NCBI GenBank assembly: GCA_001692895.1
Contig: KV748178.1
Location: forward strand, 3,458,536 to 3,522,535
DNA: 64,000 nt
Reading direction: 5' to 3'
Source: Cenococcum geophilum 1.58
Taxonomy: Eukaryota; Ascomycota; Dothideomycetes; Gloniales; Gloniaceae
Both the position numbers and the translations under genes were made by a program. The notes beneath the pieces were generated by a model. That model was not told the origin of the DNA and searched no databases. It worked only from the letters and a program-made list of their open reading frames with translations. Below, piece after piece: positions 1 to 64,000 of the stretch (the first letter of the stretch is position 1; each line of letters starts with the position of its first letter).

Positions 1-1867
1 ATATTAATATAAACTTAGGGGTATGGATTACGTAATAAGGAGAGTTAGGTTTAAATAAGGATTAATTTTTTATTACTATTTGCTAATCTAAGATTAAGTA
101 GTAGTTTACTAATAGAAAGGACTGATTAATTTAGTAATAGGGACCTAATCTTCTCGTCTTCCTCCTTATATGGTTTAAACCCTTAAACGCGACTTAGTTT
201 AAGGGTTTACCTTTTAACGACTAGGGTATGGGGCTGTCTTAGCGGGGCGGTCTAGTGTCCGTCTAGCTGGTAGTATTAATCTCGGTTTTAGTTAGGGTAT
301 AGGAAGACAATACCTTGCTAACGACGTGGCCGTGTTTATATTTGCTAGCGTAAAGTTACTAATACTAGGCGTTGTTAACGGGTTAGGCTCCTATATAGGG
401 TATAGTTTAGAGTAACTGAGCTATAGGGTTAAAGGGGGGGGGGTTATCTACCGCGGCTATAATAGGCTCCGCGGTCGCCGCGTTTATAATGGACTCTATA
501 GTCGCCGTGTCCGCGATTATTAGTTTATATTATTTAACGGGGTAGTATTAGGACTGGGTTTGCTATCTTAGTAGGGTTATAGGTATCCTTTTAGTGGCCA
601 GGTAGGCCATAGGCAAGGTATAGTCTATTATTAACGTGGCGCTTATACTCTATATCTAAGATTCTATTAAGGTCTATAGGTTCTCTAGTTACTGCTAGGG
701 TTAGGGTTAATATAGGGGCAGGGGCTTAGGTAGATAGGCGGTAGTTAGCGTTCTTCTTAAGGTTGGCTTAGTGTATATAGTTCGCGAGGTTTTTAGTAAA
801 TATATCTATCTGCTTGCTTTAACCTATATAGTTACTATTGTTAATTTTATAGGTAAGTCTAAGTGCCAGCTCTTCTATCTTTAGAGAGATGAACTTTTAA
901 AGTAGGTTTACCTTTTATTCGTCTATCTTCTTGGCGTAGGCTATTAGCTTATTAAGCTCTCCCTTCTAGGACTAGTAATTACGCTCGCCTTAGGGGAAAT
1001 AGTTAAGCTTGTTTTTTGCGACTTGGGTTATATTAAGGACCTTATAGTAGGCAGTAAGGTCTTTAAGCATATCTTCCTTAGTAGGCCATTTCTATGTAAA
1101 TATATTGTTTGGGTTCTTATATATAAGCTCTAGGCCCTACTTAATAAACTTATAGGCCTTGTTCTCTAGTATATCCGAGATATAAAGGATTTAGGACTAA
1201 ACTGTGTTAAAGTAGTCCTAGTTCTGGTTAAAGACTCCCTTAATCTTAATGTGCCAGGTCTTAAATTTAGCTTATTGTTCTAGCGGGGTACCTTTTCCGC
1301 TAAATATTAGCGGGTCTTTAGATCTCCGTTTTTTCTACTAGGTTACTACCGTTGTTATAGGGGTTAATTGTTTTAGAACGGTAATAGTCTTTACTTAAGA
1401 GTTAATAGTTCCTATTTAAGAGGCGATAAGGGTACTAAGGTTTTCGTTAGCTTTTTTGTTGGCGGTGTTTATATTATATATATACTATAGTCCTACTTTA
1501 ATATTATTAAGGAACTTATTAGTATAGTTAATAAGGGTAAGGTAAGCTTTACTAGGCTTAAAGGTCTTAGGGTACGGTAGGGAGCGGCGGATTGTCTACG
1601 CGATATTGGGGTATGTCTCTATAAAGAGGTCTATAAAAACATCGCGGGGGTTCTAGGTTTCGGCCATTTTGGCGTTATTAGTGTCGCCTATTTAGGCGCT
1701 AGGTAAAAACTAAGGATTATTCTAGGACTGTGCTGGGGATGTGTTGGTTTTAGCAGAGGTGTATATAGGTCGCGATTGCTCTAGGGCGGAGGTTAATTAG
1801 CTAGGGTATAAGGAATTAGTAATCGCGATAGGGCGCAAATTAAAGATACCATAAACTGTTATAGTGC
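1..1867 (-). mobile_element. LTR retrotransposon interior, gag-like, fossil
   Basis: AT-rich, CA/TG-poor DNA. Read on the minus strand, about 600-1700 carries a degraded lysine- and leucine-rich gag-like coding stretch (a block reading like KWPTKEDMLKDLTAYYKVLN is visible). In that orientation it follows directly after the LTR at 1868-2043, where gag belongs. The element runs off the left edge of the window and is broken many times by RIP-type mutation. Assignment to gag rests on position and composition, not on a decisive motif. Confidence 0.55.
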
Positions 1868-2043
1868 TGTAATAAAGTAAACTAAATAACTACGTTATGG
1901 TATAAAGAGGGGAAGAAGGTAGAAAGGGGGTATTATATATAAATAGTAGGGCCGGCCGCTAAGTCGCTAGTGGTGGGCTAGCTAATAGTAGGAAACAGTA
2001 CGAGATAGTATAAAACAGTATGCGTTAGGTCAGTGCTGTGACA
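1868..2043 (-). repeat. LTR of Gypsy-type element (176 bp)
   Basis: On the minus strand this segment begins TGTCACAGCAC and ends TTATTACA, so it has TG...CA termini. Immediately before it (minus sense, plus 2044-2060) is a purine-only run, AGGGATAAAAGGAGAG, which looks like a polypurine tract. This marks it as the 3' LTR of the integrase-bearing fossil to the right. The gag-like region on the other side means the same LTR may also serve as the 5' LTR of a tandem copy. No matching 5-bp duplication flanks it. Confidence 0.65.
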
Positions 2044-3428
2044 CTCTCCTTTTATCCCTAAGGGGTCCTTTTAAATCCCCAAGACCTTTTCTTATATTAC
2101 TACTACTTATTCTCAAACAGCGTCTTCTTTAGACAGTATCCCTAGTGGTTCTCCTATAGATCCTATAGGCTTCCCCTTACAGGATTCTAGGATCCCTATT
2201 ATAATAGCGAAACGTTTCTATTCTTAATGCCTATACTTAATCCTATAGTTTTAATTTACGGGGTCTTCCCTATTACTTTACCTATGGCATATCCGGAACC
2301 ATTTCTAAATCTTTACCTTTAGTTCTTAGGAAGGTTTTAATTATAATATCGCATCCCAGTTAAAGGTACTCCTTAAATTCCTAACTGTTATACGCCTAGG
2401 AGTATCCTTCCTAATAAACTAAAAATTCGCGCTTCTTCTAGCGCCATCTTTAGTCCAAAATATCCTCTACATTCTATTCTAGTTCCCTATTAATTTCGCT
2501 AGGTAAGGGCGGTTCCGCACTATCTCTTCTCCAGTATAGCTTTAGCAAGAAAACATAAAATATAGGATATATTANATAANATTTNGGTAATTCCAATTNA
2601 TAGGCTTAGTTTCCTTTAGTTTTCTTAACTATCTTAAAGGGTCTAAGCCACTAGTAATCTAGCTTCTTCTTAATGCGTTTTATTCGGATATTTTTTATAG
2701 ATAGTAAGACTTCGTCTCCTATCTCGAATTCTTTTAGCATATATTTTTTATTATAGTACCTTTTTTACACGGCCTAGGCGTCTAGTAAGTGCTTTTCGAG
2801 TTCCTTTTTGCGAATTCTTATTTACTTAATTCTTTTAGACGCCGCCGGTGCCTCTCTTTTAGGAATAATATCCTTAACGTTCTAGGGGTTATTTACTTTT
2901 ACCCCAAATAATGCTTTATAAGGGGTTATTTTTATACTACTATAGATGCTTATGTTATATATATGCTGCGCTAGAGCCAACTACAATATCCAATTATTCT
3001 GTTAATAATTAATATAGCAGCGGAGGTAGTGTTCTAACAACGTATTTAGACGCTTTATTTACCCATCTATTTACGGGTAAAAGGCAGTACTTATTCTTCG
3101 CTGTATTTTTAATAAGAGATAGAATAAAGACCAAAATATACTATTAAATACGGTACCTCTATCAGATATAATTCCTCTTAGCGTGCTAAACAAGAGCTAC
3201 CGTTCCAAAAACAGGTCTGCTAGTTCTGCTACTGTGATTGTTATTATAATAGTAAAGTATTTTGAAAACTTTATATACCTGTTAACAATTATTAGGATAG
3301 CGTTAGTAACCTCTTTAGTTTTTATCTTAGTAGGAGGTAAGCCTATAATAAAATCTATTATTAATTCTAATATAGGTCCCTGCGGAATAGGAAGCCCTCC
3401 TGTACATACCTCTTCTTCTTCTCCTTAG
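2044..3428 (-). mobile_element. Ty3/Gypsy pol 3' part (integrase, chromodomain-like), fossil
   Basis: Minus strand. Around 2980-3180 the reading contains the retroviral-type integrase core block (a run like SDRGTVFNS, then a tyrosine/proline/TDG region). Closer to the LTR, about 2390-2480, is a short chromodomain-like stretch. The order integrase, chromodomain, polypurine tract, LTR fits a chromovirus. The element is cut off at about 3428, where non-repetitive DNA begins, and carries many RIP-type changes. Ambiguous bases lie at 2575-2599. Confidence 0.8.
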
Positions 3429-3839
3429 CTTGATATCTTCGTAATACAGCATTCGTTCAAGCTTCGGGTCAGAGGCATTTGTTCGAGTCGTCACAAGCCG
3501 TATCCTAGCCGCGGTGATGAGAGGAACTGTTCAGCTCTGCAGGGTTGCACATAATTAACGTAGCCGCAATCGGCCTATAGATTTTGATTATTATAAAATC
3601 ACGCCATCTAATTCTGATTGATTATTTTAGTTATGTGCTAATTTCCTAATTAGGTAAGTACGTGTAAATATAGGTAGATAGTGATTAAAAAGAACTATAG
3701 ATTAGATATACTGTGACGAGTTAGCGCGTATATATTAACATTTTCTAAGAAAGCGTGCACGGACGTTTTTATATATATAAGATAGTAGGCTTAGCGCTTT
3801 TTTAGTAAGCTCCTATTTCTGTAGAGGAAAATTAAAAAG
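3429..3839. other. Non-coding spacer between Gypsy fossil and Fot1 element
   Basis: The first ~120 bases have normal GC content and are not visibly RIP-mutated; the rest is AT-rich. No credible ORF or RNA gene seen. It is the left flank of the Fot1 insertion and would have been continuous with 6924 onward before that insertion. Confidence 0.5.
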
Positions 3840-4099
3840 TATAGTTAAACCCCCTTATAACGATATAGGGTATATAACGATATTGTCTATATTACGATAT
3901 ATATCCTTAATTAATCCTTTTTTAGTATAATATTACGATATTCTGGCTTTTGGTGATATTATTAAGTTATCTCACCAATATTGGTATAAGCAGATTTTGA
4001 TTCGTTGGATTTGACGCTTGCTTACCGCATATTTAGCCATTAATAACCACTATATAACGATTTAAATCTATTAAAATAACCCTTAGATCTTACTCTCTA

Positions 4100-5700
4100 T
4101 ACCTAATTCTACCTTATTTATTATAGCAAGACATTAAAATTCTAAAAGGTAACGCCGTTATAGGTTTTCTAACTTTAAACGCTAAAAAATACGCGCCTAC
4201 TACTAAAGTTACCCCTACCTGTTATAAAGCTAACTCGCTTAATAGGCTACTAACTTCTTCCGTCGTAGAATTAATTAATCCTTAATATTGGAAATACTTA
4301 GTAATAAGTTTAAGCACCTTAATATAGCTAAAATGCTATACGGGCAAGGTAGGCGAGAGCGCAAGAGGGATACTAAATAACCTCTTTTAGAAGAAGCTCT
4401 CTTTAAGTAGCACTAACGCCTATAGAACTCTTGTATTCCTATTTCTAGCGAGCTTATATATATTACTGCTGCTTAGTTATAGCAATAGATACCTATATTA
4501 GCTAAGATAGCGGAGCTAAAGTGGTCTACTAGCTAGTTAGAAGGCTTTAAATCTCGCAATAATATTTATAAGAGAAAGTAGTATAGTAAAGCTACCTTAG
4601 TTAATATAAAGGGAGCAGAGGATCGCATAATAGAGCTTTAAGCAATTATTATACCTTATTTACTAAAAGATGTTTTTAATATAGATAAGATAGGGCTATT
4701 TTAGAAGGCTATACTAGATACTATATTAGCTATTAAGGCTTAATTAGGAATAAAGAAGTAGAAGGCATAAATCTCTCTAGGCAATTACTATAATGCAAAT
4801 AGCTCTAAAAAGCTTCCTCTTCTTATAATTAGCTTAGCATAACGGCTATATTGCTTTACGGCCAATAAAGTTAATATAGCCTTATTAGATATTATCTGGA
4901 GGTATAATAAGAAGGCCTAGATAATAACGGTTATTATACTTAATTAGCTTACCTAGTTTAATAAAAGGATATCTAGTAAGAAGGTACTCCTCCTAATTAA
5001 CGGCTTTAGCGCTTATAAAGCAGCTATTTAAACAACCTCCAAGAACGGCTCTCTTAAGAATACGCGCGTTAAGTTCCTTCCCCTAAATTGCACCTTTGTA
5101 TACTAGCCTCTTAACTAAGGGATAATTGCAAACTTTAAGCTCTTCTACCGAAGATATTGGATGCGGTTTATAGTAGAGCAGTTACTTAAAAACTAAGATC
5201 TAATTAAGCAGATGCATATCCTATAGGCAATTTAATAGGTAATTACAGCTTAGTAGGAGGTTATACCGCAGATAATTAAGAACTGCTTTATTAAATCTAC
5301 ACTATTTAGCTCTTATATAGGCCTATGGCCTCGCCCCTAGGGTTATATAGATCCTCCTATTGTTAATAAGCTATAGGTAATAGCAGAAGAGCTATAAGCA
5401 GCAGGAAGAATCCGTGCCGTAACGAATATTTAGGATTTTATTAAGCTACTAGGTAAGGAAGTAGAGGATTTAATAGAGGATCTTATTAAGCATATAGTAG
5501 AGCTTTACGTAGGGCCTAATCGCGATATAGAGACAGATAAGGAAGTCGTTAAGTAACCCCAAATTAAGCTTAATAAGGCGCTTAACGCCTTATAAAAGCT
5601 TTGTCTTTATAAGGAATAGCAGGAAGATTATAATAGAGATATAATTACGACTCTATTAAGGTATAAGCGACGACTCTAAAATCGACGAAGTTAGAACACC
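4100..5700 (+). pseudogene. Fot1/pogo DDE transposase relic
   Basis: The plus-strand reading between about 4100 and 5700 matches the course of a Fot1/pogo DDE transposase. An N-terminal region precedes a block reading NIDKIGLF near 4680-4700 (family form N-x-DETGLF). A KVLLLINGFSAY block lies near 4980-5020 (family form LLMDNFSAH), then a run like NTRVKFLPLNCTFVYQPLNQ near 5060-5120 (family form PPNCTSxxQPLDQG). The second catalytic aspartate is asparagine, a G-to-A change expected from RIP, and numerous in-frame stops (TAA/TAG from CAA/CAG) interrupt the frame. It cannot be active. Family assignment is firm; exact start and end are approximate. Confidence 0.85.
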
Positions 5701-5785
5701 AAACAGCAATCAATTACGACGTATTTTAGTGTAGCCAATCGCTTAATTGTGACTTCATAGGTGTAGATATATAATATTATTACCT

Positions 5786-6800
5786 GGCCGTCGAAAACGG
5801 ACTCTGCACCTGTACGTGGTGACGGCTACGAACCTGGGTCTTCGAAGTTCAGACCCAGAGCCAACGCAGAGACGTCGCACAGCGTGCGATACGACATGGT
5901 GGTGGTAGTTGCGAGTAGTGTGGGCGGTGGTGAAAAGTTTTCACATGGGATGGTGAGATCTCGAAAACCACCACTGTTGGTACCCCCTTACGATAGCAGC
6001 TACTACACTACTATTCTCCTATCAGAAGACACCTGTACGATCCAACATGGATGTACAGCATTCGATAGCATCCCCCGACCCCCAATAGAAAGCATCGACG
6101 ACCTCTCACATCGACGAACGAGCGAATGCGACCAAGCAACGAGCAAATATACGGCCCCTCCTAACCCCCAGGGCGATCGCCCGCGGAGCATGCGGTCACT
6201 CGCCATCAACTATTAAGTGCTACCTGGCAGCCTGGATTACAACCCATGGTTTTCCTTGTCTTCTTTCGACGGAGTGGTGACCCTTAGAAAGGGCCTAGCT
6301 AGGGCCTAGGCACAAAAGATACCCAAAGCACACAATATATCCCGCTCGCCTTAGTATTATGGTAGTTAATGGATGAATCCCCCTTACGCCTTCGATAGGC
6401 CCTAGGGGGGGGGGAGGCATGGCGTATATGGCAATGGTCAAACAAGAGATAGCATACAGGGGATGGCCAAGATATGGGAAACAACAGTACAGCAATCAAT
6501 TGGCAAGGCCTAGCTGGGACGTAGTGAACCCTAGCTGGGATAAGCTAGAGAAGGAAGCAGTGGTTCCTAAGGAGTTCGAACATCCAAGGAGGACAGGACG
6601 TAGTTGTAGGCCCGCAGGGCCGCCGCTACGGACAGACATGGCAAAACGGGGTTTTTCATCCTACTGAGGTGGCTCATAGGGTTTTTCCTCCCCCAACTGC
6701 AGGGTTTTCTTCATGTAAATTACAAGTTTTCCCCCCTGCGACGGAGTAGTCTGCGTGGGCCAGTAGGATCCGTATCAGACGTTAATCAAAGAGTTACTAC
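5786..6800 (+). mobile_element. SINE-like non-autonomous retroposon, copy 1 (~1,015 bp)
   Basis: GC-rich, lightly mutated block inside the Fot1 relic, flanked by the direct repeat TAATATTATTACCT (5772-5785 and 6801-6814). It starts GGCCGTCGAAAACGG and ends with a short tail GAGTTACTAC. A second, more mutated copy at 43829-44845 has the same ends and a different 13-14 bp duplication. Long variable target duplications and a short (TAC/TTA)n tail suggest LINE-mediated mobilisation. No convincing ORF: those present are short and lack ATG starts. Near its 5' end the arms CTGGGTCT and AGACCCAG (about 5831-5855) can pair. I do not recognise the family. Confidence 0.8.
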
Positions 6801-6925
6801 TAATATTATTACCTAATTTTAATTTTTAGTGCATTTTATATACAAATACTAAATATAACGATACCCTTGGTATTACGATACGGTCGGCTAAATAAGTCGT
6901 ATCGTTATAAGGGGGTTTGACTGTA

Positions 6926-7836
6926 ACTCTCTTAATATTAAAGCTATATTACTATATTCTATTCCTACGCGTTCTTACCACTAGTAATTACATTAATTAT
7001 CGTAATCACAAGGGCTGATTGTAATTACGATTAGTTAGATTATATAATAATCATAACTTATGTAACTAATTGTAAGGGATCTTTTGGCTGCATCGCCTAG
7101 GAGCTCTAAGGGGTAGCCAAGGCCTAGCCGAAGGCTAGGCTTAGCACCTCCTTATAAGCTCCTCGGGCTTGCAGCCCTTTCCCTCCTCATCGGTTCGTCT
7201 CCGTACGAGGCTATTGCCTACCCTTATTACCATATCGTCCTCTTCCATCGACTCTCCTTGTGACTCATGCTCGGCTTGCCTGCTCCCTACCGTACACCCT
7301 GGCAATATGCCTTACACTAATAGAATAGTTATATGCATCTCTGCAGCTCTGAAAGCCATTACGTATGGATATTCTAAAGTTAACAAGATTTTCTTGATAC
7401 AGGTACGGAGAGTGATTATAAATGCATGGTTGCTAAAATTTGATTATAAGACCATCCTAATGTAGAGTGGGTGAGGGAAGTGGGGGCGAATGCTGGTGCT
7501 TCCTTGGGTTTCCGTCGTAGAAGCTGAGTACAGGATGAGGTTGAGTTGGTGCCCAGAAATCATCCCAGCACATAACCACGTTAGATGCACATGTCGAAAC
7601 GGCTTTTCTTCAACACCTAACCCACATCAAAACATACTGTACAAAAACCTACATCCCACCAGTTAAAGACGCCATACAAACCCAATAACCGCGCAACCGA
7701 GGGATGAGAAAACATCTCCCGATTGCGTTGTACATACCATAGGAGGATGATGCAACAGTATCGCTAGAAGTAGATGGCGCACAGCGCCCGCGCAAGGAAC
7801 TACAACCGTCCCTGCTCTTTACATCTCTCTCTGCAT
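6926..7836. other. Intergenic, 3' side of SEC7
   Basis: AT-rich to about 7075, then normal-composition island DNA. It contains the hairpin at 7076-7185; otherwise no gene is supported. The short ORFs here have no homology that I recognise. The SEC7 3' UTR must lie in the right part. Confidence 0.6.
7076..7185. repeat. Large imperfect inverted repeat (foldback)
   Basis: Nested arms pair across a GAA loop at 7130-7132. The outer arms GGCTGCATCGCCTAGGAGCT (7086-7105) and AGCTCCTCGGGCTTGCAGCC (7157-7176) are complementary at 16 of 20 positions; the arms GGAGCTCTAAGG and CCTTATAAGCTCC extend inward, and the innermost stem is GGCCTAGCC/GGCTAGGCT. No coding. Could be a foldback/MITE end or a structured RNA; not identified. 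Confidence 0.75.
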
Positions 7837-10800
7837 CTATCTCCCCCTACTGCCCCTCCTCTGTCCCATCGCGCCCGCACCACTAAAACTCACCCTCGGG
7901 CTTCTCGCAATTGGCGTCATTAGCTGGACCTTCTCGGTGCCGAGCTTACACTCGAACACCCGCATTACTAGGGCTTGCACAGCTCTCTGCACATCCGGCG
8001 CCATTTCAGTTCCTAATAAACCGACAACAAGCGGCGCGAACACCTCCACATGTTTCTCGAACTCCTCTTGCGGGAATCCCGTGTAGCCATCCAGAACCGT
8101 GACAACCACCGGACGCCACGTCACGATATTGCGTTGCTGCGTTTCCTCGTCAAGTTCAATATACGAGGCGATAATGTCCTCGCATAACGGGACGAGTGCA
8201 GCTTCAGTCTCGGCGCGGTTAGCCGCACGTTCGGTGCTGGTGTCATGGTACATCCTGAAGAGGATGGAGACGTAGACTGAGGCGGAGCCGGACTCCTGCT
8301 TGAGCAGATTTGGCGGCTGCTTCATGAAGCCCTCCCGGAACAACCGCGTCCTGAGATCACGATCTGCATTGAAACGCTTGGCAAACTGGTAGCTCTTCTT
8401 TAGCACGGCCATCAGGCGTAGAAGCTCGCCCGAAGGGATTTTCTCGTATACCGAGTCGTTGGTGAAGAGTTCTTGCACTGTCTCGATCATGAGCAGTTGC
8501 AAGACGCATTTAGTGATGATTTGATTGAAGAAGCGACGACGCGCGGCTGTCACGACGACAGGTGCCTGTTGTAGGTCTTTATCTTCGGGACGATAGTCTT
8601 CTAGCTCGGCGGTCTGGCGCTTCGGTAGTGGTGAGGGCATTCGGTTTTCTGTCATACTTGATGTATCCGAGATTACGGCAGAAGTACGGCGCGGGGTGGG
8701 AAGGCCATTAATGCCCAGGGCATTTTCCGATGCTGCTTCTTCGATTTGAGTTTGTGTGAACGGAAGATCTGTGACGTGTGTTTCTGCAGTGGCTGTTTTC
8801 GGCCCTGGAGCGTTGTGGACGCTGTTGGCGGATGTGGATGAGCTAGGTGTATATGATGAGGAGGTGGCAGCGGAGAACAAGGCACTGGCTTCAGTGCGGT
8901 TGAAGAGCTCAACAAACGCATTGACAATCTTATGCCAATGCTCGGGCTGAAACTTCCGAACATTTTGAAGTATGAGTTGTTGTAAGCAGTTACTTCCAAT
9001 TCTAGCGAGAGTATCGTTTTCTTGGCAGATGCACAACGCCAGCAGATCCAAGAACCGGTCAAGCATGTATTCAAGGGATTCGAAGAAGTGCGTGAAGAGC
9101 TTAATCATGTTGCGGAGGGCTTGAATCATTGTGGTGGAGAGCCACACAGAGAGCTCTTCATGGTTGAGGACTTTCGTCATCTCGGACTTGGATTTTAGAA
9201 CCATGAAGATGGGGTAGAGAAGTTGGCGCCAGAGGATGTCCCAGAAATCCTGTGGGAAGTTACCGCCATAGGTAATCAGGGTCTCAAACAGATAGGTAAG
9301 CGCTCTTGATCTCACTTCGAGATCCTCGCCAGTCATCAGCACGTCGTGGAATGCGAATAATACCGGGAACCAGAACTGCTCTTCTTGGGTCTGTCTGCTA
9401 GGCTGTTTCGGTATGTTGGACCCCTGAGCAGAATCTTTGACAAAGCCAGCACGCGCGGACAAGGGGCACTCTGGCGTTCTGAGCATCTTGGGTACTGATG
9501 ACTTCAGCAACTCAATTGCTTGTAATGACTTCTTTTGAAATTTGAAGTTCTTTGAAAATTCCGTTAGGCAAACGATAAGATCGGCAAAAGCACCCTGTGA
9601 TATTACAACGCCGAATTTAGTGTTGTAAACCTGTGTAATGTTATCAAAAGCTAGGCTGACGATAGTTTCTGCTGGAAATTAGATACGAAGATCGTTCAAA
9701 TATTGCCGGAGCACATACCATATGGCTCTTTCGCAGCAACAGTAAATACGCCGAACATCGTCCTCCAGCCTGAGCGGATGTTTTCTCCTCGAGCTTGAAT
9801 CATTTGAATTAGACATCGAAGAACCATGTCTTTGACGTTAACAACAGTGGTATTGCTGATAATGTGCTCAAAGGGTCTGAGAAAGTCTTTCTGAAACTTG
9901 AAACCCGGCAGCTCTTCAATCTCCATGAATCGCATAGACAGCTGACGCAATGAGTTGAGGGCAAAGAAGACGACGTTAGTATTGGTATGGCATCCGACTT
10001 GATTAAAGTGCTCTCCAAGGACTTGCCAGATATTTGTCCATTCAAACCGGACACGCGTCATGTTGTATCCACTAATTTCAACAAGCTTCTGAAGACTGTA
10101 TGTGCGGGGAGAATCACTCTGTCCGGATGACTGGATCTCTTGCCAGCTTACTTGCGTCAATGCCTTGACGAAGTCAACAATTGCTTCTCCGGAAAGATTT
10201 GCTGTGTTCGTGAAGATGCGATCCACTCCCCGGATCATGTCCGTAGAGCTGGTTTCCTCGGCTACGTCAGCCTGGTAATGGAGGTTGCTGCTTTGTGAGG
10301 TTGGCCTGCGTCGACTCGGCACAGCAAGCGATTTCCGAGAAGCTGGCAGTCCCTTCGATTGAGTGTTAGCCTTGAGGACGTCTGGTACGGCTCTTTCGTC
10401 TACGCCGGTAGAAATAAGTTGGAAGCGATCGAGTTGCGATATGCAAGTCAGGATGTCTCGCCATGATTCTTTAAGCAAATTTCCTTCGTTATGTGCAACC
10501 TCAAGCAGGACTCTTAATGCCTCAACATTCTTCGCCTTCATCTCACTCAAGTTATACAGATTTGTAAACCTAGCAAGAGACGCAACAAATGCCTGCCGTG
10601 GGTTCTCAAGATCAAACAAACACGCAATTCGAATAGCCAGTTTGAGCCCTTCCATGCAAAGTTTGACCGTCTCGAGATTTTGCGTGTCTTGAGCCTGGCC
10701 TGAGAGTGCGGTAAGGAATGGCATCCATGTTATCTCAAACATGGGGCCTACATGCTTGAAGGAAGAAGCAGGAATAAATTTCGAGACAGGCATTTTCGAC

Positions 10801-13800
10801 GCAGCTCGTCTCTGAGCGCGTAATAGAGTCTTGTATAGCTGCTCAGTCTTGTTAGCCATCTCTTCCGATGCCTGGACGTATGCTTCTCGCTGTAGATCTC
10901 GTCCGACGGTTGCCAAAGCCTGGCCAATGTTGGCGGCCAATCCACCAGTCGGCTGCGGAAGCATGCCTAGATTCGCCGCGGTTTCTCGCTCGGTGTTGAG
11001 CACAATCTCGTTATGCGTAATCTCGTCAAAGATGCTGCGAAGATAATCATCAGGAAGATCAGCGCTATCGTTGATGCCCCGGTTGTTCTTAATAAAGTCC
11101 TCCGGTGTCATGCGCCGCTGTCCTTTGAGCTTCGCGCTGTGTTGATCAGTATTCAACATGATGACTGAATATGCTAGTACATAAGCGGTGTCGGCGTTCG
11201 CAAAAGCGTTAGGATTCCCAGTGATGTATCGTTCCGCAAATTTTAACATGAATCGATCGATCTTCTGTGCCTCTCCCGGAAGACGGAAGCTCTGAAGGAA
11301 GCGACGCAGAGCATCGACAAACCTTGTTTTCGTAAAGTCCATGAGATCCACGAAGGCGTGCATAATGGCGATATTTTCTGGTTCACCCTCGCCAAGGAAC
11401 TCTCCAAGCGATTTCTTGTCAATTGACTCGTTATCTAAAAAGAAAAGAGCGACATCCCCAGGAGACTCAGACTTGATGAAGCCGTCTTTCAGAAGAACCT
11501 TTAGACCTCGCTTGGGCTTGAAGTTAAATTGACGAACCGCATTTGTCAGGGCAGTCTTTCTCTGTTTCGCTTTCTCTAGCTGACTTGGATCATCCTCTGC
11601 AAGTGGCGTTGCTGTACCTGAATCCGTCGCTCCGACCTGTGGAGAGTCTGTCGCACCACGATTATCCATTGACTCACGAAGGTTATCGACAGAGATTCTC
11701 GATTCTGATTCGCGTAAATACGCAGTACTATCCGCGATTCCTTCTTGTGACCAATTAACAAGAGAGCGAAGGATCTCAACGAGAGCTTCCAAAGACTCCA
11801 GTTTCATGGCATAATCTGGCGGGTAGCCTTGGTCCGCGTCATGTGCCACATGCATCGACGCTGTGGATAGTGATGGTGGAAGCGTTCCTCGTGTATGCCA
11901 GTCCGAAAATTGGTTCGACTGTTTCGCATGTTGATCCTGGTAGGCTTGTTGTTGTATAAGGGTAATGGAGATAGGGGTGCTCGAAATCCTTGATAGATGT
12001 TCGACAATTCTCTGGTACATGTTGTCTAAAGCTGTCCGATCACAATCATAATTTAGATAAATCTCGACCAAGGCCCTGGGGTCTGCTGCCAATCTTCCAA
12101 GGACGGTCAGGATATACTGCTTCTGGAAGACTGCGGCTGTTCGTTTTTCCAGGATGGCGAGGTAGATTTCTTTTAAAAATACCTCGATCTCTTTTTTTAG
12201 CATAACACGAAGATATTTAAGCATTAGCCAAAATATTTCACAACTAACTTCGAACACTCGATGAACGGAGCTTGCGCCATTCCGACTCAAACTCAAACAC
12301 AGATATTGCTTGATGGCTTGAACAAAAGTTGTGGGTTCGTCGCTACTGCTGCTTCGTATTGTGGCATATGGAGAGACAAAGACGGTTATGTTATTATGGA
12401 GAATGGTGTGGATGATATGAAGAGACAGCAATTTTGACCTCATACCTTGAGACTTAACGTCAAGCGCATGTTCTACTGGAAGCGCCTTAGTACTCAGTCT
12501 GCACATGGCCCTGAACACAAGATAAGCGTCTCTGATGAATATCTCATCTTCCTCTTCCTCGTCCGTTCCTTCCCCATCGTGCTGAGGATTAGGTGACGCA
12601 TCCGGGCCTGACACTGTTCTGTGTGATGTCCGACCATTGACTCGAGTGACCAAAGTTGGAGCATTATCATGGATCCTGTCGTCGTTGAAGCTCATATTGT
12701 TTTCAAAGCTTTGGAGCGTGATTTTCGGTCCGGTGTGTTTATCCACGGGTTTATCACTAGGTTCGCCTAATCCTTGTTCTGAGTTCTCTTCCTCGAGGTC
12801 TCCGTTGCCTTCTCCGTTGGCTTGGGACCCATCAACGCCAGATGTACTACCCTCAACCTCGTCTCGATTGCTCTCCTCCGATCCTGGCTTTTCATTCACG
12901 AGAGAAGTGCGGGAAAGATTCATTCGTGACTCCTTGACCATAAGCCTCCCTTTGACCCGCTCGAAAACCGTCCCCACCATTTGGGTCAAAGCTCCCTGTG
13001 CAACTTGCTGGTTTGCACTGGATTTTGACAACAAGAAGATGTTATAGGTAAGTCGTACAGCCTTCAAAAGACCTGCTCCATGCACAACAATCTTATCATT
13101 CAAGATAGCTGCCAGCAGCGACTTTACTATCTGCAGTTGTACCTCCACTGGTGTAGCTTCTCCCTGAAAGCAGTCGCATATCGTGTCTATGGCCCGTTCG
13201 ATGAGAGGGGGTGCTTCAGCGCTTTCGCCTTGAGGTTCCGAAGGGACGGAGAAATAGGAGTAGCTGATGAGTTTGCCAATACAATCAAGGGCAGTGATTA
13301 CTATCGAAACAGTTTGAGCCTCTGAGGCGAGCTGGAGGGGTCCAAAAAGGACCTCGGGGTTGATGTGCGAGGGGTCACCCTCGCTTTTGATTGCGGTCAA
13401 TGCCTGCACAGTAGAGTCTCCAAGCTTCTTGTGCTTCCTCGCATCCTTTGAAGCAGCTATTGTTTCTAACGCTGTGACGACAAATACTAAGGAGCTCCGA
13501 GTGGAGGGTTTCGTGGCGGAGGTGGCAGCAGTGGATTGCGAGTCGGTCCGCGATCGAGTTGAGGTGTGCATTCGTTGTTCGAAGAACTCAGCAGTTCGAG
13601 GAGTGTCTTGTCCATTTAGGATATTAAGCTGTGGGGAAGAAGCCGTAGGTGTTGGAAGATCCGGTGTTTCCTGTGAAGTCGGCGACCCTTGCGCATCTGA
13701 GCCATGTTCATGTTCCGCAGTCTCCGCCTCTGTGCCTCCAGTGTTCTTCTCCTCATCTTCTGCAGCAGACGTATCTTCTGAGTGGCCATTCGGAGCCTTC

Positions 13801-13883
13801 TCCATGTCTTCCACCAGAGTGTCGTGGTCGGCCATTTCGTTATTCAGGGCGCTGTGTATACACTCGGACAGAGCTTCTTTCAT
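7837..13883 (-). CDS. sec7: Sec7-type Arf guanine nucleotide exchange factor (BIG/Sec7p)
   Basis: Large guanine nucleotide exchange factor that loads GTP on Arf1 at the trans-Golgi, driving vesicle formation. Two exons on the minus strand, 13883-9719 and 9668-7837, total 1,998 residues, close to yeast Sec7p. The 50-nt intron (9718-9669) starts GTATGT and has branch-like CTAAT; a second AG three bases upstream is a possible NAGNAG alternative. Domains: acidic low-complexity N-terminus (1-125), DCB (~130-330), HUS with the NYDCD box (611-615), SEC7 domain (~772-960) with the catalytic glutamic finger E871 in FRLPGEAQKIDRF and YVLAYSVIMLNTDQH, then HDS repeats to the C-terminus. The start ATG at 13883 is upstream of a second candidate (M17, MADHD). 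Divergent from the PDH E2 gene. Identification is secure; the exact start is less so. Confidence 0.97.
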
Positions 13884-14388
13884 GCTTGGCGGGGAACTTC
13901 AGAGATGCAGCATCTCCATGTATGAAAGTTGAATTAGGTGAGTCCACGCCGGCGTACAGATAGGCGTGAGATCAAGCTTCGAGAAATAATTGAAGGGTAT
14001 TAGCTGAATGTTAGCGGTTAGGAAATGTATACGTGTGGAGTATTTCGATTATTCTCAGCCTCAAACTCCTTGCTGGGATGATACAGCCACTCCCAAAAGA
14101 GTCGCGGCGTTTAGTGACCCCGGCGTGTGGCTTTATTGCCGGCCAAGAAAACGAGAATGCCCGAAACCCGAACGGGTCCCCGTGCAGAGAGCTACTCGAC
14201 ACTTTTATTCAACCAAGCAAGCTGTTGGGCGCAGAGCGACGACAATAATCCCCAATCGCCCTCCTCGCAATCTCTCCATTTTAGGGGATTCTCGGTCGTT
14301 GTAGACCTCTCATCTCTCTCTCCGCTCGTGGTCGCTTCTCTTCTCACCTTCTACCCCGAGTTTCCGCCCTCAGCGGCATCCTGTCACA
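13884..14388. promoter_or_regulatory. Divergent intergenic region of sec7 and PDH E2
   Basis: 505 bases between the two divergent start codons must hold both promoters and 5' UTRs. The last ~100 bases before 14389 are pyrimidine-rich (runs of CTCTCT/TTCTC), common in fungal 5' leaders. The E2 start context is CACAATG. No specific activator site claimed. Confidence 0.6.
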
Positions 14389-16134
14389 ATGTCTGCTGCG
14401 ACAATTTTATCGCGATTCTCCGGACAATTATGCCTGCGAGGCTCAATTGCCCTAAGAGGAGGTTATAGCCTGTCGAGATGTCAGGGTTCCGTCGTGTATG
14501 CTCCCTTCCCTCAATTTCCACCGTCGTGATAGAGCTTGGCTGATCGCTTTCGGCCTTTCAGTAGGAGAACTCCTGCGCTCTCAGCCCTTGCCAGATATTA
14601 TGCCTCGAAACGTAAGCTTCATTACTCAATGCCTTTATATCAGAATCATCCGATGGGAATCAGTACGCTAACTGAGATGGCCGATAGCATATCCCCCGCA
14701 CACCATTGTCAGCATGCCAGCCCTATCCCCGACCATGACCGCGGGAAACATTGGAGCGTGGCAGAAGAAAGTCGGCGACTCGTTAGCTCCTGGTGATGTA
14801 CTTGTCGAGATTGAGACGGACAAAGCACAAATGGATTTCGAGTTCCAGGAAGAGGGTGTTCTCGCCAAGATTCTGAAGGAATCTGGTGAGAAGGATGTTA
14901 CGGTGGGAAGTGTAAGCACTTTTTTCTCTTGATTACATGGAACCTCTATTGTTCAATTGCTCTTGATACCACCCTAGAAACATTCCATTACATGCTAACA
15001 CTTATCTAGCCTATTGCTGTAATGGTTGAAGAGGGTGAAGACGTCTCCGCTTTTGAGTCTTTCTCCACCGAGGACGCTGGCGGTGACAAGCCTGTCCCTT
15101 CATCTGCCCCTAAGGAAGAAACCTCCGAGTCCAGCGAACCTTCTTCAAGTAGCTCATCTACCGCACCTCCTGCACCAAAAGAATCGGCTCCTGAACCACA
15201 AGAATCGGTCTCTACTGGCGGCAAGCTCGAAACATCACTTGAGCGCCAGCCACCGCTCTCTCCTGCAGCCAAGAAGCTTGCCCTCGAGAAAGGCGTTCCT
15301 CTATCTGCGATTAAGGGCACAGGACCTGGTGGCAAAGTCACCAAGGCGGATATTGAGAAGTACAAACCCGCAGCAGCTGCTGCTCCAGCAGCTGGTGGTG
15401 CCACGTCAGGTGCCCCAACCTACGAAGACATACCCGCCTCAGGCATGCGCAAGACCATCGCTACTCGTCTTGTCCAAAGCATGAACGAGAACCCGCATTA
15501 CTTCGTCGCCTCCACTATCTCTGTCTCCAAATTGCTGAAACTGCGCGAGGCCCTCAATGCCTCCTCAGAGGGTAAATATAAGCTCTCCGTCAATGACTTC
15601 CTCGTGAAGGCCTGTGCCATCGCCTGCCATAAGGTCCCTGCCGCCAATTCCTCATGGCGCGAAGAGGGTGGCCAGGTCGTCATTCGCCAACACAATGTCG
15701 TTGATGTCTCTGTCGCTGTTGCTACCCCTGTCGGCCTCATGACGCCGATCGTCAAGAACGTCGGCTCTCTCGGCCTGCAATCCATCTCGGCACAGATCAA
15801 GGATCTTGGCAAGCGCGCCCGCGACGGCAAACTTAAACCAGAAGAGTACCAGGGCGGTACTTTCACCATTTCCAACATGGGCATGAACCCGGCTGTTGAG
15901 CGATTCACTGCAGTCATCAACCCGCCTCAAGCTGCTATTGTCGCTATTGGCACAACAAAGAAGGTTGCAGTACCAGGTGAGGAGGTCGAGGATGGAAGCG
16001 TCGGCGTCGAGTGGGATGACCAGATCGTCATCACCGGCAGCTTCGACCACAAGGTTGTCGACGGCGCCGTCGGCGGCGAGTTCATGAAAGAGCTGAAGCG
16101 GGTGATCGAGAACCCGCTCGAGTTAATGTTATAA
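14389..16134 (+). CDS. lat1: Pyruvate dehydrogenase complex E2, dihydrolipoamide acetyltransferase
   Basis: Mitochondrial core enzyme of the pyruvate dehydrogenase complex; transfers acetyl from lipoyl-lysine to CoA. Four exons: 14389-14495, 14562-14611, 14688-14911, 15010-16134; introns of 66, 76 and 98 nt, the second with GCTAAC. The product is 501 residues. An arginine-rich matrix presequence ends LARYY/ASK, matching an R-3 processing site after Tyr49. One lipoyl domain (~58-135) carries the lipoylated lysine K98 in [10 protein letters not shown] Ser/Pro/Ala-rich linker is followed by the E3-binding domain (~208-244, [15 protein letters not shown]...GGKVTKADI). The catalytic domain (~270-501) has DHKVVDGA near the end, with His474 and Asp478 as the HxxxD pair, and ends NPLELML. 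The exon 1 start ATG has a good context and begins the presequence. Confidence 0.97.
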
Positions 16135-17273
16135 GAGACGAAACACCTATAGTCTAACTTTATTGCGTTCAGCGGCCGCCAGGTTCATTTGCAAGGAGAC
16201 ATAGTATAGTTTTGGGTGATGGAAGACGATATGCTAGAGGAAGGAAATATATGTGAGAGCGATATCTGTACAATGACATAGCCGTGACAAAGCGTTTTGC
16301 TCGGGAACTCTCCGTATCGCAACGCTCTGTTCTTTGTTACCTCTGCTTCTTTTGGTTCGTCGCGCTCTTGCATCTGTACTAAAAGAACTTACCTATTTTC
16401 GGATTTGAGAGGCTGGCCGGCGTGTAATCAAAACTACGTTTCTTATTTAGAGATTTTCCTTACACGATATTATTCCCTGATTAAGAGATCATCTCTCTAG
16501 GCTCACCCCTCCACCTTACGATATATCGAAAATCAGCGAAACATGACAATGAATCCAAGGTGGGCATCGAAGAATTGTATTCGTGAGAGAAGACATGCGT
16601 CCCTAGCTCTACCCTACTGAAGCATTCCGCGCCTTTTTCTCTACTTTCCTAGAGTACCCTTTATTATAGATTGCGGGGTTTCTTTCGCACTTTCCGTCTA
16701 CGATATTTGTCTCCTCACAACAAGCTCGCGTTAAACAAGTGTGTTTCAAATAAACCTAGGTGAACACGCGAGATTTTCTGAAGAATGGACCCGGCCATCT
16801 TCACCTTGTATGGAGAATTTTACAAAGTATTTAAAGTTCGTGCGTGTATCCACAAGTGAGGAACTCCCTGCCCTGACCTGCAACCTGAACAAGAGAGATC
16901 TGAGTATCACCGGGTCCAAACCCTCTACCCTTTCCAATATCTAAAAATTTAACCTCCGAGAGCCTGGTCTGCAAGTTAGAGAACGCGCCTTAAATCCAAA
17001 CTATATCAGGTAACTCACCCATGCTAAGGATCTCCCGAGATACCGTTAACCAAGGCACAGAACGGCAGGTTTTTTAATATACCAAAATTTAAAGAAAATG
17101 CATAGGATCAACCATCGTAAATCGTTCTGCCGTTCATCAGGAAGCTCTGGACAAAGAGAGCATTAGAAACTTATGGAAATGATTTAAACAAGTTGGAGGC
17201 CGTCTATGTCAAGCACTTAGCCACATCGAATCTTTGCGCTAAGCTTTGCGAGATCCGATGGAATTCCTAATTA
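16135..17273. other. Intergenic between converging E2 and kinase genes
   Basis: About 1.1 kb between two 3' ends. Ordinary composition, no supported gene; ORFs of 60-70 codons overlap on both strands and look random. Both 3' UTRs lie here. Confidence 0.6.
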
Positions 17274-18803
17274 CTAAGGTTCCGATCGTTTGCTAGGGGC
17301 CTGTCCGAAGGCATGGGAGATAGCTGAAGCAATAGTCGCAGGTCCGAGTTGATTCGTTGGAACCAATCGCGTAAAATCCTCTCCAATTGGTGGTGGAGGT
17401 ACGACTGGCATTGAATTTCTCAGATAGCCTATGTTATCGTTCTTTTCTGCTAATTGGATTTTTAAATCTTCGATCTCGGCCACCAATCTTTCCATGTCCC
17501 GTTTCGCCCTGCGACGGGGTCTTTGCGGGGTGCAACAATGGCCATGCAGAGGGGTTTCGGAGTTGGTCTGAAAGTCCTCGATAAGGCCAAGGTGCTTCAC
17601 CAGATGGCCCGCCGTAGGCCTTATTTGCGGATCAGGGTCTATCATATGCTCGATTTCGCAAAGCAAATGCTGGATGTGCATTTGACGACTTTTCAGTAAC
17701 CCAAACCACTTTCGTCGTAAATGAAGATTTGCTTGGAATGAGAAGTTCTGTGCTGGACGAAGCCTTCTCAAATCTTGGAGAGAGCCCCCTCCACATAAAG
17801 CAACCATTTCGAGGAACATACATCCGAGGGAGAATATGTCAGCAGAGCGACCGCTTCGTTCATATTTGGCAACTTCGGGAGCAAAATATTTTGCGGTACC
17901 CCTCTCTATACATTCACTGCCAGTAGTTGTCAAGGCGGAGAGGTCGGTAGAAATTCCGAAATCAGTAACCTGCAAGCCATCCGGTGATAAAAGGACATTA
18001 GATGGCTTGAGATCTTTATGCCGGATGCGCTCGCTGTGAATGTATGCAATGGCATTGGTGAGGCAACCAAAACTGTGCGATAACCGTTGCACTGCACTTA
18101 GGAATAGATTCGACCAATCACCTGTACTTGGGCATAATGCGTGGAGGCGCCTCATCACTCTGTCTTCGACTGTAAGGGGTTCTCCAGACATCCAAGCTAC
18201 GTTAAGGGCATCAACGTCTTCGAAAAAGGTTGCCAGGTCGCAAACAGCTACTGGCCAAAGAAGCAGACCAAGGAAGGGGCCGTGAGTGTAGGTTCCCATT
18301 AACTTAACGATGTGTTGGTGGGCAAGTCTCTTCAGGATTTCAATTTCTTGTCGTTCTTTCGTCCCAATGCCTCGAGGGCAGTACTTTTTCTTCCATGCCA
18401 AGGTAATTCCTTTGCAAGTAGTTTCGTATACACCTCCTGTTCCAAGTTACAAATTAGCATGTTCGGGAGTAGGGGGAGAGAACACCGTCTTACCCTGACT
18501 ACCGTGTCCTAGAAAACAGCCTTGGAGAAGAGGCACTGTCTCGTCGTCTTGAAAGTCTACATGGCTTCCTCCCCGACCACACCAATCTAGATCCCTTCGG
18601 GCAGACAACGGCAAACTGTCTATGATGCCCGGAAGCCCAGGACTAAGCCATGCATTCCTGGGATATATCCCAATCGAGTTCTGGTTGTGAGTCCTTTCTT
18701 CTCCCAAGATTACCCCACCATCACTATCGGAAGTCCCGTCGGAAAGCGCAGTCGGAGAGGACGCATGTCTCCCATGCTTGGGCGTGACCGCTGTATGGAT
18801 CAT
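17274..18803 (-). CDS. Protein kinase domain protein, function unknown
   Basis: Two exons on the minus strand, 18803-18494 and 18436-17274, with a 57-nt intron (18493-18437; GTAAGA, CTAAT, CAG), give 490 residues. The intron splits the glycine-rich loop, restored as GHGSQGGVYE (99-108). The ATP-binding lysine is K119 (AWKKK), likely alpha-C glutamate E136, catalytic loop HKDLKPSNVLL (243-253; lysine replaces the usual arginine of HRD), DFG 262-264, APE 289-291. All catalytic residues are present, so an active Ser/Thr-type kinase is plausible. The first ~85 residues are non-conserved, and the C-terminus has a basic and coiled segment (KRDMERLVAEIEDLKIQLAEK). An in-frame TAG upstream makes the ATG at 18803 the first available. 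Substrate and pathway unknown; resembles fungal orphan kinases of lineage-specific families. It lies beside the LINE insertion. Confidence 0.85.
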
Positions 18804-19197
18804 TGGGGGCAAAGGCAGGGAAAAGGCTCCACGTCGAGCACAGCTATCCCTTAGCGTCCGCTCCTAACCGTAGAGATTCAAATCAGCTCAGCGAACCATG
18901 CAGACGGAGCGTGAAGTCATACCCTAAGTTATTTGCGAATAGAGAAACCTCAGATTGCACTATAGAATATGTGGACTGTATAGTCTCACAGTCGAGTCTT
19001 TCAGCCCGATCTTGGGATTTCTGAGCATCGAAGGTTGAACGGATTCCCGTTGAGGAATAACTCTCACATTCCTAGTCACTTCAATTGGCTTGAAGGAACT
19101 TTCTGAGATTGGCAATGTTCCATTTCTGAGCGGACAGTCTATAATGCCAATTAAGAAAAGAGTGGAATGGTAAGCGAGATAGTACGCAAGGTTATCG
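18804..19197. promoter_or_regulatory. Upstream region of the kinase gene
   Basis: Unique, normal-composition DNA from the kinase start to the LINE target duplication. Presumed to hold the kinase promoter; no specific site recognised. Before the LINE inserted, it was continuous with 24708 onward. Confidence 0.5.
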
Positions 19198-19208
19198 AAG
19201 GGATTATA
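19198..19208. repeat. LINE target-site duplication, left copy
   Basis: AAGGGATTATA, repeated exactly at 24697-24707, bracketing the LINE. It adjoins the 3' tail (ATG)n on the plus strand, i.e. (CAT)n in element sense. Confidence 0.93.
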
Positions 19209-19299
19209 ATGATGATGATGATGTTTATTCCGCCCGGAGGCACTAAGCCTAAAGGGCACTAGTACTATATTACATATTTTCGCTCCTTTTAGTCTCGCC

Positions 19300-22200
19300 A
19301 TATTCTCGTATAAGCCCGTACATATGCCTTACTTAGTACTCCCTAGTGTTACTAATACCTTATTCTGCGAGATCTCGTAGGTGGTTAGTAGCAGGTAGTC
19401 TTGGGGGGCTGTTCCTCTAAGTATTTATTATCCTATCTTCGGCAATTGAAGCGAGATCTGCTGGTGGCATGAGGGTACGTGGTGTGGGTTGGTCGAAGTG
19501 TGAGGGGGGGGGGGGGGTTTAACTGTGGTGGGCGGGTTATTAATCCGGTTCTGCCTTAAGTCATCCGGTGGCTATTACATATTTTACTGTTATTCGGACC
19601 ACGTCTACGTTTAGTGTCCACTGTCTAGGGTTAGATAGCGCCTTGCCCCTAAGGTAGAAGGATAAGCTGCCTCGTCTTATATCTGTTTGCTACAGCATTT
19701 ATTCTTAATATACTGTCTATTTTATATACCTAAAGAGGAAATATTTTACTATTTCTCTTGCTTATCCGTAGTTATATTAATCTAATTCTACCACTCTAAT
19801 CTAGTGTAGATATCTATTAAGTTATATTATTCCCGTCTATAGTTAGGCTAATACGTTTACCTCTTTTTACTTAAGAGAGTTATATAGCCTACGGGTATGT
19901 TTACCTAGTAGCGCTATATTTATTTTTCTTAAGTACCTTCCTACTCCTTCCGGTAGTATTTTTCTACCCTACTATCTTGCTCTTGCTGTATTAATTATTA
20001 TAGCCTTAGCCTAGTGTTATTGTCCTTGTAGTAGGCGTCCTTGCGTAGTGGCCCGCCGTGCTGCTTCTTTTGCCTTCTTGCCTAGTGCGAACTCCCCTTA
20101 TGTTGGGACCTATGCTATAAGGACGTAGTTACTTCTTTACCTTAGTATGTGGGTTATATTATAGATCTATACAATACTCATTTAGCTAGACTAGTGCTTA
20201 GGTTAGCTAAGCGCTAGTAATGCTGCCTAATTACTAGTAAATATAGTAATCTGTCTCCCCTATAGATCTAATAGTAAGCGTCTTATCGCCAATAATATTG
20301 CTATTAGTTTAGCTATGTATAGGTTCTGTTCTACTCTTAGTCCTAGTATAATTAAGTATATAACCGCTTTCCTATTTAGTGTATTACTAAGGGTGTTATA
20401 GACAACACCTCCTATCCCTACTATGCCTCTCCTCCCGGACGAGCTTATTGCGATCTATATACCTTAAACGGAGTTAGCGGCTTTAGTTGCCCTATCTTTA
20501 TCTAGGTTAATGCTTATAGGTAGTTGGTCCTCCTATAGTGGTACTATATAGGGTTAAATAACCTCTATCTTATCTGTTGGTGTATATTAGTGTGTATAGG
20601 CTATCTTTTATAGTAGGGACGTAAACCTTTAGAGCACCTTTATGCGGAGCCTTAAAAGCGGGTTTGTTTTATATAACGTATAGAGGTTAACCTATAGCTT
20701 AGTGGCCTTCTTTAAATGCCGCTCGCGTACTAACCGTATACTTACTTCGGCTTCCCTAATAACTATAGCTACTATATGGAAAGTTCCTATAATTGCCTGC
20801 GCTCCAATTCTTTGCACCCTATTTATTATAGCTATAGCGGAACCCCCGTAGATGTATATCCAGATATTTAAGGCGTAGTCTACTACTAGCGCTACTATTG
20901 CCCTAAATAGCTATCTTGCAGTTAAGGGGGATACTATCTGGAGTCTCTTTAGTACTATAGCTGCGATAAGGCCCTTAATGGCTACTTTTGCAATATATTA
21001 CTTATACCGAAGCTCCGCATCTATAACTACCCCTAAAATCTTAGCTGTATATCCTAGTATAACTGTTTTTCCCTTAATTATAAACGGGGTAGTATTAGTC
21101 CGCTCTATATTTCTTATAAAGTGCACTAATATAGTCTTTTCTCCTTTAAACGTTGCGCCGCTTTATTTCTCCTAGTCTATTACTCTATTAATAATAGCCT
21201 AAATACCTTTATAGTTTGCTGCTACTAATAGTCCTATAACCTATACATTATAGTTATCTATAAACGCTATTAAGCCTCTATTTATATTAAGCCGGTACTA
21301 GACTAGGTTAGTGTTAAAAAAGAGGAATAGTATTAGTAAGAGCGGCGATCCTTATAATAGTCCTACTTATAGTAACTATTACTAGTTAAAGGTATAGCCG
21401 TTAACTAAGATAGTTGCTATATAATTAGAGTAGAATATATTAATCCACCGCACTAGTACTGGTGGTATACCTCTTGCTATAAGCCTCTATAATAGCCTCT
21501 CTTTATATACTCCGTTATATACCCCTTTTATATTAAAGCTAATAAGGCTAAGTACCTTCCTAGACCTCTATGCGTTATATATATATTCTTACAGTAATAG
21601 CAGCGCCTGTTTAGTGGAGCGCTTTTTCCTCGCCTTAAAGTAATTTATAGGCAGTAGTCTAAAGGTTTCTATTGCGTGCGATATTCTCTTAGCGACTATA
21701 AACTCTAGTACCTTACCTAACATAAAAAGCAGAGAGATAGGCCTCCATACCCTTGCCTTTATATAGTCTCCTTTATTTAGCTTCTTAAGTAGTATAATCT
21801 TAGCATTTCTCCATTAGCTAGAAAGGTTACCCTTATTTAGTGAGGTTTAAAAGAGGAGCAGGACCCTATCTTTTATTACTAGCCATATCTGCCTCTATAC
21901 TATCGCTAGTAGGCCGTCGTCCCCTAGCGCTTTCTATGGCTTTGCTATAAACATCTTCCGTTCCACCTCTTCTATTATAAGACGCGGCATTAATATTAGC
22001 GTTTATTAGGGCCGTGGGCCCTTATTCTCTATTTCTACTAGTAGCGGGGGAAAGAATGTAGTTAATAGCTCCACTGCTTGCTTATCTTTTTCTTCTATAG
22101 TAGATCTATTTATTCTTACTAGCGGTAGTATCTTATTAAACGCTAAGTTGCCGCTTAGGTTAAGGTATTTTACTACTTACTAAATATTTACGTTATCGGC

Positions 22201-23600
22201 CAGGAAGTTGTTCTAGTATATCCTTTTCTGTTTCTATATTGCATTATAGTATTCCTTTAAGGCCTCCTTTACTTATTACTTTAGTTTTAGTAATATCTAA
22301 CCTACTTAGCGTTAATTCTTTACCCAGTTTCTCTAGTAAGTGTATACCTAGCAGAGCTTTATAAGGTCTATTGTTTACTACCTTTTTATATATAGTAACG
22401 GTTTAGCTTTTGGAGTTAATACGTATACTACCTCTAGTACTATATCTATAAGCCGGTCTATTTGCTACTATACTCTACTACCTATTAGGATTATATAGAA
22501 GGCGGTAGCAATCCTATTCCTAATTTTATTCTATAGTATATTTTTAAAAAGTATTCTCTATTCTATAGCGCGTTTAGGGACCGCAATATTAAATATTATC
22601 TTAATTACCCTATAATTAGATCCGTGTTCTGTCCTATATACTATATACTTTACTATTATAGATGCTAGCTTGTCTAATACTAGGATTAGGTTAATCATTA
22701 TCTTATAGTTGCCATTTTGCTATGTTTTTATACCCCTAGGCAGCAGGCTATGTAGGGAGTAATCTCCTATAAGGTTAATAATTGGGTTAGCTTCTCCCTG
22801 TCTCGCTAGCAAGATGTCATTTCCTCCCTATAGCTGGTTGTGCCGATTAAAGTCTCCTATAAGTATTATATCGGTTTATATCCCTATCTTATTCTATATT
22901 TCCTAGATTAATTAATATAGTTTACTAGTTATATCCTATAGTACCTCTATATTCTTTCCCTTAATATATACTAATACCACCAGTATTAATTGGTTGGGAA
23001 GGCACAATACTACTATAGTAAGATCTGCTAATTATACTAGCACCTATTTGGCCTTAATATCTTTTCAAATCCATAACATACTCTATACTGCCCACCTCTC
23101 TTTACGCTAGACTATAGGTATTACCTTAGTCTAATTTAAGTATCCTATGGGGACAGTTATAACTATATTATTTGTTTTCTATATATACGGCTCTAATATT
23201 ACTAATACTTTAAAGTCTTTTAGTTATTTATTATTTATTAGGCTCTACTATACTATACTCTGTTTTTAAATATTTAGTTAAAGTACCTAAAGTGTCTTAT
23301 ATATAGTGGGTAGGATAAAGCACTTAGCAATTTTTACTAAATAATTTATATAGTCCTCTGTATAGTATACATTTTAGGATCTATCTTTAGCAGTTATTAT
23401 AATAATATCCTTCTTAAGCGCATCTAGTATATACTTACGGTCTTATGTATATAAAAGCTTTATATCCTAGTGTCTAATACTAGTAGTATTATGTTAGGCC
23501 GCTTTTAGGTTTATAGGTTCTAACGTAGGCTAATTCCCCTATAATGTAAAAGTATTAGTCCTATAGTAACCGTGCTGCCTTACTACTTTTAGTAATGTAT
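19300..23600 (-). pseudogene. LINE ORF2 relic (EN-RT-RNase H)
   Basis: Endonuclease, reverse transcriptase and RNase H blocks occur in the correct order on the minus strand. The RT catalytic motif reads FIDN where the family has FVDD, a G-to-A change typical of RIP. In RNase H, blocks like GIVGIGGVVYN and ITIFTSNQAALLALS are still legible. Many TAA/TAG codons interrupt it; limits approximate. Confidence 0.8.
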
Positions 23601-24628
23601 ACTACCATTAAACTATATACCTTTCCTATGTCTTTTCTACTAAGCCACCCTATCTAGGCTATATATATATTGTTCTCTTTTCCTAGTACCTCTACTGCTT
23701 TGTCTTAAATCTTTCCTTTCTGGTTAAGAACTGCTGTTTGGTTAGCGTTGTTAATTTTTACTAGGTAAAGCTGGTCTTGTAGTACCTAAATACTAAGTGC
23801 TAAGGTCTTCTAGGCCGCTTCTTTTATACGTTAAAGCTTAGTATTATTCCTATAAGTTATCCTAATGCGTGCGGGGTTCCTGGGGTCTTTAATTACTACT
23901 ACATAGCGCCAGCTCTTGTGGCCTTCTGTTATGCGTATACTACTTTTAATTGCTTGCCTAATTACCCCTAGTTATACTTTATTCTTATTTTCCTCTTTAA
24001 CTCTAGATATGTTAACTATACAGTATAGCGTATTAGTAATAGTTAATAGTATGGTATTCCTTGACGGGAAGGACGTTAGGTTACTTGGTTAACTGCTTGG
24101 CGGCGTACGGGCAATATCCGCGTACGATGGAGCCGCGCTCAGTGGTGCTTGAATGTTTGATAATTGGGTCTGGATTACCTTTATCTTCTCCGTAACCTTA
24201 GCTCTAAGCGCGTCAATCTGCTCTGTAAACATTTTAGTAATAACTTTAATTTAGTTCGCTTGTGCCTCTTTCTGCTGCTCTAATACCCCTAGTAGTGACG
24301 TAACTAGGTTGGTTAGCACCTTAATTTGTATGTTTGATGTTGTATTTGTCCTCTTAGTTGTTAATTGGTTTGCCGTGGTGGCTGTTATTGCCGGCTGCTC
24401 TGTTCTCTTTTTAGCTATTATGCGGTTTCTTGTTGACCCTATTTGATCCTTAGGGCGTAGTTTTTTCCCCGTGCGCTTCGGTCATGGTGTACTAGGGGCT
24501 ACTGCTGCCACATGAACCGTATCTTCTGTATTGCTCTCGTAACTATTGTTTTTAAGGGCCTTGGTTGTCTTGGCGCGTTCCCGACGCGATTGACGCGTCG
24601 AGCCTTCTTCCACCTCTGCCGTTTCCAT
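23600..24628 (-). pseudogene. LINE ORF1 relic
   Basis: Begins METAEVEEGSTRQSRRERAK at 24628 (minus), basic and charged as expected for the RNA-binding ORF1 of Tad-type LINEs. The first stop arises at a CGA-to-TGA change, a RIP product; further downstream, stops accumulate. The 3' limit is approximate. Confidence 0.65.
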
Positions 24629-24696
24629 CTTCCCTTTCTCAACTTGGGTACTGCGTGCTAGGGGGTGTTATTTAAAGATAAGGTTCAAGTCCGTTC

Positions 24697-24707
24697 AAGG
24701 GATTATA
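24697..24707. repeat. LINE target-site duplication, right copy
   Basis: AAGGGATTATA, identical to 19198-19208; marks the 5' end of the LINE. Confidence 0.93.
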
Positions 24708-25210
24708 CCTTCAGCTCCGCCGCAGTGATCCGCAGCTAGTCCATCACCTGACCTCCAAGCCCATGTACGTAGGAGGAAACCCTAAATAAGTCCGTACCCG
24801 CCATATTGGATTCGAGGGAAATGGGCAGAGTTAGGCTGCTGACCCCTATAAGTCAATATTTGAAGAGTTTGATATCACTAATTCTTGAATGAGATGAGGT
24901 GGGATTGTGCGGTTTGTGAGCCTTTAGCATGATTTTAAGTGACTTTCTTGAGTGCTGAAAACCAGTTTTCCTCTTGAGTGTACACGAGGTAGAGTACATT
25001 TATAAGTACCAGAGCTACGGCATCGGGGCATACGCAGATACAGTCAAAAACCGAAAATTCTTAATGGTGAGAAATCAGATACTTCATTTGAAAATCAAAC
25101 CCGCTATAGCGCTAAACAGGGTATAAATATCCTACAACCCAAGACGCCGCAAACCTCCTTGTTCAATAACTTTACATCGAAAACTATACAGCCCTCCCAC
25201 CCCCTCCCCA
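24708..25210. other. Intergenic, 3' side of fta1
   Basis: Unique DNA between the LINE and the FTA1 stop codon, no supported gene. It should contain the FTA1 3' UTR. Confidence 0.55.
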
Positions 25211-26542
25211 TCACCGGGCTGACACAATAGCCGGGTCGTGCAATTCATATGGCGGCGGCGGCTCCGCAGGGATACTATCCATCCCGCCTCTTGGCACGCC
25301 CGCCGCAGTATCCTCGGCTGCCACCGCATCCCCTTGTCCAGCATCCTGCGCGCTGCCTTTCTGCCGCTTCGTCGCCGCGCCCGTGATGTCCGCCAGCGCA
25401 CGCTTCCCACTCGGCCCGCTGCGCACCTTGCCTTTCGTCCCGACGGCTGCGACGTTGTCGGCGTCTTCTGGTTCCACGCCCGCGACGATGAAGCGGCCGC
25501 GGCTTGAGGCTTCTTGGATTAGAGACGCGTAGAGGTCGCGCATGGCGTGCTCAGCGGCGGAGGGAGCTGTGGGCGCCGTGGTGCCGTCGTCGGACGCGGA
25601 GGAGGATATAGGCGGTGGGGAGTAGAGTTTTATTCGTCCTTCTGACGCGAGGGCAAACGCGCCGCACGCGAGCTTGGAGATATTGGTTTTGGGGTGGAAG
25701 AGCGGGAGGGCGAGATGCGTGGTTGTGTAGTGGGAGAGGGCGGTTATGAAAGGACTAGTGGGTGCCGAGGGATCGGGCACTGGACCTGTTTGGACTTGTT
25801 GAGAGAGGAGCTTACCACGAGCTAGGAAACCAGGGATGTCTTCGCGGGCAATGCTAATGTCAATGTTTTTGAGGAGTTTCGTGCTGGTTGGGAAACTGAG
25901 TTGGAGTTGCACCGCTTTGAGGATATCGGGGATGGATTGGGTGGAGGTGGAGGCGGTCAGGCGCGTGAGATGTGATTCGAGCGCGGAGGTCAGGAAGGAT
26001 GCACGAAGTTTTAAGGGTGAAATGTGCGTGTCGAAGGTTGTAGAGAGATAGTTCAAGAGGATTTCCCGGATGGCGGCGGGCATTCGAACCAGGAGGAGCG
26101 GGAGGGATGTGAAGCCGGGCGGCGACGAGGTTTTATCCGGATCGCGAAGAATAAAAGCGCTGTAGATGTGTTTGGCGTATTGTAGATCTATCTGTATACC
26201 CCGAGCCGTCTCTGGAGTCACCGTTGAGATGGCATCTTGGGACTCGGAGTCAATTGGTTGTGTATATAATTCGATCCATGACGATTCGTCCCCTATCAGA
26301 TTCCAATCGCACTCTTCTAAAGGCCCAGAATTATGTAGAAGATTATCAGGGCCTGGGAAATCAACCTGGACGCCGCGCAGGTTATCGCCTTTGAGGACGT
26401 CCCTGAATCGGCGAGAGTGTGTGCGGAGAGCGGAGTCCTCGAGTATTGGAGTCTCACCGTGGTAAAGGGGCGATAGGCGATAGAGATGGAAGGTCGAGCC
26501 GTAGATAGGGTATGGCGGTATGCCATCTATTTCCCAGGCCAT
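25211..26542 (-). CDS. fta1: Probable Sim4-complex kinetochore subunit Fta1 (CENP-L-like)
   Basis: Single-exon gene of 443 residues, ATG at 26542, TGA at 25211. The N-terminal pattern (PPYPIYGSTFHLYRLSPLYHG, then RRFRDVLKGDNLRGVQVDF) is what I associate with fungal Fta1, the CENP-L homologue, which with CENP-N-like proteins reads the centromeric nucleosome as part of the inner kinetochore (Sim4/COMA/CCAN). The middle region is a mixed alpha/beta body. The last ~120 residues are low-complexity, basic and alanine-rich (GKRALADITGAATKRQKG), with an NLS-like KRQK, suiting a nuclear protein. Divergent from the Hsp110 gene. No catalytic motif; identification rests on remembered family pattern, so moderately sure. 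Confidence 0.72.
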   Translation of the reverse strand: MAWEIDGIPPYPIYGSTFHLYRLSPLYHGETPILEDSALRTHSRRFRDVLKGDNLRGVQVDFPGPDNLLHNSGPLEECDWNLIGDESSWIELYTQPIDSESQDAISTVTPETARGIQIDLQYAKHIYSAFILRDPDKTSSPPGFTSLPLLLVRMPAAIREILLNYLSTTFDTHISPLKLRASFLTSALESHLTRLTASTSTQSIPDILKAVQLQLSFPTSTKLLKNIDISIAREDIPGFLARGKLLSQQVQTGPVPDPSAPTSPFITALSHYTTTHLALPLFHPKTNISKLACGAFALASEGRIKLYSPPPISSSASDDGTTAPTAPSAAEHAMRDLYASLIQEASSRGRFIVAGVEPEDADNVAAVGTKGKVRSGPSGKRALADITGAATKRQKGSAQDAGQGDAVAAEDTAAGVPRGGMDSIPAEPPPPYELHDPAIVSAR

Positions 26543-27035
26543 TCTGCGGGCCTTGATGCGATAGTTGCGTAAATGTAAATGGGACGACGGTAGTGACTGT
26601 GAGGTCGACGCTTTGTTGCAGACGCGTAAGAGGGGTGTATCAGCGCAGCACTATACTGGTATAAAATGCATCGCGATGGCGATTGCTGGGTATTGGATAA
26701 TGTTGACAAATTGGCGATGTCTTCGATATGGTGGATGCACTGACCTTTGTTTACTATGTCATGGTGTTGCGGCTCTTCAAGCGGTGCCTGCCTGCCCCGC
26801 GACCGGAAACCTCGCTGGCTGCCAAGACGGCTGGTGTGACGGAGCTTGTGCGTATGGAATACTCCCGAACGCTCTGGAAAAATTGAGACCACAGCCCTGT
26901 TAACAGTTAACAACGACACCCGGCTCGCCACGTAGCTATTCCTCCTCCTTTACTTCACTGTATTCGACCTACTTCTATCAAATCTTTCCTTTAGACTGCA
27001 AAAACCTTCCCCCACATATCGTTCGATCCGACAAC
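26543..27035. promoter_or_regulatory. Divergent promoter region fta1 / hsp88
   Basis: 493 bases between the two start codons. Contains a strong heat-shock element at 26857-26879, near the chaperone gene. ORFs within it overlap both strands and look spurious. The leader just before the chaperone ATG is pyrimidine-rich. Confidence 0.7.
26857..26879 (+). promoter_or_regulatory. Heat-shock element, five units
   Basis: Five alternating units, GAA-CTC-GAA-CTC-GAA, each starting exactly 5 bases after the previous one (26857, 26862, 26867, 26872, 26877). This is the HSF-binding arrangement with CTC standing for TTC in the two inverted units. It is 157 bases upstream of the Hsp110 start codon. Confidence 0.75.
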
Positions 27036-29611
27036 ATGAGTGTCGTGGGTGTAGATTTGGGAACGCTCAACACTGTGATCGCAGTCGCGAGAAACAGAGG
27101 CGTGGACGTGGTGAGTTTTTCTTCATTTTCTGCATTTATTTTCCATGCCCAAGACTTAGACTAATTGCCTTGCAGATTACCAATGAAGTCTCAAACCGCG
27201 CTACACCGTAAGTCTCACTTGCGCCCTCTTCCAGATTGTTCCGCCCTAACACAAGCTTTTAGGTCTCTTGTGGGATTCGGGCCCAAGAGCAGATACGTCG
27301 GCGAAGCCGCAAAGAACCAGGAAATCTCCAACCTCAAGAACACCGTCAGCTCCCTCACAAGACTCGCCGGCCGATCGTTGAAGGACCCGGATGTCCAGAT
27401 AGAGAAAGACTATGTCTCAGCTCCCCTCGTCGATATCAATGGCCAAGTTGGCGTTGAAGTCTCATACTTAGGCAAGAAGGAGCAATTTACTGCTACTCAA
27501 CTAGTGGCCATGTTCCTCACAAAAATCAAGGCCACCGCATCCGCCGAATTGAAGCTTCCGGTCTCCGACGTTGTTCTTAGCTGCCCCGCCTGGTATACTG
27601 ACGCACAACGGAGGAGTTTGCTCGATGCTTCTGAGATTGCTGGCCTTAAAACACTACGACTTATCAACGACACTACAGCAACTGCCCTTGGCTATGGCAT
27701 CACAAAGCTCGATTTACCTGGTCCTGAGGAGAAGCCTAGGCGCGTATGTTTCGTCGATATCGGACACAGCAACTACACAGCCTCGATTGTCGAGTTCAAG
27801 AAAGGCGAATTGGCTGTCAAGTCAACCGCCTGGGACCGTCATTTCGGAGGGCGTAATTTCGACAAAGCCATGGTTGACCATTTTGCCAAGGAATTTAAGG
27901 AAAAATTCAAGATCGATATCAACGAAAACGCGAAGGCTCGTGTACGGGTTGCGGCTGGTTGCGAGAAGGTCAAAAAGATCCTGTCCGCAAATTCCGCTGC
28001 TCCCTTGAACATCGAGTCCGTTATGAACGATGTCGACGTTCGAGGCTTCCTGAAGCGCGAAGAGCTAGAAGAACTTGTCAGACCACTTCTAGAGCGTGCA
28101 ACAGCGCCCATTGAGCAAGCTCTTGCTGAAGCCAAGCTAAAGGTTGAGGATATCGATGCTATTGAAATGGTTGGTGGGTGCACTCGTGTTCCTGCTTTAA
28201 AGGCTGCCATCCAGCAATTCTTTGGGAAGCCTCTCTCTTTCACTCTCAACCAGGATGAAGCTGTCGCTCGAGGTTGTGCTTTTAGCTGTGCCATCCTATC
28301 TCCCGTTTTCCGCGTCAGAGATTTCTCCGTCCACGACATGGTCAACTATCCCATCGAGTTCACCTGGGAGAAATCCCCTGACATTCCTGACGAAGACACC
28401 AGCCTCACTGTCTTCAACAAGGGCAACGTCATGCCCTCGACTAAAATATTAACCTTCTACAGAAAGCAACCCTTTGACCTCGAAGCTAAATATGCAAAGC
28501 CTGAAGTCCTTCCAGGTAAAATGAACCCCTGGATTGGGAGATTCTCTGTCAAAGGTGTCAAAGCAGACGCGAAGGATGACTTCATGATCTGCAAGCTAAA
28601 AGCACGACTTAACCTTCACGGCATCCTTAATGTCGAATCGGGCTACTATGTCGAAGAGCAGGAAGTGGAGGAGCCAATACCTGAACCAGCAAAGGAGGGT
28701 GAAAAGAAAGACGGTGATGTACGTTCTCTTAATTCCTATGATAGTCTTAGTAGTGACGCGCAAGCGGGTGGAGCGACGGAATTTGCTCGCAACACCGGGT
28801 CTCCCCCGCCGCAGCGCGCCGCGAAACGGCAAAAGCACGATGATAATTCTTCTGTAATGTCTTCGTCCGCGTCGTTGTTCGTTGCAGATCAACTAACATC
28901 TTCTGAACCACAGGCAATGGACGTCGACTTGAAAGATACGGACAAGGCTGAGAAGCCAAAGATGCGTAAGGTCAAGAAACAGTCACGCAAGGGCGACCTG
29001 CCGCTCTCCGCGGGCACCGCATCGCTAGACCAGGCAACCAAGGACCAGATGACTGAAAGAGAGAACCAGATGATTATGGAGGATAAGCTTGTTGCAGACA
29101 CTGAGCACCAGAAGAATGAACTCGAGTCTTTCATCTATGAACTTAAAGAGAAGATTCATGGTGTGTATTCCGACTTTGCGAGCGAAGATGAGAAGAGCAA
29201 GTTACAGGCGAAGCTCGAGACCATCGAGGTGAGTGCAATACAAATATGTCGACAGCATCGACAGTTCCGATAAATAAGAAACACTGCACGGACACATTAC
29301 TGATTATTTAATAGGACTGGCTCTATGATGAGGGCGAAGACGCAACGAAGGCCGTCTACGTCAGTAAGATCGAAGAGATCCGCTCCGTCGCTGGCCCCAT
29401 TATCCAACGCTACAACGACAAGATTGAAGAGGAGCGCCAAACCGTACTGAAAGCGCAACAGGAGGCCGCCATGGCGAAGCAGGCCGAGATCGAGGCACGG
29501 AAACGGGCTGAGGAGGAGAAGAGGAAGGCTGCAGAGCCAGACGCCAAGGATGAGGAGATGAAGGACGCGGACACAATCAAGCCAGATGATATAGAGGAGC
29601 TCGCCACTTGA
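27036..29611 (+). CDS. hsp88: Hsp110-family chaperone (Hsp88/Sse1), nucleotide exchange factor for Hsp70
   Basis: Cytosolic Hsp70-like protein that exchanges nucleotide on Hsp70 and holds unfolded clients. Five exons: 27036-27110, 27176-27207, 27263-28718, 28914-29228, 29315-29611; 724 residues, near Neurospora Hsp88 (~707). It begins MSVVGVDLGTLNTVIAVARN, the ATPase phosphate-1 loop with the family's LGTLN. The nucleotide-binding domain extends to ~residue 385 (VCFVDIGHSNYTASIVEF, MVGGCTRVPALK, NQDEAVARGCAFSCAILSP), then comes a beta-sandwich domain, an acidic loop (EVEEPIPEPAKEG...MDVD, KMRKVKKQ) and a helical domain ending in a charged coiled tail. The C-terminus is IEELAT. Intron 3 (28719-28913) is an in-frame stopless 195 nt. 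The HSE upstream agrees with heat induction. Confidence 0.97.
28719..28913 (+). other. Stopless in-frame intron of hsp88
   Basis: GTACGT donor, CAACTAACAT branch site, CACAG acceptor; 195 nt = 65 codons, all open, between GGT-GAT and GCA-ATG. Splicing gives the usual Hsp110 acidic loop (DGD-AMDVD). Retention would insert 65 Ser-rich residues including AAKRQKHDD, an NLS-like basic run. Confidence 0.85.
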
Positions 29612-30759
29612 GGGAAATCTATGTTCGAATAGGTGCGGGCGGTAAGTTTTAGCAGCCAAGGGGGTATTACTTCGGACACAAGGCAGCTTGGCGACGGAGG
29701 GACTCTGGGTGATTAGGATCATGGTTATGCGGCTTTTCCGATTGATGGTAATGCTTCATGATAGACCGACTAGATACGTCATGAGTAACAGGAATTGAAT
29801 ATATTTCCAAAAAAAATTCAATAAGGGGAGTTATTCAACATACGTAAGGCCAACAAGTGACTATATCTTGGCATGTCGGGCTGGTCAGTTTCAACAATCC
29901 CACTCATCTCATTTTCCCCTGCACAATTACACAAGTTCATGCGAAGATGCACCGCGCTACTCTCCAAACAACTATATTCTTCGCACCTGCCCTATGGCGT
30001 AGTCAACTCCGTTTATTGTTCAAAGGGGGAGATTGAAGGGGGAGACGTTTGGGTTGCCTCTCAGTCCTTGCAGACTGGAAATACCATAGATGAGGCCCGG
30101 GCAACGTCCTGCTTTTGTTTCAATATGTTTCACTTTGCTGTGCCTCCAACACCTCTGTTCCAATGGTGCATGACGTGATGATCCTTGCGAACCTGTCGAC
30201 TTCTTCATAGGTCCTTGTATACACCTCTAGGTGCTAGCCATCTGTATCTTTCCCTCTCAAGCCCACATTCACACACATATCTTAGGACACTTTATTTCTA
30301 AAGTTCTTCTAACTTGCATTTTACGAACATATATAGTCCCGGTTCTACGCTACCTAATAGCGCACCCGAGCGGAATGGGACAGTTGGAGAACGAGACTCA
30401 AACCTCCAAAGATGTCAACGAGAGTATGGCACGCGGCAATGGTATCTTTTCTGCAGAACCCAGGCACCAGGATCAAGAATTAAGCACAGGCAATAAGCAT
30501 GAAATGATGTTAGTCAGAGCGGAGGCCGCGGGGCCCAAACTTAATAGAATCTGTCGATCGGTAGTCCGTGCACCAATTATAAGAAAAGAATGAGGACTCT
30601 GTCTATTAAATCGTGGCTCTAGAGCCTCTATATATACATAAGAAAGGTGTAGGAAATAGGAAAGACAAGGGGGGTAGGGGGTAGCAATAAAAACAAGGGG
30701 CGGCCAAGTCAAGACGACTGGTTGGTATCCGTAGGCAAATTGGCGCGGAGTCTTATTGG
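29612..30759. other. Intergenic, 3' of hsp88
   Basis: About 1.1 kb of unique, normal-composition DNA. ORFs of 100-120 codons at about 29.9 and 30.2 kb lack ATG support or recognisable content and are not called. Marks the right edge of the gene island. Confidence 0.55.
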
Positions 30760-31856
30760 TTTATAGGGAAGAACATCTAATATTAGTAGAAAATTTACAA
30801 AAATCCTTAAAGTGGGACCTAGTAGATATATACTATATAGTTAGATCTAAAGATAGTAAATTAAGTATAGTAGCCGTATATAAAATAGGAGAGAGAAGTA
30901 GGGTTAAATACGCAATAAACTAGAACCTAGGACCCTATATAGAAATTATAGATATAGAGCTTTATATAGTCTATAGGGCCCTAAAATACCTATAAAAAAA
31001 ACAAAGACTAAAAGAGAAAAAGGTATATCTTTTTATAGATAGCCAGGTGCCTATTAAAAGATTATAACTTAATTCTCTTATAGGAGGGCAAGAACTAGTT
31101 TTTAAAATTACGCAAAGCTGCTCTTACCTAGCTAGTAAAAATATCTCTATTAACTTTTATTAAGTTTCTAGCTATCTAAAATTATATAGAAATAAAATAG
31201 CAAATAGGCTAGCTAAAAAGGCCCTCTTAAGAAGAAAAATATAGTCCTCTTATACATATTTATCCTATATAGGGAGAATAGTAAGAGAAAATATACTAAA
31301 ATAGTAGGAAAATAATTAGCAATAGAATAAGAATAAAGGAAAATACTATACTAGGATTTATAGAGGAAGCTATTTCTTTTCTCTTAAAGCCCCTAAGAAT
31401 AGATACCCTAAAAAGCTATAATTAGCTTTCTTCTAGTTAAAGCTAGAAAAAGGTTACTCTAAATCCTTTTTTAAAACAATAGGGAATAATAAAGAAGGTA
31501 GATACTTTAGGGAATATAATGCTCTATAAACCCTTAAGCACCTACTACTAGACTATAGCCTATATAAAGAAGAGAAAAAAGAAAATATAAAGGTAACTAG
31601 GCTCTTTTCTCTCTTTAAAGAAGTTATTTTATATAAGGAAAAGAAAAGAAGCGCTTTTTCTATTTCTAGATAGAATAGAAATAGCTTTTAAAAAGTAGCT
31701 AATAGTAATAAGATCTTTAAAAGGAGGTAACTCCTACTAGGCTTTTAGTAGATAAATAATAGAGAGTAAAAAGATAGAAATAAATTATAAAAGGATAGGG
31801 ATAGGCGTTAGGATCTATTATTTCTTATAGCCTTTCTTACTGTTTTCTTATTACTC
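30760..31856 (+). mobile_element. Tad-type LINE 3' fragment
   Basis: Plus strand. Degraded RNase H (ELYIVYRALKYL near 30,955-30,995; FIDSQ near 31,035; IANRLAKKALL near 31,195-31,230) followed by the C-terminal region typical of these LINEs (blocks like LFFQLKL and NAL-TLKHLLLDYSLYKEEKK near 31,400-31,590). The 5' part is missing and the 3' end abuts a truncated LTR. Numerous RIP stops. It is not the same insertion as the LINE at 19.2-24.7 kb, being in the opposite orientation. Confidence 0.8.
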
Positions 31857-32164
31857 CATAAACTGTATAAGGAGGTTAAAATATTATATAAGAAAAGAAG
31901 GTAGGAAAACGAGAAGAAAGGGTATATATTATAAACTTAGTTACTTAATAAATAAATATATAGAGCAGAATAGAATTTAGGTAGTAGTTCCAGCAGAACT
32001 TAGTAGGATTTAGTAGAACTTAGTGGAATATAGTAAAACACGGCAGATTACCGTTAAATTACCACAGATTGCTATTAGATTGCCGTCTTGTGGTTAGTCT
32101 TTAGTTACTAAGTTAGTGGAAATAGGTAGATGTATATAAGGTATTACAGGGGTATCCTATAATA
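31857..32164 (-). repeat. Gypsy-1 left LTR (3' LTR), truncated
   Basis: Matches the inner part and end of the LTR at 52500-53220, ending TCCTATAATA (family form TCCTGTGACA); the outer ~60 bases are missing where it meets the LINE fragment. Confidence 0.85.
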
Positions 32165-34333
32165 GTACCCCCCCCTTAAACTTAAGCTTCTATAAGGTAG
32201 GGCTATAGTAGTTCTAAATAGAGTTTATAAAAGTCTTTTATAGCTTATATAAGTCCTATAGAGTTAACTGGTTTCTATAAGGGCTTAGTAAAGCCTCTCC
32301 ATTTTATAAGATATATATATTAGCGTTTTTATTTATTATACTTAATATTATTAATTCTTTTAATAAAGTACTTATTCTTACTATCTACTTTAACTAGTAG
32401 AGGAGGGTCCTATATCTATTTAGGTAAGGCATTTAATATAGAGGTAGTAGGGCGGAGGACTAACGTATAGAATATGGGGTGGATTTTAACTATATTAGGG
32501 AGCTTTAGTTAGTAGGCGTAAGAAGAGACAACCTTCTTAACCTTATAAGGGCTAGCGTTTTTCTAATTAAGTTTCTTAGTAGGTTATTTTATATTTAGAT
32601 TTCTTATATCTAGCTAGATAAAGTTACTAATTTAGTAAGCTAGTACTAGGGTTTAGTTTTTATTTACTACGGCTTTATAGACAAATTAGGCCTATATTAT
32701 CTTATTAATAAGGAACTATTATAGCTCCTCTATCTTCTTTATAAATTTATTTACTTTTATAACTTATTAGGCGTAATAAGCTAGGTAAGGAATATTACTA
32801 AAGGGTTTAAAGCCTATTTATAGATACTAGCCGTAGTTAGCTAGGAATGGGGAGACCTTTATAGTTTCCAAAATAGAATTATTTATAGTAAACTTAGTAA
32901 ATATAAGCTAGTTAATCTAGTTATCCTATAAATACGACGTGTATATCTAAATATACTATTCTATTATAGTATTTATACGTTTTATTTAGCCGTCCGTTTC
33001 TAGGTAATATATAGTAAATAGTAGTACTTTAATGCGGAGTTGGGTAGTTAGTTTTTTCTAAAATATAAAAACAAACTAGCTATCTTTATTAAAGATAATC
33101 GTTTTAGGGAGTTTATAGAGTTTCTATATATAATCTAGGAATAGTTAGGCGACGGTAGGTGTTAATATATTAGGGCAGGCGATTAAGTATCTTATCTTAG
33201 ATAGTCGGTTTATAACTACTATAATATTTATATAGCCTTTACTTATAGGGAGATTAATAATAAAGTTAATTAAGATATCCTTTTATCTTTAGTCTAGAAT
33301 AGTGGCTTAAAAAGGCCGTTATACGTCTTATATAAAGCTTTAGCTTATCGGCAGATATAGTAGCTAGAAATATACCTTTATATTATATTATATATATTTA
33401 GCTAGTAGTACTCCTATTAAAGTAGATTTAAGGTCTTCCCTTAGCCTAGGTAGCAGGCTACTAGTAAATTATATATATATTTAAGGAGCTTAAGCTTAAG
33501 TTCGTTGTAGTTAGGTATAACTAGGTGGTTTTAGTAGTATAAGCGGTTTCCGTAAGCTTTATATTTACTTAAAGATTTTTTTAAGAGCGTCTAATACCGT
33601 CTTATATAAGCTTAAGCGTCTCTTAAATAAACTTATTATTTAAATATTTGTTAATTATAATCTGCTTAATTAATTAATTGGTTATTTTAAGAATATATAC
33701 TATAAGGTCTTTAATAGGAAGGTTAAATAGTTTAGGATAAAGTAGGGTCTAATTTTAGTAAAAGCACGCTTCTTTTAATACTAGTATATCTTATAAGTAT
33801 TAGGTTAGGGTATTAGGCTTCTAACCTTAGATACCTAAGTAGTATATAATTAAGAATTAGAAGCGAGATATATATTCTAACTAGCGGGCCTAATAATGGC
33901 TTAGCTGTTTTATAGTTATAAAGTATTATAGATTCTTATAGTTGTTAAGGACCTTAATCGGAAATCTAGCGCCTTCTAGCTTAGGTTACTATTGTTTAAA
34001 ATATCTAATAATAGCTAGTAGCTCTTTATTATAGATCTTATAGTTATATTTAGCTAGGCTTGGTTATTTTAAGAAGTATATTATAGGGTGTAATACTCTA
34101 TCCTTATTATATTAAGACAAAATACCTTTAGTAACGTAGTTAAATAAATCAGCTTCTATAATACTTATTTAATTTAGGTTAAAGTATTAGAGTATAGGCG
34201 CGGTAGTAAATGTAACCTTTAAGTAAGTAAAGGCTTTATCCTTTTAGGTTAGAGCTATAAGAGGTAAAACTAAGGTAGAGAAGTTATTAATAAACTATTA
34301 GTAGAAGCTGGCAAATCCTATAAAGGCTCTTAT
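32165..34333 (-). mobile_element. Gypsy-1 interior, downstream part
   Basis: Purine tract at ~32165-32180, then integrase region and RNase H (KYNYKIYNKELLAIIRYFKQ legible near 34,040-33,980). Runs to the Gypsy-2 insertion at CTTAT (34329-34333). Confidence 0.75.
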
Positions 34334-34759
34334 TATAACGGAACCTTGTAGCAGGAACTACGGTGGGCTTATTAATGGGCTAGGTGTATAGGAAATGCAA
34401 AGGTAGAAGTCAACAACGTAATAATAACTAGTAGAGTGGTTACCTAACAGATTAACTCTAATTATATTCTAAGAATTACTATAAGAAAGGAACTATCTAG
34501 GTAGGGACTAAGGGTCCTTAAATATACAACCATACTCCTATAAAATCCTTTTTATACGTAATAAACGTGTGCTCTGTTTACTTTATTATAAATTATATAG
34601 ATTATATAGATTATATAGATTATATTATATAACCTTAGTTACTATTCCTCGTTACATAGCTCTATTAGCTCTATTCTAAACCATACTTAAATTAACTAAC
34701 TAGCTTCTTCTAACTCTTCTCTAAGTAGTTATAATATTATACTTAAAGCGTTCGTAACA
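34334..34759 (-). repeat. Gypsy-2 3' LTR
   Basis: 426 bp, ending GTTCGTAACA on the plus strand; contains tandem ATTATATAGA units at ~34592-34625. Pairs with 48892-49317. Confidence 0.92.
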
Positions 34760-35887
34760 CTATCTCCCTTCTCCTTATCTTTATCCTTAAAGATTCCTAA
34801 TATCTCTAAGTCGTTTACTAGAGGTATAATATCCGTCTAATTAATTTAGTTAATATCTTTACTTATTATACCTAAAGCGATTTCTTCTTCTTCTATAGCC
34901 CGTTAGTCTCGTACTATTACTATTATATTGTCTCTTAGTAAGATTATACCGTCTCTATATTCTTACTGTTTGAAAGAGGGGTTGGTTTGTATTGCGTTGG
35001 CGAGTCTATCTTTATAATAACTATTCTCTTACTTAGAGTGTACTAAAGCGAATATTTATTCGTCCTGTAACGTTCGCTTTATCTTTAATACTAAATATGC
35101 GTGACCTATTACTCTTAGTAGTTATCTAGTTCCCTAATTAATTTGTCTTAGGGTCTCGTGTTTAATCTGCTACTACGCGGCTAGATAATAAACTGTCTAT
35201 TACTCTAGCGGAATTACGTCGTTCCTGTAATGCTAAATAAGAGGCTATTAAAGCTTAATAAAGGGCTCTTAACTCTTATCTTACTGCGTCCACTTAGTTA
35301 ATCCATCTTAAAAAGGTTTATAAGAAGGTCTATTTTAAGGAGTAGAAACTAGTAGAATAAGGTTTATAGGAACTTGGTGATAAAAAAATAGATTCTCTTC
35401 TAATAGAGAAGGAAATAGGTCTAAGTAGTTCGGCAACTGCTCTTCTTAGGTTCCCCTTAGGTAACTTATTCTTTAGTAATCCTTTTTTATTAATACTACC
35501 TAACCTAATCTCTTCTAATACTCCTATACCTTTCTTATAGCATTCCTTAAATTCTCTAGTAGTTCCTAGGTAGTCTCATTATAGCCTATCTACTTAACCT
35601 TATACTATATTTTATTGTTAATATCCTTATAACTAATAATCTTTAAAACTTGCTATTTGTCTTCCTTCTATCCTCTATATATATCTGCTTTATAAACTAG
35701 TGGCTTAATATTTCCGTATACTAGCTCTAGTATTATAATATACTATATAGGGTAGATCTTTATCTTAGCTAGTAGGTTTAACTTAAATATAACCGGTGAA
35801 ATCTTTTATATAATTTTAAAAGGTCTTAGTCTAACATAGTTCAACTTCTTACTTAGTTATTAACTCTTAAAATTTTTGTATAGTAGC
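34760..35887 (-). mobile_element. Gypsy-2 3' interior with chromodomain
   Basis: Minus-strand reading contains a chromodomain-like block (VLKIISYKDINNKIQYKVK near 35,660-35,600) followed by ~0.8 kb with a charged tail to the LTR. Chromodomains of such elements can bind heterochromatin marks, which would fit insertion into other repeats (inference). Confidence 0.7.
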
Positions 35888-36092
35888 TGTTGGACTCACA
35901 AGGGGATATCACGTAGCTACGGTTCGTAGATAGTATAATAATTGTTCTTTTTTATATATTCTTCTAAGAAAGGGGAAGGGTAAGGAACTTAAGGTTCCTT
36001 ACCACGCTAGTGCCGCGGCAACACGTGACGGCAACTTGCCTTACGTGACGGCAATTTGCCGCATATGGCGGCAATTTGCCCTATTCCCAATA
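35888..36092 (-). repeat. Copia 3' LTR
   Basis: 205 bp; contains a 10-bp hairpin (GGTAAGGAAC / GTTCCTTACC) and three tandem ~22-bp units built on ACGTGACGGCAATTTGCC. Confidence 0.92.
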
Positions 36093-39000
36093 CTGGCAAC
36101 TCTTCTTTTTATAGTTGCTATCTATAAACACCTATAGATTGCTACTATATAAAAGTATAAAGCTAAGGGGAAGAAGGAAAAGAGGAAGGGTATTAGGGGG
36201 TTAACGCGAAGACAAGTGGGCCGCTGAGGCGCTAGTAGTAAGCGAGCTAATGGCAATTTTTTATGCCGGGCATGGAAAATCCTAATTAGCTAGATTAACG
36301 AATGGCGTTGGTAGAACTCTATACCGCTACCTAAATCGATTAGGTATGGCGCTCTTGGCAAGAATCTAACTAATTAGATAACTTTAACCGGTGGTTAAAG
36401 TTCTATAAAATCTTAACTTCTTTAAATTTCCCTCTTAACCTAACCTTTAACTTATATATATAGAGTATTTATATTAACGAATGTCTCTAGTGCCTTATTT
36501 GGGTTTACCTTTATTATTACATCTACCGGGTTATCTTGGCCATTAATCTATTAAATCTTAAAGAGTTTTTAACGCTTATAGAATTGCTAAAGTGCTATAA
36601 TATTAATTATAAGACGCTTCTTCTTTATAATGCTAAGCTTAACTAAATACTTATAGAGGGAGTATAAGTTAGTGTACACGATTATAGGAATAGCGGGAAT
36701 TTTAAGTTAATCCGTAATTATCTTAAGGGTAGTTCTAATTGCAATTGCTATATTAACTCCGCTAACTATTCCGTATATCTCTAACGCTAAAATACTTTGG
36801 GTAACGCGCTTGCTCTTAGTTAAGCTTTAATAAATAAGATTGCTATAGATTATAAAGTTATTCTCTTTAGTAAATTTGTTTGCGATAATAATCTTATATC
36901 CTAACTAGGAGCTAAAATCTTTATTATTTATAAACGATCTATTAATAAATATAAAGAGCTTGGCGGTAGGAAGATTAATAGGTATATAGAGTAGTCCCTA
37001 ATTAAGATGGTTTATTTGCCAGAAAAGACGTTTATTTAGGGTAAGAACGTCGTCCTTAGTTAGTTTTTAGTGTTGGGCGGTAATAGAGAAATTAAATAAA
37101 GCCTTAGGTTAATAGATAGAAGCAATATAAGCTCCGTAAGCGCGTTACTCTACGTATCCTTACTTTAGGGAATTAACGTTAATAATATTAATCTTCTTAC
37201 CTTAACCCTTCTGGCGTAAAGCAATAAAATCCTTATTTAGGGAAAGGATNCATCTATTAAANAGTAATNGTNTTNTTAANTTAAGNNTTTNCTTTAGCTT
37301 TACTATAAGATTTACCTTTACTAGCTTATCNTCTTTAAGAGCTAAGAATTGGTCGTCTCCTAAAATAATTATATTATTAGTTTATATACTAATAATTCTA
37401 AATAGGGTTCCTATAGTTATAATAAGGAAGCAGGGATTAAATATAGAAGTAGTTATTAAAAGCTTCTCTTTATGGTGCTTGCTATAGGTAGCCCACTAGT
37501 NAGTTCCTGCCTCTGNAATTCTATATAATNGCTTAAGNATAACCATAATNNTNTCTTTAGGATACTNGTGGCGAATTTNCTCCGGAAGGTATGCCAATAT
37601 TAAGCGCTAAAGGTGCGTCTCTAATTAGGTGTAGGCTTAAGTAATATCTTATAAATAAACTGCCATTCTATTCTTTATTAAGGAGGGAGCTAATATAATA
37701 ATGACTTGCTAACTAGCTCGTTAAATTATAGGAGATTATATAAAAATTATCTCTTTGCTATTATCATTATAACCTTAGATAATAAGCCTTAATTTCTTAA
37801 ATAGGGCGTTAGTAGCTTTGCCCTTAATCTTATTAACTATTCTTAACTTAAAGATATAAACTCCATTAAACTTAGTAGGGTTATATTTCTTAAATTTAAA
37901 GACTCCTCTTATAATAAGACCGTCGATCTCCTGCTTATTAGATGCTTAGAAAGGAGCTCCTGGGGTTATAATACGACCTTCCTTTTAGAGCTGTTTTGCG
38001 AGCTTAAAGTCAGCCTTCTCTTTAGCTGTTATAAAGGCCATTAATAACTCGACTTTATTCTTAATAGCAGCAACGAATTGCTCTTTAAAATTAATAAGAT
38101 GTTAGTAATTTCGTAATCCCTTTAGGCGACCTCTACCGCGTTATAGTTACGGCACGTCTACTACAATTGTATTAGGATTACAGTCGCCTTCTAGGGCACG
38201 TTAATTGTGGTTCTTCTCTAGGGCATCTTCTAGGGTATCTTCTGGGGCATCCTGCAAAGGCTCGGAACTATTATCTTTATAATAGGGCCTAATAACGGTT
38301 AAACGGAATTAAGTAGGTCTATGGGGCATCTAAAGAGTGTAAGTTTAACTATTAATTACAATGAGTTTATATGGGCCTAACTATCCTCCCTTTTTACGCT
38401 ATACCCGTACTTTAGATTGGAGTGGCAGATTAAGCGTAGTTAAGGTATTTAGGCCATTTCTTATTCCTAGTGCGTTATTAACCTAGCGCGTAGCGTATAG
38501 ACGTTATACCTCCTTTATTACTTTGCGAATAGCCTCAGCTTATTATATAATAAAGGGAGATAGTAGAGAATTGTTAGTTATTCGAGGGTAGGCGCTAAAG
38601 ACTAGCAACGTGGGTATAAGCCTATCTAGGCTAGCGGAATTGTTAACGGCCTTAACAGCCATCTATAAGATAATTTCTTCGCTAGCGTCCTCTAGTTCTA
38701 AAGAAATAATCTTATATACTCGGCGTAATAGCGTATAGTATTACTCTACTTTTTTAATACTATTATATACCTTAATAGGGACTTCCTTAACCTTAATTGC
38801 TATTACTTTTACCTATTATCGAAACTCCGTAGATAAGAAGTTCTTTTTTATATCGTGAATAATTTAATTAGGGGGTCCTAGGTAGACATTAATCTAGTAT
38901 AACTAAAGGGTATCCTATGCGTTTTTAGCTAATATATCCCTTAAGAAACGTGTGGCTTAGAAGGAGGTTAATAAGTTAACAGCTTAGAGGACTGGCTTAC

Positions 39001-41680
39001 CATTAAGATATATAACATTAATAATAATACAGAAGTTAAAGTTGTAGTTATCTTTAAGGGTGAACTTAAATTGGCTAGGGGACTTCTGGTTTATTTAGTA
39101 GTAATAGCAGTACTTTATAAGATGCTTAATTGCCTTAACCTTAACTTTATAACCTGCTCGTTAAAGAACCCTAAGTAGTTAGTAAACGGATAGGTGGCTA
39201 AAACGACGGTATAGTTAACGTAGCTCTAACTTGGTTAAGTAACTCTAAGTAACGCTCCTTTCTGGTTATTGGAGGAGCAACTAAGGGTAACCCCACTTGC
39301 GTACAACGGGCACCCAATTGTCTCCCTAAATAAGCATGTTCTTAAGGTTATTAAGCTTAACGCCTAATTTATTTATATCTTGGATATAGAATAGGAATGG
39401 GGTGTTTGTGGGAATAATGTAGAAGGTAATATATCCTAATGGGGTTTGGACCTTAATTATGCTAAGAGAGATTATAGTACCCTTACTAAAGCAAATTGTA
39501 TATTAGCCTGCCATTAATTAGTTAATTTAAATAGAGCTATTAAGCTGCTAAAGAGCTTAAACTTAAGGTTCTCCTACTATAGATACTCCTACGGCTCTAG
39601 TATCTGGCATAATACTATAGAAGACGTTCACCGAGTATCTGTTATTAAAGGAGAACGCGAAACTTTCCTTTAGCTTATTAAAGATATCTAACTTTATAAC
39701 AGAATGGAACGTAGATTAGTTATTAAGGATAGCGACGGTTTGTATGCCATTTACCTTACCATACTTAGTAAAGTATTAGTTAGGAGAGTAGTCCTTAATA
39801 TCCATATCTATAAGGAGCTATTTGGTCTTATTAACCTCACCCTTAAGGTCTTTTACGCCTTTATATTAAACTAGGAAGCTTTAAAAGTAGGCCGTAGTAA
39901 CCTTATAATTTCTAACGTTTCTTATACTCTAACGGAACTTATTATATGCCTCTTTTCGCTTATTAAGGGAGTGTCTAGTTAACTAGCAATTTGGCTTCTT
40001 ACAAATATAGCACTTCTTTTAGCGATTACTTTAAAATAAACCTCTATAAGGACCTCCATAATTACCTTATAGTCGACATTAATTATACCCTTTACCGTAT
40101 TCCCTACTACGGCCGCTATATATTTAATTAGTCTAGTTATAATTATGTTAGTCGGAAACGCTTATTTAGGTAGGGCTTTCGGTATAGAGCTATTGAGATT
40201 CTTATATTCGTATTATAGTACCTATAGCGGAGCGTAGCTCGGTATATACTCCTTTAAACGTGTCCGTAGGTTTATATAGCGCTAAGTTACACTTAGGAAC
40301 GCCATGGCATGCTAAGATAACCTAGTCCCTTAGACTGTTCTTGTTTTAGTAGGTTTTAGTAAAGCTATATTAGATTTTCTGGAGTTTATTAAAGAGTAGT
40401 TAAAGACACTCTAGGCGAGTTATTGTTAGGTTAGAAGCGATAACTCTCTAGAATATAGTCTCCCGCTATTTAGATATATAGAGTTAGCAGTTCTTATTAG
40501 TTTTAAAGTAGGCTTTAGTAAGCTAAAGTATTACATTAAAGCTATAGTTTTTACCTGCGATATAGTCGTAATAAAACGTTACTGTCCGTCCCTTTAATAT
40601 AATAGAGAAAGCATAATAGAACTAGTGGCGTTAAATTTTAACCTTATTACAGCAGTTATAAAAGACCTATAGTTTTACTCCGAGTATATTATACAATTCT
40701 CCTCTAAACTTCTTTTCTTTGTCTAAATATACCTTTATTAAATTCGTAACTTCTTAAAATAAAGGCTTATTGGTTAGCTAAAATAGAGGAGTTAAAGGTA
40801 GTAGAGGTAGAGGAAGAGCACCTCTAGGTAAAAGAGTACCTTTAGGTGGGAGAGTAGCGTTCTAGGGGTTTCGTTCCGAATTAAAGTTGCCTTCTAAAGA
40901 ATATAGGTTAGTTTTGGGTTTCCGTAGTTAATGTATAATCTTAGCTTCCGTCTATACTGGTTTTTTTATACTAGTAAGAACGGCGTAAATATTACTAGTA
41001 ATTAGGTTACTGTCCTTAGTAACATACACCCTATTCCTTTAAAGGGAGTCTTAAAAATCCTAAATAATATTAATATTACTAAGTGCCTAAGTGTCGGCGG
41101 TCTATCCTATAAAATCCTCCCTAAAGTATTCCCATAACTATAAATTGGTGTAGTAGCTATCTTAGTAAAATAGAATATGGTGTAGGAGAAAGCCGTTAAC
41201 TTGTTTTGCGGTATAGGTTATTACATTAAAGGTAAATACGTCCCAATCTTTATTAATAAGTTTCGCGTATATAGCTACCCCTAGTGGTAAGGAGTCTCTC
41301 CAGTTATTTAGAGTGGCTATAGTTATATCTTCGGAGGAATGGAATATTAGTGGTATAGGGATTGTCGTTTAGTACGCGTTTATGACATATATTTGCGATT
41401 ATAGGGCTTAGGACTAGTTCTAGCCTTAAATCGCGAAGACTTATAAAGCGTATTATTCTATATAATGGACGCAAGAATCTATAATCTGGGGAAGGCTTAG
41501 GACTAGTTCTGGCCTTTAGATCCTTAGATTCGTGGAAGAGTTCTATTTAAGGTTTAGGACCAGTTCTAACCTTAAAAGATAGCTTCCTTTAGCACAAGTA
41601 GCACTAGTATAGTGGCTCGTCTCTTCTTAGTGAAAACCTAGCTGTTCTGTAGTATAACTATAAAGTTAACCACTAATTAG

Positions 41681-41885
41681 TGTTGGACTCATAAGGGGAT
41701 ATTACGTAGCTACGGTTCGTAGATAGTATAATAATTGTTCTTTTTTATATATTCTTCCAAGAAAGGGGAAGGGTAAGGAACTTAAGGTTCCTTACCACGC
41801 TAGTGCCGCGGCAACACGTGACGGCAACTTGCCTCACGTGACGGCAATTTGCCGCATATGGCGGCAATTTGCCCTATTCCCAACA
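41681..41885 (-). repeat. Copia 5' LTR
   Basis: 205 bp, nearly identical to 35888-36092, with the same hairpin and tandem units. Confidence 0.92.
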
Positions 41886-41890
41886 GTAGC

Positions 41891-44800
41891 TATACTTTAT
41901 CTCCCTCCTTAAGATTTAGTCCCTTAGATCTCTTAGCATTATAGTACTTTTTTATTCTTTCTTATACTTTCTTTACTAATTCTATAAGGTCTATATAAAG
42001 ATTTATTAANNTCTTTATNCTTTCTTTAGCTNTNCTACTNNTTTTNTTNGCTTNCNNTAGTAATAANNATATTCTTAGCTTATATCNATAATTNGCCTTA
42101 AATAGTAATATGCCTATTTCTTCTTAAGGTGTTGTATTATATATAAACTATATAACTAGTAATAGCGATACCTAATTATTCTATACATAATTAATATAAT
42201 GCCTTAGATACTGCTCTAGCGTCTAATTTAATCTTTTTATTTAACCGTCTGTCTGCGGATAATATGCGGTAAAAGTTGCTGCTCTAACTCCATGCTTTGC
42301 TAAGAATACCTCTTAAAATACTACTATAAATCTTAGATCTCTGTCCGATATAATCTTACTTAATACTCTATATCTTATAAACACTTCTTTAATATAGATT
42401 CTAGTAATATCTTCTATTAATATTTCTTCTATATATGCTATAAAGTATCTCCACTTTATAAGCTTGTCTACTATTACTAAGATTATATTATAATCTCGTC
42501 CAGTAATAGAATCTCTTAACTTTGGTAACTTAATAATAAAGTCCCATAATATAACCTCCTATAGTCTCTTTAGTATTTTAATAGGTTATAGCCCTCTATA
42601 TAGCTTATACCTTATTAGTTTATTCCTTTAGCAATCTAGATACTCTTTTATTACTTTTCTTATAATATTTTAGATTCTATTAATAATATACTCTTCCTAA
42701 AGTCTTAACACTAAGCCCGTGGCTCCATTATATCCTTAAGTTAATCCCTTATAGAAGTCCTCTATAAACTACTCTGCTATACTTTTTAGGATATACTTTG
42801 CTTCTTAGTACTTATATATATCCGTCTATAAATCTTCTAGTTATGCTTTTAGAATTCTTTATACCTAAAAGCTTTCTAGTGTCTTATAAACTCTTTCTAG
42901 TTCGTCGTCTTCTTAAGTTACTATAATCTTTAGATAATTATACCTAATTAATCCATCTATATCCTTTTATAGTAAAGCCCCTAATAGCTTTTTATTATTT
43001 TATAGTTTAGCTTTTTAACTTAGAGCGTCTGCTTATATATTATCTGTACCCTTAATATACTAAATCTTAAAATAGTATTCTATAAGCATCTCCGCCCATC
43101 TAACCTATCTCTAGTTAAGTTCCTTTATTATTAGGAATCCTATTAGGTTTTTATAATCCATCTTAACTATAAATAGTTTCTCCGTGCCTTATAAGAATAC
43201 TCTTTATTTCTTTAGTACTATAACTATACCTAACAACTCCTTATTATAGATGTTATAGTTTAACTCTAGTGGTATTATCTTCCAACTATAGTATACTACT
43301 AGGTGCTATCTATTTTAATATTTTTATATAAAGCATACCCCTAGTATAAAGTCTAATATATCCGTCTCTATAACCGTCTCTAGTCCTAGTTAATAGATCT
43401 TAAAAACTGGCTTCTGGGTAAATAATTCTTTAACCTTTTTAAATAACTCTTACTATTCCTTTCTCTATACCCATAGTTCTTCTTTCTTTATTAATCGCGT
43501 AAATAGTTTAATATTCTTTAACTATTACGCTATAAACCTTCTGCAGTAATTATAAAACCCTAGGAATAACCTTAGCTATATTACATTCTCTAATTCTTAC
43601 TAATTTACTATAGCCTTAATCTTCTTTAGATCTATACTAAGTTGGCCTAGTTTAATAATAAATCTAATAAAATTAGTCTTCTTTATAAAGAACTCGCATT
43701 TCTTAATTGCTACTAGTATCTATTCTTCTTATAGTCTCTTTAAGACCTATTTAACGTGTTCCCCATGTTCTTCCTTAGTTATTAAGTAGATAATAATGTT
43801 GTTAAGGTATACCATAATAAATTTATCTGGCCGTTGAAAACGGACTCTGCACCTGTACGTGGTGACGGCTACGAACCTAGGTCTTTAAAGTTCAGACTTA
43901 GAGCCAACGCAGAGACGTTATACAGCGTGCAATAGGACCTGGTGGTCGTGGTTGTGAGCGTTGTAGGCGGTGGTAAAAATTTTTCAGATGGTGAGATCTT
44001 AAAAACTACTACTGTGGCCCTCTACAATTTAGCTATGTTATTCTCCTATCAAGGCACCTATATAATCCAACGTGGATATACGGCATTTAATAGCATCCCT
44101 TGACCCCTAATAGAAAGCATTAACGACCTCTCATATTAACAAACGAGCGATCGCGAACGAATAAGTAGACGAATGAGCAAATATACGGCCCCTTCTAACC
44201 CCTAGGGCGATCGCCCGCGGAGCATGCAGTTACTCGCCGTTTTTTCTACCAAATACTACCTAGCAGCCTGGATTGCGACCCACGGTTTTCCCTGTCTTCT
44301 TTTAACGGAGTAGTAACCCTTAGAAAGGGCCTAGCTGGGGCCTAGGCATAAAAGATACCTAAATACAACATAATATCCCGCTCGCTTATTAGTATTACGG
44401 TGGTTAGAACGGATAAATCCCCCTTACGCCTTTAATAGGCCCTAGGGGGGGGAAGGCATGGCGTATATAGCAATGGTTAGACAAGAAATAGTATACAGGG
44501 GATGGCTAAGATATGGGAAACAGTAGTACGGCAATTAATTGGCAAGGCCTAGCTGGGACATAGTGAACCCTAGCTAGGGTAAGCTAGAGAAGGAAGTAGT
44601 GGTTCCTAAGGAGTTTAAATATCTAAGGAGGATAGGATGTAGCCGTAGACCCGTAGGGCCGCCGCTACGGACGGACATGGCAAATTGGGGTTTTTTATCC
44701 TACTGAGGTGGCTTATAGGGTTTTTCCTCCCCCCCAGTAGCAAGGGTTTTTTCCTATCAATATTACTTTTCCCTTGTGTACGGAGTAGTCTGTGTGGGGC

Positions 44801-47800
44801 TAGATAGCATCCGTATTAGACGTTAATTAAAGAATTATTATTATTAATAAATTTATCTAAGTATTCTCCTAATATATTATTAATACGCTTCTAGAACGTT
44901 ACTAGTGCGTTTATAAGCCTAAATTGTATAACTAATAGTTTATATAGTCCTTTCTTTAACCTAAAGGCTGCCTTCTATTCGTCGCCTTCCTTAATTCTAA
45001 TCTAATAGTACGCCTATCTCAGACCTATCTTTATAAAAATTTGTACGTTGCCTATCCAATCTTAGATTTCGCTAATTAAGGGTAAAGGATATCTATTCTT
45101 TCTAGTAATACTATTTAACTATCTATAGTCGATATATAGCCTTAGTTTGCTATTCTTCTTTAGTATAAATAGTACTGGATAACCCGCTAATAACTGCGAT
45201 GGTTTAATATATCCCTTTTATAAGTTTTTTTAGATAAACTCTTTAAGTACTCTACCCTTTTCTTTAGTAAGCTTATAGGTTAGAAAGAACCTTAGACTTA
45301 TTCCTAGTTCTAACTCTATCTTATAGTCCTATACTATATAATCTAATAGCTTTTTATTTTTTAGTGACTATAGTTTCTTACCATACTTATAGTATCTCTT
45401 TAGTACATAACTTAAGCCTCACTCAGTCTCTTCGTATATCGCTCCGACTTAGTACTATACTAACTTAGTTTATTATCGCATTTTACGGCGTTAAGTATCT
45501 CTAATATTGACCTAACCTATAATCTAATTAATCTTTAGATTATATTCCTATAACTAAGGTATCCCTAATACTACCTCATTCTTTCCTAACAGTAGGATAT
45601 CGAAAGACATCTTAATTTGTCTTCCTTTAATAGTTATCTAAATAGGTTCTGTTTTAAGGTTAATAATCCCTCCTCTATAGGCTATTAGATCTCCTAAAAT
45701 TATAACTAATAGGTAAGATTACTCCTTCTATCTATAAGGTAGTCCCTTTTTTTTTTAACTACTACTAGTAAAATATAGTTTCTTATTACTCTACTATCTA
45801 TTAGCGCTTTAAACTGCTAATCTTGCCACTTAACTTATAAATTTAGGTATTGTCCTTAAATTCCTTTAAGGGTCTAAGGCTCTATTACTAGCTCCCTCTA
45901 GTTTTATAGGCCTCTACTTTTCCTAACTATTAGCTGCTTAATCCTTATATACTTAGCTTATCCTTTAGCTAATACCTAGTTCGCTTTTTATCTTTAATAT
46001 ACTATAGACACGTATTTTCTAGGCATTTCTACTACTATTATCCGTCTAAGCATTCTTCTATAAGGAATCTTCCTAGTTAAAGTATTAAATCCCCTTCCTC
46101 TTAGACTTTTGCTAGATGCTAGCTGTGTATATACTTAGTATTCCTATACTATTATTTATCTGGCGCCTAATATATCCTTATAGGGTATTTCCAATTCTTC
46201 TCTTTTGGATTTTTATGTATTTTATATATATTATCTACGCATATAATCCATAATAGCGTATAGTATACTAGGTGCTTTAGGTTAACTCTTAACTTATCTT
46301 TATCTTTAAGTTTAAACCTCTATTATATTAATCTAAACGTTATAACTTTATTCGCAGGTACTAAAATACGTCTTTTACTTCTCTAGTCCTCTAATTATTC
46401 CTCTAGATACTTTAACATTATAATTAAGGCTCCTTTAATATAAGTTATAGCCTTCTCTATAATTAAGTGGTTTTAGATAACTTTTTTATCTAACCATATA
46501 TAGAAATCTTTCCACTTATTATTATATCGCTGCCTATACCACTTTTAGTATAGCTATTAGAGTATATACGGCTTATCTATAAGGAAGTATCTTCTTATTA
46601 CTGCGTTATAACAGCCTTTTATATATCATTCTTCGAACCTAGTTAGAATCCCTAGATCCTCTTTATCTTCTAGTTTAGTAAGCCACTTAGCTTTTAGTGT
46701 GCCTACTCTAGGCCTATTAGTAATTCTTTATACTAGTACTCTGTCCCTTATACGTCCTAATATACTAAATCTCTTATCTAGTTTCTGTTTTTGCTATACA
46801 ATAATTCTTTATCTAAATTCTTCTATGGTTTCTTTTAGTTTGCATCTTACAGATTAATCCTTAAAGTCCTCTTACTTCTTAATCTTAGTATTAACTTTTT
46901 AATCTTTAGGCCGAACACTGCGTTCTCTTAGTAAGTCTTCTAGGTCTATATATCTATCTCCTAGCCTAACTGCTGTTTATATTATAGATTCTCTAATTTA
47001 TAAAGAAGTCTCTCGCTTCTTATTTATAGGTGTCCTTATTTATACTTTAAATCTTTAGTCCCTTAAATTCTTTAATCCTAAGCTTACTTCTATCTTAAGC
47101 TTAGCTCCTACCTTAGTCTAACTAGGCTTACTTAGTGTTCTTATCTCGTCTTAAGAGTCTTATACCTTTAGGAAACTTCGTCTTAAGCTTATTTATATAT
47201 TACTAAACTAAGCTATTACTCTACTCTATCGGTTATCGTCCGTTATAAGTCCTTAAGCTTGCCTTATCTCGTCTTAAAAATCTTAGTCATCTTACATCTC
47301 GTCTTAAGAATCTTAAGCTTTTGGCCTTTTGCCTTTATTAAGTGCCGAAGTAGCTCGCTATCCTACTTCTCTTATATCTTATAAAGCGATAGACATTATA
47401 TCTAGTAGGGTCTTAATCCCTACTAATGTTTCCTATTCTGTAATAGAATCATCCTCTACCTCTAGTATAATATCTTTAATGGCTACGTATTCCTAGTAAA
47501 CCGCTTTTATTACCTCATCGTCATGGAATATTTCGCCTACGTTAAATTTATTATCCTTAATGTCCGATTTGCGAACTAGTTCGTTAGTTCCTTAATATTT
47601 TAATAAACTTAGCTCCTATAGCTAATAGCTTGCGCTATACTTAGCGTCCTTATAAATTTAGTATGCGTTATTATAACAAAACGTAAAACTTTTAATTAAA
47701 CATTCTTTTGTTCCTTATAGCATATTATTATCCCTCTATACGTATATATCGTCTACTAGTCTCGTTTCTTTTACTATATAGTAACTCTAACTACTTCTAC

Positions 47801-48891
47801 AGTCTTTAACGTAATAACCCTATTTTCCGCAATTTATATAAGCTTCTTCTTTAAACCATCTTTCTTATTATAGAGTCCGCCTAAACATCTTCTGCTATTA
47901 AGATCCCTGGTTTAGCCTCTGCTCCTTAAACCTTTAATTACTTAATCCTTATTCTTTAGGTTTCTATAGTTATTTACTCTATCTCTTATAGGCTTCTTTA
48001 GTACCGCTTAGGTCTATTAGCTCTGCGCTATACTATAGTTTTTAATTTAGCTTTAGTTATTGCGTGCTCTACGCCTTATATAACTATAGAACTCTATCCT
48101 AGCCTCTCTTAGCCTATTCCCTTTAGTAGATCCGATTATTAATCTTAATTACTTAATCTATTAAGTTCCCTTAGGGTGTCCACATCTTCTATTAGGATAA
48201 TTACATCCTAGACTTTAGCCTTAAGTCCTTACTTATACTATGCTATAAGCGCCTTATTATTCCACTCTACTTATATTACTAACGTTTAGAACTGCGTTAT
48301 ATACTTAATTGCTAAGGTTCGTTACGTAATATCTTAAAGTCTTCTTTTCGCTATAGTTACTGCCTCTAGATCTCTAAATATTTATATAAGTCGCTCTGCG
48401 AACCCTTCCTAGCTTAAGAATATAAACCGTACTTCTTAATTAGTGGTCATTATTCCATTTGCCTGTATCTCCGTAAGGTAAAACTTAAACTACTTAAGTG
48501 CCCTTTCTAATAGGAATAGTCCCGCATATACTATTTAATCCATAGGTGTTAGCAGCTTTGCTCCTTCTTATATAACTTTAAAGTGCATTTATATAAGGAA
48601 TCCTTTAAGCTTTAATCTTTCTCCTAAGTACCTCTTAATTAATAGTAACTTAATCTTTGCTACGCCTATCCCATTAATCCTATTTTCTAACGTTGCATTA
48701 TTTTCTATTAGTTAGTCGACTATCTCTTATAGTTATCCAACCGTTATAGGTTGCTATAAGTCAGTGTCTACTATACTGGTGTCGTTACCTAACCTTAAAG
48801 TAGTTGCCGCCGTTAATAGCGTTATGGTGGCTGCTTTTGGTGGCATATTATTCGACTTTCTGTATTTAATACCGTAACTAGGTAGTAATTG
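41891..48891 (-). mobile_element. Gypsy-2 interior: gag, protease/RT, integrase
   Basis: Minus strand from Gag at ~48.85 kb through RT (~45 kb) to integrase (SDRDLRFIVVFL and YYPQTDG legible at ~42.25-42.35 kb). Interrupted by the SINE-like retroposon at 43829-44845. Confidence 0.85.
43829..44845 (+). mobile_element. SINE-like non-autonomous retroposon, copy 2 (~1,017 bp)
   Basis: Same ends and internal order as copy 1 at 5786-6800, but more C-to-T/G-to-A changes. Flanked by AATAAATTTATCT (43816-43828 and 44846-44858), with an A/T-only tail GAATTATTATTAT. The Gypsy-2 copy at ~60.9 kb shows the uninterrupted site, proving insertion into the Gypsy-2 RT region. No coding capacity seen. Confidence 0.9.
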
Positions 48892-49317
48892 TATAACGGA
48901 ACCTTGTAGTAGGAACTACGGTAGGCTCGTTAATAGGCTAGGTGTATAGGAAATACAAAGGCAGAAGTTAACAACGTAATAACAACTAGTAGAGTAGTTG
49001 CCTTACAAATTAACTCTAATTATATTCTAAGAATTACTACAAGAAAGGAACTATCTAGGTAGGGACTGAGGGTCCTTAAATATATAACCGTACTCCTATA
49101 AAATCCTTCTTATACGTAATAAACGTATACTCTATCTACTCTGTTACGGATTATATAGATTATATAGATTATATAGATCACATTATATGACCTTAGTTAC
49201 TATTCCTTATTATATAGCTCTATCGGCTCCATCCTAGACCGTGCTTAAATTAACCAACTAGCTTCTTCCAACTCTTCTCTAAGTAGTTATAACATTGTAC
49301 TTAAAGCGTTCGTAACA
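48892..49317 (-). repeat. Gypsy-2 5' LTR
   Basis: 426 bp, matching 34334-34759 along its whole length; followed by CTTAT, the target duplication. Confidence 0.92.
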
Positions 49318-49322
49318 CTTAT

Positions 49323-52300
49323 GTCCTTAATATTCTTAAGTTTTTGCTAGTTTATAATTACTTCAACCTTCTTTAGGTCTATTTATATACCTTTTATAAA
49401 AATAAGGAGTCTAAAGTATAGGACTTCTGTTTTATAAAACTTATATTTATCTATATCTAATTATAAACTAGCTTTATACAGGCCTTATAAAATAAAGTTA
49501 ACGTATTTCTAATATTTGGTTAGGTTATTACTATATATTAAAATGTTATTAATATAAGCGGTATAAAAGATATCTAGGTAGAAACATAGGGTACTATTTA
49601 CGTAATATTAAAATAAGCTTAAGGTATTTATAAGGCCAAATAGCTTTACTAAGTATTTAAATAATTTATACCGAGTATAAAATATAGTAAGCTATTTATC
49701 TCCTTTTATAATATAGAGGCGGTTAAATATAGAGATAATATTAAGCTTTATATAATAGCGAGCCTTACTTAGTTAGTTTAACGTCTCTTATATTAATGGG
49801 ATTAAATATTAGTTCTTAACGGTAACGGCGTTAAGAGCTTTAGTAGTCTATATAGAAGTATAAACCACTACTAGGTTTCTTAATAAAGATTACTAATACA
49901 GCTATAGGCAATAAGCTTGCTTTAATAAATCCTTTACTTAGGTTCTCGTCTAAATACTTTTATAGTACTTAGAGCTTATTTTAGAATATCCTATATAAGG
50001 GTCTAAATTTAGGCTGCTTTCCTTTAAGTATAATCTTATAGTTATATAGTTGGTATTTTAGTAGCTTATTAGCTTTCTTTTATAAAAATATATCTAGTCG
50101 GTAATAATACTTTACTAGTACTTTTATAGCAGGGTTAGTATGCTTCTTTAGTACTAAGGCCTTTTTAATATTGGCTATTACAATAGCAAAGATTGTATAT
50201 TTAGGTTTCTTAGCAAGTTGCGCTAACGGGGTAGCTCCAATTATATGGATATTTAGGGTGTTAAGCTTACTTAGGTCGTCCATGGTTTTTTTATATAAAT
50301 TCTTATTTAGCTTTAGGTTTAGTATTAGGTATAAAGTTAGTATTAAATTTAGGTTCGGGTTCTTTAAGTATGCTTTTTATAGTAGAGTACCAGCCCTTTT
50401 AGTATTTTTATATAGTAAGCTTAAGCTTTTACTTAGCGTAGGGTGGTATAGTACTTAGGGTCTATTTATAGTGTTTAGTAAAATTTTTAGATTCTTAATA
50501 GATATCGGTAGAAGTCTTATATTAGTAGAATTCGGTGGAATTCTTAGGCTAGTAGAATTGGGTAAACTTCTTAGATTTTAGTTTAGGGTCTAAGTAGTAA
50601 GTTATAAAGAACTTCTGCTTATAACGGAAGGCAGTAAATAGATGCTTAAGGTTATCCTAATTAATAGTTACCTTATATAGCTTTACCTAAGGTTATCTAA
50701 GAATTACTAGGTAACCTAGGGTAGTAATAAAAAGCCTAATTAGTTCTTTATGGTTTAGGTATTAAAGTCTTAGGTATACTACATAGGTAATTCGGCCTAA
50801 GACTATACGTTTACTATTAAATCTAAATATATTAATATGCTGGTTAAGGGGGGTTAGGGTAAAACTATTATCTTATATAAAGATCTTATTAATAAATCCT
50901 ATACTACTAGCCTCTATATTAATTAGGACTTAAGTACTAGCCTATTAATTATTCTACCAAAGATAATAGTTAACGGTTATGCTATAATCCTTAGAGTTAA
51001 AGTTTATAATATCTAAAGTATTTAATTGAGATCCTAAGGTAGAGCCGTCCTGGAGAGCGACTTAACTCTAAGATATGCCTTTTAGTAGCGAGCGGGAAGG
51101 GGTTTCTATAGAATATTAGTTATAGCTTTACCCTTATAAGTGGTGCTTACTAAATATAGGGCTAGAACTAGGTAAAAATTAGGGATAGTAACTAGAAGAT
51201 TAATGCGGTAAACGGTTACTAGTATTAGCCGTTTATAAATTATATTTGGGTATAGAGATAGAGTAGTAGTTAAAGAAGTAGGAGTTACTTCTATATTTAA
51301 AGCAGAAGCTTAGCTTAGTGCGTCCTTATTTAAAGGACCCTAGTAGGGCGTATCCTAGGGTCCTAGTATTAATATCTATAGCGTTAGGGTGCTTAAGCTA
51401 AGATAATAACTGTCACGGGACTACTAAGTCGCTTGTCCATCTCGTAACACCTATATACGTACCACTACCACCCCTATATCTTCGACCACGTTTCCCAACC
51501 TATTCCTGTTCTATATCGAACGTCTTAAACCATTACGCGTTAATATACTTAGCACGGTCAATAGCTAGCAATCAAGCTTATTTGCAACTGCTTTGTCAAT
51601 TCCGTGACAATAACTTAGTAGACGTTTATAGGGTTATTATATTATATTAAGGAGCGGGCTTTAGTATTAGACGTAGTATATTATTATACCATTTATTAAT
51701 AATATTTATGTAGGCATTAAGGCCTCCTAGTGGGTCTATACCTATTAGGGAGGTTTTTAGTTTAGGAATTAGGGATTTAATAAGGCTATTAATTGGTACG
51801 GAGTCGTTTCAACCTATTTTCCTTACGTAACGGTTAAATTTAGAGAAGTATACTAGAAAACTTTTCGTTCCTTAAGCTATATAGTTTATCTTCCTTTAAG
51901 CGGTAGCTTAGCGGTTTAGGTTACTATATATAGCTTTAAGAAGTATAACTAGGCTTTATACTAAGTTTGGCTAAAGGGGTTTAATAAGATTAGCTACCTC
52001 TTCTTTTAGTTAACTTAGTGCGTAATAGAGTTAGTTAGCTTTAGTTAGGTAACGGTTAACATTACTAATTAGCTTATTTTTAAGCTAGCTTAGAAATAAT
52101 TAGAGCTCTTATTATTTATTAATAAATACTAAGGGATTTAGTAGTTGTTTAGATTATTACGGTATAGTAATTGGCTTAGGGTAAGAGGCTACTATAGGTT
52201 TAGGGCTTGCGTTCCTCATATCTATCTCTAAAGATAGCGTTTAGTCTTAAGGTCCTAGCGTAGGCATCTTAAGGGTATGGATTTCCTCTTAAAGGTCCTT

Positions 52301-52499
52301 AATTAATTACTAGTATCGTAGTTCTTATTCAGCTTATTATTAATTTAAAATAGCTTAGTTTTATATAAAGGCGTCTATAAAAGACTTCTATATCCCTACT
52401 AATTATTCTTAGAGTGTAGATATAATACTAGCAGCTATTATAAGAGCTTTAGGTTCGTTCTGCATATTAATAGTAGTATAGGTAGTTAACGTAACGTAG
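49323..52499 (-). mobile_element. Gypsy-1 interior, upstream part
   Basis: Minus strand: RT continues from the break at 49.3 kb, then degraded protease/gag up to the right LTR. Holds the young solo LTR at 51411-51609. Confidence 0.7.
51411..51609. repeat. Young solo LTR (199 bp)
   Basis: TGTCACGGGACTAC...TTCCGTGACA with exact target duplication ATAAC (51406-51410, 51610-51614). Normal composition, no visible RIP, in contrast to the Gypsy-1 DNA around it. Confidence 0.9.
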
Positions 52500-53220
52500 T
52501 ATTACGGAGTAGGTATAAGCGGCGATAATATATAGTAAAGTAGATATTATTAAGCTATATATATAAACTATATAAGGAGGTTAAGATATTATATAAGGAA
52601 AGAAGGTAGGAAAATAGAAAGAAAGGATATATATTATGGACTTAGTTGCTTAGTTAATACGTGCATAATGTCACGGAGTGAGTATAAACGGCGATAATAT
52701 ATAGCAAGGTAGATATTATTAAGCTATGTACATGAACTGTGCGAGAAGTCAAGACGTTGCGTAAGGAAAGAAGGTAGGAAAACGGGAAGAAAGGGTACAT
52801 ATCGTGGGCTTGGTTGCTTGGCCAACACGTGCACGGAGCAGAATAGGATTCAGGTGGTGGAACTTGGTGGAACTTGGTGGAATATGGCAGAATGTGGCAG
52901 GTTGCCGTCAGATTGCCGCAGATTGCTGTTAGATTGCCGTCTCGTGGTCGGTCTCTGGTTGCTAAGTCGGTGGACGTGGACGTGTATAAGGTGTCACGGG
53001 GGTGTCCTGTGACACATAAAGTAGAATAGGATTTAGGTAGTAGTCCTAGCAGAACTTAGCAGGATTTAGTAGAACTTAGTAGAATATGGCAGAATGCGGC
53101 AGATTGCTGTCAGATTGCCATAGATTGTTATTAAATTGCCGTCTTATAGTCAGTCTCTAGTTACTAAGTCGGTGAAAATAGGTAGATATATATAAGGTAT
53201 TACGGGGGTGTCCTATAATA
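52500..53220 (-). repeat. Gypsy-1 right LTR (5' LTR), interrupted
   Basis: Begins TATTACGGAG and ends TCCTATAATA, RIP-altered forms of TGTCACGGAG...TCCTGTGACA. About 370 bp when the solo LTR and its duplication are removed. Confidence 0.88.
52669..53014. repeat. Young solo LTR of the Gypsy-1 family inside the old LTR (346 bp)
   Basis: TGTCACGGAGTGAG...GGTGTCCTGTGACA with exact target duplication CATAA (52664-52668, 53015-53019). It is a less mutated relative of the LTR it sits in and lacks a ~24-bp segment that the older copies have. Contains tandem units around AGATTGCCGTC. Confidence 0.92.
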
Positions 53221-54438
53221 GTATAAAGTAAAGTAGATATGCTATAATAAGACTATTTAGAACCTAAATAACCTAAATAACGCTATAGAAAAGATTTAAA
53301 AGTATTAAAAGAAATTAGGTTAGGTAGTATTAAAAAAAGAATTATCTAAGGAGGACTTAAGAGGACTAGCTGCTAAGCTACTTAAAACTATTTTCTTCCC
53401 TACTTAAGGAAAATCCGTTCTTTTATTACCTGACTTAGCTAAACCCTATTAAACCAGCTTCTACTCCTTTAAGTAACCCTTTTTATAGACCTTTTTAAGA
53501 CTTAGGAGATGAGTAAAGACAGCTATATAGGCTTTAAACGCCTTATACTCTACTTTATAAGCGTAAAGCTTTACTTTAAGGGCAAGATGCTCTTCCTTAT
53601 AAAACCGCTATAGTTTAAAAAGCGTGATTAAGAGTTTGTAGTTAAGCTGTTTAGTAGTAAATTAAACCTAAAACCCTAAAGGCAATTAATAAGGGTATTT
53701 AATAACTATTTAGAGTAATAAAACGCGTATATTTAATATTAGACATAAAGTAGACGTTATAGAACGAATATATATTCGCTTTTATATACTTAAAATAAAA
53801 GGAAGGTTAGTAACTAAAAGGGGCTATAATCGTAATATAATCTAACCCCTTTTTTATATAACAAGAACACAGAGTAGGTATAATTTTACTAAAAGAATTA
53901 ATATAAGCGACTGTATAAAGATAATAATTAACCTAGAAAAGGGAAGAAGTTGCTTTAGGTATAATAAGTAATATAAAAAACCAAATTAAATAAGGGGACA
54001 CTATACCTCTAATTAACAACTTAGAGATATAGGATATCTTTAAAAACGAAGATAAAGAGAAGGGGGATAGTGTTATAGACCTTATAATAGAAGTACTATA
54101 GATACTTAGTAAATTAGACGAGCTATAGGACGTAGTACGGGCCATAATAAAACTAGTAGAACTATATAACAAGGTTACATAATAATTAGACGTATTAAAC
54201 TTATTAGGTAACGCTAAGCCCTACACTTAATATAGATAACCCATACCTTATGTATAAAGGGGATTTCCTAAAAGTATAGTTGTGTATATAAAGGACTACA
54301 GTCTTACCTTAGATAGTTCTCTCTTTGTAGTAAATCTTAGAATATAACTGGAGTTAATCTATTGGGCACTTACTCCATAGTCAGATCTTGTTGTGTTTAC
54401 CTACACACCCAGCCTATTAACAAGTCCACCGGGGTACA
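53221..54438 (+). mobile_element. Chromovirus 3' end in opposite orientation, with LTR
   Basis: On the plus strand this matches, in order, the Gypsy-2 segment from the end of the chromodomain (35.6 kb downward) to the LTR: a shared stretch around ATTAGGTTAGGTAGTATTA at ~53,308 and another around CTTTAGGTATAATAAGTAA at ~53,952. The LTR starts near 54071 (TGTTATAG after a purine tract AGGGGGATAG) and ends near 54438 (GGGGTACA). Interior RIP-mutated and broken. Gypsy-1 appears to have inserted into it. Confidence 0.75.
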
Positions 54439-54589
54439 GCTGAGCGTGGTCCGGAGTGGTCGCCGATGGGGGTCGGCGAAAGTTGAGCGTGGTCGCCGAT
54501 GAAGCGCCGGCAAAAGGTCGGCGGTACGGAGTACTCAACTTTTACCCATACAGAACGCGCATCAGTAGCCACAATTTGCCTTTAGTAAC
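54439..54589. other. Short GC-rich non-repeated segment
   Basis: 151 bases without visible RIP, with internal near-repeats of GAGCGTGGTCGCCGATG. No gene supported; the ORF spanning it lacks recognisable content. Confidence 0.4.
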
Positions 54590-54768
54590 TGTTGGAATAT
54601 ATGGACAGGAATATAGGGACAGAAGTTACGTGGTTACGCGTCGTCGACGTGTCGTCGTCGTGTCTTTGATTAGTCACCCTTATGGTGACTAATCAACCCC
54701 CTACTTAGGCACCGCGATCCTTACGATCCTCTGCTTTCGAGACCTATTAGACAAGAATCAATTCAACA
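54590..54768. repeat. LTR-like repeat (179 bp) with perfect hairpin
   Basis: TGTTGGAATATATGG...AATTCAACA, Copia-like termini. Contains a perfect 13-bp inverted repeat (TTGATTAGTCACC at 54666-54678, loop CTTAT, GGTGACTAATCAA at 54684-54696). The flanks GTAAC and GTTAA do not match, so a solo LTR is likely but unproven. Confidence 0.55.
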
Positions 54769-55038
54769 GTTAATAGGCCATACAAGTGCACTTGGGTGAT
54801 ACCGACAGTAACCATATACATTAAATATATAGTGTATATGCCAAGTATATGCACATATATAACTACAAAATACCTATATTAAATGGCTTATTGGTAGATG
54901 CATATGCTAAGTATATGCTAAGTATACAGTTATAGACAATATAGTATATCCTATCTCTATAAAATAGTATATATACACCTATAAGAATATATTATAGTAA
55001 TTAGACAGCTTTTTAGTAAATATATATTATATTAATAG

Positions 55039-55221
55039 TGTTACGGGACTTAGTCAATTAAGGCACAAGCGCCGTAAAGAACGTATGCAAGCCTGTACAA
55101 TTGGAATGTCTATCGACGAGGATATTAAGCTGAGGAGCAGAAGGTAGAGGAAAGGACGTCTATATGCGTGCGCTAAGTCTTAAGCGAGCCCCTGACCAGA
55201 TCCGTTACGGGTGCCGTAACA
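55039..55221. repeat. Young solo LTR (183 bp)
   Basis: TGTTACGGGACTTAG...GGTGCCGTAACA with exact target duplication AATAG (55034-55038, 55222-55226). Not visibly RIP-mutated. Inserted in the subterminal region of the piggyBac-like element. Confidence 0.9.
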
Positions 55222-55234
55222 AATAGTATATATG

Positions 55235-55345
55235 CTTAGTATATACTAAGTATATATATACTTATAAGAATATATTATAGTAGTTAGACAGCTTTTTAGT
55301 AAATATATATTATATTAGTGGTGTATATACTTAGTATATACTAAG
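55235..55345. repeat. Palindromic motif repeats
   Basis: The perfect 16-bp palindrome CTTAGTATATACTAAG occurs at 55235-55250 and 55330-55345, with partial copies at ~54,905-54,930 and ~55,465. Likely subterminal repeats of the piggyBac-like element. Confidence 0.65.
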
Positions 55346-55749
55346 TATATATATAGTATACCTTATATAAAATATAAAATAATGCTTTAAAAGGTAGTAT
55401 AAATAATTTATAAAAAAAACAAGGTCTTTTTAAGGCAATAATAAAACTAGTAAAGTATGGAGTAAGTATATACTTAGTATATCTAGAGTATATGCGGCAT
55501 ATATAGGTTATATATTAATTATAATTAATATAAAGTATATGCCTAGTATATGCCTAGCATATACTCTATATATAACTTATCCTATACGCCGTTAATAAAG
55601 GCGTACGCACAAGCGAACCAACTAGAGCCTCTAGATTAAATCAAGTCTTAGCAAAATAAAGCTATAGATTTAATTATAAATTAAGGCTCCAAATTATTAT
55701 AATAAAGCTCAATTTTAATATATAATTAACTTTATTATGTCCTAATTAG

Positions 55750-57430
55750 GCTAAGGTGTTCCTACTAGTAAGGCCCTACTTTATAGAGGGGTATATTGCA
55801 TAAAGCATAGCCAAATTAGGTCCTTAGAGGATAACGTTATCTTACTTATTCCTTACTACCGCGAGGTTTCTATATTGTGTTTACTAAAAGCTCTATAAGA
55901 GGCTTCATTTTTGCTTATTTATTTATACCTCTTCTACTAGCAGCTATATAAGCTACACAGCTTAGCTTTTTAGAAAACAGCTAAACAGGCTCTTGCCCGT
56001 ATTCCTCCGCAGGCGCCTTATAAATATCCTTATCTTCTATTATAGCAGATAGGCCGGGTAGTTTAGTAAGATATTTACCTTATTTAAATAAGGCACTAAT
56101 AAGATCTTCGTAGAAGGCTTTATAGACGCTATAGGTAGGCTAATAACTAGGTACTAACTTAGTAGAGAGTTTATAGCAATTAGTAACAGTTATATTAAGA
56201 AGGAAGTAGTAGAGAGGCTTCTATAACTTTAAGTGCGTCCTCTATATATTATAATAAAACCTTAGTTAATTGGCTTAATTAACCCCGCCTATAAAGTGGT
56301 TATATATATTAATAAACTGTAGTATTAAGAGCTCCTTTATAGCCTTATTTCCGAAGATTTTACGCGTTTATTAGGCTCTAGATACTATAGCAGTAGGACG
56401 TTATTACGTTTGTTAAACCTTAACCCTACTTAGTAATATATAATGTTACTATCCGTAAAGCCTTATTTTTAGGTAGTAAATATACCTAAATTAACCGTAC
56501 TTATAAAAAGTACTATATTAGCGTCTTTTTAGGCAAACTCTATAATAAAGCTATCCTTTAAAAGCCTCCCGTATAACTTCCCCTATTTAATCTACCCTAA
56601 ATATACTAATTTAAGATCTGCGAGCGACCAATTAATATACTTAAAAGGGTCCTTTTTTAGGTATAAAGCTAGCTCCGTTCGTTTAGCTTCCCATTTATTA
56701 ACTACCTTATGTCTTGTTTTAGTCGTTTATATAATTCCTATAGCTCTAATTCCTTCCTTGCGAAGCTGATAAAGTAGCTTAATACTTATAAAAAGGTTAT
56801 CCAGCTATATAACATGCTTATTCTTATTAAAATATTATTTACTATTAAGCTCCTATAGTAGAAGGTCTAATACTACTACCTATGTCTTAAAAAAGCCCTT
56901 ATCCTTTATCTAATACTTATCCAAATTAATAGGTCCCTTTTTATCACCTTTTATATACCAAAGCCAGTCTAATATATAGCCCTAATTGGCTACAGCCCAC
57001 ACTTTAAAGCCTTCTAGTATTGGTTTATTTGGAATATTAACTATTTTAAAAGCTTAGCTGGTAAATTAAACAATTATTTTATTAATAGTAAGGTAAGTTC
57101 TAGGCTTCTAATAGAGCTAAAAACGGTTATATAGGGTATCGCTGAGTGTAGCAATCTTATTAAAAGGAGACTCCTTCGTCTCGTTACTAAAAAGCTTTAG
57201 TATTAATACATAAAGCTTTAAATTAATCTGCTACCACTAATCCTTACTAATATTCTCCCTTACTGTAAAATAGTTAACTCCCTTCTTATAAGAGGTTGTT
57301 TAGTATTCCTTAATATCTCTTTCTAGTAATAGGCCTATATAAATTATTACTACTAAGAATATAAGAAGCTCCCTTAGAGAGGTAGGCTTCCATTTTTAAG
57401 GCCTTATAACCCTCCTACTTTTATCCTTAT
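55750..57430 (-). pseudogene. piggyBac-like transposase relic
   Basis: The minus-strand reading includes PILEGFKVWAVANQGYILDW (about 57,030-56,960), HVIQLDNLFISIKLLYQLR with one stop (about 56,820-56,760; the D of LDNLF is a catalytic aspartate in piggyBac transposases) and, further on, a block like ANQLRFYYNIQRTHLK near 56,270-56,215 where the family has the DQL...YY region. Scattered TAG/TAA codons from CAG/CAA/TGG show RIP damage. Family assignment is good; ends approximate. Confidence 0.8.
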
Positions 57431-57456
57431 ATTCTTAATAGGGGTAAAGCCTTATA

Positions 57457-57881
57457 TGTAACGGAACCTTATAGCAGGAACTACGGTGGGCTCGTTATTA
57501 GGCTAGGTGTGTAGGAAATGCAAAGATAGTAGTTAATAACGTAATAACAACTGGTGGAGTGGTTGCCTAATAAATTAACTTTAATTGTATTCTAAGAATC
57601 ACTATAAGGAAGGAACTATCTAGGTAGGGACTAAGGGTCCTTAAATACACAACCGTACTTCTATAAAATCCTTCTTATATATGATATACGTCTTATATAT
57701 AAGGTACGTAAGTTCCTCTCGTTCCTCTTATTTAATACGTAGTATATTATATAACCTTGGTTACTAATCCTCATTATATAGTTCCACGGGTTCTATCTTA
57801 GACCGTGCTTATATTAACCAACTAGCTTCTTCTAACTCCTCTCCTAGTAGTTATAGCATTGTATTTAAAGCGTCCATAATA
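57457..57881 (-). repeat. Gypsy-2b 3' LTR (variant)
   Basis: 425 bp; starts TGTAACGGAACC and ends CATAATA before CTATCTCCC, as in Gypsy-2. A central block of ~70 bp differs from Gypsy-2: the ATTATATAGA tandem is absent and replaced by unrelated sequence. Confidence 0.88.
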
Positions 57882-60800
57882 CTATCTCCCTTCTCTTTAT
57901 CTTCGTCCTTAAAGATTTAAAATATCTCTAAGTTGTTTACTAAAGGTATAATGTCCATCTAATTAATTTAGTTAATATTATTACTTATTATACCTAAAGC
58001 AATTTCTTCTTTACACGCCCAACGTCGTGCCCGTACTATTACTGCGATATTATCTCTTAGTGAGATTATGCTATCTCCGTGTTCTTGTTATGCGAAAGAA
58101 GGGTTAGTTTATATTGCGCTAATAAGTCCTTCTTTATAACAGCCATCCTCTTACTTAGAGTGCATTAAAGCGAATATTTATTTATCCTATAACGTTCGCT
58201 CTTCTTCTAATACTAAATATACGCGACCTATTACTCTTAATAGTTATCTAGTTCCCTAATTAATTTGTCTTAGGGTTTTATATTTAATCTACTGCTATAT
58301 AGCTAGATAGTAAACTGTCTTAAGCCCTTACTAAGTTGGAACGTTCTCGTAATGCGGAATAGAAGGCTCTGGATACTTATATCACGGCATTTACTTAATT
58401 ACTTCGCCTTAAGAAGGTTCGTGAAAAGGTTTGCTTTAAGAAGTAGAAGCTTATAGAATAAGGTCTTTAAGAACTAAGTAATAAGAGAACTAGCTCTCCT
58501 CCTATAGTAAAGGGAATAACTTTAAGTAGTTCAGCAGTCGCTCTTCCTAGGTCCCCCTTAGGTGACTCGTTCTTTAATACTCCTTTCCTATTAATATTGC
58601 CTGACCTATTTTCTTCTAATACTCCTATACCTTTCCTATAGCATTCTTTAAATTTTCTAGTGGCTTTTAGGTAGTCTTAGTGTAGCCTATTCACTTAACC
58701 TTATACCATGTTTTATTATTAATGTCCTTGTAACTGATAATCCTTAAAACTTACTATTTATCTTCTTCCTATCCTCTATATATGTCCGCCTTATAGACTA
58801 GTAGCTTAATATTTCCATATACTGGCTCTAGCATCGCGATATGCTATATAGGGTAGATCTTTATTTTAGCTAGTAGGTTTAACTTAAACGTAACCAGTGA
58901 AATCCTCTATATAATTTTAAAAGGTCTTAGTCTAACATAGTCCAACTTCTTACTTAGTTATTAACTTTTAAAATTTTTGTATAGTAGCCATACTTTATCT
59001 CCCTCCTTAAGATCTGGTCCCTTAGATCTCTTAGCATTATAGTACTTCTTTATCCTTTACTGTACTACCTTAGCCGTTTCCATAAGGTTTATATAAAGAT
59101 TTATTAAAGTCTCTATTCTTTATTTAGCTCTACTACTTATTTTCTTTACTTAATATAATAATAACAATGTTCTTAGTTTATACCCGTAATTCGCCTTAAA
59201 TAGTAATATACCTATTCCTTTTTATAGTGTTGCATTATATATAAACTATATAACTAGTAACAGCGATACCCAATTATTCTATATATAATTGATATAATGC
59301 CTTAAATACTGCTCTAGTGTCTGGTTTAATCTTTCCGTTTAGCTATCTGTCTATAGATAATATATAATAGAAGTTACTACTTAAACTCCTTACTCCGCTA
59401 AGAATACCTCCTAGAATACTGCTATAAATCTTAGATCTCTATCTAATATAATTTTGCTTAGTGCTCTATGTTTTATAAATACTTTTTTAATATAGATTCT
59501 AGCGATATCCTCCGCTGAGATTTCTTCCGTATATACTATAAAGTATCCCCACTTTATAAGCTTATCTACTATTACTAAGATTACGTTATAATCTTATTCG
59601 GTAATAGGATCTCTTAACTTTAGTAACTTAATAATAAAGTCCCATAATATAACCTCCTATAGTCTCTCTAGTATTTTAATAGGTTATAGCCCTCTATACG
59701 GCTTATACCTTATTAGTTTATTCCTTTAGCAATCTAGATACTCCTTAGTGACCTTCCTAGCTATTCTTTAGATTCTATTAATAATATACTCCTCCTAGAG
59801 TCTTAACACTAAGCCTATAGCTCTATTATATCCTTAAGTTAGTCCCTTATAGAAGTCCTCTATAAACTACTTTGCTATACTTCTTAGGATATACTTTACT
59901 TTTTAATTTTTATATATATCCGACTATAGATCTTCTAGCTATGCTTCTAGAATTCTTTATGCCTAAAAGCTTTCTAGTGTCTTGTAGACTTTCTCTAACT
60001 TATCCTCCTAAGTTGCTATAATTTTTGGATAATTATACCTAATTAGTCCATCTATATCTTTTCGCAGTAAAGCCCCTAATGGCTTATTGTTATTCTATAG
60101 TTCAGTTTTTTAACTTAACGCATTAGCTCGCGTGTTATCTATACCCTTAGTATACTAAATCTTAAAATGGTATTCTATAAGCATTTCTGCCCATCTAACC
60201 TATCTTTAGTTAAGTTCCTTTGTTGTTAGGAATCCTGTTAGGTTCTTATAATCCATTTTAACTATAAATAGTTTTTCTATACCTTGTAAGAATACTCTCT
60301 ATTCCTTTAATGCTGTAACTATACCTAATAACTCCTTATTATAGATGTTATAGTTTAACTCTAGTAGTGTTATCTTTCGACTGTAATATACTACTAAATG
60401 CTATCTATCTAGATACCTTTATATAAAACATACTCCTAGTATAAAGTCTAATACATCTATTTCTATAACCGTCTCTAGTCCTAGTTAATAGATCTTAAGA
60501 ACTAGCTCCTAGGTGAATAACTCTTTAATTTTCTTAAAGAGTCCCTACTATTCCTCTCCCTATACCTATAGTTCTTCTTTCTTTATTAATCGCGTAAGTG
60601 GTTTAATATCCTTTAACTACTGTGCTATAAACCTTCTACAGTAATTGCAAAACCCTAGGAACGATCTTAACTGCGTAATATTCTTTAGTTCTTGCTAATT
60701 CACTATAGCCTTAATTTTCTTTAAATCTATGCTGAGTTAGCCTAGTTTAATGATAAATCTAATAAAATCGGTCTTCCTTATAAAGAACTCGCATTTCTTA

Positions 60801-63800
60801 ATTGCTACTAGCATCTATTCTTCCTATAGTCTCTTTAAGACCTATTTAACGTGTTCTCTATACTCTTCCTTATTTATTAAGTAGATAATAATATCGTTAA
60901 GGTATACTATAATAAATTTATTTAAGTATTCTCTTAATATATTGTTAATATGCTTCTAGAACGTTGCTAGTATATTTATAAGCCCGAATTATATAACTAA
61001 TGGTTTATATAGTCCTTCCTTTAACCTAAAGGCTGCCTTCTATTTGTTGCCTTCCTTAATTCTAATCTAATAGTACGCCTATCTTAGATCTATCTTTATG
61101 AAGATTTGCGCGTTACCTATCCTATCTTAAATTTTACTAATTAAGGGTAAAGGATACCTATCCTTTCTAGTAATGCTATTTAACTGCCTATAGTTAATAT
61201 ACAGCCTTAGTTTGCCATTCTTCTTTAGTATAAACAGTACTAGATAACCCGCTAATGACTGCGATAGTCTAATATATCCCTTTTATAAGTTTTCTTAGAT
61301 AAACTCTTTTAATGCTCTACCTTCCTCTTTAGTAAACTTATAGATTAGAAAGAACCTTAGACTTATTCCTGGTTCCAATTCTATTTTATAGTCCTATACT
61401 ATATACTCTAACAGCTTTTCACTCTTAGGTAACTATAGTTTTTTACCATACTTGTAGTATCTCTTTAATATATAGCTTAGTCCCTTTTCCATTTCTTTAT
61501 AGGTTGCTCCTACTTAGTACCATACTAACTTAGCTTGTTATCGCATCTTGCGGCGTTAAGTATTTCTAATATCGACCTAACCTGTAATCCAATCGATCTT
61601 TAGATTGTATTCCTGTAACTAAGGCATTCCTAATACTACCTTATTATTCCCCAATGGTAATATATTAAAAGACATCTTAATCTATCTCCCTTTAATAGTT
61701 AGCTAAATAGGTCCTGTTTTAAGATTAATGATGCCTCCTCCGTAGGCTATCGGATCTCCTAAAATTATTACTAATAGGTAAGGACGTTCCTTCTGTCTGT
61801 GTGGTAATCCTATTCTTTTAACTGCTATTAGCGAGATATAGTTCCTTATTACTCCACTATCTATTAACGCCTTAAACTGTTAATCTTACTATTTAACTCG
61901 TAAATTTAGGTGTCGTCTTTGAATTTCTTTAAGGGTTTAAGGCTCTACTACTAGTTCCCTCTGGTCCTATAAGCCTCTACTTTTCCCAACTATTGGCTAC
62001 TAGATCCTGTTTATACTTAGTCCAACTTAGGCTAATACTTAGTTCGCTTTTTATCCTTAATGTGCTATAGATAGGTATTCTCTAAACATTCCCACTATTG
62101 TCGTCCGTCTAGGCATTCTTCCGTAAGGAATCTTCCTAGTTAAAGTGTTAAGTCCCCTTATTCTTAAACTTCTACTAGGTGCTAACTATGTATATATTTA
62201 GCATTTTAATATTTCGCCTTATCCATCATCTAATACATCCTTATTAGATACTTTTAATTTTTGTTTTTTGGTGCTTTATACATGTTATACACATTATCCA
62301 CGTATGCTATTTATAATAATATATAATGTGCTTAGTGTCTTGGGTCAACTCTCGGCTTATTCTTATCCTTAAGTTTAAACCTCTCTCGTGTTGATCTAAG
62401 CGTTATGACTTTGTTTGCAGGTACTAAGATACATCTTTCGCTTCTCTAGTCCTCTAATTACTCCTTTAGATCTTTTAATGTTATAATCAAGGCTCCCTTA
62501 ATATGAGTTATAGCCCTTTCTGTAATCGGGTGGTCTTAGATAACTTTTTCGTCTAACTATATGTAGAAATCCTCCCACTTGTTATTGTATTATTGCCTAT
62601 ACCACTTTTAATATAGCTGCTTAAGTATATACGGCTCGTCCGTAAGAAAATATCTCTTTATTACTATGTTATAATAGCCTTTAGTATGTCGTTCCTCGAA
62701 CCTAGTAGGAATCCCTAAATCCTCTTCTTATTCTAGTTCGGTAAGCTACTTAGCTCTTAGTATATCTACTCTGGGCCTATTAGTAATCCTTTATACTAGC
62801 GCTCTGTCCCTTATACGTCCCAATATACTAGATCTCTTATCTAGTTTCTATTCTTGCTATAAGGTAATTCTTGCTCTAAATTCCTCTATAGTTTCCTTTA
62901 TATCGCGTCTTATAAGTAAATCCTTAAAGTCTCTTTGCTTCTTAATCTTAGTATTAACTTTTTAATCTTTAGGCTAAACGCTATACTTCCCTAGTAAGTC
63001 CTCTAGGTTTATATATTTATCTCCTAGCCTAATTACTGTTTGCGCTATAGATTCTCTAATCTATAAAGAAGCTCCTTACCTCTTATTCGTCGGTGTTCTA
63101 ATTTATATTCCAAATTCTTAATCCCTTAGATTCTTTAATCCTAAGCTTGCTTCTGTCTTAAGCTTAGCTCTAGCCTTAGTCTAACTAGGCTTACTTAGTG
63201 TCCTTATCTTATCTTAAGAGTCCTAGATCTTACTTATCTCGTTTTAAGAATTTTATGCCATTAGGAACTCTTATCCTAAGCTTATTCATATGTCTTTAAA
63301 CTAAGCTACTGCCCTACTCCATCGGTTTTCGTCTGTTGTAGGTCTATAGGTATACCTTATCTTATCTTAAGAATCTTGGTCATCTTTTATCTTATCTTAA
63401 AAATCTTAAGCCTTTAGCCTTTTGCCTTTATTAAGTGGTAAGCTAGTACTAGCAGTTGTCTGCTTACTTAATCATCTCTAAATGTTACTCCTTCCATCTC
63501 GTGAAGCGATGGATGCCGTATCTAACGGTGTTATAATACCCGTTACTAAACCTTGCTCTATAGCGGTCTCAGTCTCTACTTCTGTTACGTTATTAAGGTT
63601 TAGATACCCCTAGTTGGTTCCTTTACTATCCTTGTCGCTATTAATTAATAAGTATTCTAACTTTATTATTATTGTTGCTAATTATTGTCTATATATTACT
63701 ATAATATCTTAATCTAGCTTATAGAGTCGATCTTATTTCTTATTTAACTCTTTAGTTCCTCTAAGTCCTTTTAACTTTAGCTTTTATGGCCAATAGCTTA

Positions 63801-64000
63801 TACCATACTTAGCGTCTTTATAAATTCGGTATACGTTATTATAATAGAACGCAAAACTTTTAATTAAATACTCTTTTGTTCCTTATAGTATACTATCGTC
63901 CCTCTATATATATATATTACATACTATTAGTCTAGTTCCCTTTATTATATAGTAACTCTAACTATCTTTATAATCCCTCGCAAAGTGACCCTATTTCCTA
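57457..64000 (-). mobile_element. Gypsy-2b: second chromovirus copy, runs off the window
   Basis: 3' LTR at 57457-57881, then an interior collinear with Gypsy-2 from the LTR through chromodomain (~58.7 kb), integrase (~59.3 kb), RT (~61 kb) and into gag at the edge. It lacks the Copia insertion (empty site near 58,990) and the retroposon (empty site near 60,915). Broken many times by RIP. Inserted in the piggyBac-like relic; its left flank is TTATA. Confidence 0.9.

Follow-up and report, generated by a model that had tools for sequence, protein, structure and literature searches.

Ribozyme-headed non-autonomous retroposons have been described in insects and trypanosomatids, with the ribozyme taken from a LINE. 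The R2/R1 hybrid SIDEs of Drosophila combine a 5′ HDV-like ribozyme with a 3′ end from another LINE, which provides their enzymes (PMC3414825), and the short non-autonomous retroposons NARTc, RIME, and SIDER of trypanosomatids begin with the Pr77 HDV-like ribozyme, which doubles as a promoter (PMC4035085). In fungi, HDV variants are known from 230 representatives in 26 species, and constructs of two of these cleave; the main text of that report contains none of the terms transpos-, repeat, SINE, or retro- (PMC5640933). Two elements of Magnaporthe are also comparable, namely WEIRD, a 1.1-kb non-coding RNA that is copied by a LINE with duplications of 10–20 bp, and Mg-SINE, a non-autonomous element with a 3′ end like that of its LINE, MGL (PMC2104539). 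The portions of the latter report drawn on here make no mention of a ribozyme in Mg-SINE. No ribozyme-headed fungal SINE was among the matches listed from the open-access literature.

The window analyzed here, a 64-kb stretch of the Cenococcum geophilum genome, contains two copies of what we hold with good confidence to be a three-module non-coding retroposon with a predicted ribozyme head and a LINE-like tail, moved by LINE machinery. Like the R2/R1 hybrid SIDEs, it has a ribozyme-type 5′ end (predicted here), the 3′ end of another LINE, 14-bp duplications, and no coding capacity; however, those SIDEs reside in 28S rDNA and carry the ribozyme of the R2 LINE, whereas the present copies are dispersed in AT-rich sites and no ribozyme-bearing LINE was found in the two LINE 5′ ends scanned (PMC3414825). 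NARTc, RIME, and SIDER are likewise short and non-autonomous with an HDV-like head (predicted here), although NARTc and RIME derive from L1Tc and ingi by shortening and the LINE matching our element appears to be without the ribozyme (PMC4035085). The element further resembles WEIRD/MINE in being non-coding and of similar length, with similar duplications and probable copying by a fungal LINE, and Mg-SINE as a fungal non-autonomous element with a 3′ end resembling that of a LINE (PMC2104539).

Two Insertions and a Dispersed Family

The following features were located in the window, all on the forward strand:

5786..6800, forward: retroposon copy 1, 1015 bp, full length, with ends matching the other full-length copies examined
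5772..5785, forward: left target-site duplication of copy 1, TAATATTATTACCT, a perfect 14-bp direct repeat
6801..6814, forward: right target-site duplication of copy 1, TAATATTATTACCT
5786..5871, forward: predicted HDV-like ribozyme fold of copy 1, which would be cut just ahead of base 5786; from this base, two Rfam models of HDV type align over their full length with scores below gathering, and the fold descriptor matches with P1.1
6541..6799, forward: 3′ region of copy 1, with homology to the L065/L093 LINE 3′ UTR
6743..6794, forward: 3′ hairpin of copy 1, which the LINE also has
43829..44844, forward: retroposon copy 2, 1016 bp, 82% identity with copy 1
43815..43828, forward: left target-site duplication of copy 2, TAATAAATTTATCT, 14 bp
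44845..44858, forward: right target-site duplication of copy 2, TAATAAATTTATCT, perfect
43829..43914, forward: predicted HDV-like ribozyme fold of copy 2, matching the descriptor
44782..44835, forward: 3′ hairpin of copy 2
60910..60923 (about), forward: empty site for the copy 2 target, with one target copy and no insert

Both copies are intact insertions. Mg-SINE is shorter than this retroposon. Copy 2 lies in a repeat with a paralogue at 60601–61365, which aligns across the joined flanks of the insertion with 88% identity over 765 columns. The first-pass annotation had placed a 1-kb element at 5786–6800 and 43829–44845 with direct repeats of 13–14 bp. Copy 1 is exactly as described, and the start of copy 2 also holds, but its end is at 44844; the direct repeats are present, but both are 14 bp, one base longer than proposed for copy 2.

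The element is not confined to two copies, as had been supposed: its 25-base 5′ core occurs 534 times in the 177-Mb genome with at most two mismatches, and the reversed control does not occur. The same 3′ end follows about 1 kb downstream in 18 of 20 sampled cores and is absent from two. When copy 1 was searched against the genome, 40 of 850 candidates were scored and yielded 41 matches. All 41 full-length copies examined are bounded by a direct repeat of 9–21 bp, which is free of mismatches in 38, at least 14 bp long in 38, and has T as its first base in 39; no convincing direct repeat was found around L048, a copy lacking the 5′ end. Base 1 is the start in 37 of the 41, 29 exactly and eight ambiguously, the latter only because target and element have one or three bases in common. 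Five of 38 further 5′ ends start one base late. In a sample ranked on the 3′ end alone (38 of 40 examined, two left out), 32 copies reach the 5′ end and six do not. The short tail of repeats varies between copies in length and type. Tabulated in the manner that the first-pass annotation had suggested, the family has uniform ends and LINE-type target duplications; the expectation that other copies share these features holds for the duplications of all full-length copies and for the ends of most copies, a minority (6/38) lacking the 5′ end. The uniform ends of the copies seen, together with the tail and the variable-length duplications, rule out an internal fragment of a longer element.

A 3′ End in Common With a Resident LINE

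The last ~260 bases of the element share homology with the 3′ UTR of a resident LINE (L065/L093) in which endonuclease and reverse transcriptase (RT) domains were identified. The homology of 6541..6799 amounts to 61% over 268 columns (E = 9e-9 in the 24 kb searched), and the last 57 bases have 81–83% identity with six LINE copies. One of twelve LINE 3′ regions matches the element at E below 1e-3; matches to L094 (33 bases, E = 0.19) and L093 (45 bases, E = 1.4) were discarded as chance. A second LINE, represented by three loci, gave no match at E up to 0.01, and none of the first 30 LINE loci was hit by blastn with the element as query (E up to 1). Comparison with LINEs of the genome, which had been proposed at the outset, found a common 3′ end, present in both partners as in LINE/SINE pairs of the stringent type. 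Moreover, five LINE copies have duplications of 12–22 bp beginning with TA or TT, as in the retroposon.

Element and LINE can form the same predicted terminal hairpin, with compensatory changes, and both terminate in AT-rich triplets. The alignment of this region (A2) contains 46 distinct sequences out of 78 regular-expression matches, excludes ends outside the expression, and has the three rows of the second LINE out of register in the inner helix. Hairpin cells are paired in 95.7% of cases, compared to 23–54% when the helices are slid. A U-A pair becomes C-G between element and LINE (5/46), and a C-G pair becomes G-C or G-U between element subfamilies (12/46). The number of pairs with two-sided changes is not above that of shuffled alignments (266/500). 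On the other hand, cells with two-sided changes (which count sequences, not events), pairing percentage, and covariation score do exceed shuffles, both here and in the 5′ alignment described below. Single-sequence folds of the hairpin have z-scores of −0.7 to −2.1, and one of five (L015) favors a different fold.

Coding Capacity

The absence of a credible open reading frame, reported in the first-pass annotation, is borne out across copies. An ATG frame from base 111, of 79–123 codons, is present in six of 11 copies compared, and among 44 aligned copies its ATG is retained in 13 and 163 of the 213 indel runs in this stretch are frame-breaking. The longest frame has no match in Pfam, and with these frame-breaking indels a protein-coding element was rejected. 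Transversions are slightly more frequent at the third position (157, vs 102 and 107), an excess that seems insufficient as evidence of coding.

A Predicted HDV-Like Ribozyme at the 5′ End

Ribozymes of the HDV-like class have a nested double pseudoknot composed of P1 (about 7 bp, starting from the cut), P2, a 3-bp P3, and P4. The 5′ ends of the element have this layout within bases 1–86, with the predicted cut at base 1, and the 5′ module looks like an HDV-like self-cleaving ribozyme according to the models. A search of Rfam with a 121-base query returned three families at E up to 10, two of HDV type. These two, RF02682 (14.6 bits, E = 0.92; gathering score 44) and RF01787 (12.6 bits; gathering score 37), rank first and second by E-value and align over the full model from base 1, their scores thus being below the curated thresholds. 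With the whole element as query, the HDV-type hit has E = 7.9 and is slightly outscored by a hepatitis C stem-loop family. With the Rfam HDV-type model, a single subfamily B member reaches 10.4 bits. The minimum-energy fold of copy 1, computed by a method that ignores pseudoknots, differs from the HDV fold and does not outdo the folds of shuffled sequences (z = −1.2).

For the 5′ alignment (A1), 100 ends were reduced to 77 by removing identical rows and nine displaced starts, and L151, L156, and L159 were restored with corrected starts to give 80 rows; L142, L153, L158, L161, and L163 (one base late) and L017 (three bases short) stayed out. Since displaced-start rows were excluded, the 80-row count leans toward exact starts. 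Helix cells are paired in 94.0% of cases, compared to 28–51% after sliding. A P1 pair has changed from G-C to C-G by a compensatory double transversion in 23 of the 80 ends, and the divergent subfamily with this change also has a differently built P4 hairpin; the count of pairs with two-sided changes is not above shuffles (365/500). In subfamily B, P1 contains a U-C mismatch or bulge (23/80), and one P4 pair is broken in 28 of 75 ends. Within P1.1, the two pairs that link L3 to the strand following P1, pair 28–43 is U-A in all 80 ends, and pair 27–44 is G-C in 53, A-U in four, G-U in one, and broken in 22. A J4/2 cytosine occupies column 81 in at least 90% of the 80 rows; from the Rfam-model alignment and the known features of the class, we take it to be the catalytic base. 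Transversions per 100 (L079 excluded) are 0.44 in bases 1–45, 0.10 in bases 46–90, and 5.6 in bases 91–135. Further inside the element, bases 361–405 and 586–630 are as poor in transversions as the 5′ 90 bases.

Compared with the known fungal HDV variants, an HDV-class fold in a fungal genome, here a predicted one, is the point of likeness. The first pair at the cut, however, is G-U (77/80) or A-U (3/80) in our element and C-G in the published variant, in which P4 also contains a loop E and an extra base separates P2 from P3; by eye, loop E is not seen here, and the extra base is ambiguous (PMC5640933).

Origin of the Two Modules and Alternative Explanations

A hybrid SIDE takes its 5′ ribozyme from one LINE and its 3′ end from another; both kinds of module are present here, the ribozyme as a predicted one, and no LINE donor of it appeared among the two LINE 5′ ends scanned. 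The element might instead be a short derivative, with an internal deletion (SIDE), of an autonomous LINE that itself has the ribozyme, with both ends from one parent, as in NARTc, RIME, and the R2 SIDEs (PMC4035085; PMC3414825). We consider this unlikely, as the LINE with the matching 3′ end begins differently: when 40 of its 725 candidate copies were scored, the 39 best-scoring ones besides the query itself start at query 116–136, and 36 of them at 132–136. In addition, 55 LINE loci (296 kb, both strands) contain no descriptor match with P1.1. Two of these loci, L097 and L098, include a LINE 5′ end, and neither fits the ribozyme even under relaxed P1 rules.

An ordinary SINE-like retroposon with an internal 5′ promoter, in which the HDV-like fold is a coincidence or a functionless relic, seems quite improbable. 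This reading gains from the sub-threshold Rfam scores of the predicted ribozyme and from the broken pairs in many copies. The fold descriptor, which was composed after the fold of copy 1 had been seen, matches five starts on both strands of the window, two of them the element starts; two of the other three also satisfy P1.1, both AT-rich and on the minus strand. With strict P4 and P2 rules, the descriptor passes just 20 of 46 copies. However, the fold begins precisely at base 1, not one of 3000 dinucleotide-shuffled versions of the 110 bases at the 5′ end fits the descriptor, and 20 shuffled windows (one strand each) gave 22 descriptor starts, none with P1.1. The pairing also survives the P1 double transversion and the rebuilt P4, and the fold lies within 90 nearly transversion-free bases adjoining a fast-changing stretch. 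The element has the lack of coding capacity, LINE-type duplications, and many dispersed copies of a classical SINE, but no sign of the tRNA-, 5S-, or 7SL-derived head that bears the pol III promoter in such SINEs: Rfam at gathering thresholds gave no match in the window, ARAGORN found no tRNA, and no tRNA, 5S, or 7SL family matched copy 1 at E up to 10, which rules out a SINE derived from these RNAs.

Capture of a cellular non-coding RNA by a LINE, as proposed for WEIRD, which is similar in size (1113 nt) and likewise non-coding, is very improbable, because our element has hundreds of copies, a LINE-like 3′ end and tail in those examined, and subfamilies that diverged yet retained both ends; WEIRD, compared here by description and not by sequence, is known only fused to MGL or Mg-SINE (PMC2104539). 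A DNA transposon, MITE, or solo LTR would also be short and non-coding with direct repeats on both sides, but the chance of this is negligible given duplications of varying length (9–21 bp), dissimilar ends, a variable short repeat tail, and the LINE-like 3′ end.

Proposed Mode of Retroposition

The first-pass annotation had suggested a SINE-like non-coding family moved by a resident LINE, and this is probably correct in view of the uniform ends, LINE-type duplications, empty site, common 3′ end, and similar target. It had overlooked the hundreds of copies, the predicted 5′ ribozyme fold, and the 3′ hairpin in common with the LINE. The best reading of our analysis is a LINE-copied, SINE-like retroposon with a ribozyme-trimmed start, which would work like the R2/R1 hybrid SIDEs. 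Transcription would yield longer transcripts that the HDV-like ribozyme in bases 1–86 would cut ahead of base 1; the RNA would therefore have the same start regardless of where transcription began. Between the ribozyme and the LINE-like end lies a middle module of about 650 bases. The LINE protein may recognize the terminal hairpin and the short AT-rich repeat of the element RNA, nick an AT-rich site, and reverse-transcribe the RNA there, leaving target duplications mostly of 14–15 bp. Copies would later decay through RIP-like mutation.

Implications for Fungal Retroposons

Judging from the sequences, this family is set apart from the retroposons of insects and trypanosomatids by its fungal host, its hundreds of dispersed copies, and a 3′-matching LINE that appears to lack the predicted ribozyme. 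The combination of a predicted ribozyme head and a LINE-like tail suggests how a gene-less parasite could hold an exact start while using the copying machinery of another element. In this element, fungal HDV-like ribozymes would have a specific carrier; their role was left open in the report on the fungal variants (PMC5640933). The element also provides a natural system for asking whether a ribozyme by itself suffices to spare a SINE-like element its own start site. The common, covarying 3′ hairpin points to the likely RNA signal read by a fungal LINE protein. More tentatively, promoterless retroposons of this type may form a general class in fungi, with a 5′ end set not by a promoter but by a self-cleaving ribozyme of other origin than the partner LINE. 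If this were true, much of the unexplained scatter of fungal HDV-like ribozymes would represent the heads of such retroposons.

Copies, ends and target duplications

The ~1-kb non-coding retroposon (the element; bases are counted from its 5′ end) occurs twice in the window, and both copies are bounded by direct repeats, as the first-pass annotation had reported:

Copy 1: 5786–6800, between perfect 14-bp direct repeats
Copy 2: 43829–44844, between a different pair of perfect 14-bp direct repeats

Copy 2 is recognizable as an insertion with a target duplication because the repeat that it interrupts recurs without the insert at 60601–61365, where the target is present once. The description of the element as two-copy did not hold for the genome (the assembly containing the window comprises 177.19 Mb in 162 contigs), in which a 25-base 5′-end pattern was counted 534 times with up to two mismatches (275 forward and 259 reverse; control, 0). 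The 3′ end lay ~1 kb downstream in 18 of 20 sampled places, chosen from the 100 exact ones listed, and was absent at L171 and L181.

A search with copy 1, in which 40 of 850 candidates were scored, produced 41 matches, all but one near full length. All were retrieved with flanks and, together with copy 2, yielded 41 full-length copies. A direct repeat at the ends was found in each of the 41, which extends the claimed target duplications to further copies. The repeats measure 14 bp in 17 copies, 15 bp in 11 and at least 14 bp in 38; they are free of mismatches in 38, and T is the first base in 39 and A the second in 33. The three shortest (9, 11 and 12 bp) may be due to chance, since for each copy the search keeps the best-matching repeat that lies no more than a few bases from the element ends. 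As read from the copy ends, the start is exactly base 1 in 29 copies and is ambiguous in eight more solely through one or three bases common to target and element; the others have one to three extra bases (three copies) or lack three bases (one copy).

Because this sample was ranked by whole-element similarity, a second one was ranked by the 3′ 121 bases alone, and 32 of the 38 copies examined (of 40 hits) reached the 5′ end. These comprise 11 members from the copy-1 search, one of which lacks the first three bases, L079–L083, and 16 of 20 loci fetched later. The 5′ end was not reached in L048, L084, L112, L119, L127, and L128.

Several loci show individual features. In L084, the tail is a long A run instead of TAC/TTA triplets, and the 5′ part is non-matching. 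L079 has 99% identity to copy 1 and lacks 184 internal bases (409–592), which suggests a young, internally deleted form. At L017:361–2382, two copies stand head to tail. The 14 bp between them recur on the outer sides of the pair, as would result if the second copy had landed in the duplication made by the first one.

Outside the gene-rich parts of the window, TA/AT (1.40–1.79) and (CA+TG)/(AC+GT) (0.27–0.84) agree with a filamentous fungus undergoing repeat-induced point mutation (RIP). The window also contains:

~19500–24700 (outer limits estimated), minus strand: RIP-degraded LINE of another family, with an endonuclease match at 22606–22986 and 86% identity to locus L062 over 21110–24478
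7840–29270: ordinary genes with Pfam matches (Sec7/BIG-type exchange factor, 2-oxoacid dehydrogenase acyltransferase, protein kinase, CENP-L, and Hsp70-type protein)

A predicted HDV-like ribozyme at the 5′ end

The 5′ module is predicted to fold as an HDV double pseudoknot and to be cut immediately before base 1. P1 pairs bases 1–7 (GGCCGUC) with 36–42 (GACGGCU), P2 pairs 17–22 with 81–86, and P3 pairs 23–25 with 33–35; a P4 hairpin is followed by a GCCAAC joining segment. P1.1 is possible between GU of L3 and the AC directly after P1, the equivalent pair of HDV itself being CC/GG.

A descriptor of this fold, composed with the copy-1 fold already in view, had five matches in the window, both strands included. 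Two are the element starts, and two of the other three, all AT-rich, also satisfy P1.1. The descriptor was satisfied by 0 of 3000 dinucleotide shuffles of the 5′-terminal 110 bases; in 20 shuffled windows it found 22 starts, all of which lacked P1.1. Of 46 copies, 20 pass, and most of the others, by eye, have RIP-type changes in P4 or P2. In the permissive mode of Rfam, the 121 5′ bases matched three families, the lowest E values belonging to RF02682 (0.92) and RF01787 (2.8), both HDV-type and aligned over the full model length from base 5786, with scores far under the gathering thresholds. On the whole element, RF02682 gave an E value of 7.9.

A divergent group of elements (subfamily B), discovered via L124, includes one member scoring 10.4 bits against RF02682. 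Among 38 5′ ends from the subfamily B search, 30 begin with GGUCCU, five have a start shifted downstream by one base, and three belong to another type. In the P1 strand, GAGGCCU replaces GACGGCU: position 3 is a U-C mismatch (or bulge), and position 5 is C-G instead of G-C, a double transversion that RIP cannot produce. A single ancestral event probably accounts for this change in the 23 alignment rows that share it. In the best-paired members, P4 is rebuilt as CUGCUG-GUC-UUCG-GAC-U-CAGCAG. In an alignment of 80 5′ ends, 94.0% of the cells for the 21 pairs are paired, compared to 28–51% with partners slid by 1–3 columns. Two-sided changes occur in 46 cells (22.2 in shuffles), and the alignment has a higher covariation score than any of 500 shuffles; at four, the pairs showing two-sided changes are not in excess (365/500).

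Transversions per 100 amount to 0.44 in bases 1–45, 0.10 in bases 46–90, and 5.6 in bases 91–135. Beyond the predicted ribozyme, the element has no noteworthy coding signal, in line with the earlier statement that it has no credible ORF. Two middle stretches are as quiet as the ribozyme, with zero transversions in 45 aligned copies, and could possibly serve a function:

6146–6190: element bases 361–405
6371–6415: element bases 586–630

A 3′ end related to a resident LINE

When twelve LINE 3′ regions were compared with the element, one LINE (C101:246.9–252.8 kb, the first LINE) resembled the last 260 bases (61% over 268 columns; E 9e-9 in 24 kb). Its 3′ end was examined in seven further copies: the final 57 bases of the element are matched at 81–83% in six (best E 2.5e-9), and 268 columns at 62% in the seventh. 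This 3′ end is the LINE's own, as several copies continue upstream through a reverse transcriptase piece. Open pieces of the first LINE match endonuclease (PF14529, PF03372) and reverse transcriptase (PF00078) domains, and those of a second LINE (C101:33.4–39.7 kb) also match both activities. By eye, the 3′ end of the second LINE seems related to that of the element, although blastn found no match between them.

The ends of the element and the first LINE can both adopt one two-stage hairpin, which is the minimum-energy fold of L009, copy 2, and LINE L093; the second LINE has a similar fold, and L015 prefers a different one. The z-scores are just −0.7 to −2.1. Among 46 distinct ends, the outer stem changes from U-A to C-G in five LINE ends and the inner stem from C-G to G-C or G-U in 12 element ends. 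In this set, 95.7% of cells are paired, compared to 23–54% when slid, and 18 cells carry two-sided changes, compared to 5.1 in shuffles; pairing percentage and score also exceed shuffles, and the three pairs with two-sided changes show no excess (266/500).

Element and LINEs alike finish in AT-rich triplets: the LINE tail is (TTA)n, and that of the element is (TAC)n, (TTA)n or a related repeat. For five LINE copies, both ends lie within the retrieved DNA; these copies are 5′-truncated (291–565 bp) and flanked by 12–22 bp repeats starting with TA or TT, two with one mismatch. A 45-base piece of the first-LINE 3′ end occurs 886 times with up to three mismatches (control, 1). The LINE-like tail, common hairpin, and target duplications support the proposal of a SINE-like family moved by a resident LINE.

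Source of the ribozyme

With the 5′ region of the first LINE as the query, the 39 other best-scoring matches begin at 116–136 (36 of them at 132–136), which places the boundary near L097:2761–2765; since the ranking favors copies reaching the 5′ end, this fixes the boundary and not the frequency of reaching it. Under relaxed P1 rules, no ribozyme fit was found at the 5′ ends of either LINE, and none of 55 LINE loci gave a descriptor match with P1.1. A LINE 5′ end is present in just two of these loci, which leaves some room for a donor LINE of an unsampled family, an unlikely source. With no ribozyme fit at its 5′ end, the matching LINE does not provide the predicted ribozyme, and the element is made up of three parts, namely the ribozyme, the middle, and the LINE-type tail.

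The first ~127 bases of the second LINE (L098:2621–2747) recur with two sharp boundaries at 39 other places (the best-scored of 1642 first-look candidates) and could be a 5′ module that is either shared or mobile.

Comparison with known systems

The closest precedent is the R2/R1 hybrid SIDE of Drosophila, described as a ribozyme fused to the 3′ end of a different LINE, with 14-bp duplications (PMC3414825). HDV-like ribozymes are also described in trypanosomatid NARTc and SIDER elements (PMC4035085), and the sequence of R2 ribozymes is stated to vary widely (PMC3774820). In fungi, 230 HDV variants are reported from 26 species, with widely variable gene associations and cleavage by constructs of two; the main text contains none of the words transpos-, repeat, SINE, and retro- (PMC5640933). 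The first pair of the element ribozyme is unlike that of the fungal variant described there. WEIRD of Magnaporthe, compared by its description, is similarly long and non-coding but, unlike the element, is reported only as fused to MGL or Mg-SINE (PMC2104539).

Proposed mechanism

The element is likely a SINE-like retroposon that has a predicted self-cleaving 5′ ribozyme and is copied by LINE machinery, which upholds and deepens the view taken in the first-pass annotation. A read-through transcript of a copy would fold and cut itself before base 1, freeing an RNA with an exact start. The LINE protein would then bind this RNA via the 3′ hairpin and tail, nick an AT-rich target, and reverse-transcribe the bound RNA there. 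As the ribozyme would make the 5′ end, no start site would be required at base 1.
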